Made by a program: the position numbers and the translations under genes | The notes under the pieces: generated by a model | Database searches by the model: none | What the model saw: the letters and a program-made list of their open reading frames with translations, nothing else | Told to the model about the DNA's origin: nothing | Shown: piece after piece, positions 1 through 64,000 of the stretch | How positions within the stretch are numbered: the stretch's first letter is position 1 | Layout: each line of letters opens with the position of its first letter | NCBI RefSeq assembly: GCF_918797505.1 | Contig: NC_092797.1 | Span: 37,585,372 to 37,649,371, forward strand | Reading direction: 5' to 3' | Length of the DNA: 64,000 bases | Source of the DNA: Bemisia tabaci | Lineage: Eukaryota; Arthropoda; Insecta; Hemiptera; Aleyrodidae

Positions 1-476
1 CGGTTTCACGTGTATTTTGAATGTAAGAACGCCAGGAATGTCTGAAACGCATGTGCACGCTTCCATCCAGTGGTTGTGCAATAAAGCGGCGATACGTCAA
101 AATAAATTCTCTGCTAGTTTTTAGAGAAATGGTTGTCATTGGCAGCCGTTCATAGAGTAATTTATCAGGACGTTACACCATTCGATCACGTACATAATGT
201 GACGCGCCGTGAAATTAAACAGCCATTTATCGTATTCGCTGATAACCAAGAGAATTTAAGGAATCCGTAGGATTGCATAAGCCAGAGAGCACATTCCCAT
301 TCTGCAGCAAGAACTGAATTTAACGCTCTGAAATTTGCAGCATTGATTTGATTAATAGATGATTTAGCACGCATGAAGTCATAATCCTTCATCTGCCGAA
401 ATATTCCGTTTTCGACGCTCTTCCATTTGCATCATGCAGTGAAAACTCATGAGCAGCCGCAAATAGCCGCATTATT

Positions 477-727
477 TTGCCGTGCCAAGGAAAAACGCCG
501 TATGAACACTCTAGATTTGCCAAATGTCCGTCACTAAAATGTCTATTTTAAGGATATTTATGAATTTTCTCCCCTGAAATTCTGTGGAACTTCGAGTGAA
601 ATTGCGAACAAAATTATTTGAAAAATTGGCAGAAAAATATTCATAAGTTTTCCGGGAAAGTTGTGTTTTGTCCTAGGAATTTGGCAACGCCTGAAGGTTC
701 ATACGGCGTTCTTCCTTAGCACGGCTA
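477..727. mobile_element. Family A MITE, full copy
   Basis: Non-autonomous element of about 250 bp with long terminal inverted repeats. The left end reads GCCGTGCCAAGGAAAAACGC and the right end is its inverse (GGTTCATACGGCGTT ... TAGCACGGC). It is flanked on both sides by TATT, a 4-bp TSD. The same 4-bp TSD length recurs in other copies here, so the boundaries are firm. No coding capacity. The superfamily is not identified from the ends alone. Confidence 0.85.
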
Positions 728-1375
728 TATTGTACGGTGATGACTGCGTGCCGCAACAGTTCCTGAATACCACTATTTCGACCTGTCGAGGCCCAAATTG
801 CATATGCCATGGAATGAAGGCGATCTTCGTCGGGAGTATCTCTAAGCAAATTTTATCTAATTTTGGTCCTTTCATCCGTGGATATTCTCAGGATTTTAAT
901 GATTGAGGGAGAAGTAACAAAATAAAATACGGACCATCCAGACAAAACTTCAAGGCTTTAATTTGTTTTTTTCTTTTTTTCTGACGAGAAACTCAGAGAA
1001 AGTGCATAGGGAGCATCTGTGCACCTTGGATTAGTCAAATTTTAAACATCAAAATAGCCGGGTACTTAGATAAGCAAGGTTGCCTTTACTTACACGGGAA
1101 AAAAGTGTTTGACGCTATTCCTTAAAATTATGTCGCAACCCCAATTTGTCACATGATATTGACATTTCCAATTAAATATGTGGTAGCTCCGCAACTCAAG
1201 TTGGGCACTTAATGGTGCAATATACGGGTTAGTGACCTAAATCAGGGTACCACCGTGACTAACTGGACATGTCCGTATCTTCCAACAATCCAAAATCCCC
1301 TTGCTTTTCTTCCATGCAGAGCTAAAAGTTATCATCTAAAGCTGGAAAACCCGGCGCTCAGTGACAGCCCAACCA

Positions 1376-1882
1376 ATGGAGATGTTGCATGTGTGAGGAA
1401 TTTGCGATTTGACTGTTGATTCTTATGTAAAAGTTCGCGAGAAACACGATGGTGCTATTGGTTTTCTCTGAAATCATCTCCCAAGCTCATAAAAAGCTCT
1501 CGAAGTGAGGCCAAAATGGAGGGGATATCCCACCCCACCCTGAGAGTCCACGTCTACATCAAGACAAACTCTGTATGCAAAGATAGGGGATAAAAACATT
1601 AGCAGGGTTGCCGTGTTTTCAGTTTTGGAGTCCCCAAATAAAGTGGCAGCCCTGTCAATGTATTTGCTCCCTATCTTTGCGTAGAGAGTTTGTTTTGGTG
1701 TAGAGACGGACTCTCAGAATGGCGTGGGATATCCCCTCCATTTTGGCCTCAACTTGAGAGCTTTTTTTTGAGCTTGGGAGTTTATTTCGGAGAAAACTAG
1801 TGGCCACATCGTGTTTCTCGCGAACTTTTACATAAGAATCAACAGTCAAATCGCAAATTCCTCGCACATGCAACATCTCAAT
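1376..1882. repeat. Family G foldback element, copy 1
   Basis: Long imperfect palindrome. The left arm begins GGAGATGTTGCATGTGTGAG and the right arm ends with its inverse, CTCGCACATGCAACATCT. Arms are about 210-230 bp around a short spacer near 1600-1655. A second copy lies at 55825-56339. Arms have diverged by scattered substitutions, so this copy is not brand new. The minus-strand open frame at 1655-2095 is produced by the arm and is not a gene. Confidence 0.85.
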
Positions 1883-2235
1883 TTTTATAGACACATAGAC
1901 ATAGACATTTCGAATCATTCGAACTTGGAAGAAGTCACCACGAGATGAACGAAGGAAGAAAGTGGATACTCCAAGACTAAAAATCCGTGTTTGCGGTCGA
2001 CATGACCAGCTTTGTAGGTGGCGGCGCACCTCTGGTAGTCCGATACCTCTTTTTTGCCTCAAGTTCATGGCGAGGGTGTGAATTCTTCGCGTCAACCACA
2101 GAAAGCAATTTCAACCCTGAGCTTATAACCGAGGAGAGAGAGCATCCAGCCGGTAATTCGGTATCGTTATTCTTGGTTCCTGCCCCCGCAACGGACTTCG
2201 TTTTGCGGCGCACCCGCACTCGGAGACCGCAAACC

Positions 2236-2292
2236 GGATTTAACGCTTTAAACCCGACTCCATCGATTTGATTAATAGTTTTATTTGCGTGT
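2236..2292. repeat. Short diverged repeat, partner at 313-371
   Basis: About 57 bp with similarity to 313-371; both contain TTTAACGCT followed by GATTTGATTAATAG at matching spacing. Both read as an open frame on the minus strand with shared residues INQI and ALN. It may be a relic of an old repeat or of a conserved segment; the similarity is too short to decide. Confidence 0.4.
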
Positions 2293-2852
2293 ATGCAGTT
2301 GGTGTAGGCGTTCAAAACTCGTTTGTCTGAAGCGATTTTTAGCCCTCTAATGGACGTTTATGCGTGTCGTAAATTGCAAAAGAGTCTAAAAGAGCCGTGG
2401 AATGGATTGGTTACGATGGATGTTTTGATGAGCTTCGGCCGACCTTTGACCTGCTTGTAAGTATCGTGAAGAAAAAGAGAGAGACAATTCTACGAAAGAT
2501 GACAGGCTACAATATAGACGGATTTTTACTAACTCGATACTTTGGATTGAGGGGAAGGGGTGCAAGGGGGGTCCGAGGGGCTTCCCTCAGAATATTTTGA
2601 AATTTTAAAGCATCTACTATGCAGTATCAAGTCCATTTTTTCATGATTTAATAACGATTACGAACGTCCTTCCTTCCTCTTACTCTAGGCCTTTTTTCTT
2701 CCTTCTTGTTTTCGGGGGAACGGGGAGGAGAGAGGGTGCCTCAAGCGGATCAAAAGTAGGGCGTAAGGGGCACACGCCTCCCTTGATAGTCTCCTTTAAT
2801 AAAGGGGGTGGGATGTGATACTTTGCCAGGATGGCACTGAGGTCGCACCCTT

Positions 2853-3234
2853 AAAAAATTGGACAAGAAAATTTACTCTTGATTGAATCGCATTTTTGCT
2901 CGAATCAAGAGGAAATCACACTGGTGAAAAAAACCTCTTGGTTCAAGAGTGCAGTTTCTTGTCGCCGGATTGTTGCTTGAAACAAGAGTCTGGACTCTTG
3001 TTTCAAGCGGATTTTGAATTGAATCAATACAAAATCCGCTTGAAACAAGAGTTCGAGACTCTTAAATCCGGCGACAAGAAACTGCACTCTTAATGTCAAT
3101 GCACTGCGGCCTTGGTCCAAGAGGTTTTTTTTACCAGTGGCAGCTTAAATCAAGTTTTGGCTCTCGATTCAAGAAAAAATCCGATTCAATCAAGAGCGTT
3201 TTTCCTTGTCAATTTTTCAACAGTCTGGACTCTG
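2853..3234. mobile_element. Family B MITE, old copy, interrupted
   Basis: Outer element recognised by TTGACAAGAAAA-like and ACTCTTGATT-AATC motifs on the left (2860-2917) and the inverse on the right (GATTCAATCAAGAGCG ... CTTGTCAATTTTT, to about 3214) followed by GTCTGGACTC. It is split by the element at 2919-3139. The outermost TIR bases are eroded, so the ends are approximate. Confidence 0.6.
2919..3139. mobile_element. Family B-prime MITE nested in family B
   Basis: 221-bp palindromic element with ends CACTGGTGAAAAAAACCTCT and its inverse ending TTTTTTTTACCAGTG. Arms share AAGAGTGCAGTTTCTTGTCG and AAACAAGAGTC. It resembles family B in architecture (CACTGG ends, runs of A, repeated CTTGATTC-like words) but is a distinct sequence. 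It sits in the middle of an older family B copy. Confidence 0.75.
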
Positions 3235-3438
3235 GGTATGCGATAATAATCATGTCTTGCACTGGGAATGAGAGCCTTTTTTTCCAGTATTCGAAAATGG
3301 TGGGAAAAGTCATCCTCTTGATCTTCGATGATTTGAACAGGATATCAGAGCACGGTAAACATTACATTACGATCCTTGAAATGAATGAAAGGCAGATGGA
3401 AGCGATCGAGCTAATTTTCATAGCGAGGGGGACCCGTA

Positions 3439-3691
3439 CTGCCGTGCCAAGGAAGAACGCCGTATGAACTTACGAGAGTTGCCAAATTTCCTTGGATAAA
3501 ATGTTCATTTTTGAGGAAACCTTTGAATATTTTTTCTTGAAATTTTCAGACATTGTAAATCAAATGACAAACAAAATTATCTGAGGAATTGGCAGGCAAA
3601 TACTCACAAATTTTCTTAAAAATTAGTGATTTGCCAGAGGAAATTTGGCAACGTCTGAAGGTTCATACGGCGTTTTTCCGTAGCACGGCAG
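3439..3691. mobile_element. Family A MITE, full copy
   Basis: 253 bp with CTGCCGTGCCAAGGAAGAAC at the left and the inverse ending TAGCACGGCAG at the right. Flanks CGTA and CATG do not form a clear TSD. A GC-rich island starts immediately to the right (3692-4060). Confidence 0.8.
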
Positions 3692-4402
3692 CATGATGCT
3701 TCCCTGTGGGCCGCTTTCATCAGCTCGGGAACGCAAGGAGAGTCCTGCAATTTGAATCCATCGTGGAGCGAGGCGGAGGATGAATCACGTGCGAGGAGAG
3801 GAGTTGAGACCCAGCGTGGATCTGCATTTACTGCATTTGTCTAGCTGGTTCCGAGACGAAGATGATCGTAAAAAATGATTGAATCTTCCCGGAGTTCGCG
3901 CCGGCACGCTTGTATCCAGCCGGGCTCCGACAAACCATCCCTTCCGCTCCTCCTCGTACTTTCAACGCTTTTCCCCGGCGCGCTCGAGTCCTATCTCCGT
4001 GATTTAACGCCTCCTGTTGGGGGCTAGTTCGTTTTCTATACCTTCGCGGTAGATTTTTGCGAAATTCTGTGGCTAGTTTACTAGGGACTGCGGTTCCTGG
4101 GCGCGCAGACGCCTAAACTTCGGAATATGTATTGTGTCATGAAAGGGCCGATTCCGGGGACTTCTCCCAAAATTTTAAAAAAGAGAGAAAAAAAAACAAC
4201 TGTTTCACCTTCAGGTCATGATAAAATAGTCGCACGAAAACATTATTAGATACGAGATAAGTATACAGATCTCAGTTGTGACAATAATTACTTTTTTCCT
4301 CAAGTGCATCACTATCTGAAGAAGTCTCAATCCGTGTCAATGGAGAGGGGGTGGCTCAGAATTCTAAACAAAGTAAAATTGATGCTCTCTGATCGAATTT
4401 CA
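3692..4402. other. GC-rich island, then unrecognised sequence
   Basis: 3692-4060 is clearly richer in G and C than its surroundings and holds no convincing long frame. 4060-4402 is AT-rich with nothing recognised. Confidence 0.5.
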
Positions 4403-4523
4403 AAAACGACCCAATGGATGTTTTTTAAGATGTTCATTTTCTTGCGTAGAAACACTCGTTTTGAGGCTTTCACGCATAATGTCGTCTCTTGAAAAATTTT
4501 ATTTTTCCGAGATGGGTCGTTTT
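4403..4523. mobile_element. Family U small MITE, copy 1
   Basis: About 121 bp bounded by AAAACGACCCA and TGGGTCGTTTT. The right part (TTTTCCGAGATGGGTCGTTT) recurs inverted at 53778-53804, where the element is split by a family B insertion. Confidence 0.6.
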
Positions 4524-5472
4524 GAGTTTAACTGAGTAATTCAATTAAAGTGCAGGTTAGGCGTAACATCTTTAAGTCTAAGAAAACGAGAGAGGCGACC
4601 CTTATAAACGCAGTTACCTTTTCTGATCATCAGTTATTCCGTTTGTTTAACTTCTCAGTTAGGAACTAAGGGGCTACGCTCCCTGGCCACTTCGCGGTCC
4701 AACTCTCCAAAGCGCCTCGCGCCCCACGCGTTACACCCAATGAGTTATACACTCTTATGATTCTATATCATAGATTAAAGAAAATAAGATTATCGATGAT
4801 TTTTTGGGTAACGCTCAGTTTTATGAATATATCGTTGCTCTTAAAATAGGGCAAGGACAGAACAGGATAAAAATGTTAATACCTGAGCTCCCATTTTATA
4901 TTCACTGACATATATTTTTTTTATTTTAGAAACTATTGCTCAAACCCCATGTGGATATACGGATTTGTTCCGCGTTAGCTTCACGTCTGTTTCAAGTCCT
5001 AGATGTAACGCATTTATCTTTTCAGCATTACCGTGTCAATCACGACAGGAATGAATTTAAACAAGGGAGACATGTTTTCATCCGATCATCATGTCATTTA
5101 TCGGGTATTCTTTTTTCCAAAATAATTTTACTGAGTCAACGCGTCAATGGAATGCCATTGGCCAATGCTAGTTAGTCCTGTAGTGTAAGTTAAACCTCTT
5201 CGTGTTGTAACGCTCATTTGTCTCTTCATTTGTAAAACCAATTATTATGCTGCTGCGAAATCTCACTCGCTGCAGTTTCGGAAGGTCTCTCATCTCATTA
5301 TCTTTTTCCTATTAGTCTAAAAGTCACCATCATTACCCAACGTAGATGTTGTGAATGAATTTGCTATCGCGTGACTCTCGTTTTTACCGTGAGAGGTAAA
5401 GTTTGCTCCTTTACGAGCTTATGGTTTCAGGCTGATTGCGATGTGGCATTTTACCGTAATTAACTCCGTTTT
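4524..5472. other. No feature recognised
   Basis: AT-rich single-copy-looking sequence with no convincing coding frame or repeat. It leads into the candidate recursive splice site at 5490. Confidence 0.4.
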
Positions 5473-5550
5473 CTCTTTTTTATGTTACAGGTAAATACAA
5501 TTGGACTTCTACTGTTGGGTATTCGCCTGTTAGGAGATGTTTGTGAGTAT
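5473..5550 (+). promoter_or_regulatory. Candidate recursive splice site 1 with RS-exon
   Basis: A pyrimidine tract (TTTTCTCTTTTTTATGTTACAG ending at 5490) is joined directly to GTAAATAC, so acceptor and donor coincide at 5490/5491. A branch-like TAATTAAC lies at about 5457. A strong donor GTGAGTAT starts at 5543, defining a 52-base RS-exon (5491-5542). In flies and vertebrates, recursive splicing removes long introns stepwise at such sites, and a downstream cryptic donor helps define the RS-exon. In one frame the RS-exon stays open and leucine-rich (VNTIGLLLLGIRLLGDV), so an ordinary small exon is the alternative. RNA evidence is lacking. Confidence 0.5.
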
Positions 5551-5641
5551 ATTTATGAGCTGCATCTAATTATCGACCCAAGTCTGTCTTTAGGTTAAAA
5601 GGTTCCCCATCTATATAAATAAAATCGTTGGGGGTTTCACT

Positions 5642-6125
5642 GTAACGCTTATTTCTGGAGTTCTACCGGACCGATTTCGACGATGCTTGACTCTGGTTAA
5701 AGCCCTTGACGTCCCGATGTCCGCAAAATTTTCAGACTTCCAAATTTTTCAGCCTCTTTCGCTTAAGACGCTTTTAAAGCCAAATCCACCCCCCTCCGAC
5801 CTTAAGTTTCCGAGAGTTGCGGTATGTTTCCGTTGTAACGCCTAATTTGAGAGATCTACCGGGGCGATTTTTACGATTTTTGGGTCGACCGCAAGCTCCT
5901 AGCTTCTAGATGCTCGCAAAATTGTCAGACTTCCAAATTTTTCAGACTCTTCTTCCTGAGACGCTCTTAAAGCCAAATCCACCCCCCTCCGGCCTTAAGT
6001 TCCCGGGAATTGGTTATGTTCCTGTTGTAACGCCTATTTTGAGAGATCTACCGGGGCGATTTTTACGATTTTTGGGTCGATTGAAAGCTTCTAGCTCCTA
6101 GATGCTCGCAAAACTATGAGAATTT
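5642..6125. repeat. 192-bp tandem repeat inside Helitron copy 1
   Basis: About 2.5 units starting at 5642, 5835 and 6027, each opening with GTAACGC and containing GATTT-ACGAT, CGCAAAATT, TCAGACTTCCAAATTTTTCAG and AAGCCAAATCCACCCCCCTC. Repeated in Helitron copy 2 (10855-11338). The 63-residue frame at 5910-6101 is made of this repeat and is not a gene. Confidence 0.85.
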
Positions 6126-6995
6126 CCAATTTTTCAGCCATATCTGTGTAAACCGCTGAGAGATGCAAATAGACCCCTCTCCATATTACTACTACACAGC
6201 CTTCACCCAACGCCGAAGGTCAAACTCGGACTCAGTCTCAGCACTGCTCTGTCTGAATAAAAGGAAGCCGCCCCAGATACGTGGTTCCATAAAACTGTCG
6301 AAGCGGTGCGATGACATGGGTTTTCCCGTCCTTTTGTCTAACAACCCTCGAGCCCGAGACTGCTCGCTACGGGATCGCAGCCCTATTGTCTCATATGCCA
6401 AACAAAATCTGACCCTCAAAATTTAAAGACAATAAAAATGCAATTTTTTCTATCATTCGGAAATTGTTTTTACAGTGTATATTTTTCGATTCGCGGTGAA
6501 ATTTTGAGCAGAATGGTGGTCAAACTAATGAAAATACATGATTCTACGGTACACTAAGATCGATACCACAACTGCTGCATTTATAACTTGCTGAACGATA
6601 TTTCCGTTACTTATCAACATATCACGACGAAATTTAGTTCATTGTAATATACTTTTTTAGCAGAGCGTAAATTTACTGAGAAAGTTGAAATCGAACCCGA
6701 TGAGAGAAATTTCATCAATTTTTTTGGAGCTCCACTAGGCCGAGCAGGAAGGGAAAAAAGGATGACGAATTGAGATCTATTGCTGCCGCCTGGTCTCCTG
6801 ACTGTCCAGGCCCAGCTGTTCTTGAACGCTTTGACGAGATTTTGTCGGCAGACGAGTCAAAACATGATTTTCCGACCAGGGAGCGACATCCAAACCTCGC
6901 GCTAATCCTCTCATTGTATTTTTATTGGAGTTATGTCCGAATACTTTGAAGAAAACCGAAAATGGTCTCTTTTTTAAAGCGTAGTGTTTGCAATT

Positions 6996-7235
6996 CTGCC
7001 GTGCTAAGGAAGAACGACATATGAACATTCGGGAGTTGCCAAATTTTCTTTGATAAAATGTTTATTTTTGAGGAAAATTATGAATATTTTCCCCATGAAA
7101 TATTCAGACGTTTTAGATCAAATTAAAAACAAAAGTATCCAAAATTTTCAAAAATTTTCCTGAAATTTAGTGGTTTTCCAGGGGAAATTTGGCAACGTCT
7201 GAAGACTCATACGGTGTTCTTCCTTACCAATGCAG
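6996..7235. mobile_element. Family A MITE inside Helitron copy 1
   Basis: CTGCCGTGCTAAGGAAGAAC at the left and the inverse ending in TGCAG at the right, flanked by AATT on both sides (4-bp TSD). It inserted before the Helitron was copied, because the same MITE occurs at the same internal place in copy 2. Confidence 0.85.
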
Positions 7236-7499
7236 AATTATGTTTGTCCCTCCCGTTACCCCTACATCAGCTACCTTTATCGAAGAGCAAAGGAAAACCG
7301 TGGGAAAAAACAGGAAACAAAATGTTTTCAGGACTGAATTGCTTCCTTTGAATTGCTTCCTCTGAGTTGCTCCGAAAATCAGTCTATTCGTGTACGCTGC
7401 CAACTTAGCTGCATCCTGCATCTCGAGAGCAACACTGATTAGATTTCGAAATCTCGCGACTTTTTGAGAGGTTGCCCATCGCTCATCTGCTTTCGTCGG

Positions 7500-7830
7500 A
7501 TACGTTCTTTTACGGTTATGTTAGTTGATCAATGGGTACTTAACAATATCTGCTCAATTTTTCTTTCTTTTTTCACGGAACAGTTCCGATTTGTGAGTGT
7601 CCGATATTGAGTGATACTATTTTGCCTCTGTATTCGCGAGATACGTTCTTTTGCGGCCGCGCCAGTCGATGAATGGATATTTAGCAATTTCTACTCATAC
7701 TTTCTTTCCTTTCTTTTTTTACGGAATATCCTCGGTTTTTTAGTGTCCAACCCAGTGCGAGGCTATTGTACACCTGTTTTCGCCAGAAACGTTCTACACA
7801 ATTTCTACTCATATTTTCTGGGTGCAAATG
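7500..7830. repeat. 141-147-bp tandem units in Helitron copy 1
   Basis: Units begin near 7500, 7641 and 7788 with (A)TACGTTCT or AACGTTCT and share TTAGCAATTTCTACTCATA-like and TTTACGGAA-like words. Helitron copy 2 lacks 155 bp here (7517-7671), so it has one unit fewer. Confidence 0.75.
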
Positions 7831-8697
7831 TGCGAGATTGTTGCGTCCTGTGCATGAAGTTTGTCTCTTTTTAGTGCGTATACTAATTAATGAGTCTAAT
7901 AATTTACACATTCAAACAATTCACTCGAATTTTTTACGCAGAATGTTCCTTGAGTGAGTAGCTAACGACTAGGAGGAGTAACTCCAAATTTACATGTATT
8001 TTGCCGGTCAGTGCCGAGTAACCGAAAATCCTTCTTTTATAAGGTAATACGTTTTGTACCCCGTTCGTTCATACTTTTGCGCGAAATTCATTTGAAAATA
8101 CATCCATTTATATGATGGCCAAATGCATGAGATGCTTTTTTTCATGTAACATTCGAAATTGTCTCTTTTCTTAAGTCCTAAATTTCTCTACTACTGGCGC
8201 CACCCGACGTATGATTGTTTAAGTCTGTAGCTTTGGCGTGGTGTTGGCTGGAGTCCTGGAGGACGCCAGTGAGCTACTCCTCCTGGCCAATACCAAGTGC
8301 GCAGGGCTTACATTGTCATATTCCGGAGGGACTTCGCCTTATTTAACTCACAGTTAATGCCCCCCCCCCCCCCCCGAAGAAAAATCCCTTACAGGAAAAC
8401 TATCCATAATGCTTCTTGGCAATTTCGCGTAATTTCGTTTTTCTTTTGAAAATTTACAAGGAAGATCATTACGGAACTGAAAACAGGTAAACTAATTTAG
8501 GAAGGAATGCCTCTCGTATTCATGTATTCAGAAGAGTTCTTATTGGATTACATTACTTTATCATCTTTTTGCATTTACGGCACGGAATACGGCTCGCTTG
8601 CGAGCCGTAAGTCACTCGCGAAGCGAGTGACCGGGGGTCCAGGGGGCGGAGCCCCCGGCTAGACGCGAGGCGAGCGAAGCGAGCCACAGCGGCTAGT

Positions 8698-8911
8698 TAC
8701 GGATATAAATGCATGCATTTCAGCCGAACCGCAAAAGCCAATTTTAAAATTACGTCTTAAAACTTTCCACAGAGGTAGTGACCGTTTCAACAGCTCAACC
8801 GCTATATAGACCCTGGCACCTAATCATCACTCCTCGATTTTGAACAGTGAAATAAAATGCTTAGTTTGCTGATCAAAAGGCAAAGTTTTAGGATAAATCT
8901 ACCTACATAAT
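8698..8911. other. No feature recognised
   Basis: Flank between Helitron copy 1 and the family E element; AT-rich, no motif recognised. Confidence 0.4.
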
Positions 8912-9161
8912 CAGGGTGTCTAGCATAAGGATTTTCCCGATTCTGTCAGGATTTGAGGTCAATCAGGATTTGAGGAAAAATCCGTCGTAAAATCAGCTGT
9001 CCGATCGGATTTTTGTATGCTTTCGCATACGCTTATGCAGAAATTTTAATTTTTCTTCCCAAGAAATCAGGATTTGGCAAAATTATGAAATCAGGATTTA
9101 GCAGTCAAAAATCAGGAAAAATCGGGATTCCCCAAAATGAAAAAAAAAACTAGACACCCTG
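8912..9161. mobile_element. Family E MITE, copy 1
   Basis: 250 bp with inverted ends CAGGGTGTCTAG and CTAGACACCCTG. The interior repeats AATCAGGATTTGAGG, AAATCAGGAAAAATC and similar words many times. Other copies: 26998-27296, and one split by Helitron copy 2 (10601-10822 plus 13742-13769). Confidence 0.8.
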
Positions 9162-9227
9162 TAGTCGATATGCCATGTTCATGTCTCAAAATTGTCGAAA
9201 CGCAGGTAGGTCATGCTCGTCACGGTT

Positions 9228-9460
9228 CACTGGAAAAAAAACACATTGGATGTAGAGTCCTGAGTCCAGACTCATGAAAACATTGACAAGAAAAAATACT
9301 CATGATTCAATCAGATTTTTGCTTGAATCAAAACGGAATCCGCTAAAAATAAGAGGCTTGGTTCTTGATTTAAGCCAGATTCTGATTGAAGTAAGAGTAC
9401 TTTTTCTTGTCGATGTTTTTGAGAGTCTGGACTCTGGATCCCATGTGTTATTTTCCAGTG
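9228..9460. mobile_element. Family B MITE, full copy with 7-bp TSD
   Basis: 233 bp. Ends CACTGGAAAAAAAACACATT and its inverse ending ATTTTCCAGTG. Flanked by CACGGTT on both sides, a 7-bp direct repeat. Arms contain GAGTCCAGACTC and ATTGACAAGAAAAAATACTC. Internal frames on either strand are palindrome artefacts. Confidence 0.85.
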
Positions 9461-9461
9461 C

Positions 9462-9986
9462 ACGGTTCTACCGAACGTTATTTTTTCCGTAACGAACCCT
9501 CGATTTTGATCTAGATATCCACTCCAAGCCCGGGGGAAAATTTTCTCTGTTCCCGGAATGAGAACGAGCGTGTTGGCACCCACTCGAGCGCGATTAAACG
9601 CATGTCGGAGCCCGGCGCAAATTGGGTGGGAACACGAGGTCCGGACGGGACTCGGGGCTTGGAGCAGCACTCATCGGAACCGAACCGATCGACGCAACGG
9701 AGAGCGGCGCGGCGCGGCGGCGGCGGCGGCGGCGGAAAAAAAAGCAAACAACTTTGATCACAACGCGGTGGTTCCTTATTAATAGTGCTGTTAATGTGTG
9801 ATTTATACAGAATCGAGCGTATCCACCATCCGAATTCAAAGCTACTCCGCCGAAGGGGCGAGGGGCGGGGGCCACCGTGGAGTGGCAGTTTCGGGCGCGT
9901 CGCCAAAAACGGATGCCGAGCACCCGTAGAAGCCGCGGTTCCACGGGCGGCTCCGCGCGCGACGAGAAGTCACCTGCGCGAAGTTG
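9462..9986. other. GC-rich island
   Basis: GC-rich stretch with a GGC/GCG microsatellite-like run near 9708-9735. Several open frames up to 131 codons exist on both strands because stop codons are rare in GC-rich DNA; none looks like a known protein. Confidence 0.5.
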
Positions 9987-10264
9987 AGGATGTCTACAAG
10001 TCCGGAATTTTTAGAAATAGTATTGATTTTGAAAGGGCATCCGGGAAGTTCTGAAAAAGTGCGGAAATTCCGAAAGGAGGTCCGGAATTTTTGTCATTTT
10101 TGTCGCAATTTGAGCGAGAATTTTAGATGTTTGGAATTTTAAGGATTTCGTCAAATGGAGGAACCAAGAAAGTACTAAATTTTTCTGTCGAGGATCTACT
10201 GAATTTATTGGGAATTTGCTGGTTAAGTACTGATTTTTGGCCAGCCCATTTCTGTAGACATCCC
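9987..10264. mobile_element. Family J MITE, degenerate copy
   Basis: Starts GAGGATGTCTACAAGTCCGG and ends TGTAGACATCCC. Interior words GTGCGGAAATTCCG, TCCGGAATTTTTGTC and TTTTTGTCGCAATTT match the better copy at 49789-50068. Confidence 0.7.
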
Positions 10265-10600
10265 ATAAGGAGGGAAGTTAAATGCTCGACCTATGCGGTA
10301 AGATTATTGAAACTGATAGGAAGAGCAATGAATGAAGAAGATAAGAGGAAAATAGAGTGATTCTATTGATAGAAGTGGGTGATTGTATTGGATAAAGGAG
10401 GCAATTAATAGACTAACAAAATGCAACCCACGAGAGACTCTGAAGTAGTCCATCACTTTCCTGCCCTTTAAGTTACCTAATGGAGAGAGTAAGGATACTT
10501 GGTCCCACGGAGACTTCTGGGATAACGAAAAAAAATATTCGCTATTACCCGTAAAAATTTTGTATTTATCACTTTCGTCTAAGATATCTTTATATTTTAA
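10265..10600. other. No feature recognised
   Basis: Moderately AT-rich, no recognised repeat; the 113-codon minus-strand frame (10304-10645) runs into the family E end and lacks any recognisable motif. Confidence 0.4.
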
Positions 10601-10822
10601 AGGGTGTCTACCGTCAGTAAAACCGGAAAAATCTGAGTAAATCAAGAAAATCGGTCACGGATCAGGAAATTCTGAGTGCGGCAAGCGTTTTTTAATTACA
10701 TGTAGTTTACCACATACACAAGTAAAGCAAACGTTTGTCGGTTCGTGAAATCAAAGGAATGTCACTTTATCCGTGCAAAAAATCAGGAAATTTCTTTAAA
10801 GTAGCAGGAAAAATCAGGAAAA
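10601..10822. mobile_element. Family E MITE, left part, split by Helitron 2
   Basis: Begins AGGGTGTCTACCGTCAG and carries AATCAGGAAA words. The missing right end, AGTAGACCCTG, appears at about 13759-13769, directly after Helitron copy 2. Joining across the Helitron gives A followed by T at the target, as the Helitron mechanism predicts. Confidence 0.75.
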
Positions 10823-13741
10823 TCTATATAAATAAAATCGTTGGGGGTTTCACTGTAACGCTTATTTCTGGAGTTCTACCGGACCGATTTCGACGATGCT
10901 TGACTCTGGTTAAAGCCCTTGACGTCCCGATGTCCGCAAAATTTTCAGACTTCCAAATTTTTCAGCCTCTTTCGCTTAAGACGCTTTTAAAGCCAAATCC
11001 ACCCCCCTCCGACCTTAAGTTTCCGAGAGTTGCGGTATGTTTCCGTTGTAACGCCTAATTTGAGAGATCTACCGGGGCGATTTTTACGATTTTTGGGTCG
11101 ACCGCAAGCTCCTAGCTTCTAGATGCTCGCAAAATTGTCAGACTTCCAAATTTTTCAGACTCTTCTTCCTGAGACGCTCTTAAAGCCAAATCCACCCCCC
11201 TCCGGCCTTAAGTTCCCGGGAATTGGTTATGTTCCTGTTGTAACGCCTATTTTGAGAGATCTACCGGGGCGATTTTTACGATTTTTGGGTCGATTGAAAG
11301 CTTCTAGCTCCTAGATGCTCGCAAAACTATGAGAATTTCCAATTTTTCAGCCATATCTGTGTAAACCGCTGAGAGATGCAAATAGACCCCTCTCCATATT
11401 ACTACTACACAGCCTTCACCCAACGCCGAAGGTCAAACTCGGACTCAGTCTCAGCACTGCTCTGTCTGAATAAAAGGAAGCCGCCCCAGATACGTGGTTC
11501 CATAAAACTGTCGAAGCGGTGCGATGACATGGGTTTTCCCGTCCTTTTGTCTAACAACCCTCGAGCCCGAGACTGCTCGCTACGGGATCGCAGCTCTATT
11601 GTCTCATATGCCAAACAAAATCTGACCCTCAAAATTTAAAGACAATAAAAATGCAATTTTTTCTATCATTCGGAAATTGTTTTTACAGTGTATATTTTTC
11701 GATTCGCGGTGAAATTTTGAGCAGAATGGTGGTCAAACTAATGAAAATACATGATTCTACGGTACACTAAGATCGATACCACAACTGCTGCATTTATAAC
11801 TTGCTGAACGATATTTCCGTTACTTATCAACATATCACGACGAAATTTAGTTCATTGTAATATACTTTTTTAGCAGAGCGTAAATTTACTGAGAAAGTTG
11901 AAATCGAACCCGATGAGAGAAATTTCATCAATTTTTTTGGAGCTCCACTAGGCCGAGCAGGAAGGGAAAAAAGGATGACGAATTGAGATCTATTGCTGCC
12001 GCCTGGTCTCCTGACTGTCCAGGCCCAGCTGTTCTTGAACGCTTTGACGAGATTTTGTCGGCAGACGAGTCAAAACATGATTTTCCGACCAGGGAGCGAC
12101 ATCCAAACCTCGCGCTAATCCTCTCATTGTATTTTTATTGGAGTTATGTCCGAATACTTTGAAGAAAACCGAAAATGGTCTCTTTTTTAAAGCGTAGTGT
12201 TTGCAATTCTGCCGTGCTAAGGAAGAACGACATATGAACATTCGGGAGTTGCCAAATTTTCTTTGATAAAATGTTTATTTTTGAGGAAAATTATGAATAT
12301 TTTCCCCATGAAATATTCAGACGTTTTAGATCAAATTAAAAACAAAAGTATCCAAAATTTTCAAAAATTTTCCTGAAATTTAGCGGTTTTCCAGGGGAAA
12401 TTTGGCAACGTCTGAAGACTCATACGGTGTTCTTCCTTACCAATGCAGAATTATGTTTGTCCCTCCCGTTACCCCTACATCAGCTACCTTTATCGAAGAG
12501 CAAAGGAAAACCGTGGGAAAAAACAGGAAACAAAATGTTTTCAGGACTGAATTGCTTCCTCTGAGTTGCTCCGAAAATCAGTCTATTCGTGTACGCTGCC
12601 AACTTAGCTGCATCCTGCATCTCGAGAGCAACACTGATTAGATTTCGAAATCTCGCGACTTTTTGAGAGGTTGCCCATCGCTCATCTGCTTTCGTCGGAT
12701 ACGTTCTTTTACGGTAATGGATATTTAGCAATTTCTACTCATACTTTCTTTCCTTTCTTTTTTTACGGAATATCCTCGGTTTTTTAGTGTCCAACCCAGT
12801 GCGAGGCTATTGTACACCTGTTTTCGCCAGAAACGTTCTACACAATTTCTACTCATATTTTCTGGGTGCAAATGTGCGAGATTGTTGCGTCCTGTGCATG
12901 AAGTTTGTCTCTTTTTAGTGCGTATACTAATTAATGAGTCTAATAATTTACACATTCAAACAATTCACTCGAATTTTTTACGCAGAATGTTCCTTGAGTG
13001 AGTAGCTAACGACTAGGAGGAGTAACTCCAAATTTACATGTATTTTGCCGGTCAGTGCCGAGTAACCGAAAATCCTTCTTTTATAAGGTAATACGTTTTG
13101 TACCCCGTTCGTTCATACTTTTGCGCGAAATTCATTTGAAAATACATCCATTTATATGATGGCCAAATGCATGAGATGCTTTTTTTCATGTAACATTCGA
13201 AATTGTCTCTTTTCTTAAGTCCTAAATTTCTCTACTACTGGCGCCACCCGACGTATGATTGTTTAAGTCTGTAGCTTTGGCGTGGTGTTGGCTGGAGTCC
13301 TGGAGGACGCCAGTGAGCTACTCCTCCTGGCCAATACCAAGTGCGCAGGGCTTACATTGTCATATTCCGGAGGGACTTCGCCTTATTTAACTCACAGTTA
13401 ATGCCCCCCCCCCCCCCCCCGAAGAAAAATCCCTTACAGGAAAACTATCCATAATGCTTCTTGGCAATTTCGCGTAATTTCGTTTTTCTTTTGAAAATTT
13501 ACAAGGAAGATCATTACGGAACTGAAAACAGGTAAACTAATTTAGGAAGGAATGCCTCTCGTATTCATGTATTCAGAAGAGTTCTTATTGGATTACATTA
13601 CTTTATCATCTTTTTGCATTTACGGCACGGAATACGGCTCGCTTGCGAGCCGTAAGTCACTCGCGAAGCGAGTGACCGGGGGTCCAGGGGGCGGAGCCCC
13701 CGGCTAGACGCGAGGCGAGCGAAGCGAGCCACAGCGGCTAG
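10823..13741 (+). mobile_element. Non-autonomous Helitron, copy 2
   Basis: Same ends as copy 1 (TCTATATAAATAAAATCG ... CGGCTAG, between A and T). By eye, differences from copy 1 are two substitutions (C/T near 11600 and T/C near 12384), loss of a 14-bp tandem duplication (copy 1 about 7340-7353), a 155-bp deletion of one tandem unit, and C17 instead of C16. That is roughly 99.9 percent identity outside indels, implying very recent transposition. No transposase frame. Confidence 0.9.
12209..12448. mobile_element. Family A MITE inside Helitron copy 2
   Basis: Copy of the MITE at 6996-7235 carried along by the Helitron; same ends and AATT TSD. Confidence 0.85.
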
Positions 13742-13769
13742 TCAAAAATAAATTTTAGTAGACCCTGCT
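13742..13769. mobile_element. Family E MITE, right end after Helitron 2
   Basis: Continues the split element from 10822 and ends GTAGACCCTG. Confidence 0.65.
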
Positions 13770-13831
13770 CTATCAAGAGGCCTTTCGCAACGTCCGAAAG
13801 TTTATACGACATTTTTCCATAGCACGGCAGT
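13770..13831. mobile_element. Family A MITE, solo right end
   Basis: Only the right half remains (TTTCGCAACGTCCGAAAG ... TTTTTCCATAGCACGGCAG). A GC-rich island follows directly to about 14060. Confidence 0.7.
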
Positions 13832-14242
13832 TTGTTCAAGTAGTCTGATTGCACCCAGTCGCGCGGTTGACTTCGTGTCGCGCGGTGCTTGTGGAACCGC
13901 GGCCGATGAATGCCCGCGAGGTGGGCACGAAAATAGTCTCCTCTGGGTGACACGCGACGTGTAGTGCGAGACCGTGGTCCTTAGCCAGGCCAATAACCCA
14001 CCGCGCGCTGTGATACTCATTTTTTGCAATTCTTCTAATTGGCGGCGCCTTCAAATAGAAGCGCTAGATCGAGGAGACAAGCTGATCCCAAGAGGATTGC
14101 AGGGCAGAAATAAACCGTGCCCGGAGGGTCTCACTTAACCAGTGGGATTTCGTATAAGGTTGAGGGCGGTCCTTAAAATAATACATTGTCATTGCGAGTT
14201 GGTCTCGCGAATAAAATATCTTGACTCTACATAATTAAGCTA
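13832..14242. other. GC-rich island, then unrecognised
   Basis: 13832-14060 is GC-rich with three overlapping minus-strand frames, none recognisable. 14060-14242 shows nothing recognised. Confidence 0.4.
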
Positions 14243-14257
14243 CTTTCATTTTTATAC

Positions 14258-14417
14258 TAACTAACGCACAAGTCGCTCTTACAGCGCTTCTGTGCGCTCT
14301 GCGACACCCAACCACCACTGATAGCGAATCTGCCAGAGCTCCTCCAGCAGATCGCATCTCCTCATTTCCTGCCTTATTCCCTCAATCCACGATTTGACAG
14401 GGCGTCCTCTACGCTTT
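14258..14417 (-). mobile_element. 5-prime-truncated LINE insertion
   Basis: A 15-bp direct repeat, CTTTCATTTTTATAC, flanks the segment (14243-14257 and 14418-14432), as expected of a TSD made by target-primed reverse transcription. The minus strand between them encodes the C-terminus of a LINE reverse transcriptase and ends shortly after the stop codon, so the 3-prime UTR is very short. Everything upstream is missing, the usual 5-prime truncation. Confidence 0.75.
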
Positions 14418-14420
14418 CTT
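14279..14420 (-). pseudogene. LINE reverse transcriptase C-terminal fragment
   Basis: Read on the minus strand, the frame gives RKRRGRPVKSWIEGIRQEMR, then a W-rich tail (ELWQIRYQWW), and stops at TAA (14281-14279). The GRP-K-W...R-R-E pattern followed by W residues is typical of the extreme C-terminus of LINE-type (non-LTR) reverse transcriptases of insects. About 45 residues survive; the catalytic palm domain is absent. The clade cannot be set from so little. Confidence 0.7.
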
Positions 14421-14455
14421 TCATTTTTATACAATTCACATATATCTCACTTCAT

Positions 14456-14845
14456 TATATGGACCACATTTTGAAACAAGGAACCACTATTTCTGGCTTA
14501 ATTTAGAAACATCACTTATGCCATCGGTTTCCCTTCGCAGATAGGTGCTTTTAAGAAGGAGCCACACTGAGAAAAAACTATGGCTTATAAACCTATTAGT
14601 GGTAAATATGGAACACCACTAATAGTAGTACCTCTACATATAATAATAGCACATATACCTTAGTTATGGTCTCTGTACCTTAATTAGGTACAGAGACCTT
14701 AGTATGGTTCACAGACCGAGAATCATTAGTTTATTTACGACTATTATAGGTGTTCCATATTTACCTCTAATAGGTTTATAAACCATAGTTTTTTCTCAGT
14801 GAGAGATGGTGGCTTCTTATTGCAGTATGTAACCCTTATAGTTCA
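14456..14845. mobile_element. Family I2 MITE, split by a family C insertion
   Basis: Left end ATATGGACCACATTTTGAAAC with AAGGAACCACTATTTCTGGC; right end GGTGGCTTCTTATTGCAGTA is the inverse. The family C element 14565-14801 sits inside. A related copy is at 48008-48146 and shares the end pattern of family I. Confidence 0.65.
14565..14801 (+). mobile_element. Family C MITE, copy 1
   Basis: 237 bp. Ends CACTGAGAAAAAACTATGGC and inverse ending ATAGTTTTTTCTCAGTG. Interior has CTTAGTTATGGTCTCTGTAC and the inverse-type GTACAGAGACCTTAGTATGG. By eye identical to 17853-18089, so the family has moved recently. No clear TSD. Confidence 0.85.
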
Positions 14846-14920
14846 GTACCATCTCAAACAGGGGTTACGAGTGCAAGAAAGAGGTCAGAAGAAGTTTAAG
14901 TTGATACCTATGTTTTATTT

Positions 14921-15042
14921 CGTCGCTCCTCTGACGTAAGGGCGTAACTTGATTTCTACGTGACCCCTGTGCTCCGTTTAACTCTATGCTTTCTAAGGCT
15001 CATGCAAAAATCTAGATACGCCCTTACGTCAGAGGAGCGACG
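14921..15042. mobile_element. Family S small MITE
   Basis: 122 bp bounded by CGTCGCTCCTCTGACGTAAG and its perfect inverse CTTACGTCAGAGGAGCGACG, with TIRs of 26 bp. Single copy in the window. Confidence 0.7.
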
Positions 15043-16426
15043 ATTTGTCGCTGAATCCGAATTTGATGTAGTTCACCAACAAAATAGCCTCGGGCATTTT
15101 CCGATTAAGCCGGAAAACTGCCAAAAATCACGTTTTCCCGCGCTTTTCCGGCCGTTCAAAGCTTTATATTCGTCCGGACGGAAAATTGGTTAATGTGCAA
15201 GTCTTATTGTTAGCGGAGTAAAATTTTGAAAAATCGAACGGGACTAATATTTAGCACCAAGACTAAAATTATAAGAGTCACGTATGAGGCGCTGCCCTTT
15301 TGTCCTTTACAATTTAGTTACCATTCCAATGTTTCCATTCTCGCGAACTTGGGCATCTGTGAATTCGCGAGTGGGTTCTTTCCTCTACTTTCCAAACATC
15401 CAATAAATGCAATTGAAAGCTGGAGAGGAAACATGAGAATGTATCACTGTTTTGAGCAGAGACGTGGACGTTTTCGATAGAAGTACGATAGATTCGTCCT
15501 CCCGGTGAGGAATGGATGAAGCGTGAATACTTTCAGCACCTCCAGGGATGGTGCCCCACGCCATTGCGTACTTTTTAAACCCCTTGCTGCAGGTCTGAGT
15601 CAACAGTTGCACTGAATGGCACTTTCTTGGATCGGTGTTGGCCTCGCTATAAATGGCCGTGCACCAACACTTCCCTTAAAAAGCACAAGCTTTGTCACTC
15701 AGACTTGGAATGTTTAATAACCTCACTAATACAACAACGGTACCCGTGTTATATTACACCGAGTGACGGGTCAATGTGGGCGCATTAATATTACCCAGCG
15801 AGCCGGCTGCGGCATGAGACATTGGCGGCGCGGCGCGACGCAGCGATTCGACGGCAACCATTTGACGGTACGCTACCGTACGAGGGAAAAACGCCGTATC
15901 TTTATTTGGGCGTTGTCAAATTTCATTTGTTTGCTTCTTTTAGCGTGTGAAAGTGAAGTTTGTCGAGAAGAATTCCCTTCGTAGAATTGTTGATCCAATA
16001 GACTCTTAGAAATTGTATACCTAAAAATGTACGAATTTTATTTTCGACTTAGTAAAAATGACCTTTTTTTCTCTTTGATGTTAAGCAAGACAGCAGTCCT
16101 TATTGTATTTTGCATGCTCTCTGGTTCCGTTTTGATCGTACTACAAACAAATTTAAAGGTCCATTTTACCCAAGATAGCAGTCTGCTCAGCTTAATGTAG
16201 ACTTACAGCCGCAGCTATTTTTTTCTGAGCGGACGTTGAGCGGACTTGTGCTTTCACTAATTTTTCATAACCCGCTTTGTTTAAAAATGAGATGAGTTTT
16301 GGTGAATCAATAGGTTAATTTAGTAAGACTAGCCCAATCTTGAAGGAAACTCGATTTCGAAAAGGGAGCTACTCTTCAGCTATTCTTCAGTAAAACACCA
16401 GTATCAAGAGAGACTCTAATCTAATG
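15043..16426. other. Unrecognised; family A half-copy near 15.9 kb
   Basis: Contains a degenerate family A left half at about 15870-15930 (GAGGGAAAAACGCCGTATC ... GCGTTGTCAAATTTC) preceded by a GC-rich patch at 15770-15869. The rest shows no gene or repeat I can name. Confidence 0.5.
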
Positions 16427-16655
16427 CACTGGAAAAAAAACACATTGGATCTAGAGTCCAGACTCTTGAAAACATTGACAAGAAAAAATACTCATGATTC
16501 AATCGGATTTTTGCTTGAATCAAAACGAAATCCGCTTAAATTATGAGGCTTGGTTCTTGATTTAAGCTAGATTCTGATTAAATCAAGTGTACTTTTTCTT
16601 GTCGATGTTTTTTAGAGTCTAGACTCTAGATCCAATGTGTTTTTTTTTCCCAGTG
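16427..16655. mobile_element. Family B MITE, full copy
   Basis: 229 bp with CACTGGAAAAAAAACACATT and the inverse ending TTTTTCCCAGTG. Arms carry GGATCTAGAGTCCAGACTCT. No exact TSD found. Confidence 0.85.
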
Positions 16656-17852
16656 TGTATTTTATAATTTTAAAGGGAATACATAGAGTTTAGCAGGAAC
16701 GCATTGAGTCGCAAGGTTAAACTGAGGGATAGAGAGGTCTGAAGTTTACTCCCTCTATAACATTTTACCCTAAGTACAAAGTTTAGAGAGTGTGTATGAA
16801 TTAATTTTTTTGGAATTTAAGTATAGGTGAATTCTAAGCCTTTGAAACTCATCTTTTACCCCGAAAGGCGACTTGCGGTGCGTCTATGTTGAACTCGATC
16901 CAAATACTCCTCGCGTCCGTCGAAAATAAGCGTTGGATCGGCGGGAATTTGGCAACGTCGGGGTATGCATACGGCGTTGTTCCCGTAGCCCGGTGGAATG
17001 GCATGTCGAGTGCCATCAGCGCGCGGCGGCGGCATGGTATGGCATGGCGCATGCTGCGGTGGCCAGCAACGGGGAACGGGGAACCGTGCCATTTATGGCC
17101 TCATGCCCAGTGCCCACTGGCCGATAACCCCCAGCGCGAGCCAGCAGTGGACGCTGGACCCGCCGAGTCCGCCGCGCCGGCATCCCGTGCCCTTTCGCAT
17201 CCGAATTCAGATCCGATTTTATCTCACGATCGGAATTCGAGCTCTCTGTGACGTCACGGAGTGTGGTTTTCAAATCGCGGATGTACGATGAACCGCGATT
17301 TTATGACTCGGTTATCGATGAACGAAGCGGGTGTATACAGGGTGTCTCGGGGCTAAACCGCCAGATTGCAGGAGCGTTTGCTATATTTCAAATAATACTT
17401 TTTTTATTCTCAGATTTCTAGCCAGACCTCCACCCGTCGCCCCCCATTTTTCTCAAAATTCATTTGTTTTAAAAAGAAATTTTGGCGAAGGTTTTGAATC
17501 AAAACTCATGAAAAATTACATATTTTATGGCTCCGATTTCAATTATGGCCTCCGAAATATCAAAATCTCTAGTTAAGGAGGAATTTCAGGGTAAAAAAAA
17601 CTTGGTACCCTTAACTTCCCCCTTTAAACCTTTCAAAATTCCCTTTTAATACATAAGATTTCAATCTTGTAGGTTAAACGTGAATTCAACACTTATCACG
17701 GGTGTAGTGATTTTCCGTGCATATTGGTCCATAACCACCTTCAAAATTGAGAAAAACACTACGATTTCCTCCAAAATTTTGGGAGTTGCGCCCTCTGCCA
17801 GGAGGGTTTTTGCCACTTACTTGAATCTTGCATTTGCAAAAAACCTCATGCA
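16656..17852. other. GC-rich island with family A half-copy; rest unrecognised
   Basis: 16935-16995 is a degenerate family A right half (GGGAATTTGGCAACGTCGGG ... CATACGGCGTTGTTCCCGTAG). 16996-17300 is GC-rich with overlapping frames on both strands. TATACAGGGTGTCTCGGGG at 17334 looks like the end of a CAGGGTGTC-type element, but its partner was not found. Confidence 0.45.
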
Positions 17853-18089
17853 CACTGAGAAAAAACTATGGCTTATAAACCTATTAGTGGTAAATATGGA
17901 ACACCACTAATAGTAGTACCTCTACATATAATAATAGCACATATACCTTAGTTATGGTCTCTGTACCTTAATTAGGTACAGAGACCTTAGTATGGTTCAC
18001 AGACCGAGAATCATTAGTTTATTTACGACTATTATAGGTGTTCCATATTTACCTCTAATAGGTTTATAAACCATAGTTTTTTCTCAGTG
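17853..18089 (+). mobile_element. Family C MITE, copy 2
   Basis: 237 bp; same sequence as 14565-14801 as far as I can see, same orientation. Confidence 0.85.
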
Positions 18090-19483
18090 CAGGAAAAACG
18101 TTTTCTTTTTACCGATACCAACATTGTTCCTGCAGTCCAGTGGTTTCACACCGGGACAATCCGCAGATTACCTTTTTTGGTAGCCGAAAACTTTTGTTCA
18201 TCGTTCTTCCGCAGTGACCCTTACAGTAATTTGCAAAAAGGTAATAGTCAACGAATTGTGCGAACTCTATAACTCTCCCGATTTCCTCCAAATTATTCAA
18301 GTGATTTTTTTCCCCATGATTTCCATCCTGGGATCGATCGCTCTATAGTGCCCCCAATGCAGGAAGTCTAATGCGCCGAATGTCTTTTCAGCCACTCTAT
18401 TAAGATTAAGGAGGCTAAAGTTCACCAGCCATGGTTTTAGAGCGGCAACATCTGGTCTTTACTCGCCGTCGTTAGTTAGAGGCGAAAGGTAGCAGTAACT
18501 GAAAACCGTCAACCGGGATCCATGACTTGCCAAGTACATTCAGGAAGCTACAGGAAGTTGGGGGGGGGGGGGTGTTGACTTTAAAAATCTCGAGTCCGTG
18601 TTTACCTGGTGTCGCGCCGCTTCAAGTGTGGCTCGCGGCCACCAGCATTTCCACCGCTGTCTCTCTCCTTCATTGTCAGTCCGTACCCGGAGCAGTGGTC
18701 CCTACGTTCTCATCCCTGCTAGGAAAGTTGTCTGTCAGTCTTAATATCCTTTTTATCTCGTGTCAAACTCAATTTCATTTGAGCGTCAGTTAAAAAAAAA
18801 AATTAAATAAATGAAATTCAGGGGTGTCGGACAAATCTTAAGGGAAGAGACGATAGTTTTTGAAAAGAGGTAACGTATACTCTTTAAAGGGAGAGGTGGT
18901 TAAACTCAAAATAATCCGTCTCTACAATCGACAAAAATCGACCCATATAGTTCTAAGCGTCGTAAATCCTAAAATGCAGGGGGATGGAGGGCCACTGCTC
19001 TCTATACTGCCTTTTCGTCATTTTCGTATTCGTTCCCCAGCCTTCATATACGCACATTCCAAAAACATTCTGGACTTAATGAGAGAGATGAACATGTTTT
19101 GTTGACGAAATCTCTCTTTTAAAACTGCATGCCTCCTTTCGGTGTTGCAATCGATTGTTTAGAAAAATAACTTAGAGTCTCGTGCTCTCATGGCATGTAA
19201 AAAGCTCATAATTAAGTTGCAGAGCTTTTTTTTTAAATTTTGCGGCCAATTCTTTGGAATTCTTATAGTAAACTTTATAGCAAGTTTTGTTCAAACTCAC
19301 TAATTTCTCATCACCTGCGGCTTTATATTAGTGTCAGTCGAAATGTGCTCCAACATAAGGTGCACCCATGCAGCAACGATGAAATCCGAAAAGGACGTAT
19401 CTCTATCAGGATGCTTAAATATTTTCATGCCTATTTCATTTGCTCAAGTTGTAAAAAGCCAACTCCTAAGCTGAAAAAGCTCC
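18090..19483. other. No feature recognised
   Basis: Includes a poly-G run near 18560-18571. No convincing gene, repeat or RNA. Confidence 0.4.
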
Positions 19484-19735
19484 TCAAAAATCCCCCATGT
19501 AGAGAAGAATAATCTTCCCTTATTTCCTTGGATACCCCTGAATATAGTTACCGTTTAAAAACGAAGCATGCAAGAAGGTCGCGATGGGAGGTACGTGCTT
19601 TTCCCAAAAATCCTCCATTTAGAGAGGAATAAATCCTCCTATTCATCCAGGGATACTTCTGAATACTGTTCGCTTGAAAACGAAGCATGCAAGAAGCTCA
19701 CGATCGCGCGATGGGAGATACGTGCTTTCTCCATT
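19484..19735. repeat. Tandem duplication, about 123-bp units
   Basis: Two units, 19484-19606 and 19607-19735, sharing AAAATCCnCCATnTAGAGA, ACGAAGCATGCAAGAAG and TACGTGCTTT. Moderately diverged. The frames at 19568-20147 start inside it and are not credible genes. Confidence 0.75.
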
Positions 19736-20135
19736 TTCATCATCGATGAGCTTCCCGACATGCCACCGCTCCCGCCCCGCTCTCGATGCGCGTGCGTCCA
19801 AGTGGCAAACTGAGTCTCTTGACGCGGGTCTCAAGTGGCCCCTGGGCCCTTGTTGGGGCGCCGGGCCCGGCCACGGGGCCCACCGCTACAAGTGCCCGCG
19901 CTTTAATGGCCCCGCGGGATGCATTGTAGTTGTAAAGTGCACTCCATGCAGGACCAATTTAGAACAAAAGTGCATTCATCGCGCTCGCTCGTCGGGAGAT
20001 CAACTTTCGAACGTTTACGCCACGAGGTATCCTCCGTGTGTGGTTCGGGATCTGCTCCGGACCACACGGACCAGACACGCGCGTCTCTCGGTTCGGTTTT
20101 ATGACGTTTATGGTCCGAAAATGACGCAGCAAGTA
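19736..20135. other. GC-rich island
   Basis: GC-rich, ending where the family A copy at 20136 begins. The 157-codon plus-strand frame (19674-20147) overlaps long minus-strand frames and has no recognisable motif. Confidence 0.45.
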
Positions 20136-20388
20136 CTGCCGTGCTAAGGAAAAACGCCGTATGAACCTTCAGGCGTTGCCAAATTTCCATTTATAAAACA
20201 CAAATTTCCTCCTAGACTTATGAATATTTTTCTTCCAATTTTTCAAATAATATGGTTTACAATTTCACCTAAAGTTTCTGAAAGTTCCAAGGAAAAATAT
20301 ACATATCTTTCTTCAAAAATAAACATTTTACTGAAGGACATTTGGCAACTTTCGAATATTTATACGGCGTTCTACCTTAGCACGGCAG
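20136..20388. mobile_element. Family A MITE, full copy
   Basis: 253 bp, the best-preserved ends: CTGCCGTGCTAAGGAAAAAC and the inverse ending TAGCACGGCAG. Flanks AGTA and AGCA match at three of four bases. Confidence 0.85.
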
Positions 20389-20528
20389 AGCAGTGGTTCG
20401 GTGCACCGAGGTAGGTGGCTTTTGATACCCTTTTCAACCGCCCAGACAGCAATCAAATTTACACGTGTGGATTGTAGGAAAACATGCATTTGATTGACGC
20501 TGGAAATGGGTAGGGAAACCATAAAAAC

Positions 20529-20580
20529 AGCACCGCCTTGCTAACGAAAAACGTCATATGACCCAAAGAATGTTGCTACC
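20529..20580. mobile_element. Family A MITE, eroded left end
   Basis: CACCGCCTTGCTAACGAAAA followed by CGTCATATGACC resembles the family A left TIR; the rest is missing or replaced by family T. Confidence 0.5.
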
Positions 20581-20664
20581 TTCATGGTCATGATATATCA
20601 ATGAGACAAAACGTTTTGCGATGGGGAACTACCTTTAATTGCTCATCCATAACAGCACTTAATT

Positions 20665-20937
20665 ATGAGGCGTCTAGAACCAAAACCAGCAATATCCATT
20701 GCTCTGTCTAGAAATTGAGCAATCATATTAATTTTCTCCGAGGAGCAACCAGAACTTCTAGCTATTTTTAATCTTTCTCCAAAGTTTCTCGCTTGATAAC
20801 AGAAAATTCACAAGAAAAAATGAACATTGAGGTTTTCTCGTCCTTTCAATACTAAAATTATAATGATCTTACAATTTCTAGACAGAGAACTGGCGGTTGC
20901 CGGTTTTGGTTGTAAATGCCTCTCATCAACTTCGGGA
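20665..20937. mobile_element. Family T MITE-like inverted repeat
   Basis: Left arm GAGGCGTCTAGAACCAAAAC ... CTCTGTCTAGAAATTG; right arm CAATTTCTAGACAGAG ... GGTTTTGGTTGTAAATGCCTC. Arms about 60 bp with mismatches. Single copy here. Confidence 0.6.
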
Positions 20938-21877
20938 AACTAATGACACAAAGGTTTTTTCTAAAATGAGTCGGGGATAGGAGTTATTTTTTAAAAAAAA
21001 AATGTCGTCCGATTAATAATTAAAATTAATTTATATTGAAATTCTTAGGATCGCTTGATTTTATTATGAGTAAGGTTCCATGAAACAATTCAAAGGGAAA
21101 AAGTCAAAATTTCCTTAGAAAAGTTCGAAGTTTTAATTCCATAGGTTCTAAGATTTTTTAAGAGGGACCCATCATTTTGGAGCTACCATTATTTTCATCT
21201 CATGTGATGATTAGGTAGATAGGTATGATATCCTTATCATGACTTAAATTCCTTACTTTCATGAAATTTCAGGCTGTTCTTTCGTGGTGCAGTATAAGAA
21301 CTCCGTAACACAATCTCGCCCACTTGATGGTGAAGATTTCAAGTTGAAACTTCATACCCGATTCCAGTGAACTCAAAACTTAAATATATTCACAACAGAA
21401 TTCTTGCTACGCGATTATTTGCCTCCAGGGATACCCTCATTAACGAATAAACAGAACAGACGGGAGACGCAGCATTTTAGGACCGTTGGTAGCTCCAAGC
21501 TTGGTACCTTGTTCAGAGGAACTCGCTTTGCCTATTTTAGGCAGCCTGAATTTTTTACCTCGTTTCAGCTGAATGTTTTAATTACTTCACCCCTCTGGAG
21601 GATCTCCAAATGAAGAGTAGAAATTTAAAACCCGGTCAGCGCCGCCAGGTGTTGGAGTTGCCAAGATTGCACGTAGAATTGTCCACTTTGGCGTACCAAG
21701 ATGTTCTCGCTTTATTAAATTCGCATCTAGAAATTTGTCTTTTTTGGTCTTATTTTTATGGCAAGAATTGCTATTATTAAGCAATAAAATACGCATCAAT
21801 TTTCAAACAATGAACTACGCATCAATTGAGTGAAGCACAATTGGAGTTAAGAAGTAGCTTAATTTAGCAACATCTGA
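20938..21877. other. No feature recognised
   Basis: AT-rich with no convincing gene or repeat. Confidence 0.4.
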
Positions 21878-22110
21878 TCTGTCGTGCTAATATAGACTAT
21901 GAATGTAGAATATGTAAAAAGAAAACTAAGAACGCCGTTAACGCTTTCATGCGTCACAAAATTTTCCTCGGTAAAATATGAACTTTCAAGGAAACAGTTA
22001 TTTTTCATCCAATTCTTCAGGAATTTCACCCGCAATTTCTTTGAAAGTATGTGGAAGTTTCCAGGAAAAATATCCATAGCTCAAAAATTAATGTTTTATG
22101 GAGGGAAAGA
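21878..22110. mobile_element. Family A MITE, degenerate
   Basis: TGTCGTGCTAATATAG, AAGAACGCCGTTAACGC and the internal words TTCACCCGCAATTTC and TTCCAGGAAAAATATCCATA match the family A layout with many changes. Confidence 0.5.
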
Positions 22111-23437
22111 GCTCGATGCAAAAAAGAATTTTTTCGCCCCCTCCTAAGGTACAGTCGAGTTTTTTCAATTTCCGACCCCTTTCTTTTATTACCACTACTT
22201 TTTTGTGCGATATAGCAACACAGCAAAGTTGACTCATCATTTTAAGTGACCATTTTAAACCATTAAAACATAATGTTGTCTCCGCAAGATGAGTAAAACT
22301 GAAATACCCATAAGTTGTGATTTGTCCTCTTGTTACGGGAGAATCATCGAAAGATCCCTTCTTACCCCCCTTCCGTGGCTTCCCATCGTCAACCCCTTCA
22401 GAGGTCCACCCCCATTCCCCTACCCGGCCCACCATCCTTCCGAGAGACGCGTAAATGACCGTTTTAACGGCGGTAGAAGCGAGACGAGTGCATTTGCATG
22501 AAATGTGCATTACTAAAATTAGTGCGGAGGTGGCTGAGGTAGACTCAACAAGGTACCCATCGATATATCGATTCGATACGTACCGTAAGTGGAGAGACAA
22601 TGCTGCCAAATTGTCAAATTGCGGAACATTCAATACAAAGCTGGTGTGTGAAGGTTTGCGGAATAGCTTGCGGTTTCTTGAGAAATGCGGATTATCTGCG
22701 GGTGTCCTAGGAAAATTAAGATATTTAGTGGACTTCGGTATTAAATCTGTGTCCTTCACTAGAGATATAGTCAACCTAGTAGTTTTTTGCACGTGAATTC
22801 GCACGAGAGCATCGTTTTGCAAGTTAGAAATGTCCAAAATCCACTCCTAAACTGACAGTTTGCGTAGTTCGCACTGCGCTTTTTCATCTACTGAATCTAC
22901 GGACTGCTGTTCGTAGTCAAACTTTAGCGTTAAAAATTACGGAGATGATTTATTCTTTAGGAGTTTAAGTTTATAGTCGTTTCAAAAATTCAGGAAAGTA
23001 AGGTGATTTTTTAGGAATTTGGTGGTGCCAAGCCTCGACTAGCGTAGATATGCGACCTGAAATCCCACCCAAAATTAAATTTATGGTGAATTACATTCTA
23101 TCGAAGGAAGAAATCTTATTTTTCAAGAAATTTCAGTTACTTTGCAGGGGCTGCGTATGAAGTCCGCAAAAATTATCTGTGAAATTATTTTAGAGATTTC
23201 AGAATATGACTCATGGTATCTTTCGCAATTCTAAAAATTCAAATTTTACCCTTTCTCTGCGTTTCACGACGTACGGAGTCCACTGTAGGAGTTTTATAAC
23301 ATTTTATTTTACAAAGCTGCCCGATGGATCTCTTAACCCTGGGCACTTTTGGAAAACTGTGTACAGACGAAAGAAGTATCATTCCGACCTATCGAACATG
23401 CCCCTAACCTGATTACTGAACCTTGGGACACCCTGAA
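22111..23437. other. No supported gene; longest open frame of the window
   Basis: A 249-codon minus-strand frame (22088-22837) lies here, but it has no recognisable domain, starts inside a degenerate MITE and is overlapped by plus-strand frames. I do not call it a gene. Confidence 0.35.
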
Positions 23438-23873
23438 TAGAGTCCCTTTATACCCAGAGTTAAGACAACTCGATTATCAGCTGACTGGCAGCCGGCCTTG
23501 GCTGGCCATGGAGGCACAAACGAGTGCACCCAAACGAACGATATTGAGGGATAAGGATAAGGAATCCTGCGATGTCTGTCATCCAAAAACAACATCAACA
23601 AAATTGATCAATTAAAAAGAAAAGGAGATTGGTTTGTGAATAATTGCTTAATCTATTTTCATTTTTGACCGATGGAAATAACAATTTACTCTTGATAAAC
23701 CACACTTAGGTAATATTTTCATTATTTTTGTTTACATTCGAGTCACCGTCATCTTGGTGTACTCGTTTGTGACTCCATGAGCGAGAACCAATCAGAATTG
23801 AATTTTTTTTTTTAGGCTTTTTTCAGCCCAATTAAAAGTGAGTTGTCGTAACTCTGGGTATATAGGGACTCTA
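23438..23873. mobile_element. Family O MITE, copy 1
   Basis: 436 bp with inverted ends TAGAGTCCCTTTATACCCAG and its inverse ending TATATAGGGACTCTA, extended by AGTTAAGACAACTC / GAGTTGTCGTAACT. It shares TCGTTTGTGACTCCATGAG with the copy at 31795-32109. Confidence 0.75.
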
Positions 23874-24521
23874 ACCCTGAAGTCCGGACAAAGTTGTATA
23901 ACGTTCCGCGGGCTATGGACGGGTCTTTCGGTGCTTCTTTCGTAAAAAATTCCCTCCGGAAATTTCGATCGGCACCACTGGCTCGAACGGACCGAATCCG
24001 AATCGGCGGACGACGAAGTCTTGGATGAGGCTGTTAAATAATAATAAATGAGCCGGGGCGACGTCGGCGTCGACTCCGGCCCGGGAAACCGGTCGCGTTT
24101 CACCGCGTTTATGTTGTCTCCCGGTGCTCATCTGGGGGCTAAGCGCGTAAATGGAAGGCTAATTGCCCCTCAGCGCCGCCCGCTCCTGGACTCGGCCAAC
24201 ATCAACCTGTCCGGACCCCAACCCCAAACTCCCCATCATCCCGGGCCCCGGTTCCTTCGGTTCCTCGCAGGTTTTTCCGCACAACTTTGTGCGGCTGATG
24301 GTGCGTGAAATTGCACTTTACGTGATGCACCACTGTGTTGGAATCGTCGAGAAATGTCGGAAGTATGAGAGAGAAGTAGTCAAATGCGTTAATTTTCATG
24401 AAGTGCCTTTAAATCTTAGGTCAATCACCTCTGTTATAGCCCCCTGTCATCTTTGTTTGAGATTAAGAAGATACTCACGAAAAAACTAGTATGCATCGGA
24501 GACACAAAACGAATGGGTTAA
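23874..24521. other. GC-rich island
   Basis: 23880-24300 is GC-rich with frames open on both strands; nothing recognised. 24300-24521 is AT-rich. Confidence 0.4.
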
Positions 24522-24663
24522 TTGGACTGCATTTTGCAATTAGGAACCATAAAATCTGGCTAATCTGAAAAAACACTTATGTGCATAGGGAGACTAATAA
24601 CACATTCTTTGTTTTTCAACCGGGCTAGAATTTATAGCTCCAAATTGTACAATGCAGTCCAAT
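24522..24663. mobile_element. Family I MITE, copy 1
   Basis: About 142 bp with TTGGACTGCATTTTGCAATT at the left and TACAATGCAGTCCAA at the right; interior CTGAAAAAACACTTATGTGC. Other copies at 49643-49780 and 61890-62027. Confidence 0.8.
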
Positions 24664-25331
24664 TGGTGTTGCCCAATTTTTTTGCGGCACGCACCTGTTA
24701 TAGTGTAAGGTTTAGACGCAAACCGAGTATGTTGCACCCTAAAGCGACAAATAGGTTGCATTTGGCAAAAAGGAACCAAGAGCATTGCAATATAGATTGT
24801 ACAATTTCATTTGTCTTGGAAGAAAAATTTGATCATTTATAAACAGTTTCTATATCATACCATAAAAATTGTTAATTTAAGTAAAAAATTACGATATAAT
24901 TTTCATATGTTCGCATTATTCCAGTAGTTTTACAGCAAAAGATGAAATTGCACAATCTTATTGTAAGCCCCATTTCGATGTTCCTTTTTTAAAATGTTTT
25001 ACTTTAAATTGGCGGCATATTTTTAGAAAGAATAATTAATGGGAAGAGGAACGTAAAGAGTTACACTGATAAATGGAATGGGGCTCGAAACAAATGAATA
25101 GGAAAGGTGAATGATTCAAATATCTGTTGTGTTAAAAACAGGCACTGTCAAGTTTCAGCGCCAAATTCTGCTGCAGTTGGGTGCGAAATGGAATTAAGCG
25201 TGTTAGTCGTGCCGTCAAATAGTTCTGTGTAGTCCGCAATGCGAGCCAAGATCAGCGTCACCTCTCCTCCATTTCTGGAAGGCATGAATCGAGTCCCTCT
25301 AGAAATTATTTGCTCTTCTCGTATTTTATAA
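24664..25331. other. No feature recognised
   Basis: AT-rich; TTGCATTTGGCAAAAAGGAACC at 24756 faintly recalls a family I end. Confidence 0.35.
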
Positions 25332-25380
25332 TACGACGTACGTCGACGTGCGACGACGTTTTTCGTACGTTTCGTTTTCG
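25332..25380. repeat. ACGT/CGAC-dense palindromic patch
   Basis: A 49-bp patch packed with TACGT, CGACGT and GACG words, e.g. ACGACGTACGTCGACGTG, next to the hairpin CGTATTTTATAATACG. Function unknown. Confidence 0.5.
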
Positions 25381-25437
25381 TAGTAAGTCCCCTCGGAAAA
25401 AGAGACTTTATTCATTATAACTCAAAATACAGTCTTG

Positions 25438-25876
25438 AGGTGATTCGATGGACGCCATATTTTGTGTCAGAACGGCATGCAATATATCGCGTCAATTGGT
25501 TCCATTTTCTCAGCCTTTCGTCATTTTTCTCCAATTTTGAGATCGCAATTCTGTTGTCAGGAGAATAAAGCACTTACTTACCAATTTTAACAAAGAAATT
25601 CAACGTAATAAAGGCGTGGTTTTTTTAGAGCGAAAACCTCGCAGTCGAGTGCAGTTTCGATATCAGTATCGAATGCGATGTTTTCCCTCTAAAAGAAACC
25701 ACGCCTTTATTACGTTGAATTTCTTTGTTAAAATTGGTAAGTGAGTGCTTTAGTCTCTTGACAACAGAATTGCGATCTCAAAATTCGAGAAAAAGGACGA
25801 TTAGCTGAAAAAATGGAACCAATCGACGCGATATATCGCATGCCGTTCTGACACAAAATATGGCGTCCGAATCAGA
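25438..25876. repeat. Family F foldback element, copy 1
   Basis: About 439 bp, arms roughly 200 bp each. Left arm GGTGATTCGATGGACGCCAT, right arm ATGGCGTCCGAATCA. Arms share TTGTGTCAGAACGGCATGC, GAGATCGCAATTCTGTTGTC and AATTTCTTTGTTAAAATTGG. Short loop near TCGATATCAGTATCGAATGC. Second copy at 32603-33040. Confidence 0.85.
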
Positions 25877-26997
25877 GTATAAGAGTTATAAAAAAGTTTT
25901 TACTTGGATGCCCCATCAAAATATACCATCTGTATCAAGGATGTTCCGGAATCGACCCCCCTTCCCCCTGAATGTGTCAGAAGTCATGACTCGCGAACCA
26001 GGTGTCCAGCTCCTATGCTCGGATTAAGAAGGAGATATCATACACCTGATAAATGGGCTACTTAATATTCTTAGAGAGCGAATGGTGCTAGAAATCAGAT
26101 GCAATCGCTAATTCTTCCATCCGTGTAATCACGGATTCTTAATGCTTCTTTATTGAGGCTACATTGCATTATTTTGGAACGTCCATGAAAGTCTATGCTT
26201 ACCAGACCAAAACTATGGTATTATAGGGCAGCGGACTAAGCCTGAATTAATTCGTGATTACGTAAAACTTATAATGAAAATTTCATGAGCATTATGAATG
26301 TAACTGTATTTACGATAGCTTTCAAACCTAGGAATTACTGCTTAGTTTTCCTTTCGGAAATCATCTATCTCAATCTCTCAGGACTCAGGAGTGACAGGAA
26401 CGGGAGGTTGAACGCAAGTCGAACCGTACTTTTTTGATAGATTGCAATTTCAATTTTAAATGTTAAATAGTGTGTGACTGAAGTTGAGTATTTAAAACAT
26501 ATCTAATCGTCAAATGAACTTTTAATCTATATGCGAGTACACCTCTCGTTAGTACTCCTGTCTTGTAGATTCAAAGCAAACTCACTCATTGTGCACAAAC
26601 AGAGAGTAAACGTGCATCTTAAGGAACATGCATTTTACATGTATTTTCCTCTGCTTTAAAAAATTTTAATCAGAGGGTATGAAGAACGTTGATTTTTCGT
26701 TGAGAGGTTGATTTTTAAAATTGTTGTCGCGCGCGTGATTTTTGTGTGTGCATTTCGAAGACGAATGCACCGAAAAGTAATTTTTTCGATTTGTGTAATG
26801 ACTAAGTAGTTTCAGCGTCCATTTCATAGGAAGATAGCTCGTTATCATGCTCGCCTTCATTAAACATAGGTAGGCAACTTTTCAACTTAGGAGCAAGTCG
26901 ATTTGTATCCTGTTTCATCGTAGTTCCTGATATCTTGTTTGTAATCCTTGATCTTCTTCATTGCGCAGCACGGCACTTTGCCACCTCGCGTACCCTT
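25877..26997. other. No feature recognised
   Basis: AT-rich intergenic- or intron-like sequence; no gene or repeat recognised. Confidence 0.4.
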
Positions 26998-27296
26998 CAG
27001 GGTGTCTAGCATCAGGATTTTCCTCATTCTATCAGGCTTTGAGATCAATCAAGATTCGATCCCGATTTCATCAGGATTTGAGGAAAAATCGCGTAAAATC
27101 AGGATTTGAGAAAAGTCGGCCGTCCGATCGAATTTTTTTATCGAACTATTTTTGTGAAGTTACATTACATTAATTTTTCCCCGCCGAAATTCAGGATTTG
27201 GAAAAATTATTAAATCAGGATTTAGCAGCCAAAAATCAGGAACAATCAGGATTTCATATGGATTTCCCAAAATTAAAAAAAAAACTAGATACCCTG
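26998..27296. mobile_element. Family E MITE, copy 2
   Basis: 299 bp, ends CAGGGTGTCTAG and CTAGATACCCTG; interior of AATCAGGATTTGAG-type words as in 8912-9161. Confidence 0.8.
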
Positions 27297-27352
27297 TCCT
27301 TGTATCCTTCTCTCACCGTCTCTCTTTTTTTCGGGTGGTCTGAAAAGACCCC

Positions 27353-27582
27353 CACGGAAAAAATTAAATGCTGATCTAGCATTTAAATTGTTAAAAAAAG
27401 CCCGTCAGGTTTCAAATGCTGATTTTACAATACAAAAATGCTGAGAAAACATTTGAATTTGTTTGTTTTACAGTGGGCATAGTTAAGTTAGCATTTCTCC
27501 AAATGTAAAATCAGCATTTGAAACTTGTCGGACATGTTTTTAACAATATAAATGTTAAATCAACATTTACTTTTTTTCCGTG
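27353..27582. mobile_element. Family P MITE
   Basis: 230 bp with CACGGAAAAAATTAAATGCT at the left and inverse ending CATTTACTTTTTTTCCGTG; arms share AAATGCTGATTTTACA and TTTAACAAT words. Single copy here. Confidence 0.75.
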
Positions 27583-29608
27583 CCCATCATTCCCGGCATG
27601 TCTTTTTGATTTCACTCTAAAACCGCACGCTGCTCGCCCGAAAATCAGAGCAAAGAATGCTCCAGATTGAACTCAGAGGAGAACGCTCCCCGAAGTCGCG
27701 AGATTTCCCGGGGCGGCCTTTGACCCAAAAACCGTTGGATCGTCATTGATGGATCGATGAAAGAACCGGAAAGAGCGACTTGAATCGAGCTCGGATGAAA
27801 GCCCGGATTATCGATGACGCGCCATCAACGTCGCCAATACGTCGTCGTAACCGACAATGAGTTGTTACGGTGCTGCCCGAAAACAATGCCGACCAATCAT
27901 CGACGAAATTAATCGCCGCAGCTCCGCAGGTGAAATCCCGCCAACTCCCAGCTTTAAAAACTAATGGGCGTTCTAGCCGGCGCAGTTCCGCAGATAACAG
28001 CCGCAAGAATGGAAGAAGTACCATTAGTGTACCTTTACAAAGCGAGGATGGAAATTGGGTCCCATAAAGATCTCTAGGATCCAAAAAAAAATAGCAATGG
28101 CATTAGGTGGGCGGTGTTTGTTTTGAAGTTTATCACCTGCTGCACTTATTGTCAACCTTGTCGTGAAGTAGAGGTCCGGTTGAAAAGATTCTCTCCCGTG
28201 TTCAGTGGACAAAATTGGTCTCGAAACCGAGTGGAAGAGTCCAAATAAAGGAGTCACAATAAAGTTATGGCAAAAAAAAACTTAAAAAACCTAGCCTTCT
28301 GCCATTTTGCATCACCTGGACGCAATTCCAGTTATATTTCTGGTTCCCACGAGCTCAATTAACCTGAAATGGACTAGAGTACCTGTATAAGAAGAGTGCG
28401 GACTTGTCAAAATACGAAGCCCTTAGGGACCAAAAAGACGGCCGACCTTTCAACACGAAAAATGATACCGCTCTCCAGATTCCAATATGAAAACAAGATG
28501 ACCAAGAATGTTTCTAATTTAGCTTTCTTCCACAAAAATTAGTATAAGTGTATGCAAAAACTTAGTCAAATACGTGCTTTGCAAACCATGGGCGATGGGT
28601 CGTATCGATCATAAATCATCTGGATACTTTGAATTCATTGGTTGGGTGCCCTTTTAGACCCTGCAAGCTCCATGACCATCTCAAAATTACCGACGTGTCA
28701 GCACTCTTCCTATACGTGTACTGTAAAATGGAGGAGCCATTTATCAATGGTTCCTCCAAAGATCATTTTCTCCCTTCTAAAGAACTTTGTTTCGAACAAT
28801 ACACGTTAACGTATTCCAGGCGGTTTTTTTTGGCTCGTCGGTCATTTCTATGAATGAATCAGGTTCTATGATTCGAGCTCCATCCCAATTTTCCTCAATC
28901 TGAAAATGAATACAACATCGCGGCCTAAAAATAATGGAAAATCGCTTTGAAATTCAAATTTTCCGACCGATTTTCTGGAAACGTGCCTGTCTGCCAGGTG
29001 TTAAATGCGGTGGAATTTTAGATATCGGGGTCAAGGCCCTGGCGGCAAGATTTGTTTCTCTGAACATGACCGTGCTTTGCTGATGGCGCGTCTCAGATTT
29101 TTAGTGCTTAAAAAATATATTTGTGAAGATCGGTTAAAAACTGAAAGTTGAAACCTTCGCGTATCAGACCACTTTTCTGTCCATATCTTTTTACCTTCTT
29201 TGTAAATCGGATTATACAATTCCTGTCAAAAATTTTTCGATATCTGCGTGCGGATAAAAAATATTTACAAACTGAAAATTCAATTTGACGAACCGAATTA
29301 GTTGGGATGATATGGAACACCAAGCCTCAATCATAGAATACCTACATAGAGTCGTAATGTAAGTGGGAAAGCTGGCGCCACTTTTAAGCAATTTCCAGGT
29401 CCCGAATTCCGAGACTCCTTTGCGGCGCCGGGTCTCCTTTTCGATCCATAATCGATTGTTTGCGATACACGGGAACCCGGCCATGGAATTACTACGTACC
29501 CGTTACCGCAAATTTGGATCGAATATGTATCGAAAAAGTGACCCGCATACCGGGCTCGGAACTCGTCGAGCAGAACATGGCGCCACCTCTTCCGCTTACA
29601 TTACGACT
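27583..29608. other. No supported gene; GC-rich patches
   Basis: 27630-28070 and 29360-29600 are GC-richer and produce overlapping frames on both strands. Nothing recognised elsewhere. Confidence 0.4.
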
Positions 29609-30000
29609 CAATGAGAAAAATCCATGGCTTTATAAACCAATTTGTGGCTCATATCGACGGTGAAACTACCAAACCACGTATCTCGGTTTGCGACGTCGCA
29701 GACTTCCTGTCATACTTCATTTTTTAAATGAAAAACTACTTAACATCCAGTCTTGAAAATTTCTGTGATTTTTCCTCTTTGTGCGGAGAAAATTCCGTGA
29801 AAATTTCAAAGAATGATATTGATTTGGTCTACTTCAAAAAAATAAAATGTGAGCGTAGATTTTTAAACACCGCAAACGAGATACGTGGTTTGGTAGTTTC
29901 ACCGTCGATATGTGATATTATTATATGTCGCCTTTACTACCATTATTGGTATTCCATATGAACCACTAATTGGTTTATAAGCCTTATCTTTTTCTAAGTG
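29609..30000. mobile_element. Family C-like MITE split by family D
   Basis: Left CAATGAGAAAAATCCATGGC ... TATAAACC and right GGTTTATAAGCC ... CTTTTTCTAAGTG are diverged family C ends. The central 29653-29910 is a separate family D palindrome. Confidence 0.7.
29653..29910. mobile_element. Family D MITE nested in family C-like
   Basis: 258 bp. TATCGACGGTGAAACTACCA ... ACGTATCTCGGTTTGCGACG and the inverse CGCAAACGAGATACGTGG ... CACCGTCGATA. Related copies at 33727-33964 and 36271-36330. Confidence 0.75.
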
Positions 30001-30466
30001 CTTAGCCCGCGTTATGTTCTTTCGGAAAGGGGAACACTGCGAAAATTGTCTCGGAGCCGTTTCGGAGCCGCTGGCACGGGAACACGATCCGTTTAAAGGA
30101 TTTGATGTATTATTTTCGGTTGGCTGCCATGACCCCGCGAGCTTTCAGTGCCGCCGCCACTTTGTCACGCTGCTGCCCGCCGTGGCTGCTCCAGTTCGGC
30201 CGGGCGTTTCACCCGCGAGAGGCTACCTTTTGCCAACTTAACAGATCGATAAAACTCATCTTACCTTACACTCGAACCGTGCACCGACGTCGCCTCCTCC
30301 TCCCTCCCCCCCCCCGGTTTTCTCGGGATTTTATTATAGACTCGCTTTTCTTCGAGCTTTATCTTCATCTAATAGATTAACTTGTGCTCCTCCACGTAAA
30401 CTGCTCTTGTTTTAAGCTCTCTCCGGGGATTCCTTTCGGTAGTACCCTCGCGGAAAGGAGGAGGGT
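30001..30466. other. GC-rich patch, unrecognised
   Basis: 30030-30320 is GC-rich and ends in a short C run at 30308; no recognised feature. Confidence 0.4.
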
Positions 30467-30660
30467 AATTCATCGCGACGCTTCTCGGTAAAAACCGCGT
30501 ATGTCTGTAGGATTCTAGTTTGAAGTTATGCGTTTGTTACGCTGTGGGACCAGCTCCTTCATCCAATTCATCGCGGTGCTCCTCAGTAGAAACCGCGTAT
30601 CTCTGTAGGATTTTGGTTTGAGGTTATGCGGTTTTACTCTGTGGGACTGCTCCTTCATCC
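30467..30660. repeat. Tandem duplication, 98-bp units
   Basis: Units at 30467 and 30565 share AATTCATCGCG, AAACCGCGTAT, CTGTAGGATT and CTCCTTCATCC. Moderately diverged. Confidence 0.8.
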
Positions 30661-31161
30661 CTTGAAATTCGGTCAACTTCCGCGGTCCTTTCCATTATAC
30701 TCTATTATATTTACGCAGGTATCTCGAAGGGCTTTCCCATCTGTCTTTTGACCGAGCTCGGTTACCTACTTTCAAAGGGATCGTCGGTTTGGAGCTTTAA
30801 TTTATCGTCAACTATCTTGTTTCGCGCGTAGACTCCTCGGTCGGGAGGGTGGTCCGAGTGAATTATAGCAGCAATCTCCGGGCTTTCGAAAGCTGTGTAT
30901 CTCGAGTATACTGTACAGTACAGTATCTGTCTACATTCTACAACGTATCAACGGTACCAACAAAGAGAGGAAACTTGATTTTTTCAGACTTTTTGGATGT
31001 TGATTTGAATTATTCGTAGCCGTATGCCAAATACTGCCGTTGAACCGCCGCGCCTTGTAATTTATTTTATTATTGAGGATCTTGAATATATAGGTAAACA
31101 TTTCTCTACCTATTATTTACTCATTTTTTAAAACTTTAAAACGTTGTGGCACGTTTGTTTT
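30661..31161. other. No feature recognised
   Basis: Contains the small palindrome ATACTGTACAGTACAGTAT near 30907; otherwise nothing. Confidence 0.35.
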
Positions 31162-31440
31162 CACATTTTTCGGCTGTGTTTTTGTCCTCTCTACTTACAA
31201 CACACTTTTCTGTGCTCTGGTAATAGTAGCTCCGAGAGAGTTGGTGGCCTAAAGTCTGTTTTACTGCAAACATTCATATTTTACACAAATCTCGAGTCGA
31301 GTATTTTACACAAACCTCACATTTTTGGGCGTTGTTTTTGCCCCCTCTACTTGCAACACACTTTTCTGTGCTCTGGTAATAGTAGCTCCGAGAGATTTGG
31401 TGTCCTAAAGTCTGTTTTACTGCAAACATTCATATTTTAT
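31162..31440. repeat. Tandem duplication, about 156-bp units
   Basis: Units start at 31162 and 31318 and share ACACTTTTCTGTGCTCTGGT, AGTAGCTCCGAGAGA and CTAAAGTCTGTTTTACTGCA with few differences. The 164-codon frame 31144-31638 is this repeat translated, not a gene. Confidence 0.85.
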
Positions 31441-31794
31441 AAAAACTCCAACATCCCGATTCATATTTTAGTTAAGAAGGAACAAAGCCTCCGATTTTCG
31501 ACTGAGTTCAAAAAGTTGCCAGGAGATACTCCAATCGTGATGCAATTTGATGTTCAGAGTAAAAAAAAAACACATAACTCCATTGCAGTGTTTCCAGAAA
31601 ATTTTTTCAAAGAGAAGCAAGCCAATTTTACAGCTTGAAATTTACTCAGAACATCCTGCTGATGGAGAAGAAAAATCAAGGAAGTTTTCAAGGAAGTGCG
31701 TTGGCTACTTTCCTCTAGAAAGAATCAAGCATGACAGGAAGTTTGCAACGTCGCGACTCGCGCGGTTTCGCAAGTTGGCCATTGAGTTAAAACT
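31441..31794. other. No supported gene
   Basis: Part of a 150-codon plus-strand frame (31547-31999) that runs on into the family O element; no domain seen. Confidence 0.35.
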
Positions 31795-32109
31795 AGAGTC
31801 CCTTTATACTGAGAGTCAAGACAATGTGAATCCATTTCTGATTGGTTCCCGTATTTTAGGCCTTCGCAGTCTCACGAACGGGAATCAAGATTACATTTTC
31901 ACCGATCGCAAAGATTATAAACTGGAATGGACGAGGGAATTATTACGGGTTCGGCAAGGAACAAACGGACCGAGAGAAGGAACGGAGAAAGGAATTTGAG
32001 AATGGGCCGATCAAAGATTACGAAAAACGTTCAATTTGTGTAATCTTTATTCCCGTTTGTGACTCCATGAGGGGGTGTTGTCTTGACTCTCAGTATAAAG
32101 GGATTCTAG
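31795..32109. mobile_element. Family O MITE, copy 2
   Basis: 315 bp. TAGAGTCCCTTTATACTGAG ... AGTCAAGACAA at the left, TTGTCTTGACTCTCAGTATA ... AGGGATTCTAG at the right. It shares CGTTTGTGACTCCATGAG with copy 1. Confidence 0.75.
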
Positions 32110-32602
32110 CGAGGATTAACAACATTTTTTGAAAGCTGACCGTGAAAATACACTCGAGTGTGTTGTGTATGTCCAGATCTGTTGTCCATGTCCGCGCCGT
32201 TGACCACTCGACGGATTTTAATCCCTCGAAGGGGAGCGTATGAGGGACTACAATATGCCTCGGAGAAAGGCATAACCGCAGACGGTGACCAGACATCCCT
32301 AAATCCTGGCGTTTACATGTGCGACACAACACACAAGGAGCATAGCTCAGGAAACACAAAACCACTCGGTATCAAAACACACCGCCTTGAATAATGACCG
32401 GGTGACTTCCGCGTGGAGCGCACACATTCACCACCCCTCGTGCACTCCCTTACCCTTGCACGGGTTCTCCCTTCCCATTTTGTGGCTTTGTCGCGATCCG
32501 TCATCTGCGTTTCCAGCATGCTCCTCCGTGGGATCTTGCGCATTTCTGGAGAATGTTTTCGGGCATTTTCGTCGAGAGACAAATCTTCCTAGGCCTGCTT
32601 AA
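32110..32602. other. No feature recognised
   Basis: No recognised repeat or gene; short frames on both strands only. Confidence 0.4.
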
Positions 32603-33040
32603 GGTGATTCGATGAACGCCATATTTTGTGTCAGAACGGCACGCGATATATCGCACCCATTGGTTCCATTTTTTCAGCTACTCGTCATTTTTCTCCAATT
32701 TTGAGATCGCAATTCTGTTGTCAGGAGACTAAAGTACTCACTTAGCAATTTTAACAAAGAAATTCAATGTATTAAAGGGTGGTTTATTAAAAGAGAAAAT
32801 ATTGCATTCGAGTGCAGTCTCGATATCAGTATCGAATGCGATGTTTTCACTCTGAAAAAACCACGCCTATTACGTTTAATTTCTTTGTTAAAATTGGTAA
32901 GTGAGTGCTTTAGACTCCTGACAACAGAATTGCGATCTCAAAATTCGAGAAAAATGACGAGTAGCTGAAAAAATGGAACCAATTGATGCGATACATCGCA
33001 TGCCGTTCTGACACAAAATATGGCGTCCATCGAATCACCT
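32603..33040. repeat. Family F foldback element, copy 2
   Basis: 438 bp with complete ends AGGTGATTCGATG and CATCGAATCACCT, better preserved than copy 1. Arms about 200 bp around TCGATATCAGTATCGAATGC. Confidence 0.85.
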
Positions 33041-33726
33041 GAAGGGCATTACGAGGGTTCTTGTTTTGATGCTAACTCAAATTATTATCTCTACCACTTC
33101 GGTGTTCGGTTTCTCATGGTCCGCCTCCTACAACTTTCTTCATTTTTTTCTGCTAAAAGAACCTCTCCAGTTTCCATGAGCATGCGGTGGTGCCACTCAG
33201 GTTTATTGGAAAAGTCCTAATTTTAAACGTTTAAAAGTAAATAAAAAATGTTCCATTTTGCATATATATTGCTGATCTCGAAGATTTCGTATGAGTCTAA
33301 GAATAAATGAGGCTACTAGTTTCAAAGTGTATACAATGACCATTTTCGTTGAAATTGAGTTAGGAGTGGATTCTTGATCAGCCAATAGAGGAGAATCGGA
33401 AAATAATTTAATTATGTGCCAAGACAGCCGAAATCCTTTTTAATTAGCAGTTATGAAAATGTAGGTCGCAGCAAAGTGTACAGTACTCAATTTACTCAAA
33501 ATAGCTTTTTGCGTTTTTGTGACAAACCTCTTTTATGGACACAGGACTCTTTGGAACTAACAGTCCCACAAGCTTGATCAACTCACATTACTAATAGGTA
33601 AAAAGACGTCTTATAGAGTTAACGAAAAAAAAAAAAAAAAAAAAAAAAAGACCGTCAAATACAGGCTGAGTCAATGGAAGTCTTCCTGTAATGGTCAACA
33701 GTCAGAGTTTCATGAATGTATCACAC
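33041..33726. other. No feature recognised; A-tract
   Basis: Includes an A run at about 33626-33649. Otherwise AT-rich with nothing named. Confidence 0.4.
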
Positions 33727-33964
33727 ATCGACGGTGTAAGTCTGCAACCACTCGGTCGCGGCGATTGAACATCTCCGCTCTTATTTTATTTGTTTAAATG
33801 AGAACATTGTGACATCATTCCTTGAAGTTTTCACAGAGTTTTCTTTAACCACGGCAGGTTTTAGTGATTTCCATTGAGTAGTGCTCCACTTAAAAAATGA
33901 AGTATGTCAGGAAATCTACCTCGTCGCAAACCGAGATACTTGGTTGCGGACTTACACCGTCGAT
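33727..33964. mobile_element. Family D MITE, copy 2
   Basis: 238 bp. Left ATCGACGGTGTAAGTCTGCA, right TGCGGACTTACACCGTCGAT. Same end motif as 29653-29910. Confidence 0.75.
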
Positions 33965-34018
33965 ATTTCTTACTCCAAAAAAGAATTTTTAGATCGTCGA
34001 ATTGTATGTGTGCCTGCA

Positions 34019-34265
34019 CACTGGAAAAAAAAACAAAAAAAAAACACATTGGATCTAGAGTCCAGACTTTTGAAAACATTGACAAGAAAAAATACTCTTG
34101 ATTCAATCGGATTTTTGCTCGAATCAAAACGAAATCCTCTTAAAGTAAGAGGCTTGGTTCTTGATTTAAGTTAGATTCTGATTGAATCAAGAGTACTTTT
34201 TCTTGTCGATGTTTTTAAGAGTCTGGACTCTAGATCAAATGTTTTTTTTTTTTTTTTTTCCAGTG
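34019..34265. mobile_element. Family B MITE with expanded A/T tracts
   Basis: Left CACTGG then A runs interrupted by one C, then CACATTGGATCTAGAGTCCA; right ends with a run of about 21 T then CCAGTG. Body as in the other copies. Confidence 0.85.
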
Positions 34266-34296
34266 CGATTGAAAAGGGTTGCCGCAGTTAGAGAAT

Positions 34297-34571
34297 ACCG
34301 GGAGAACCGGAAAACCAGAAAATGTCAAGGAATTGTAAAAAGTCAGGGAAAATGACGAAACTGTTTGGGGAAAATAAATTTACCTTCATCAGCTTTTTAG
34401 AATGGATTTGACGTTTGAGGAACAAACTTTGCCTTAAAACTATTTCAAATTATGTTTTTTTTGCTCTATTGCATATTTCATTTCTCAGGGAATTTTACTC
34501 AAATGTGTCAGGGAAATCAGAGATATGTCAGGGAATTTCATTTCCTAAATTTTGTGGGATTCCTTGATTCA
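34297..34571. mobile_element. Family K repeat, copy 1
   Basis: Rich in TCAGGGAAA words (AAAGTCAGGGAAAATGAC, GTGTCAGGGAAATC, TGTCAGGGAATTTC) with TTTGCCTTAAAACTATTTCA in the middle. Aligns by eye with 38798-39031. No clean TIRs. Confidence 0.6.
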
Positions 34572-34677
34572 AGGTTCAATATGGCCAGTCGTTCAGAAAA
34601 CAAAGGAAAAGTCATTCAACAAAGATTTTCTCATTTGATTGTGTTTTTCATATCTGTTAAATTCATACTACATGTTG

Positions 34678-34757
34678 TCATTTTTTCTTCTGTTACAGGT
34701 AATTAATTTGTCCACGATTTCAATGATATAACAAGTAATGGCATTAGATCGTGAGTA
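34678..34757 (+). promoter_or_regulatory. Candidate recursive splice site 2 with RS-exon
   Basis: GTCATTTTTTCTTCTGTTACAG ends at 34698 and is followed at once by GTAATTAAT. A branch-like TACTACA lies at about 34668. A strong donor GTGAGTAG starts at 34751, giving a 52-base RS-exon, the same length as at site 1. The RS-exon has no long conserved-looking frame, which favours a recursive site over an ordinary coding exon. Confidence 0.5.
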
Positions 34758-35925
34758 GAAGATAAAATATTTAAGCTTTGATGCATGTGTGTGCGCGAAA
34801 TTCTTAGTGAAGGATATTTTGGCCTTTTTTAACTCGATTTCTCTCGTAATATCTACAAAACGAACAGTATTTTTATTGCTGTCAATGCGCAAATAATCGC
34901 ATTCTACATATTTATGTATATACTTATGTAGTATGTCGTTTTTGTCCAATTTGTTTTTTTTTCCAGTCCACTGGTACCTACATTCATGCGTTTTGAAAAT
35001 CTCAGCAGCAATGTAAATTTGATCTCAAGTCGATTGACACAGTCATTTCGTATAGTGTGCTATGTACTTAAGTGCTAATTGTAAGCTTCGGAATCCATGC
35101 AATTTTGTCCTTGCTTGGCAATAAACGAATGAAAACTGCATGTACTCGGTGTTACCTATCCAGAAATTAATTAACTTAAATGCGTCTAAATAAATTAATG
35201 GGTCCAGAGGAATAACTTATACTGCATGCCACCAACACTTACGAGAGTAATTACGCCATTTGACAACTGCATTCCTCCGCACGGAGAAGACCCTACGTTT
35301 ATTTTATTACTTTTTATCCTCGTATTAGTACATCGTCAACATGTCTGAACTATTTACCTATGTAGGAGCTCACACACTTAGCTCGTCACATAATTAGGGA
35401 CATTAACTTTAAAGACGCACGATTTTTTTCAAGAGAAATCGGGCAATTTCATCGCTGCTGTATTGACTCATTACTTTTCCCACCACTCGCCAGCTCCAAT
35501 TCTGAATTACCTTGTAGCCCCTGTCCATGAAGCAAACCTATGTGCATGAATCATAGAGTGGGTATTGTGCGAGATCCGATCCAATGTTATTATGGACCTC
35601 TTTGTTCACGGCAAACCTGTCGCGAATTTAGATTAGGCCGATCGACAACCCCCCTCCCCCCTTCTCCTCTGCATGCCCCTCGTTGCTTCACTTCTCCAAT
35701 GATCGCCCTTTCACTAAGTAAATGATTTCGCCGTGTACTGCGTTCATCTCACAAATCCCTTGCGCCTGGCTCGATGTTTTTCCTCGCTCGCGGATTTCTC
35801 ACGCGTCGATGGCTTCTAAGAGGCGCGTTCCTTATAATGGCTTACCACAGTTGCAAAATATACAGCGTAAGAAATTGCTTTATTTCTTTATTCATTCAGA
35901 ATAAACTGGTAGGACCCCTGCTCAA
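34758..35925. other. No feature recognised
   Basis: AT-rich with a GC-richer patch at 35520-35850; no gene or repeat identified. Confidence 0.4.
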
Positions 35926-35943
35926 CACTGAGAAAAAGCTATG
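35926..35943 (+). mobile_element. Family C end fragment
   Basis: CACTGAGAAAAAGCTATG matches the first 18 bases of family C with one change. A family B copy abuts it at 35944; the rest of family C was not found on the far side. Confidence 0.5.
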
Positions 35944-36158
35944 CACTAGAAAAAAAAAAACACATTGGATCTATAGTCCAGACTCTCGGAAACATCGATA
36001 AGAAAAAATACTCTTGATTCAATCGGTTTTTTGCTTGAATCAAAACGAAATCCTCTTTAATTTACTGGCTTGGTTCTTGATTTAAGCTAGATTCTGATCG
36101 AATCAAGAGTACTGTTTGAGAGTCTGATGTTTTTAAGAGTCTGGACTCTAGATCCAAT

Positions 36159-36196
<38 letters not shown>

Positions 36197-36202
36197 CCAG
36201 TG
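35944..36202. mobile_element. Family B MITE with T37 tract
   Basis: Left CACTAGAAAAAAAAAACAC, right a run of 37 T (36160-36196) before CCAGTG. Otherwise a standard family B body. Confidence 0.85.
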
Positions 36203-36270
36203 CACAAAGAGGAAGAATCTCTCAAGTTGAAAGATGTTGAATATGTTCCTTTTCGGACAAAACAAAGTAT

Positions 36271-36330
36271 GACAGGAAATCTACAACGGCTCAAACCGAG
36301 ATATGTCGTTTGAGAATTTTCCAGTCTATA
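36271..36330. mobile_element. Family D fragment
   Basis: GACAGGAAATCTAC ... CTCAAACCGAGATATGTCG matches the right arm of 33727-33964 with changes. Confidence 0.5.
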
Positions 36331-36372
36331 TCCATTTGGCCAAACTTTTGCTCTCCTAGTTTACCAAGTTAT

Positions 36373-36724
36373 TTAATATATTAATGCTGTGCACGTCAAC
36401 AGCGCAACATTCCATCGCTTCCCTCTTTCAATCGCAACCCTTTTTCGATGCGCGTTATTACTGCTCTGAGTAGCCTTTATTATTTCATCCGTCGCGGTTT
36501 TAATAGCATGTTTGGGATTATTTGTTAAAATTCTGAGGCAGGATAATGTTGCGGCGGCAGCGTCCATCCCTCCACTTATCGTCTTTTGTTCGCTGGTTCT
36601 CGGAGTAGGCACTCGCCTGGGCATGATCTGAAGCATCGGCTCCTTTTTTCACTACACTTAAATTATTAGTTACCTGCATGGTGGCTTTTTTTTGCCTCTC
36701 AAAAATAACAAACTCCCTTCTCAT
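36373..36724 (-). other. Possible degenerate coding relic
   Basis: Two overlapping minus-strand frames (36518-36724 and 36373-36636) have a fairly protein-like composition (for example GGMDAAAATLSCLRILTN and KTATDEIIKATQSS). They might be one relic broken by a frameshift. No family recognised and no splice or promoter context. Confidence 0.2.
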
Positions 36725-37770
36725 TCTTCGGCCCGGTTCTTAATAAATTCATGCGTGTCTAATTTATCGTTCGATAGTTTTTTTCATCGTATCCTATTCA
36801 GAAAACCAATTCTAGTTTTATAAATAAAAGAATAATAATATTCTTGAAAGCTATGGCCCTCCCTCATATTTATGAAAAATTTCAATCCCCAAAAGGTCTA
36901 TCGCTTCTCCACTTCATTCACGGTGCTCTACTCTACCTTGGAGCCTGTAATTTTTTTCAATTGTTTTAGTCTTTGTGCGGCCGCGTGGTTCCTCTCGTTA
37001 AGGAAAAACATTACGAATTCCGAAAAAAGTAAACAATTTTTTATTCATATTGGAGACGGAATTCAGGTGCTTATTATTCCATCTTGCTTTCTGCTGATCT
37101 TTCGAACAGACCTATGCGAATTTTTCCAACTTTTCCTCCAATACTGCTGTTCTATTTATCTCTACATATTTTGGCTCCTGAACGCCGGAAATTACAACTA
37201 CTACTACTTCTGCTTACTACTTACTTAGTAACCAAGTCCATGCGAAACCAAAAGGTTTTGCGTATATGTAGTAATTATTCCAATTTTTTATTTGTTCGTA
37301 AAGCAACGACGTAGTATACCTTCTTGATGCACCTGTTTGAGATATTTTCATACTAAATTTCAGTTTTTCTTTAAACATCTTGATATATTTTTTTCCCCCA
37401 AAGAAAAACATGTCGTCCTTTCCCAAACTCAGAAGCTTTTCTTTAGTGGCATCGCAACATTGACTCGAACAATTCAATGTTTTACAAGGCTATGACGGTT
37501 CAATTTCTAACGAAATTTTCACCAAATTTTGCGACTACTGAACGAAAAATCAGTGATATTTTCAATCAAAATTCTTGATGCAAGTTGAAATTTTTCAACA
37601 TTCAAATTGGGTTTCGTTCTGTCGTCTGGAAAACTACGATTTATAAATAACGTCATGACGTCCTAACGTTCTAACGTCTCTTGCATGAGACCCAAACGTT
37701 GTTGCATTTACATATTGTCGCGTCAGTTAGGAAGCAGCAGCATTCATAAAGAATGAGAACTGAAAATTTC
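36725..37770. other. No feature recognised
   Basis: AT-rich, several short frames; no repeat recognised. Confidence 0.4.
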
Positions 37771-38015
37771 TATGCTGAAGAAGAACCCCGTACAAGCCTT
37801 TAGTGCCAAATTTCTTAAATAAATCTTGAATTTTCGGAGAAATACGTCTATATTTTCCTCCAATTTTTTGGCGAATTATGTTCGTAATTTGATCTAATTG
37901 GCGGAGAATTTCAAGAATAATATTCATTCATATCTTTCTTGCAAACTTAAAACTTTCCGATAGGAAATTTGGCAACATTCGGAAGCTCATACGACGCTTT
38001 TCCTTAGCGCGGCAG
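37771..38015. mobile_element. Family A MITE, degenerate left end
   Basis: Right end is clear (GGAAATTTGGCAACATTCGG ... CTTTTCCTTAGCGCGGCAG). The interior (TTCGTAATTTGATCTAATTG) fits. The left end is eroded, so its start is approximate. Confidence 0.65.
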
Positions 38016-38374
38016 ACAAAGAGGGACGAGACATCAAATGGTATAATTTTTTGGAGAGGATGATTAAATAGAAATGATCGAAGAAGACAGCAGGAAGAAA
38101 CGACAGAGGAAGTAAGTGAGTGAAAGCCGACGCTAAGTTTCTCTTTCTTTAATGAAATGTCATTTGGAAATGGGATTTTCATTTGCGGAATGAAGGCGAT
38201 TCGATTCTAATAAATTGACGAGCAAGCTATATCGCTCTCTTAATTAAAACCCCATTTCTAGGGCGAACGAAAGGGGGGGGGGGTGGAGAGGGTTGACAAC
38301 GGAAAGGGGCGACAGTTATTCAAAATATCCTCGTGTATTCTCCGCAGTTTTCCGGTCATAGGATCATCGTCCGG

Positions 38375-38538
38375 GCGTGGCGTGAATGAGCGATATATCG
38401 ATGTTATCGCCATTTGAACCTATGGTAAAGAATCGATTATTAAGGTGTTCGCTGCGAACACCCTGTTAATCGATCCTTTTCCATAGGTTTGAGTGGCGTA
38501 ATCGATCGATCTATCGCAAAGCACGCCACGCCACTGCT
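38375..38538. repeat. Imperfect hairpin of about 160 bp
   Basis: GGCGTGGCGTG, GCGATATATCGAT, GAACCTATGGTAAAGAATCG and AAGGTGTTCGC on the left face GCGAACACCCTG, CGATCCTTTTCCATAGGTT, ATCGATCTATCGC and CACGCCACGCC on the right. The loop is almost absent. Could be a small foldback MITE or a hairpin RNA template. Confidence 0.7.
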
Positions 38539-38545
38539 AGCTATC

Positions 38546-38680
38546 GTCCCTGGGAAGAACGCCCTATGAGCTCTGAGACGTAGCCAAATTTCCTTTAGGA
38601 ATTTACGAATTTTCAGGGAAGTTTGTTAAAATTTAACTTCAAATTCTTGAGAGTTTACCCGCAATTCAATACAGTACCCC
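38546..38680. mobile_element. Family A MITE, left half
   Basis: GGGAAGAACGCCCTATGAGC ... GTAGCCAAATTTCC and the internal TTACCCGCAATTC; no right half follows. Confidence 0.6.
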
Positions 38681-38797
38681 GAGCTCAAATGGGTACCTGA
38701 CTCACAAAAAAAGATACCAAACGTACCAAAAATTGGCTACTTTTAGATATTCTTCAACAAAATACGAGGAGACCCAAATCTAGACACTGACGCAAGC

Positions 38798-39031
38798 TGA
38801 GAAAAGTCAGGGAATTTGAAAAAAACCAGGGAAAACCTGAAAACGTCTGAGAATATGACAAAAATGTCAGGGAAAAACTGTCCTGTCATTATTATTTCCT
38901 TTCAGGAGTAGGTTTGACGCTTCCAACAACAAATTTTGCCTGAAAACCATTTCAAAACATGTCTCTTTAAGCACTTGGCATAGCAGCAATTGTCAGGGAA
39001 TTTCATTTTTTAAATTTTCTGACAACTCTAA
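38798..39031. mobile_element. Family K repeat, copy 2
   Basis: GTCAGGGAATTTGAAAAAAA, ATGTCAGGGAAAAACTG, TTTTGCCTGAAAACCATTTC and TTGTCAGGGAATTTC in the same order as copy 1. Confidence 0.6.
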
Positions 39032-39159
39032 TTTGATTAAATCATGGATGATATCAAAATTATGAAGTGAAATTTAACACGTATGAATGAATGTAATTGA
39101 GTAATTTGACTTATTGGGTCTTGAAAGGCCCCGTCTTTTTTTTCTTCGCAATTTAATCT

Positions 39160-39284
39160 GAAGCAGGTATCTGAAAATTTCCAAGTGGAATATTCTTATT
39201 TCTCCTTTGAAAGTTAATACTTCATCGAAGGAAATTCGGTAACTGTGGAATGTTCATAGGGCGTTTTATCTTAGCACGACAGAA
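39160..39284. mobile_element. Family A MITE, right half
   Basis: ATCTGAAAATTTCCAAGTGG ... GAAATTCGGTAACTGTGGAA ... TTATCTTAGCACGACAG. A GC-richer patch follows. Together with 38546-38680 this may be one copy split by family K. Confidence 0.6.
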
Positions 39285-42200
39285 CAGCCGTGTTCGTTGT
39301 TGTGCTAGATAGTCCCCGTTCCTCTGCTCAAGCGAGACGAGGCGAAGTTGGAGCAGAACTTCGTAATTTGCTTCAATTTGCAAACTTCGCCGAGCTGGCG
39401 CGTCATAAAAACGGAGCGAGTTCCCGGAATCCTTGATAAAAACCAGTAGCGACCGAGATGCAGATGCAAAGTTTTTCGGTGGCGGAAGGAGCCGAGTGCA
39501 ACTAATAAAAAGAAAATGTTTATTTTTTCTAAGCTGTTTTTTATTGTTTGCGGACACTTTTAGCGCTTCGATTTTTTTTCAATGTTTCGACCCCGGCAGC
39601 GGAGTTTTATACGCAGAAAATGTGTTCCGCTCTGATTACTAATCAGCCTCTTCTTGCTGTTAAATATCTACTGCAATGGATATCTAATGTGTTTTATTAA
39701 TGCAATGAAGTTTCGAAGAGTTTTCTGAGTTGTTCGACCTTTTTTGGCCAGACTGAAAAAAATGGTACTTTGAATATCACACAATATTCACACAATACTT
39801 GAATATTTACTTAAAGTTGCTTTGTTTTTCCAAATAAGACTATTTTCTGATAATTTTGGTCGGAAAAAAGCTATCAATATTGATTTTTATACTCGTCTGC
39901 ACAAATATTAATATTACTTTTTTTTCTACTTTTTTTTCAATTTTAGTTGAACATTCAACACTGAACAAAACACCTCCATAACATGGAGTGAACGCCAGTT
40001 CACATGCAACTCCGTAGTTTTCGGTCGTTCACCCTAAGAACTAAAGAATTGGGTTCAGAAAACTAAAAGTTCCGGTATTTTTACCAAAGAAACAGTAGTC
40101 TTTCGAGCTTTAGTATACGCCTAACAAAAAATTCAGAAACTCGACCTGAAAGGTCCCGATTACCTAGAACCTCGGCTACTCGGTGTAAGCACTTCAGTGT
40201 CATTTATGAACGCAAGTTGTTTTACCTCGTAAGAGACTACAGGTCCATCCAGAAAATTATTCGCCGTTGATATCCTAATATTAATCGAAATAAGCCGGGT
40301 AAATCACATGATGTAAATCGGACGAGACCCAAAAATTTAAGGATTCGGAATGATTGGAGTAGTGGAGTACGTCACTTGTAATATTGGTGTCGCGCGAGAC
40401 TGCATCCGTAGAGTATTCGAATTTTTCAATCGATAATCTTTGCGCATTGCTCACTGTCGAGGAATTTTGTCTGCCGTTTCCTATCAGGGATTACTCCGAA
40501 GCCGAGAATTTATCGCGTTACTGTGCCACCCGTTTCATCCAAATTTATTCGCATTTATTTGTTTCTCTCTTGTAAACTCGCGAAAACGGCGAGAAAAACT
40601 TGGCAAACCACGCGACGGGTTGTTAACTGGCGAGTTAATCACCCAGACCCGAGCCCTAAAACGCTGGTACAGCTGCATCTCATTCATCCCGCAGGCTTTT
40701 AGATTTTGATTCAGGATCATGAGACATGGCGAGACCCTACGTTAAGGATTGATGGAATTGATCGTAATCTCGGGTGATAGGGTCCATGGAAGATTTTTCT
40801 CCTCCCAAATGCTGTGTTGCCTCTTGTCTCGGGATCTCTTTTTTACAACCTCTCCTTGATCAGGAAAATAAGAATGTTGCTCATAGAGTTACAGGTAAAT
40901 GAATGTAGGTTCTTTGAAAGTAAAGCCGCTCAAAAATCACGAATAGCGCGCCATAACCGTCTGGAATCCACTGTTTAAGGTGAATAATTAATGGCAACTG
41001 TGGTCAGATTTGATGATTATTGGAAGTTGACTCAAACTGCATATTAAGTACTTTAAAATTTCGAAAATTTTCTGGGGAAAGTCTCTGGGACCCCCCCCCC
41101 CCTTCCCCCTCCCGTTTGACTTTTCTGGATCCGCCTAGGTGTGATGTGGAATGAACTACAGACTTCTTTAACTTGCTCATCTGGAATTTTGGGCGGTTTT
41201 AACTTAAACGTCCTTTAATTCATCTGTATGCTCTTGAGTGCAACAAACTCATCCTATTTTCTCAATTTTCAAGAAGAAGTGGCAACAAAACCTATTTACG
41301 CTTCACACCAGGCGCGCCGTGATCCGCGGGATCTTGGGTGGGCCGTCAGCTTTGTCGCCAGATCTTGTCGAGGGAAGTTGTTCGTGAAGGTAAATGAAAA
41401 ACCGTTAATTTGTCTTCGAAGTTTACCTAATCCGATACAATTAATTAGAAGCGGATGCTCCTGAAAATAACGTTTAGTCTTCCTTCAAAACGGTGATCTT
41501 TATCCGTATCAAAATCGGGTACCTAGTGCATCGCCTTCTGAAGGGCGGGGAATCAAAATCTGTTGCTGCCAAGATTTTTCACATGTTTCTCTCATTCTTG
41601 AAGAGTTTTAGTAATATTTTTTAGACTTGTTAAATTTACTGCACTTTCTGTCGCATCAGACATATTAAATTATAAGTTAGTCCCTTGAATCCATGACGGA
41701 GTCTGAGAGGCTTATTGATTTTTCTTTCCCGATACCTAACTTAAAATGTACAATATTCCTGTTAATTAATTTGGTGGACTCAGGATAACGATCCTTGCCA
41801 CGAGAATAAGATTGAAATTTAGAGAGTTTCCCAATGAAAATTCTAGTAAGTTAATATATTTTTGTTTTTAATGCGCAGAAGTACAGTCATCCATAATCTT
41901 GGCAATACCGAAGGTGCCCCCCCCCCCCCCAAGTTTTTCCATTCTTTATTTGACGCTCGCTCACATCAACTTCTGGGTCGACTTTTTCGAAGTTAAGGCT
42001 GTATTCGAACCATTGATTTTTATTACCTCTATAGAGTAAATGAAATAATGCGGTTGGATCGAGTCTTGTGATTTATGAGCACCGATTGACCTGAAGCGTC
42101 AACAATTGTGTACTAGACTTGACTGCAGTGATAAAAACTTACTACAGCTCTTGTTGAGACTTTTTATAAATCGTACATTTTTTCAACGAATTGGCGTCAC

Positions 42201-42371
42201 CAAAAGGCTCCCAGACAGAGGTCTTGACTTCGGAGGAGGACCAATTAATTACGTGGACCCATCTTTCTTCTCTCTCCTCGCCTCTCCTCTCATCTCGGTC
42301 TCTCGCCTCTTATCAAACCGGTCAATGTTTCAATTAAATAACGCTTCCTTTATCCTCGACGGCGACGGAGG
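39285..42371. other. About 3 kb without recognised features
   Basis: Contains homopolymer C runs near 41091-41102 and 41918-41931 and a TTACAG|GTAAATG at 40886-40898 without a good pyrimidine tract. No gene, RNA or named repeat. Confidence 0.4.
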
Positions 42372-42375
42372 AACT

Positions 42376-42629
42376 CTGCCATGCCAAGGAAAAACGCCGT
42401 ATGAACCTTCAGGCATTGCCAAATTTCCTTTCATAACACGCAAATTTTCTGGTAAATTTATGAATATTTTCTCCCAAAGTTTTCAGATAACTTTGTTCAC
42501 AATTTCACCTGAAGATTCTGAAAATTTCAAGGGAAAATATTCATAACTTTTCTCAAAAATAAACATTTTATCGAAGTAAATTTGGCAACGCCTGAAGGTT
42601 CATACGGCGTTTTTTCCCTGGCACGGCAG
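42376..42629. mobile_element. Family A MITE, full copy, TSD AACT
   Basis: 254 bp, CTGCCATGCCAAGGAAAAAC and inverse ending CTGGCACGGCAG, flanked by AACT on each side (4-bp TSD). A GC-rich patch follows to about 42830. Confidence 0.9.
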
Positions 42630-43428
42630 AACTGCCCACACCTCGGACCTCGGCTGACTCTGACCTGCCCTAGCGGGGCCACCACGCGCTGGCGATGCTG
42701 CTGGCGTGATGCTGTGAAGCACGCTTTTGTCCAGCAGCCGCTCATCGTGATTAAATTAAAACCTTTCCCTTTCGTCGGGCTCTTGTCCAGTCCGAAATAC
42801 TGCCGAACGTGAAATGTGACGCAACCTTTACGGCTCGCGCTATTAAACGTTCAAGTTCGAAGTGTGCAAAGAATGATTATAGTGTGTTTGCTACACGTTG
42901 TAGCCAACCGCACTCTTCAATGATGCATAGATGGCTCAAATGAAATGAATGAAGGGGACCTTGATGTGACGAGTGCTGACGCTAGGGCTGAAATTATGGG
43001 GGGGGGGGGGGGTTCCCTCTTGCTTGATAGGTTCTTCTCAGGAAAATATTGAGGAGGTGCCCATCGAACGCCATTATTGGTTGTGTTCACAGTAAAATGT
43101 CACCATGAGATAAATAAAACAAATGCTTAGAACTTTATGGGGTCGCCCTATCGCGCTGTCACTGGACGCGACACCTATCCACACGGGTGTTCGTTGCCGC
43201 AAAATCTATGAATGCCATTTTGAAACAGTAGAAATAAGTAATAAGTAGCATGTGTGTTTGTTTAATTTGCAACGTATTTTAAAAGATATCACGCAATTTT
43301 GTAAGCTTTTAAAATACAGGAGGGCTCAATCTCAGATTGATTTTCCAGGGGTGCAGAGAGTTCATCAGTGTATATGTTTTCACCAGCAAACCGCTAATTT
43401 TCCCTACGCACTACTATTACACAGCACA
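42630..43428. other. GC-rich patch, then unrecognised
   Basis: G run near 43000-43012; no gene or repeat identified. Confidence 0.4.
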
Positions 43429-43590
43429 GTCGAAGTAATGTTGACAAAAACTCAGCGCGGTTGAAGTAAATTCGCCAAAAGTTAGGGGTGATCGAAGTAA
43501 TTTTAAGAAAAATGAGTGCGATTGAAGTAAATCTGACAAAAAATCTACGCTGTCGAAGTAATTTTAAAAAAAATCAGCGTGGCTGTCGCC
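43429..43590 (+). repeat. Minisatellite, about 33-bp units
   Basis: Five diverged units, each with (G/T)CGAAGTAA or TTGAAGTAA, then an A-rich part and CAGCG(C/T)G-like end. They alternate between two sub-types. Translated frames here are repeat artefacts. Confidence 0.75.
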
Positions 43591-43619
43591 GGAGTGTACA
43601 CCGTGTTTTGCAGTATACA

Positions 43620-43955
43620 CACGGAGAAAAAAACCTCGTGCATGGGACCCGAAGTTTAGGTCATATGGATCTCTGAAGTTTTCGGATTGAGCATCTGAAC
43701 ACTTTAGGTCTAGCTGTCGAGGTTTGGATCACACATCTGAAACTTCAGTTCTTACATCTGAAGTACTTCAGATGTGAGAACCGAAGTTTTTCGGATGTGA
43801 AAACAGAAGTACTTCAGGTGTAAGAACTGAAGTTTCAGATGTGTGATCCAAACCTCAGCAGCTGGACATAAAGTGTTCAGATGCTCAATCCGAAAACTTC
43901 AAAGATCCGTATGACCTAAACTTCGGGTCCCACGCATGGAGTTTGTTTCTCCGTG
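43620..43955. repeat. Foldback element of 336 bp
   Basis: Near-perfect palindrome, ends CACGGAGAAAAAAAC and GTTTGTTTCTCCGTG. Arms share GGGACCCGAAGTTTAGGTCA, TGAGCATCTGAACACTTTA, GGTTTGGATCACACATCTGA and the inner ACTTCAGATGTGAGAAC. Very short loop. Confidence 0.85.
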
Positions 43956-44561
43956 CACCGTTCACCCGCGAGATATATCTCGCCAGATCGTGAACATTCT
44001 GCACCCCTGTGATTTTCGAATAAATGGTAGATTAAACAAGACAAGTCTTCTTTCCGCGAGCCATACTTCAATCGATAAAAGGTCTCACTTGAACGGAGAA
44101 GCAAATCCACCCGTTGTGTCGGCCAAACCTCCGAACATCCCTCGGGAGCTCCTTTCAAAGTACCGTAAATTCAAGGGGTCCGGTTACTGTTCATTAGTAG
44201 CGTGTCGGTTAGCGACGAGGTGCAAGCGCGGATGCAGCGGGGCCATTAAAAGTTGGGCGCCACCGCCGCACCGACGGATGTCAGGTAGTGTGGTATGTTT
44301 CCGGATTCGATATTGGACCGCTGAATGTTGGACTGTTTTTCTAACCGAGTCGACAACCGAGTAACTCTGCGCATCTCCAAGCGAAGTCGATAAATTGTTG
44401 AGTGTTTCCGCTTCCTCTCATTAGATGCACCCGGGCGCGGAATCCACCACCCCTCACGGATTTCCCTCGAAATCCCGCTCCGCTGTAATCTCTGATTTTT
44501 CGACCCGTGTCTCGACTTCATCACCTCCGAGTTTGCTAACCGCTCAGATTTAGCACAGTTG
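43956..44561. other. GC-rich patch, no supported gene
   Basis: A 142-codon plus-strand frame (43936-44364) and a 110-codon minus-strand frame (44246-44578) overlap; neither shows a domain. Confidence 0.35.
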
Positions 44562-44563
44562 TA

Positions 44564-45106
44564 TACAGGGTTATCCAAAAGTCACTGACCACCCCTGTAA
44601 CCTTTTTTCCAAATTGAGATAGAAGTTTGAAACTTTGGGAATGTTCCTCGGTCTAAAGTAGCAACTTTTTGGTCCCCCCAAAATTTTGGGGGGCGGCTCC
44701 CCCTAAGGGGGGCGGGGGCTAACTTTCTTTTTTCAAATAGCAACCCCCCCTTTGTGATACCTCATTCGAAAGATAATAAAAAAAGAAAATTTTTGGCGCA
44801 AACCGCAGGTCAAAATGTTGAACTTTGACCGGCCGCCATTTTGTCAAAATCAACATTTTGACCTGCGGTTTGCGCCAAAAATTTTCTTTTTTTATTATCT
44901 TTCGAATGAGGTATCACAAAGGGGGGGTTGCTATTTGAAAAAAAAAAGTTAGCCCCCGCCCCCCTTAGGGGGAGCCGCCCCCCAAAATTTTGGGGGGACC
45001 AAAAAGTTGCTACTTTAGACCGAGGAACATTCCCAAAGTTTCAAACTTCTATCTCAATTTGGAAAAAAGTTACAGGGGTGGTCAGTGACTTTTGGATAAC
45101 CCTGTA
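44564..45106. mobile_element. Family H palindrome with TA target site
   Basis: Almost perfect palindrome of 543 bp, ends TACAGGGTTATCCAAAAGTC and inverse GACTTTTGGATAACCCTGTA, flanked by TA on both sides. I saw one mismatch and one indel between arms of about 255 bp. TA duplication and CAGGG-type ends suggest a Tc1/mariner-type non-autonomous element. No coding capacity. Confidence 0.85.
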
Positions 45107-45108
45107 TA

Positions 45109-45518
45109 GAAAAGAAGAAAGAAGAGAAAAATTGCAGTCTAATAACTGTTGAGGGAGGAAATGTCTGTTCAACTAACTTCATAATGCACCCTTGAAATAT
45201 TTATTCAGCTTTTACGAGTGGAAATGTCACTCATGTGTTGGAACTATACTTTTGGATAAGAACATTATCTGCATGCGTAAACTTGTGATATTGTCCACCT
45301 GAGATCGACCTCAATTTCGTCATATTGGCAACAAACGTGCCTGGGAGTGCGAATAGTTGCTTATTAAATAATATCGCTCCATGTGCTTTGGTTGAGCTAT
45401 AAACGACGCGGTGAACTGTTTGATAGTGTTGTATATCATGTACATCGCCTTCAGTGTTGCTGCATAGGCAACATACCTACCGCGGAGCGCGAATAGTTCG
45501 AAGAACACTTAACTATAT
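45109..45518. other. Unrecognised; short direct repeat
   Basis: GGCAACAAACGTGCC and GGCAACATACCTACC, each followed by a GCGAATAGTT, lie at about 45329 and 45466. Nothing else. Confidence 0.35.
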
Positions 45519-46399
45519 CAGGGCCGGATTAAGGGTGTGGCCACATGGGCCGCGGCCGCGGCCCATGGCGGCAAATCTAGGGGGCGGCAAATTTTGCAAT
45601 TTTTTTTAAATGTATAGGTATAAAAAAATTGGATTTAGGAAAAAAATTACAAACAGAAAAGGCTACAAAATCTCTCATTTCCTGAGAGTATGGTAATTTC
45701 TAATTTTGTCGTCTTTCAGTGATACAAGAGACAGCACCTTTAATTAGCCGAGATGAGAGAGAAACCAAACACACAATTTGGCCTGGAACGGCGCGGCGCG
45801 ACTTTGATGGGGAGGACTTGAGATGAAAAGGAGACGCCTTCAGCGCGGCAATCGGCATGTAACACATATTAGCGCCTACAAGACTGCAAGAATACTTCAC
45901 GCATTGCATCAAACACACTGCGGTTATTGTGGTCAGCGTGAAACGGATAGCGCCCATAAGAATGCACGAATACTTCACGCATTGCGTCAAACACAGTGCG
46001 GTCAGCGTGAAACGCATAGCGCCTACAAGACTGCGTGAATACTTCACGCATTGCGCCAAACACGGTGCGGTCGGCGCGGTGGCGGAAGTTAAAATTATTA
46101 AACCACATTTACGTTTGTTCTTTCATCTTTTTTCGCTTAATACTTATAAATGGAAGGCGTTGTCCACATAGAACTTAGTTTACGGAACTTGACTTTCGCG
46201 CGAAGTTCCGTGACCTTTTGCTAGTAGTGTTGACAGGGCTTACCCAAAAAATGTGTTCAACACGAGTAAACGCGCCTTATGCACCCCTCCCCCGCTGGCA
46301 CGTTCACTTGATGGTTTTTAGTGATGTTTGAAAACGAATGAGAAGGGGGCGCCAAAATACAGGCGGCCCATGGGCGGCAAGTAGGAAAATCCGGCCCTG
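45519..46399. mobile_element. hAT-type non-autonomous element, 881 bp
   Basis: Ends CAGGGCCGGATTAAGG and AATCCGGCCCTG, typical of hAT elements. Flanks AACTATAT and AATTATAT match at 7 of 8 bases, the 8-bp TSD of hAT transposition. The interior has GGCCGCGGCCGCGGCC near the left end and a three-unit tandem repeat at 45870-46075. No transposase. Confidence 0.85.
45870..46075. repeat. Tandem repeat inside the hAT element
   Basis: Three units of 69-79 bp starting at about 45870, 45949 and 46018: AGCGCC(T)A(C)AAGA..GC, GAATACTTCACGCATTGC, CAAACAC.GTGCGGT. The frames on both strands here are artefacts of the repeat. Confidence 0.8.
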
Positions 46400-47245
46400 A
46401 ATTATATAGCTGTATGAGCTTTTGTTAAGCCGATTTTAAACCTATTAGTAATATCAATACGGTGTTAACTCAATAGATCTAGTTTCAAGCAACGTGCTGG
46501 GGCCTGGAAAAAGAAGAGCTGGCGCATATTTGTAAAGCGAGTAATTTTAGAGAGTACTTTTCTAGTCGCCGATCTATGAGCTTCTGATAATGCGTGAGCT
46601 ACTAGTTTCACAATTTCAAGCTAAGAGAGGCAAGCTAACAAGCTTATCGTCTCCTTGATTTCAACAGCAAGACGCATATAGACGCGGTTACATTGTGAAA
46701 TTGAAATGTTTAACGGGAGGACGGTCATACATCATGGATCCATACATCACTCGATGAACAGATAGTTGAAGGAGCAGACTGCAATACATGACTGGCTCCC
46801 TATCATTTTAAGGAGGAGGATAAAGGGCTTGCTGCTGCACTAATATGAATAACGATCGAGACCAAAAGGCCGAGGCAGAGATAGTCGCCCTAGCGCCGGA
46901 ATTTTATTGGGTCTCGAAGATCCTGGCTGGTGCTCGGGTAAACAAATCAATTTGCCGAGCCGATAAATCTCCCAGCGGAGGCAAGGTCGAAGGAGGCGCA
47001 CACTCGCTGACGAAACACGGTTATTTTTACCGCTGCCGGCTTCTTCGCGCCTTCGGCACCCTTTGCTCCCTCTGGCAACGGGTTGTCATCGTTTGCTCAC
47101 TCAAATTTTGTGCCTCAAATTTTATAAAATTACTCTAAGAACCGATTTTAACTTCTCTGTTGTTATCAAGTTTGGCCGCGCGCGATCATAGAGAATATCG
47201 AAGATCGAATATAGACCATAGACGTGGCCGTTTTACTTTTGACGA
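46400..47245. other. No feature recognised
   Basis: GC-richer patch at 46850-47080 with short frames only. Confidence 0.4.
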
Positions 47246-47499
47246 GGTGGAGAAATGGTGCTGGGTCCACACCATTTCGCGGGGAAACAAAGCCAAGAAA
47301 ATACCAAAAATTAAAATTAGAGTAAAATTAGTGTTCAGCTCAGGCAGTTTGCAGTTGTCCCCCCCCCTCCCCCCTCAGTTTCGTACTGGTGCGCATCAGA
47401 GTTCAAAAAATTTAATTTTGACTCTAATTTTAATTTTTGGTATTTTCTTGGCTTTTGTTTCCCCGCGAAATGGTGTGGACCCAGCACCATTTCTCCACC
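47246..47499. repeat. Foldback repeat of 254 bp
   Basis: Left arm GGTGGAGAAATGGTGCTGGG, CACACCATTTCGCGGGGAAA, GCCAAGAAAATACCAAAAAT; right arm is the inverse ending GCACCATTTCTCCACC. Spacer contains a C-rich tract at 47360-47376. Confidence 0.8.
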
Positions 47500-48007
47500 G
47501 TGTTATATACAGTTCGGGCCACTTCTTAGTGTTTAATTTTTTCATTTACTTTTGACGTAGTAAGGTATGATTGACGAGAGAGAGGAAGAGGGTGAGGAGT
47601 GCGTGGGAAAGCGAGGAAGCTGGAAAGAGCTGCGGGTGAAGTTTGTGACGTGTAAAGGAACTAATGAAGAGGCGGACACCCACTTCAGGTTTTCTTGATG
47701 GCACGCTGCTGGAGAACTATGAGCATCCCTTTTTAGCATCCTCTCAAAGAAATCGTGTGTTTTATAAGCGAAACATGTCTAGCAGAACCTTTTTGAAGTA
47801 GTAATAGTGTCGGCATTCCATTTTTAATCGAAAGAAGCTTCTCTGAATGTATTTTTGAAAAAAGGCGCTAAAGGGTTCTCTTCGTGCAAAAAAGGAGATC
47901 CATCCCTGATAAAAACTAATTAGGGTTCACTCTCGTCCATGCCTCAACACTGATCGGATCCTAATTCGTCCCTTGAAAGAGAGTCCGTTCATTGAGGCTG
48001 GATCATA
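47500..48007. other. No feature recognised
   Basis: TTTACTTTTGACG occurs on both sides of the foldback (about 47233 and 47547), possibly a longer target duplication. Otherwise nothing. Confidence 0.35.
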
Positions 48008-48146
48008 TGGATTACATTTTGCAATAGGGAACCACTATCTTTGGCTCTCCTGTAGAAGCACCTTTCTTTTTAGGGAAACCGACGGCATATAAGTTGTTTC
48101 TAAAATGAGCCAGGTCTAGTGGTTCCTTATTGCTAAATGTGATCCA
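48008..48146. mobile_element. Family I2 MITE
   Basis: TGGATTACATTTTGCAATAG with GGAACCACTATCTTTGGCTC; right CTAGTGGTTCCTTATTGC and GTGATCCA. Related to 14456-14845. Confidence 0.65.
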
Positions 48147-48560
48147 TGTACGGATCCCATTCATTTTTCACGGGATATACTTTTCCTGAGAACAGGCTTA
48201 CATGCTGGAAAAGATTCCCTCTGATGCGCTCTAGTGGAACCTTTTTTCTTTAAAGTATGTATTTTATTTCTTGACAGAGGCATAATTATGTTTGTTATCA
48301 CCGTCCATTTTCAACTTCCAAGGTAAAAATCTAAAATTTCACCTTTCAGTCAAAATTACGATATTAATAATTACTTAATTTTAATTTTAGAAATCAGAAA
48401 TTTAGAAGTCGATAATTTTTAATTTTAGTTATCACGAAAAGATAAAAATTGTTCAATTTATTTCGTGTCATATTTATTTACGCTCCCCGGTAACTAAATG
48501 CGAATTTCTTTAGTTTTCCCTCTGATTCAAGCAAAAAACCAGCCAAATTTTGTATAGAAA

Positions 48561-48816
48561 TTGGACCGCGATAAACGGAAAGGAACCAAGCCACATCAGC
48601 TATTGCCAAATTTAATCGGCTAATTTAACTTTTTACATGAAAACAGTTGTGCGGATTTTCGTGCAAATTTCAGTAAATTTTCTCCATAGTACAAAGCAAA
48701 TTTTTAACATTTTCAAAGGGATCCGCACAAACGTTTTCTCTTAAAAAATTAAATTGTCCGGCTAAAATTGGCAATAGCTGATGTAACTTGGTTCCTTTCT
48801 GTTAAACGCGGTCCAA
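48561..48816. mobile_element. MITE with TTGGACCGCG ends
   Basis: 256 bp; TTGGACCGCG and CGCGGTCCAA, extended by AAACGGAAAGGAACCAAG / CTTGGTTCCTTTCTGTT, AGCTATTGCCAA / TTGGCAATAGCT, and GTGCGGAT / ATCCGCAC. Single copy here. Confidence 0.8.
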
Positions 48817-49417
48817 TTATTATACCATCCATGTGCTTGTAAGGAATCGGATTATTGAGTCAATTTCACAAAATATGTAATAGAGGTACGTTTTTTCGTT
48901 CAAAATATAACGATATGAGAGCGTCTTTTCACACAACGACCTCAAGATAACCAACGATATGAAGCGACACATCTCACATGGTGGGAGAAACACGTAAGGA
49001 ACAAGTTTCAGAACGGAAAGGGCGCCTCCTCCGAAATTTGAGTCCGAGCTCGATTATAGTTTTCCTCTTTTCAAACCAAATTTAAATTTCAGCGGGCGAA
49101 GATTGCGGTCCCAGCCCCAATTTGTGGCTCGAGTTGCGCGCAATAAAGCGGTTGACAAGGCGCTCTCGGTGGCGTTAAGAAATTTGCGAGCCAATAAATT
49201 GGGCGCTCGGCGATTCAAACGGACCCGCTCGGTCTTTTTATTTGTGGACGTGGGTCCTTCGGAACGCAGCGGGAGCCATCCATGAAAAAGCGTAACAAGA
49301 CAATGAGGATGTGAGAGCGTAAAAGTTGAAAACATGCCACCAATTTATGGTCAAATAAACAAGGGAGCATGTCTATTACGCTCGCTTTTGCGTGCGTCCA
49401 AATGGACCTCGTGAATA
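48817..49417. other. Unrecognised, GC-rich toward the right
   Basis: 49020-49417 is GC-richer and ends exactly at a family A insertion. Confidence 0.4.
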
Positions 49418-49642
49418 CCGCCGCGCTAAGGAAAAACACCGTATGAGCCGTAGGGTGTTGCCACATTTCCTTCATCAAATCACGAATTTACAGGAAAAGT
49501 TGTGAATATTTCCTCTCCGATTATTCAGAGGATTTCGTCCGTAATTCGATCCTAAAATTCCGAAAATTTTAAGGAATAATATGCATCACCTTCTTCAATA
49601 ATGGATTCTAACTCTTCTTCTCTCTTACTAATGATTACTATA

Positions 49643-49780
49643 TGGACTGCATTTTGCAATTTGGACCTATAAATTCTGGCTCATCTGAAAAAACCTTTAT
49701 GTGCATAGGGAAGGTAATGGCACATACGTTGTTTTTAAACCGGGCCGGAATTATAGGTCCAAATTGCAAAATGCAGTCCA
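49643..49780. mobile_element. Family I MITE, copy 2
   Basis: 138 bp, TGGACTGCATTTTGCAATTT and AAATTGCAAAATGCAGTCCA, TIRs of 20 bp or more; interior CCTTTATGTGCATAGGGA. Confidence 0.85.
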
Positions 49781-49788
49781 TATATTAT

Positions 49789-50068
49789 CAGGGTGTCTAC
49801 AAGTCCGGAAATAGCACTGATTTTTAAGGGCGGTCCGGAAATACTGAAAAAGTGCGGAAATTCCGCAAAAAGGGCCGGAATTTTTCTAATTTTTTGTCAT
49901 TTTTGTCGCAATTTAAAATTTTAGAAATTTTTCTAATTCCGTCAAATGGAGGTAGTGAAAAAGTACGGAATTTCTCTTTTGGAAGAGGTACTGAATTTTT
50001 CGAAAATGTACTGAAAAAGTGCTGTGAAAGTACTTATTTTTGACCAGTTTGTTTTAGTACACACCCTG
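49789..50068. mobile_element. Family J MITE with 7-bp TSD
   Basis: 280 bp, CAGGGTGTCTACAAGTCCGG and ending TAGTACACACCCTG, flanked by ATATTAT on both sides. The interior repeats AAGTGCGGAAATTCCG-like and GTACTGAATTT words. Confidence 0.8.
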
Positions 50069-50382
50069 ATATTATTCCATCTCTTGTTCTCTCTTACTCA
50101 TGATTGTGAAACATTTTCTTTACGTTTATCAATTTCTACATTTAAGTGCTGTTTTATTAGTACATCACTTAAATATATCAACTATATTATTCTATCTCTT
50201 CTTCTCTCATACCAATAATTACAGTATATATTATTTTATCCCGTCTCTTTTACTAATGACTCCTGTACATATTATTCAATCTCTTATTCTCTCTTACATG
50301 ATGTTGTTGCGAATGGATGTTTTCAAAGAAGAAATTTGGCTACATTCGAATGTTTATAGAGCGTTTTTACTCAGCTCGGCAA

Positions 50383-51436
50383 AATACAGGGATCGCGCCC
50401 AATATAGCGGGCGCTGAAGCGAATTTCGCCGAAAATCTTTGATGTCAATGCGCGCGAGACCCCGCTGCGCTGGCTCGAGGATTGTCAAACCAACACAAAC
50501 GTTTCAGATCTTTTAACGGTCCTTCTCTTTGCGCTTTATCCGTCTCGCAGTCGAGGCGCTTGCTGTGCTGTGGTCGAAAGAAAACAATTTTCTCGCGGGA
50601 ATAATGTATGAGTTGGAAACGGAATCGTAGCTGTGTGGCGGGGTTTATTCTGTGCGGACTTTGGGTCGGGTGCCCCTTTTGAGACTAAGTTTAATCTCGC
50701 ATCAGATCGACGAGAAATCTATTCGGTTTCACATAATCTACGCTTTTAACTCTTTTCCCCCATGTTTGCATCTGATATGATTGTGCTCTTGATAGAGCTT
50801 TTTCCTCCGGAGTTATTCGTTTCAAAACACGAGTCCTATGTTCATTCTCGGTAATCACAATTTTGACTCTATGATGGAAACAAGGAAACCATAGATATGG
50901 TGTTCTGTGCAAATTTTGAATGAAATCGGACAGATAGATTCCGAGACACCGCTGTAGACAGATTTGGGGGACGCCTGACGGACGGACACACATTTTTTCA
51001 AGTATGGTTATTTTGACTCCTGGGGCCTTACAACGTCTAGAAATGATGAAATTTCAATTTTTTTTTCTTTTTCCCTTGCAGGATGACAATACTTCCTCTA
51101 CCCTAGGGGAGCGAGAAAGTAAAAATAGTTTCTCAGATGTGCATTTATGCCCATTTAATGCCCATCTTCAAGGCTTGTACATCGCGGGTAATCCCCCATG
51201 TCAATCAGCCATGAATAGACCGTATTCGATACTGGTACAATGTATCCATTGGTTCTAAATACTACAACATGATTTCAAACTAAAATTTTAGGATTTAGGT
51301 TGAAAATGCTGAAAAAAAGTACAAAAAGGAAATACCTTAATATTTTAAATTTCACTGCTATGTATAGTATTCAAAGAATCAAAAATCGATCGCAAAAACC
51401 TGTTACCGCAAATCACTCAATGGACTTTAAAGGCTA
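50383..51436. other. GC-rich patch and a likely dispersed repeat
   Basis: 50383-50680 is GC-rich. 50690-51010 ends in ACGGACGGACACACATTTTT after ATCGGACAGATAGATTCCGA, a style common in dispersed insect repeats; I could not find a second copy here. Confidence 0.35.
51060..51125 (+). promoter_or_regulatory. Candidate ordinary acceptor with small exon
   Basis: TTTTTTTCTTTTTCCCTTGCAG ends at 51081, a strong acceptor on the same strand as the recursive sites. The following GATGACAATACTTCCTCTAC continues to a weak donor at GAAA|GTAAAA (51119). Could be an alternative exon or a chance match. Confidence 0.2.
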
Positions 51437-51647
51437 CACTGAAAAAAAAGTAGCTTGGATCAAGCATGATAATTCTTGAATTTGCCGCCAAGAATTTTCT
51501 TCATCTTGCTTTAAGCTGACTTTTTCTTGATTTAAGAAAAATAGTGTTTGGGTTTAGCAAAAAAAGTAGCTTATATTAACCAGCAAAATTCTTGATTTAA
51601 GAAGAAATACTTCTTGGCGGCAAATTTAAGATTCTTTTTTTCCAGTG
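51437..51647. mobile_element. Family W MITE, related to family B
   Basis: 211 bp, CACTGAAAAAAAAGTAGCTT and inverse-type end TTTTTTTCCAGTG. Arms share TTGCCGCCAAGAA / TTCTTGGCGGCAA and TCTTGATTTAAGAA words. Confidence 0.7.
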
Positions 51648-51864
51648 TATGTTTACATAACGAAACAACTGATACCGATATACTTGTAGCGATAGAAAGC
51701 CCGTCATCTAATACGATCTCTTAAAACATTAATAACAGGTACTATAACTCGAACTAAAAAAAAATATGAGATATTAAAAATAAATGGTGAAATTAAGATG
51801 AGGAACTAACTTACTAAATGCTCTCTTGTTCGCTGTGAAGGCGCTGTCTAGTCACGCCGACTTA

Positions 51865-52874
51865 CGAGGGGCGTTCTTAAAGTAAGTATATATCTTTATT
51901 TTCTCCGGAACTAATGAAGATAAATTAAAACGGTAAAAAGTGTTTTAACCGTCATACTCTCAGCTTTTCAAAAAGCCTTCGTTTTTTAAATTTGGTCCAC
52001 CCGTTCGCGAGTGACGTCATTTTTCCCGCGCCCATCTCTCGTCACCGCGTGTCCAAAATATTCGAGCGCGGCGGAGCTCCTCAGACGAGTACATGTTTTG
52101 GCTCCGGGATTTTGGGTCGCTCAAGGAATATTGCTGATCGATTTCTTAGGAAGAGGAAAAACGATCGATGCCGCAAGATATTGTGAAGTTTTGAAAAAAC
52201 TTAATTCAGCGATCAAGCGAAAACGGCCCGATCTTTTGTCTCGTCAAGTTTTGTTCCTTCAAGACAACGCTAGGCCTCATGTGGCTCATGTGACTAGAGA
52301 CTTGTTCGCCTCATTCAAATGGGACCTTTTTCCTCATCCATCGTACTCACCGGACCTTGCTCCATGCGATTTTCATCTTTTTCCTGCGTTAAAGAAGAGC
52401 TTGGGTAGCCGAAAGTTCTCCACCGACGCAGAGTTGCAAGAAGCTGTAAAAAAATGGTTCCAACGACAGGATATGCGCAATTTTTTGAAGATTGAATCCA
52501 CAAACTGCTAACACATAATCAGAAATGTGTTCAACTGGGTGGAGATCATGTCGAAAAGCAAGGTAAGACAATTCAAAGCCTGAAAGTTTCACATATTTAT
52601 CCAATTAATTGTGTTACAACCTTTTTTACGGTGAAAACATGCGTACTCACTCGTCTGAGGAACTCCGCCGCGTTCGAATATTTTGGACACGCGGTGACGA
52701 GAGATGGGCGCGGGAAAAATGACGTCACTCGCGAACGGGTGGACCAAATTTAAAAAACGAAGGCTTTTTGAAAAGCTGAGAGTATGACGGTTAAAACACT
52801 TTTTACCGTTTTAATTTATCTTCATTAGTTCCGGAGAAAATAAAGATATATACTTACTTTACGAACGCCCCTCG
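51865..52874. mobile_element. Internally deleted mariner with long TIRs
   Basis: 1010 bp, CGAGGGGCGTTCTTAAAGTA and the inverse ending GAACGCCCCTCG, flanked by TA on both sides. TIRs are about 236 bp each (51865-52100; 52636-52874), nearly perfect, and unusually long for mariner. Between them lies a transposase C-terminal fragment in plus orientation. Non-autonomous; could still be moved in trans. Confidence 0.9.
52101..52511 (+). pseudogene. Mariner transposase, C-terminal part
   Basis: The open frame formally starts at ATG 52011, but the first 30 or so residues translate the TIR; real homology begins near FWVAQGILLIDFL (about 52110). Two catalytic aspartates are present: D of QDNARPH and D of SPDLAPCDFHLF with 34 residues between, the D34D spacing of mariner. 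The first aspartate and the DNA-binding domain are absent because the left TIR joins directly to mid-protein. The frame is intact to TAA at 52509-52511, ending FLKIESTNC. It cannot be a working transposase. Confidence 0.9.
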
Positions 52875-52934
52875 TATGTTGTTACTTACCTTATTATGTG
52901 TCCTCCAGTTCAATGAAAGGACATGCATTGTCCT

Positions 52935-53172
52935 CACTGAGAAAAAACTATGGTTTATAAACCTATTAGAGGTAAATATGGAACACCTATAATAGTCGTA
53001 AATAAACTAATGATTCTCGGTCTGTGAACCATACTAAGGTCTCTGTACCTAATTAAGGTACCCCGTACCATAACTAAGGTATATGTGCTATTATTATATG
53101 TAGAGGTACTACTATTATAGGTGTTCCATATTTACCTCTAATAGGTTTATAAACCATAGTTTTTTCTCAGTG
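52935..53172 (-). mobile_element. Family C MITE, copy 3, inverted
   Basis: 238 bp; same ends as the other copies, but the interior runs in the opposite order (GATTCTCGGTCTGTGAACCA first). A few differences, e.g. GGTACCCCGTACC. Confidence 0.85.
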
Positions 53173-53777
53173 CTGAGCCTCGGTGGGCTCCTAAGAAGAT
53201 TAACTGCAATATTTTCCACCGCATCGTAAAGCTTTTGCTCCCAATACTTAGTAGAATGAAATAGCCTTCATAGTGAGAGCAACCTCAGTTCAATGACTGC
53301 ACAGTTGTGTACAGCTTTTCCGCGGAACTGTGCCTCAATTTTTATACCGTATAAATGTCGCATTCAAAACTACTTTGGAGGCTGAGCAGTAATTTATAGC
53401 TTCTTCAAATTGTCTTCGCGACGTCGAATGAAAAAAGATTCGGAGAGGAAGAAGAAGCTGGCGCGAAAGCACCGCTCGACCGCGAAGCGGGAAGTTTTTG
53501 TAGCAATTATTTCAAACTTTTCCCGACTCACCCTCCTCCCCCTCCCCAGCTATCCTCCCGTTTCGATGCTTTATTATTAATTATCCCCGCAATAAAATCT
53601 CAGGAATTACTCCGAATTAGAGACTTTTTGAATTATCCCGCGAATACTCTCAAATGACAGTTTCGGAATTATGAGCGTAGTTGCGGGCGATTTTCTCTCA
53701 CTGCAGTCATTTTCGACTTACTGACTGGAATACTACTAACAGAGGAGGACTGGAAACCAATTGAATTTCACAGTTCA
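53173..53777. other. No feature recognised
   Basis: GC-richer patch at 53420-53560; no gene. Confidence 0.4.
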
Positions 53778-53826
53778 GAAACGACCCATCTCGGAAAAAT
53801 GAAATGTTTCAAGTGACTCGCTGGGG

Positions 53827-53872
<46 letters not shown>

Positions 53873-54175
53873 ACATTGGATCTAGAGTCCAGACTCTTGA
53901 AAAAATTGACAAGAAAAAGGACTCTTGATTCAATCAGATTTAAGCTTAAATCCAAAGGAAATCCGCTCAAATTAAGAGGCTTGGTTCTTGATTTAAGCTT
54001 AAATCTGATTGAATCAAGAGTATTTTTTCTTGTCGATGTTTTTAAGAGTCTGGACTCCAAATCCAATGTGTTTTTTTTCCAGTGCTATAAAAATCGCGTG
54101 ACAGTCAGAAAAAGAGTGTTTTCATGCCAAGAAACGAACGTTATTGGCAAAATCCTGAGTTGGGTCATTTTCGAA
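53778..54175. mobile_element. Family U MITE, copy 2, split by family B
   Basis: AAACGACCCATCTCGGAAAA (53779) is the inverse of the right end of 4403-4523. Beyond the family B insertion, AAAGAGTGTTTTCATGCC and TGGGTCATTTTCG match the inverse of the rest. Confidence 0.55.
53819..54084. mobile_element. Family B MITE with A45 tract
   Basis: Left TIR CGCTGGGG followed by 45 A (53827-53871) and CACATTGGATCTAGAGTCCA; right end AATGTGTTTTTTTTCCAGTG is of normal length. The 180-codon frame 53804-54346 translates this element. Confidence 0.85.
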
Positions 54176-54454
54176 CTAAGGTATTCCATCCAGGTCCAAC
54201 TCACACCACACCTCATTACAAACGAGATTGGGGTAGTAGAATTTATTTACATTATCCGTGATCTGTATCAACTTGGAATCATCCTAGGACTCTATGGGTT
54301 ATTCTGTGTAGTTTCGTTTTCCTTTTGTGTTCTTGTCAAGTTGTAGGGCGGCCATAAAGTGTTATAATGTGGATCTTATGATGTCGATATTACTTCTGAC
54401 TCTCCACCATTCTCATGTTTGGGAATGCTTGCGTACGGTCATTTCTAAACATTT

Positions 54455-54584
54455 AATTGGACGTATTTCTTCCTAACGGAACTATGTGCATTAAGACATG
54501 AGCCCTGAGACCCATAAGAATACATGCTTATCAGGGCTCACACCATAATGCACATAGTTCCGTTTGGCAGAAATACGTCCAATT
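54455..54584. mobile_element. Family L MITE, copy 1
   Basis: 130 bp, AATTGGACGTATTTCTTCCT and inverse GCAGAAATACGTCCAATT; arms share AACGGAACTATGTGCATTA and GAGCCCTGA. Confidence 0.8.
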
Positions 54585-54784
54585 TATGCGTCTATTCATT
54601 TCGGAATCCCAATGCTCCGGAGTCTTGTTTCAATGCTTTACAATGCCCGTGTATACATGCACGCAGGTCAGAATCCGAAATTCACATGGCTCGCTGTTTC
54701 ATTCGATTCACGGAATTTTCATCATAACGTTTCCTTGTGTTTTTCGTTAGTTTCGTTTCAAGCTTTCAGTATAATTAAATCCGT

Positions 54785-54927
54785 GCCTTTTCTTGTTTGT
54801 TTCAGGTAAATTTCACCAAGTCTGCCCTCAACCGCCGTTCTTTGAATGTCCAGCGTGTTCCACCCATCGCAATCCATATTTTACCCTCTGTGCATTGTGG
54901 AAAATAATATTTGCTCAACGTGAGTAC
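54785..54927 (+). promoter_or_regulatory. Candidate recursive splice site 3 with RS-exon
   Basis: CCTTTTCTTGTTTGTTTCAG ends at 54805 and is followed directly by GTAAATTTC. A branch-like TATAATTAA lies at about 54771. A strong donor GTGAGTAC starts at 54920, giving a 114-base RS-exon. One frame through it is open (VCPQPPFFECPACSTHRNPY), so a coding alternative exon is possible. Family L copies flank it on both sides. Confidence 0.5.
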
Positions 54928-55078
54928 TTCTTTCGTTGTATTGAAACCTTTCTCACTGACAACCGTACAATGCTGTTGAATATGTATCCCCTCCGTTGCT
55001 GCTGCGAGTAATCTCGAAAGCTGACGGCGGAAAATCTGGAAAAGATGCTTTCTCAAATTAATAAATTAATTGCAAAAT

Positions 55079-55204
55079 GGTCGTATTTCTGCTAACGGAA
55101 TTATGTGCACTAATAAGACATGAGCCCCCAGACCCATAAGAATATATGCATAACAGGGTTCACGTCATAATGCACATAGTTCCGTTTGGAAGAAAAACGT
55201 CCTA
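55079..55204. mobile_element. Family L MITE, copy 2
   Basis: 126 bp, more diverged ends (TCGTATTTCTGCTAACGG / CCGTTTGGAAGAAAAACG); inner words GACATGAGCCC and GCACATAGTTCCG as in copy 1. Confidence 0.75.
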
Positions 55205-55824
55205 ATGTGGTGGCAGTATGTACATTTCCGCGTCACAAAGAGCAACCTAGGTCTAAAATGAGAGCCGTGGCGATGCTGGTTCACGGATCGATGAATTTAT
55301 ATGTATTTTCGGATTTTTATAAACATTTCCGAGCATCACATTACGATGTAGCGCGTCAGGTTTTTGTGCACGACATTTGACGAATGAGCATTTCGCCATA
55401 GTTTCAAAAGTTTGTCTTCTGTGATTATCACAAATTGAAATCCAAAAATTTGCGATTTTCACCTGGGAAGTAGTTTCGGAGTAGTTGGAGGTGTTTTTTG
55501 GTCAAATTTTGGGCCCGACTATCTGGCATATTACAATGAGATGTGATTCTCAGAATTTGTTATAAATGCCCTGAAATCCAGAGATTACTGATCGATCCAT
55601 CGAACATTGAATCGTTCCCAAAAGTGCTGAAGATATACTTTGACGACGCATCTAAGACATCGGAAGGAATTTTGTCTCGGTGACGCTGTGAGTGAAGAGG
55701 AAGATGCATCTGGGCGTCCCCTTGGTGGGTCAGGCGAAGGAGGTGCGGCGGCGCACAGTAGAACGAACCTTTAAGAGAGGTCCGACATCAGACTTATGTC
55801 TAGAACTACAAATCGCGATTTTTA
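55205..55824. other. No feature recognised
   Basis: AT-rich with short frames only. Confidence 0.35.
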
Positions 55825-56339
55825 ATGGAGATGTTGCATGTGTGAGGAATTTGCGATTTGACCAGTGATTCCTATGTGAAAGTTCGCGAGAAACACGATG
55901 GTGCCACTGGTTTTCTCTGAAATCATCTCCCAAGCTCAAAAAAAGCTCTCAAAGTGAGGCTAAAATGGAGGGGATATCCCATTCTACCCTGAGAGTCCAC
56001 CTCTGCATCAATACGAACTCTCCATGCAAAGATAGGGAGCAAATACATTAGCAGCGATGCCGTGTTTTCAGTTTTGGAGTCCCCAAATAAAGTGGCAACC
56101 CTGCTACTGTATTTGCTCCCTATCTTTGCATGGAGAGTTTGTTTTGATGTAGAGGTGGACTCTTAGGGTAGGGTGGGATATCCCCTCCATTTTAGCCTCA
56201 CTTTGAGAGCTTTTTTGAGCTTGGGATATGATTTCAGAGAAAACCAGTGGCGCCATCGTGTTTCTCGCGAACTTTTACATAAGAAGCAACGGTCAAATCG
56301 CAAATCCCTCGCACATGCAACATCTCCATTATTCACATT
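55825..56339. repeat. Family G foldback element, copy 2
   Basis: 515 bp, ends ATGGAGATGTTGCATGTGTG and inverse GCACATGCAACATCTCCAT. Spacer CCGTGTTTTCAGTTTTGGAG is shared with copy 1. Confidence 0.85.
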
Positions 56340-56792
56340 TTAACTCTTTAGGGGTGCTTCTGGAAGGGAACTTCACAATAAAACTACTAGAATCACATTG
56401 TAAACCTCAAGATTATGTATATTGGCATAGTATTAAGGTTTTAAAGTTTCCATTGTGCGGCGGTTGGTCGGTGTCGGTGGTGAGCCGACTCATCGCTGTC
56501 GACGGAATCGGGAATCGGGTGGTCGGCCTTGAAGCGCAGCTTCCATCCACCGGAGGAGCCGGGGCACCGGACCGGACAAGGGACTCGGATCCTCGTCTTC
56601 GCCTCCGCACTCAACACCGACACCGCTGCGGACCGCCGAGCCGGTGATTTAACTCAACGCGCCGCCCGCCGCGGTAATCCTTTAAGGCTCCACGTAACCT
56701 CCTTATCTAGCCCCCATCGATAACTCCCCAGTCCCCGGACGATCTAGAGGAGTAGCACGTTCTCAATAATTTCAGGACGGTCGGCTACTCTT
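56340..56792. other. GC-rich island
   Basis: 56440-56760 is GC-rich with frames open on both strands up to 139 codons; no domain seen. A family A copy inserts at its right edge. Confidence 0.4.
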
Positions 56793-57042
56793 CTGCCATG
56801 CTGAGGAAGAACGCCGTATGAACATTCGAGATTTGCCGAATTTCCCTTGATGAAACATGTATTTTTGACGGCATTCATGCACATTTTTCTTCGAAATTTT
56901 CTGATGTTTTAGATCGAATTGCGTACAAAAGTGTCCGAAAATTTTTGGAGAAATTATTCAGAATTTTTCCAGTAAATTCAGTTTTTATCGAAGGAAACTC
57001 AGCAACGTCTGGAGGCTCATTCGGCGTTCTGTAGCTCGGCAG
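56793..57042. mobile_element. Family A MITE, full copy, TSD TCTT
   Basis: 250 bp, CTGCCATGCTGAGGAAGAAC and inverse ending GTAGCTCGGCAG, flanked by TCTT on both sides. Confidence 0.9.
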
Positions 57043-57384
57043 TCTTGCTGGCCTTGTTTTTATTTGACGAGGTTTTAACTTTAGGAATGAAATTAAAGTT
57101 GGGACGTCTGCGAAGAATAGGGGGCTGCCGGCTGCTCCCAGAGGATTTCTAGAGGGTAGTTCTGAGGGCAGACCTCTTGTATATATACTTGATCCTTAAG
57201 TATTTTTTATTGGTTTTTTTGGTTGGGTATTAAGACTTCCCAGGTGACGCAGGGTGCATAAGGCGATTCGTCAAGGTTTCTGATGTGGTCAAAATGCCAC
57301 AGCAAGTGACATATCAAATCGATTATGCCAAAAATCTCTGCAGATTTTGAACTAGCCAAAAAAAGGGGACGATAGCCCCCGCGT
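57043..57384. other. No feature recognised
   Basis: Flank of the giant inverted repeat; nothing named. Confidence 0.35.
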
Positions 57385-60130
57385 TAGGGTGGGACTTATT
57401 TTTTTAAATCGACAAAACCAAATGTTGCACGGTCTTAAATGGTTCTATGTGATAAGAAAACACGGTAGCCAAGAGGATTTTGAGAAAAAAAAAATGTTTA
57501 ACCCGGCGCGCACAGAGCCTAAACATTGAGATTTTTCCGGTTTTTTTTGGCATTTTCGCCGTATATTTGTTATATTTTTGCCAGCAACACAGATTCGACG
57601 CTAGATGTCCAAAAATTGGTACAAACCTAGCGCATACCTTGCAGATTAAGGGAAAATTTTTGTTTTTCTCCTAGGTCACTCTCAGGTCGCTTGGTAATGC
57701 CGAAACTCTCCGCTCGGCAGCTCTAAAAATCGAAATTTCGCCGTTTTTTAACGTATAATGAACTTTTTGAGCAACCTATAATGGTAGTAAAAATCTGAAA
57801 ATTTGTGGAAAGCAGGTCCATACCATCAGTATGGAAGGGCAAATGTCAGAAAACTCCTACGTCTTTTACTTTCTGCCAAGCTATGCCCATAATGGTGGAA
57901 AACTTGTCAAAAATAGCTCAATTTTGACCGTTTTTTCGCGTTCGAAAATTTATTGGACACCCTGTAATGACAATGAAGGTCCGAAAATTTGTGGAAAGTA
58001 AGTTCATACCATCTGTATGAAATAAAAAATTTTACTTGGTTCATACGTCTCTATATTCTTCGTCCTGCGATACCCGAAATGGCAGCGAAAACGTCAAAAA
58101 TACCTCAAATTGGCCGCTTTTTGATAATTTTTTGGAACACCTTGTAGTGGCAGTGGAGGTCCGAGAATTTGTGCAAAGTAAGTTCATACCCTCCGCAAGG
58201 GATGAAAAAATCTACTTGGTTCCTATGTCTTACATTCCTCGTTGTGCGGTGCCCGCAATCACTTCGAAAACGTCAAAAATACCTCAATTGACAATTCGGC
58301 CGTTTCTTCAATGGCGAAATTTATTAGACACCCTGTAATGACACTGGAAGTTCGAAAATTGGGGAGAAGCAAGTCCATACCACCAGTATAAAAGGGCAAA
58401 TTTCAAAAGGTCCATAGATGTTTGATTCTTGGTCGCACGGTGTCTTCAGATACACAAAAATCGTGAAAAATACCTCCATTTTGACCGGTCTTTCGCTATT
58501 AAAACTTAATAGACACCCTGTAACGGCAACAGAGGTCGAAAAATTTGCTGAAAGTAAGATCATTCCCTCTTCATGAAATGAAAAATTCTACATCGTTCCT
58601 ATGATATGCATTCCTCGTTGTGCGGTGCCCGCAATCGCATCGGAAACGTCAAATATACCTGAATGCGGTCAATTTTTTTTCCCGAATTATTTTTGCAGAC
58701 ACCCTGTACTGACAGCGGAGGTCCGAAACTATGTAAGAAGCTTGTGTTGAAAGAAAGGAATGGATAAATTTAGGTATTTTAGAAAATTTCGCCTCACTTC
58801 AGGGCGTCTAGCGACGACAATTATAAATGAATGGGTCTTTGAAAAATTGCCGTTCCTTTCAGATGTATAAACAACGTTTACGTTGATGCGATTGCGGGCA
58901 CCGCACAACGAGGAATGCATATCATAGGAACGATGTAGAATTTTTCATTTCATGAAGAGGGAATGATCTTACTTTCAGCAAATTTTTCGACCTCTGTTGC
59001 CGTTACAGGGTGTCTATTAAGTTTTAATAGCGAAAGACCGGTCAAAATGGAGGTATTTTTCACGATTTTTGTGTATCTGAAGACACCGTGCGACCAAGAA
59101 TCAAACATCTATGGACCTTTTGAAATTTGCCCTTTTATACTGGTGGTATGGACTTGCTTCTCCCCAATTTTCGAACTTCCAGTGTCATTACAGGGTGTCT
59201 AATAAATTTCGCCATTGAAGAAACGGCCGAATTGAGGTATTTTTGACGTTTTCGAAGTGATTGCGGGCACCGCACAACGAGGAATGTAAGACATAGGAAC
59301 CAAGTAGATTTTTTCATCCCTTGCGGAGGGTATGAACTTACTTTGCACAAATTCTCGGACCTCCACTGCCACTACAAGGTGTTCCAAAAAATTATCAAAA
59401 AACGGCCAATTTGAGGTATTTTTGACGTTTTCGCTGCCATTTCGGGTATCGCAGGACGAAGAATATGAGACGTATGAACCAAGTAAAATTTTTTATTTCA
59501 TACAGATGGTATGAACTTACTTTCCACAAATTTTCGGACCTTCATTGTCATTACAGGGTGTCCAATAAATTTTCGAACGCGAAAAAACGGTCAAAATTGA
59601 GCTATTTTTGACAAGTTTTCCACCATTATGGGCATAGCTTGGCAGAAAGTAAAAGACGTAGGAGTTTTCTGACATTTGCCCTTCCATACTGATGGTATGG
59701 ACCTGCTTTCCACAAATTTTCAGATTTTTACTACCATTATAGGTTGCTCAAAAAGTTCATTATACGTTAAAAAACGGCGAAATTTCGATTTTTAGAGCTG
59801 CCGAGCGGAGAGTTTCGGCATTACCAAGCGACCTGAGAGTGACCTAGGAGAAAAACAAAAATTTTCCCTTAATCTGCAAGGTATGCGCTAGGTTTGTACC
59901 AATTTTTGGACATCTAGCGTCGAATCTGTGTTGCTGGCAAAAATATAACAAATATACGGCGAAAATGCCAAAAAAACCGGAAAAATCTCAATGTTTAGGC
60001 TCTGTGCGCGCCGGGTTAAACATTTTTTTTCTCAAAATCCTCTTGGCTACCGTGTTTTCTTATCACATAGAACCATTTAAGACCGTGCAACATTTGGTTT
60101 TGTCGATTTAAAAAAATAAGTCCCACCCTA
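57385..60130. repeat. Giant inverted repeat (FB-like element)
   Basis: Two arms, 57385-58641 and 58885-60130, are inverse copies with only a few indels (e.g. 7 extra bases near 58288-58294 and A10 versus T8 near 57485/60020) and a 243-bp spacer. Identical 79-codon frames occur on opposite strands at 58324-58563 and 58963-59202 as a result. Each arm is itself a diverged tandem array. Long inverted arms built from tandem repeats are the hallmark of Drosophila FB-type foldback elements; homology to FB is not claimed. Confidence 0.85.
57767..58720. repeat. Tandem array of 180-191-bp units, left arm
   Basis: Units are phased by ACACC(C/T)TGTA at 57957, 58137, 58328, 58513 and 58699, with a weaker unit near 57767. 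Shared words: GGTCCGA(A/G)AATTTGTG, AAGT(A)AGTTCATACC, GTCAAAAATACCTC. The right arm holds the inverse set. Confidence 0.8.
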
Positions 60131-60385
60131 CCCCGCGTATGAGCCTATAGAATCATTCTAAACAAAAACAAAAATCCGCAAAATTCAGAGAAATCGAAGC
60201 AGAACCTTGTTGGAAAAAAACGTCGGATTCAATACAGAAATCGGTAACCGTATAGAATGGGAGGTTTTTTCTTCCTCCTCTTCTCTTCAAAGTCTATAAA
60301 AAAAATTAAACCTGAGAAAGAGCTACACTGAGAAATAGAGCTTCATAGGAATTCTTCGCAGAAGTAAAGTTTTCCATCAAAAATC

Positions 60386-60605
60386 GGCCTCCTGAGTGGT
60401 GTAGTGGTTGTAGCGCTGGCTATACTGCCAGGAGGTCCCGCTCGGGTTAGATTCCCGGTTAAACGACCCGAGTTTGATGGTCTCAAACAAGGGTTTTCTC
60501 GGGCTGGTGCTGGTACATAGTAGGGACAAATGGAGCAGGGTTGTAAGTGGAAGCGCAGGATTAGCCCTTTCGTGATATTTGTAGTAGAAGTAAAGAAAAA
60601 AAAAA
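60386..60605 (+). mobile_element. tRNA-derived SINE
   Basis: The head (60386-60460) folds like a tRNA: A-box-like GTGGTGTAGTGGTTGTAGCG, a 5-bp anticodon stem CTGGC/GCCAG around TATACT, and a T arm CGGG-TTAGATT-CCCG whose B box differs from consensus at one base. A non-tRNA body of about 130 bp follows, ending in an A-rich tail (AAAGAAAAAAAAAAA). AGAAGTAAAG occurs just before (60360-60369) and near the end (60586-60595) and may be the TSD. Not a functional tRNA gene: no acceptor stem. Confidence 0.75.
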
Positions 60606-60736
60606 ATTTCCAAAAGTCTTTTTCTGTCATTTTCCTTACACACTTATAAAAGTAACAATTTGGTTTACTACGAACCAATATTATGTTTCCGATAAAGTGA
60701 AACAACGAAATATTTTTTTTTTTTCATTCCAAATCC

Positions 60737-60812
60737 TCTCTCTCTCTCTCAAAACAAAACAAACAAAAATAAAATAAAATAAAAAAGAAGAAGAAGAAGA
60801 AAAAATCTCTAG
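60737..60812. repeat. Microsatellite cluster
   Basis: Runs of CT, then AAAAC, AAAAT and AAG repeats in succession. Confidence 0.85.
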
Positions 60813-61070
60813 TGCATAACTTATTACCCTACCTAGTGGTCCACGGATAACATAATTTACCTTGTCTCTACTCCAGGGGTATCTCTCTAGTAGCACATCG
60901 TAGTCTGGGAACGGCACCAGGCATCCGGTTCGCTCGGAGAAATGAATGTCTCTTCTCCTCCTTTTAATCCCGCATGAAGTGCTGAAGCGTGCCGCGGTGA
61001 TCTTAGCCCCGTCTCTGAGTACACATCGTTAAAGAATAATTTCGACGCGGGCTCATCGTCCCTTCCCGCC
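60813..61070. other. No feature recognised
   Basis: Short GC-richer patch; nothing named. Confidence 0.35.
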
Positions 61071-61071
61071 G

Positions 61072-61305
61072 CACAGTGGATCGAGTCAGTAGGAGACGTC
61101 GGACAAAATTTGGAAACTTTAAACGCTCATAACTCCTTGCATACAAGATTTTGATGTTCCAAAAGTGGTTCCATTGGGTTCCTCATGAAATTTCCCTCTG
61201 GAAACACCCCTTAAAGTTTAAAAAGTGACGAAATAAACATCAAAATTTGCAGTTTTAGTGAAAAATTTCATGTCCGACCTCTCTAATTGACTCGATCCAC
61301 TGTGC
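61072..61305. mobile_element. Family V MITE with 5-bp flanking repeat
   Basis: 234 bp, CACAGTGGATCGAGTCA and TGACTCGATCCACTGTG, with GTCGGACA / TGTCCGAC further in. Flanked by CGCCG on both sides. Confidence 0.75.
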
Positions 61306-61306
61306 G

Positions 61307-61889
61307 CCGCATCATTTTCGAATTTCCGATCTTACTCAACTTACATACCCACGAGTACGTGTCTTCGGCCGCGGTGGCGTGTTACTCATGTACCATGCTT
61401 AAAATGAGATTAAGGGGCTTTATCTTCTTTTTTTAAAAAAAGGAGGAGCTCTGCATAATTTTCGAATAAATAACCCCGGCTTCTCGTACAAAATCGAGTC
61501 AAGGGAGGAAAGGGTCCGTGAGTAAAGTGTCGCAAATGCTTCGTCTCAAAAAATGCTTCGTCGCGTCGCGTCGCGCTCCGTCTTTTCCACTTTGTATACA
61601 GAGTGCTCGTAAGATCAAAGCCGCTTTTACTTGTCGGACACCGCTGTTGTATGGATTGGTACATAATTTGACAATATCAGTTATTTTAAGGCTAGGGTAT
61701 TATTTTTTGTTCCGATTTAAAGATGGAAACGAGAAATTATTTTACCGCCCTGACTTTTCGCCATTCAAAACCTCCTGCGATAAAAATTACAAATCAGGTA
61801 TAATAACCGCGCAACTTCATCCTTCTCCTGATGTACGACGTACATATAAAAGGAGAGAGAACTATGAAAAAATTAATAAAACCCAGAAT
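61307..61889. other. No feature recognised
   Basis: Short frames only; a 133-codon frame (61518-61919) runs into a MITE and shows no domain. Confidence 0.35.
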
Positions 61890-62027
61890 TGGACTACATT
61901 TTGCAATTTGGAACTATAAATTCTAGCCCGGTTTAAAAACAACGTATGTGCCATGGTTTCCCTGCGCACACAAGTGTTTTTCCAGAAGATCCAGAATTTA
62001 TAGTTCCAAATTGCAAAATGTAGTCCA
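61890..62027. mobile_element. Family I MITE, copy 3
   Basis: 138 bp, TGGACTACATTTTGCAATTT and AAATTGCAAAATGTAGTCCA. The interior runs inverted relative to 49643-49780 (GCCCGGTTTAAAAACAACGT first). Confidence 0.85.
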
Positions 62028-62260
62028 ATTGATGGTTTCTCTGGGGGCTTCATTTCAGCCAATATCTTAAGCTGAGGGGGAAAATGATTTGAAGGAGTCA
62101 GTATTTGCTCATATAGGAACAAAGCTTCAAAAAACCTCATGAAATCCCCTTAAATTTCTCAGCATTCACATTTATTGACATTTAATCATTGACACTAAGC
62201 CGATGCGCCGTCAATGAAGTTTTACACTTTTGAAATTAATGGTTTCTGGAGTTGGTAACA

Positions 62261-62549
62261 GCAGCCTGATTGTTGAAATTTTGTGTTAGTCAGGTCAACA
62301 CAGATGACATAGGTTAAAAGGCGGAGTGTGATTGGCCGGCTATGTCTTATCGTTGCTATGTCGTGCTTTGTCGGGTAGAATGGACGACATACTGTCGGAA
62401 ACTTAAGAGAAGCCTAGCTTGTCGTTAGTTCAACCCGACATAGGCACGACAAAGCAGCGATAAGACATAGCCGACCAATCACCTTCCGCCTTTTAACACA
62501 TGTTATCTATGTCGGCCTGACAAACACAAAATTTCAACAATCAGGCTGC
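62261..62549. mobile_element. Family Q MITE
   Basis: 289 bp, GCAGCCTGATTGTTGAAATT and inverse AATTTCAACAATCAGGCTGC; arms continue with TTGTGTT-GTCAGG and TAAAAGGCGGA-TGTGATTGG and GCTATGTCTTATCG. Single copy here. Confidence 0.85.
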
Positions 62550-63180
62550 AGATTTGACAAATTTAATTTGTGTTCCTCTCTAAGTGTCAATGTTTTGTAT
62601 TTTTGAATGATATTTGTACCAAGTGATACAAAGTCAGTCCATCTAAACTGTGGAAGAGCCATTTCATTGTTTTGTCTCCACCTCAAAGGTCCTTTCGCCC
62701 GACTCGATTTCGACTGTAGAGCGATAACGCGCGAACAGCGCACTTAAAAGTAACAGGTGTGCGATAACCACGAATATCATTTCACCGGAATCGAGAGAAG
62801 GTTGTTGAACACCCTGTATAATGTTGATCATACTTTTAAATGGAGTCCCTTGCGTAAGACAGCGAGCGGTAGCAAGAGCGACCGCCGGAACGGTTAGCAA
62901 AGTCGCCCCTTCGTGCGTTTGTAATCCGCCGCGTTATATATTTCACGTGAACACCACCGTCCTGAGCAAATACCGCGCATGCACACGTAGGATCCCCGTC
63001 GCAGTTGAGCGGTTATTGCGTAGGAGGGCAGAGTGCTACTGCCCTCTTCCTCTTGAGCGTTGTTGACACCGGCGTGGCGACGGGAGTAGAAATTCGAGCC
63101 GCCTCTGTTCCTTTCAACTTTCGCGGAGGGCGGTACATTCGTGCTGCTTCACCATCAGGAAGAGTAACCTATGAAGACCA
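62550..63180. other. Unrecognised; lone CACCCTGTATAA end
   Basis: GAACACCCTGTATAATG at 62806 resembles a CAGGGTG-type element end without a visible partner. GC-rich at 62850-63170. Confidence 0.35.
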
Positions 63181-63409
63181 CACTGGAAAAAAAAACACAT
63201 TGGATCTAGAGTCCAGACTCTTGAAAACATTGGCAAGAAAAAGGACTCTTGATTCAAGCACATTCAAGCTTAAATCAAAAGGAAATCCGCTCAAATTAGG
63301 AGGCTTGGTTCTTGATTTGAGTTTAAATCCGATTGAATCAGGAGTATTTTTTCTTGTCGATGTTTTTAAGAGTCTGGACTCTAGATCCAATGTGTTTTTT
63401 TTTCCAGTG
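63181..63409. mobile_element. Family B MITE, full copy
   Basis: 229 bp, CACTGGAAAAAAAAACACAT and inverse ending TTTTTTTTTTCCAGTG. Open frames on both strands share residues such as TLDLESRLLKT because the element is palindromic. Confidence 0.85.
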
Positions 63410-63488
63410 CAAGCATTTTTTATTTTCTCAGTATTTTGGAATGTTTTAGCCAAGGTTCGTTAAGAAATCAGCTTAAAGTTAAAAATCT

Positions 63489-63710
63489 GAATACGGAGGG
63501 AAAAAGCTCTTATGAGCACAATTTTCCCTCCAAGAGATACGCTATTTGGTGCAACACTAGTAACGACCATTCAGGGAGGCAACTGCAGACGGGTTTCGGC
63601 CTTATTGGACCAATCTTTAATGCAGCGTAGCCGCTTTACGAGTGTTACACCAAACAGCGTATCTCTTTGAGAGAAATCTGTGCTCATATGAACTTTTTCC
63701 TCCTGTATTC
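63489..63710. repeat. Family R foldback repeat
   Basis: 222 bp, GAATACGGAGGGAAAAAGCT ... CCAAGAGATACGCTATTTGG on the left, inverse ACCAAACAGCGTATCTCTT ... CTTTTTCCTCCTGTATTC on the right. Spacer about 80 bp. Confidence 0.75.
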
Positions 63711-64000
63711 GGGTTTTCATCTGCCTTACGACATGTTCGTCCTCCGCAATCAGTTTGTGTATTATTTTGTGTTGCAAAAGGGTAAAATTTGCCGTAAGGC
63801 CAAAAGAACACAAGGGGATGACCATATTACAGCTGAAGAGTGTTAATTCTACATCATTGCGCTCAAGGTACACCCAAAAACTCCATAAAATCCTGGGAAA
63901 TGATCCTGTGGGGGTAGTGCAAATTTCGAGGTACACACACGTCGATTACTGACCTCACTGTGTGTCTCTCATTCAGTTAATTTCGCCTTCAATAAATGTG

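Follow-up and report, generated by a model that had tools for sequence, protein, structure and literature searches.

Candidate recursive splice sites in a probable giant 5'-UTR intron of a TMEM132 gene of Bemisia tabaci

The window, a stretch of 64,000 nucleotides of the 610 Mb genome of Bemisia tabaci, raises the question of whether three fused acceptor-donor sites on its plus strand are steps in the recursive splicing of one long intron. Coordinates outside 1-64000, including negative ones, extend the window numbering. The sites are TTACAG/GTAAAT at 5490/5491, TTACAG/GTAATT at 34698/34699 and TTTCAG/GTAAAT at 54805/54806, with the sequences and coordinates of the preliminary description, and each is followed by GTGAGTA (at 5543, 34751 and 54920, i.e. 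52, 52 and 114 nt past sites 5491, 34699 and 54806). Positions -20 to -5 of each hold 14 pyrimidines in 16, and the nearest preceding AG lies 60, 74 and 36 nt 5' of the respective sites. Among the 388 AGGT sites scored on both strands of the window, these three, all on the plus strand, are the only ones above 0.85 (0.895, 0.883 and 0.880; next best 0.803); the 0.85 level is that of PMC6110457, which applies it with its own matrices, and the matrices used here were approximate and not trained on the B. tabaci genome. Adding acceptor and donor scores gives 24.3, 23.7 and 23.2 bits; no other site on either strand of the window exceeds 15.8 bits. RS-exons are described in excerpts of PMC8605326 as short (about 50 nt) and provided with a downstream donor; the candidates listed in Table 1 are 52, 52 and 114 nt long and each ends at a GTGAGTA. 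A Pfam scan of the one frame that is open in RS-exon 3 was without a match. The branch-like motifs are marginal (P 0.02-0.05) and were spotted after the fact. An acceptor at 51082 (16.7 bits) was not counted, as no GTAA follows it and its donor is weak (5.5 bits).

Table 1. Features of the window that bear on recursive splicing; functional names denote predictions.
Feature	Position	Strand	Remarks
Candidate recursive site 1, acceptor half	5457..5490	+	Branch-like TTAACTCC at 5460, pyrimidine tract, TTACAG
Putative RS-exon 1	5491..5542	+	52 nt; begins with recursive donor GTAAAT; open in 2 of 3 frames
RS-exon 1 donor	5543..5549	+	TTT/GTGAGTA, without G at -1
Duplicated segment around site 2	34272..34943	+	Same-orientation copy at 87536-88218, 90% identical
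Candidate recursive site 2, acceptor half	34639..34698	+	Branch-like TTAAATTC at 34657, pyrimidine tract, TTACAG
Putative RS-exon 2	34699..34750	+	52 nt; begins with recursive donor GTAATT; stops in all 3 frames
RS-exon 2 donor	34751..34757	+	ATC/GTGAGTA; identical in the copy at 87971
Candidate recursive site 3, acceptor half	54771..54805	+	Branch-like TTAAATCC at 54775, pyrimidine tract, TTTCAG
Putative RS-exon 3	54806..54919	+	114 nt; begins with recursive donor GTAAAT; open in 1 of 3 frames
RS-exon 3 donor	54920..54926	+	AAC/GTGAGTA, without G at -1
Probable TMEM132 5'-UTR intron, part	5491..64000	+	Runs on to sites 87971 and 120756 and the TMEM132_N exon at 161151

AT-rich sequence might by chance yield a fused site with GTGAGTA close behind it, and the motif was picked after the fact; the controls nevertheless make a chance origin extremely improbable. 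In Markov sequence (64 Mb for each order), sites of at least 23 bits are expected at 0.044 (order 3) and 0.042 (order 5) per 64 kb and strand, and sites of at least 20 bits with GTGAGTA at +20 to +120 occurred twice (order 3) and once (order 5) in 64 Mb. In a plain-pattern count, none of the controls (150 for each of four Markov orders) had a pair of site and GTGAGTA, and three or more unpaired sites occurred in at most 2.7% of controls at the loosest tract (10/16) and in none at 12/16 or 13/16. Within the window, GTGAGTA stands in range at 2 of 238 other plus-strand and 2 of 211 minus-strand acceptor-like sites; exon-like acceptor-donor pairs of the ordinary type number 10 on the plus and 11 on the minus strand, with no plus excess. 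The heptamer was supposed earlier to occur once per 16 kb and is commoner than that (6 on the plus and 5 on the minus strand of the window, about once per 11-13 kb); its presence behind all three sites, earlier called striking, is far above chance in the Markov controls. Over 314 kb, the forward sequence holds seven sites of at least 23 bits, five of them with GTGAGT at +20 to +120; the reverse complement holds one, without GTGAGT in this range, and the reversed sequence and the complement hold none. The earlier statement that the minus strand has no comparable site is correct within the window and not strictly so further out, where 206297 (23.4 bits, without GTGAGT in range, the sole minus site of at least 23 bits in 314 kb) and -88162 (0.859, the only minus site above 0.85 in 264 kb) were found. 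These two sites speak for chance, as do five sites of at least 20 bits, none of 23, in the reversed sequence.

The genes on either side are on the plus strand. The upstream neighbour is corkscrew/SHP2, with its stop codon near -62.2 kb. The gene continues past its YTNI exon, which ends at a donor at -62895, to an exon at -62338 that carries a second tyrosine motif and the stop, ahead of which no donor of at least 4 bits was found; the 100 kb examined did not yield the N-terminal SH2 exon. Downstream lies a TMEM132 gene, whose first conserved exon, at 161151, matches TMEM132_N (Pfam PF15705) in its first frame (29.1 bits, cut-off 27) and has no Pfam match in its second. The best relative is 60% identical over 82% of the query; the two best matches are from Homalodisca and Laodelphax, and other hemipteran relatives rank lower. 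A Pfam scan of all 24 window ORFs of at least 120 aa recognised no host exon: a mariner piece (51990-52508) is the only one past its cut-off, and two further ORFs gave weak matches below theirs. Rfam and tRNA scans returned nothing. No first exon was identified upstream of 5491, and bases 1-5490 could therefore lie partly outside the intron.

Between the corkscrew stop and the TMEM132_N exon, the plus strand holds five sites of at least 23 bits (5491, 34699, 54806, 87971 and 120756) where 0.15 are expected (Poisson P ~6e-7), and the minus strand holds no site of at least 20 bits (best 19.6). The division into 29-kb and 20-kb steps first proposed is present as part of a longer series: the sites are spaced 29.2, 20.1, 33.2 and 32.8 kb apart, with a last step of about 40.4 kb to exon 161151. 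The five plus-strand sites, the genes on both flanks and the fit of the exon at 120756 in phase and place (see below) make it very probable that the window is part of a giant 5'-UTR intron of the plus-strand TMEM132 gene, removed in steps. This agrees with the recursive splicing through RS-exons in one long plus-strand intron of the preliminary description, which is supported at the level of sequence by the strand bias, the scores above 0.85, the RS-exons and their downstream donors, and by the absence of a Pfam-recognised host exon among the 24 ORFs. The strand of the three window sites is also that of the TMEM132 coding exons downstream, and two further sites precede these exons.

Site 87971 is a duplicate of 34699, the copy of the segment 34272-34943 lying 53 kb on, and the splice signals are less changed than the flanks. 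The acceptor half differs at 1 of 60 positions and RS-exon 2 at 2; the element shows 3 difference events in its 122 nt and the flanks show 56 in 550 nt (Fisher P 0.002, with limits set after looking). Identity is unbroken for longest in two runs, of 48 and 45 nt, which take in the acceptor with its fused donor and the donor of the RS-exon. Such copying could indicate that the sites derive from a dispersed repeat or transposon carrying splice signals, the more so as 31% of the window repeats within itself and part of 34272-34943 is 76% like a stretch at 81 kb. Yet none of the three sites lies in a within-window repeat. In the genome, the 301 nt about site 2 (34560-34860) match two places, the segment itself and its copy, and the 54806 segment matches itself alone; the 5491 segment matches elsewhere only from about 5602 on, and RS-exon 1 has no second copy, among the 40 of 71 candidates that were scored. 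The search skips very common words, so that few matches at any of the sites are no proof of rarity. By these matches, none of the site segments belongs to a large repeat family of the genome; a repeat origin is largely refuted by these copy counts and is considered very improbable.

The array is thus read, with high confidence, as the means by which a giant 5'-UTR intron of the plus-strand TMEM132/detonator gene would be removed stepwise via RS-exons. From the sequence we infer transcription, use of the sites, the order of the steps and the fate of each RS-exon as follows. At each site the spliceosome would recognise the stretch from the strong acceptor to the downstream donor as a short RS-exon; joining of the upstream exon to the RS-exon would regenerate a donor (upstream exon/GTAA); and use of this donor instead of the RS-exon donor would remove the RS-exon together with the intron segment that follows. 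The order of use would be 5491, 34699, 54806 and 87971, and the last site, 120756, would open an exon with the predicted start codon and signal peptide that must be kept for the full protein. The window recursive donors (GTAAAT, GTAATT and GTAAAT) lack the G at +5 of the GTAAGT consensus, which is a preference and not an absolute requirement. On the intron side alone, GTGAGTA beats them by 3.4-4.2 bits, and loss of the RS-exons would therefore depend on a good end of the upstream exon. With an upstream exon ending in CAG, the recursive donors score 9.65, 9.75 and 8.99 bits against 5.21, 6.39 and 8.37 bits for the RS-exon donors; with AAA or AAT the two are about level or the order is reversed.

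This balance of donors also bears on the proposal that the three represent alternative 5'-UTR (or lncRNA) exons of the ordinary kind, which merely happen to start with GTAA and are included or left out as cassettes by conventional splicing. Acceptor and donor are good in all three, the RS-exon donors are the stronger on the intron side, the recursive donors have no G at +5, and adding 52, 52 or 114 nt to the mRNA would shift no frame, as the predicted start codon at 120790 lies downstream. Ordinary exons, however, need no GTAA at their start: it follows none of the 238 other plus-strand acceptor-like sites of the window, and it follows all five sites of at least 23 bits between the two genes (the score itself favours GTAA). 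Moreover, none of the five sites has an RS-exon donor with G at -1 (the base is T, C, C, C and C), and exon 34699 has stops in all frames. Conventional cassette exons are accordingly held to be quite unlikely, and removal via RS-exons is preferred.

The exon at 120756-120841 fits a TMEM132 exon in phase and place, with a predicted start codon. Its ATG at 120790 opens a predicted signal peptide (product MAFIGTISFLVLLVFLD), and its end phase fits VAGTVDVHLENKDGGFF. Several of 13 aligned relatives (13 of 34 matches) have a short hydrophobic start directly ahead of the VAGTVDVHLENKDGGFF block; Laodelphax has 16 residues before VAG, against 18 in the product of exon 120756. Eight signal-peptide candidates were found, of which three, at 159004, are more hydrophobic and have stronger donors than the one chosen; they were set aside by eye for a poly-phenylalanine stretch and 20-50 residues without counterpart in the relatives. 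Recursive skipping of exon 120756 would remove the normal start. A speculative and rather unlikely extension is that the array is a regulated 5'-UTR device, in which weak recursive donors would let RS-exons be kept and the 5' UTR be altered, skipping of 120756 would switch the TMEM132 product off or change its start, and ratchet points would multiply by local duplication in a growing intron, as the 34699/87971 pair suggests.

The nearest known systems are the Drosophila ratchet points with cryptic RS-exons (Ubx, kuz, Bx and others), which share the fused AG/GT, the short RS-exon and the downstream donor, and probably also the setting in a very long intron with several sites on its transcribed strand. 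They differ in having GTAAGT rather than GTAAAT or GTAATT donors and segments usually of 9-15 kb (PMC6110457, in part), which the steps of 20-40 kb exceed; the present intron is a probable 5'-UTR intron with one site duplicated within it. Vertebrate RS-exons in long introns likewise have an exon-defined recursive site and a downstream donor (excerpts of PMC8605326); strand enrichment is marked here as in invertebrates, whereas the vertebrate ratio is at most 1.5 in the portions of PMC2773006 consulted. The same portions give, per 100 kb of large intron, 2.2 fused sites in fly, 1.0 in mosquito and 0.8 in beetle, and 0-0.12 on the complementary strands of five invertebrates. Expressed RS-exons (Ubx m1/m2, and human RS-exons retained through the exon junction complex; PMC8605326, in part) resemble the 120756 exon, which begins with a candidate recursive donor and appears protein-coding; it would differ in carrying the start codon and signal peptide. 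Recursive splicing has been worked out in flies and vertebrates, and for other insects only motif counts were found, for mosquito, bee and beetle (PMC2773006, in part). A literature search found no paper combining TMEM132 and recursive splicing, and nothing on point for other named arthropods among the matches listed. Raw sequence sufficed here to find an array of several candidate sites, a named host gene and a testable start-codon RS-exon; by comparing the two copies of the duplicated ratchet point, selection on the element and the origin of such sites can be tested within one genome. The plus-strand site -98634 was not taken as recursive, since it sits among GGTAAAATTACC-like inverted repeats (judged by eye). 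G at +5 of the recursive donor is present at 120756 (GTAAGC) and at -88182 (GTAAGT); the latter, upstream of the corkscrew C-terminal SH2 exon, may belong to corkscrew.

The three fused acceptor-donor sites, putative recursive splice sites on the plus strand, and the GTGAGTA donors that close the short RS-exons behind them lie exactly where the preliminary description placed them (table). In each acceptor tract, 14 of 16 positions are pyrimidines, and the preceding AG is 60, 74 and 36 nt upstream of 5491, 34699 and 54806, respectively. Scored with approximate splice matrices, the sites sum to 24.3, 23.7 and 23.2 bits for acceptor plus donor; the runner-up in the window, both strands counted, reaches 15.8 bits. 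On a 0-1 scale of the fly recursive-site type they reach 0.895, 0.883 and 0.880, and the runner-up among 388 AGGT sites 0.803. Fly recursive sites are reported generally to score above 0.85 with that study's own matrices (PMC6110457). The motif TTAAMTYC is present at 5460, 34657 and 54775, starting 31, 42 and 31 nt before the ends of the three acceptors; as a possible branch-point motif it is marginal after controls.

Coordinates of the splice sites and exons (window numbering)
Feature	Position	Strand	Particulars
corkscrew/SHP2, C-terminal SH2 exon to phosphatase exon	-72146 to -63954	+	Pfam
corkscrew tail exon	-63104 to donor at -62895	+	contains GREYTNIRY
corkscrew exon with stop codon	starts -62338	+	contains IYENI; stop codon near -62.2 kb
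Putative RS-exon 1	5491-5542	+	GTGAGTA donor at 5543
Putative RS-exon 2	34699-34750	+	GTGAGTA donor at 34751
Putative RS-exon 3	54806-54919	+	GTGAGTA donor at 54920
Candidate start-codon exon	120756-120841	+	fused site TTACAG/GTAAGC at its start; ATG at 120790; donor ACC/GTAAGTT at +86
TMEM132_N exon	161151-162032	+	Pfam 29.1 bits, cut-off 27
Next TMEM132 exon	165833-165988	+	in phase with exon 161151

Chance was gauged in order-3 and order-5 Markov sequence (64 Mb each). Sites of at least 23 bits number 44 and 42 there, or 0.044 (order 3) and 0.042 (order 5) per strand in 64 kb. The two models yield 2 and 1 sites of at least 20 bits that have GTGAGTA at +20 to +120. With the threshold at 16 bits they predict 2.7 and 2.5 sites per strand; the plus strand of the window has the three at 5491, 34699 and 54806 and the minus strand none. 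The earlier statement that the minus strand holds no comparable site is correct for the window. For about 1.07% of plus-strand positions a GTGAGTA lies no more than 114 nt downstream, which puts three of three by chance at about 1e-6, a figure for a motif and a distance both picked after the fact. GTGAGTA is the sole 7-mer common to the three downstream stretches; some common 7-mer is found in 647 of 20,000 random triples. Among 211 acceptor-like sites on the minus strand, GTAA follows in 1 and GTGAGTA is in range in 2. Ordinary exon-like acceptor-donor pairs are equally common on both strands (10 plus, 11 minus), and the strand asymmetry is thus limited to the fused sites.

The window occupies C5:37,585,372-37,649,371 of a 610 Mb genome in 151 contigs, and its surroundings were read for 100 kb upstream and 150 kb downstream. 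The upstream plus-strand neighbor is corkscrew/SHP2, whose joined pieces give Pfam scores of 97.8 bits (SH2) and 111.9 bits (Y_phosphatase); its exon at -62338 has no donor of at least 4 bits ahead of the stop. The candidate host gene, TMEM132, lies downstream. A query of the predicted start exon, exon 161151 and later pieces gave 34 protein matches from 7,991 candidates scored, 10 of the 34 listed being named TMEM132; the best (Homalodisca vitripennis) has 60% identity over 82% of the query. The TMEM132_N exon changes frame at about 161560, inside a GC-rich stretch; the change could reflect either a faulty assembly or a real break. Taken by itself, the second frame of this exon matches nothing in Pfam. 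The first exon of the gene was not found in the sequence read.

Between corkscrew and exon 161151 the plus strand carries five sites of at least 23 bits (5491, 34699, 54806, 87971 and 120756) where chance predicts about 0.15 (Poisson P about 6e-7); the minus strand has none of at least 20 bits, the best being 19.6. At 23 bits the whole 314 kb contains 7 sites on the plus strand, 1 on the minus strand, 0 when reversed and 0 when complemented, and at 20 bits 7, 2, 5 and 0; GTGAGT follows at +20 to +120 in 5 of the 7 plus-strand sites at 23 bits. The only minus-strand site of at least 23 bits, 206297, is beyond the first TMEM132 coding exons and has no GTGAGT donor in that range. Above 0.85 on the 0-1 scale there are 7 plus and 1 minus site in 264 kb, the latter (-88162, 0.859) being 20 nt from plus-strand site -88182. 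That site is a canonical recursive site, TTTCAG/GTAAGT, with donors at +33 and +56, and may lie in an intron of corkscrew. The other plus-strand site beyond the five of the array, -98634, is located among inverted repeats.

From 5491 through the five sites to the TMEM132_N exon the steps are 29.2, 20.1, 33.2, 32.8 and about 40.4 kb; the 29-kb and 20-kb steps proposed earlier are the first two of this longer series. All exceed the 9-15 kb given as typical of flies in PMC6110457. The density is 5 sites in about 224 kb, scored differently from the counts in PMC2773006, where large introns have 2.2 fused sites per 100 kb in fruit fly, 1.0 in mosquito, 0.8 in beetle and 0.5 in bee and sea urchin, and the complementary strands of these five 0-0.12.

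Site 87971 is a copy of 34699. Segment 34272-34943 is repeated at 87536-88218 in the same orientation with 90% identity, and an own-genome search with 301 nt about 34699 matches these two copies. From -60 to the RS-exon donor the copies differ by 3 events in 122 nt, against 56 in the remaining 550 (Fisher P 0.002; one gap is one event, and the element limits were drawn after looking). Windows of 122 nt with at most 3 events make up 3.8% of all, every one overlapping the element. Of the unchanged runs, the longest (48 nt) and the second longest (45 nt) span the acceptor with its fused donor, and the RS-exon end with GTGAGTA; the next, of 43 nt, is outside the element. The pattern fits selection on both signals, as seen in a single pair of copies.

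Signal-peptide exons ending in the phase needed by exon 161151 were sought on both strands between corkscrew and TMEM132, yielding 8 plus-strand candidates (several nested) and no minus-strand one. The likely start-codon exon is 120756-120841, which encodes the predicted peptide MAFIGTISFLVLLVFLD and, joined to exon 161151, reads ...LDRVAGTVDVHLENKDGGFF. In relatives such as Laodelphax (MDLASRMVLLLVTIAGVAGSVEVHFENKDGGFF) a hydrophobic start about as long occupies the corresponding position; other relatives' predicted proteins have longer or quite different starts, and two from Heteroptera lack a clear signal peptide at this point. Of the other candidates, three at 159004 are more hydrophobic, yet have 20-50 extra residues without counterpart in relatives. 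Another three span the acceptors at 34699 and 87971, and one is at 82524. A start codon in 120756-120841 would place the window's three sites in a 5'-UTR intron or introns.

According to PMC8605326, a fly ratchet point requires a cryptic RS-exon of about 50 nt with a downstream donor; once the first step is complete, the donor it regenerates usually beats the RS-exon donor, so that the RS-exon is lost. The layout of the window's putative sites fits this anatomy, with two qualifications. G is missing at +5 from all three recursive donors of the window, and at -1 from all three RS-exon donors. If the upstream exon ended in CAG, the recursive donors would score 9.65, 9.75 and 8.99 bits versus 5.21, 6.39 and 8.37 for the RS-exon donors; the CAG adjoining them in the DNA is part of the removed intron. 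With poor exon ends (AAA, AAT) they would be level with the RS-exon donors or lose to them, which makes RS-exon retention possible. A retained RS-exon would presumably be better tolerated in a 5' UTR than in coding sequence. The recursive-splicing reading is supported as far as the sequence reaches, and adds another predicted case to a known kind of system. Worth following are the duplicated ratchet point and the recursive site at the exon apparently carrying the start codon.

A direct duplication of about 3 kb (5609-8697 and 10822-13742, >99% identical across two aligned parts) starts about 65 nt past the first RS-exon donor and opens with a 192-bp tandem array. A large foldback element spans 57385-60130, with arms about 99% identical and internal repeats of about 180-190 bp. 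Short, partly palindromic, interspersed MITE-like repeats of several families occur at 478-725, 3436-3698, 20123-20390, 42364-42641 and elsewhere, one unit having up to 9 copies in the window. A mariner transposase piece (51860-52879; Pfam Transposase_1, 40.7 bits) overlaps 231-nt inverted arms; among its named relatives, those of a pseudoscorpion and a spider match best. Outside the window, the long plus-strand ORFs -76053 to -73474 (860 aa) and 149052 to 152279 (1076 aa) have long identical stretches in common and by eye look like reverse-transcriptase (LINE) copies; a 577-aa ORF at 100746-102476, judged likewise, looks like a transposase.
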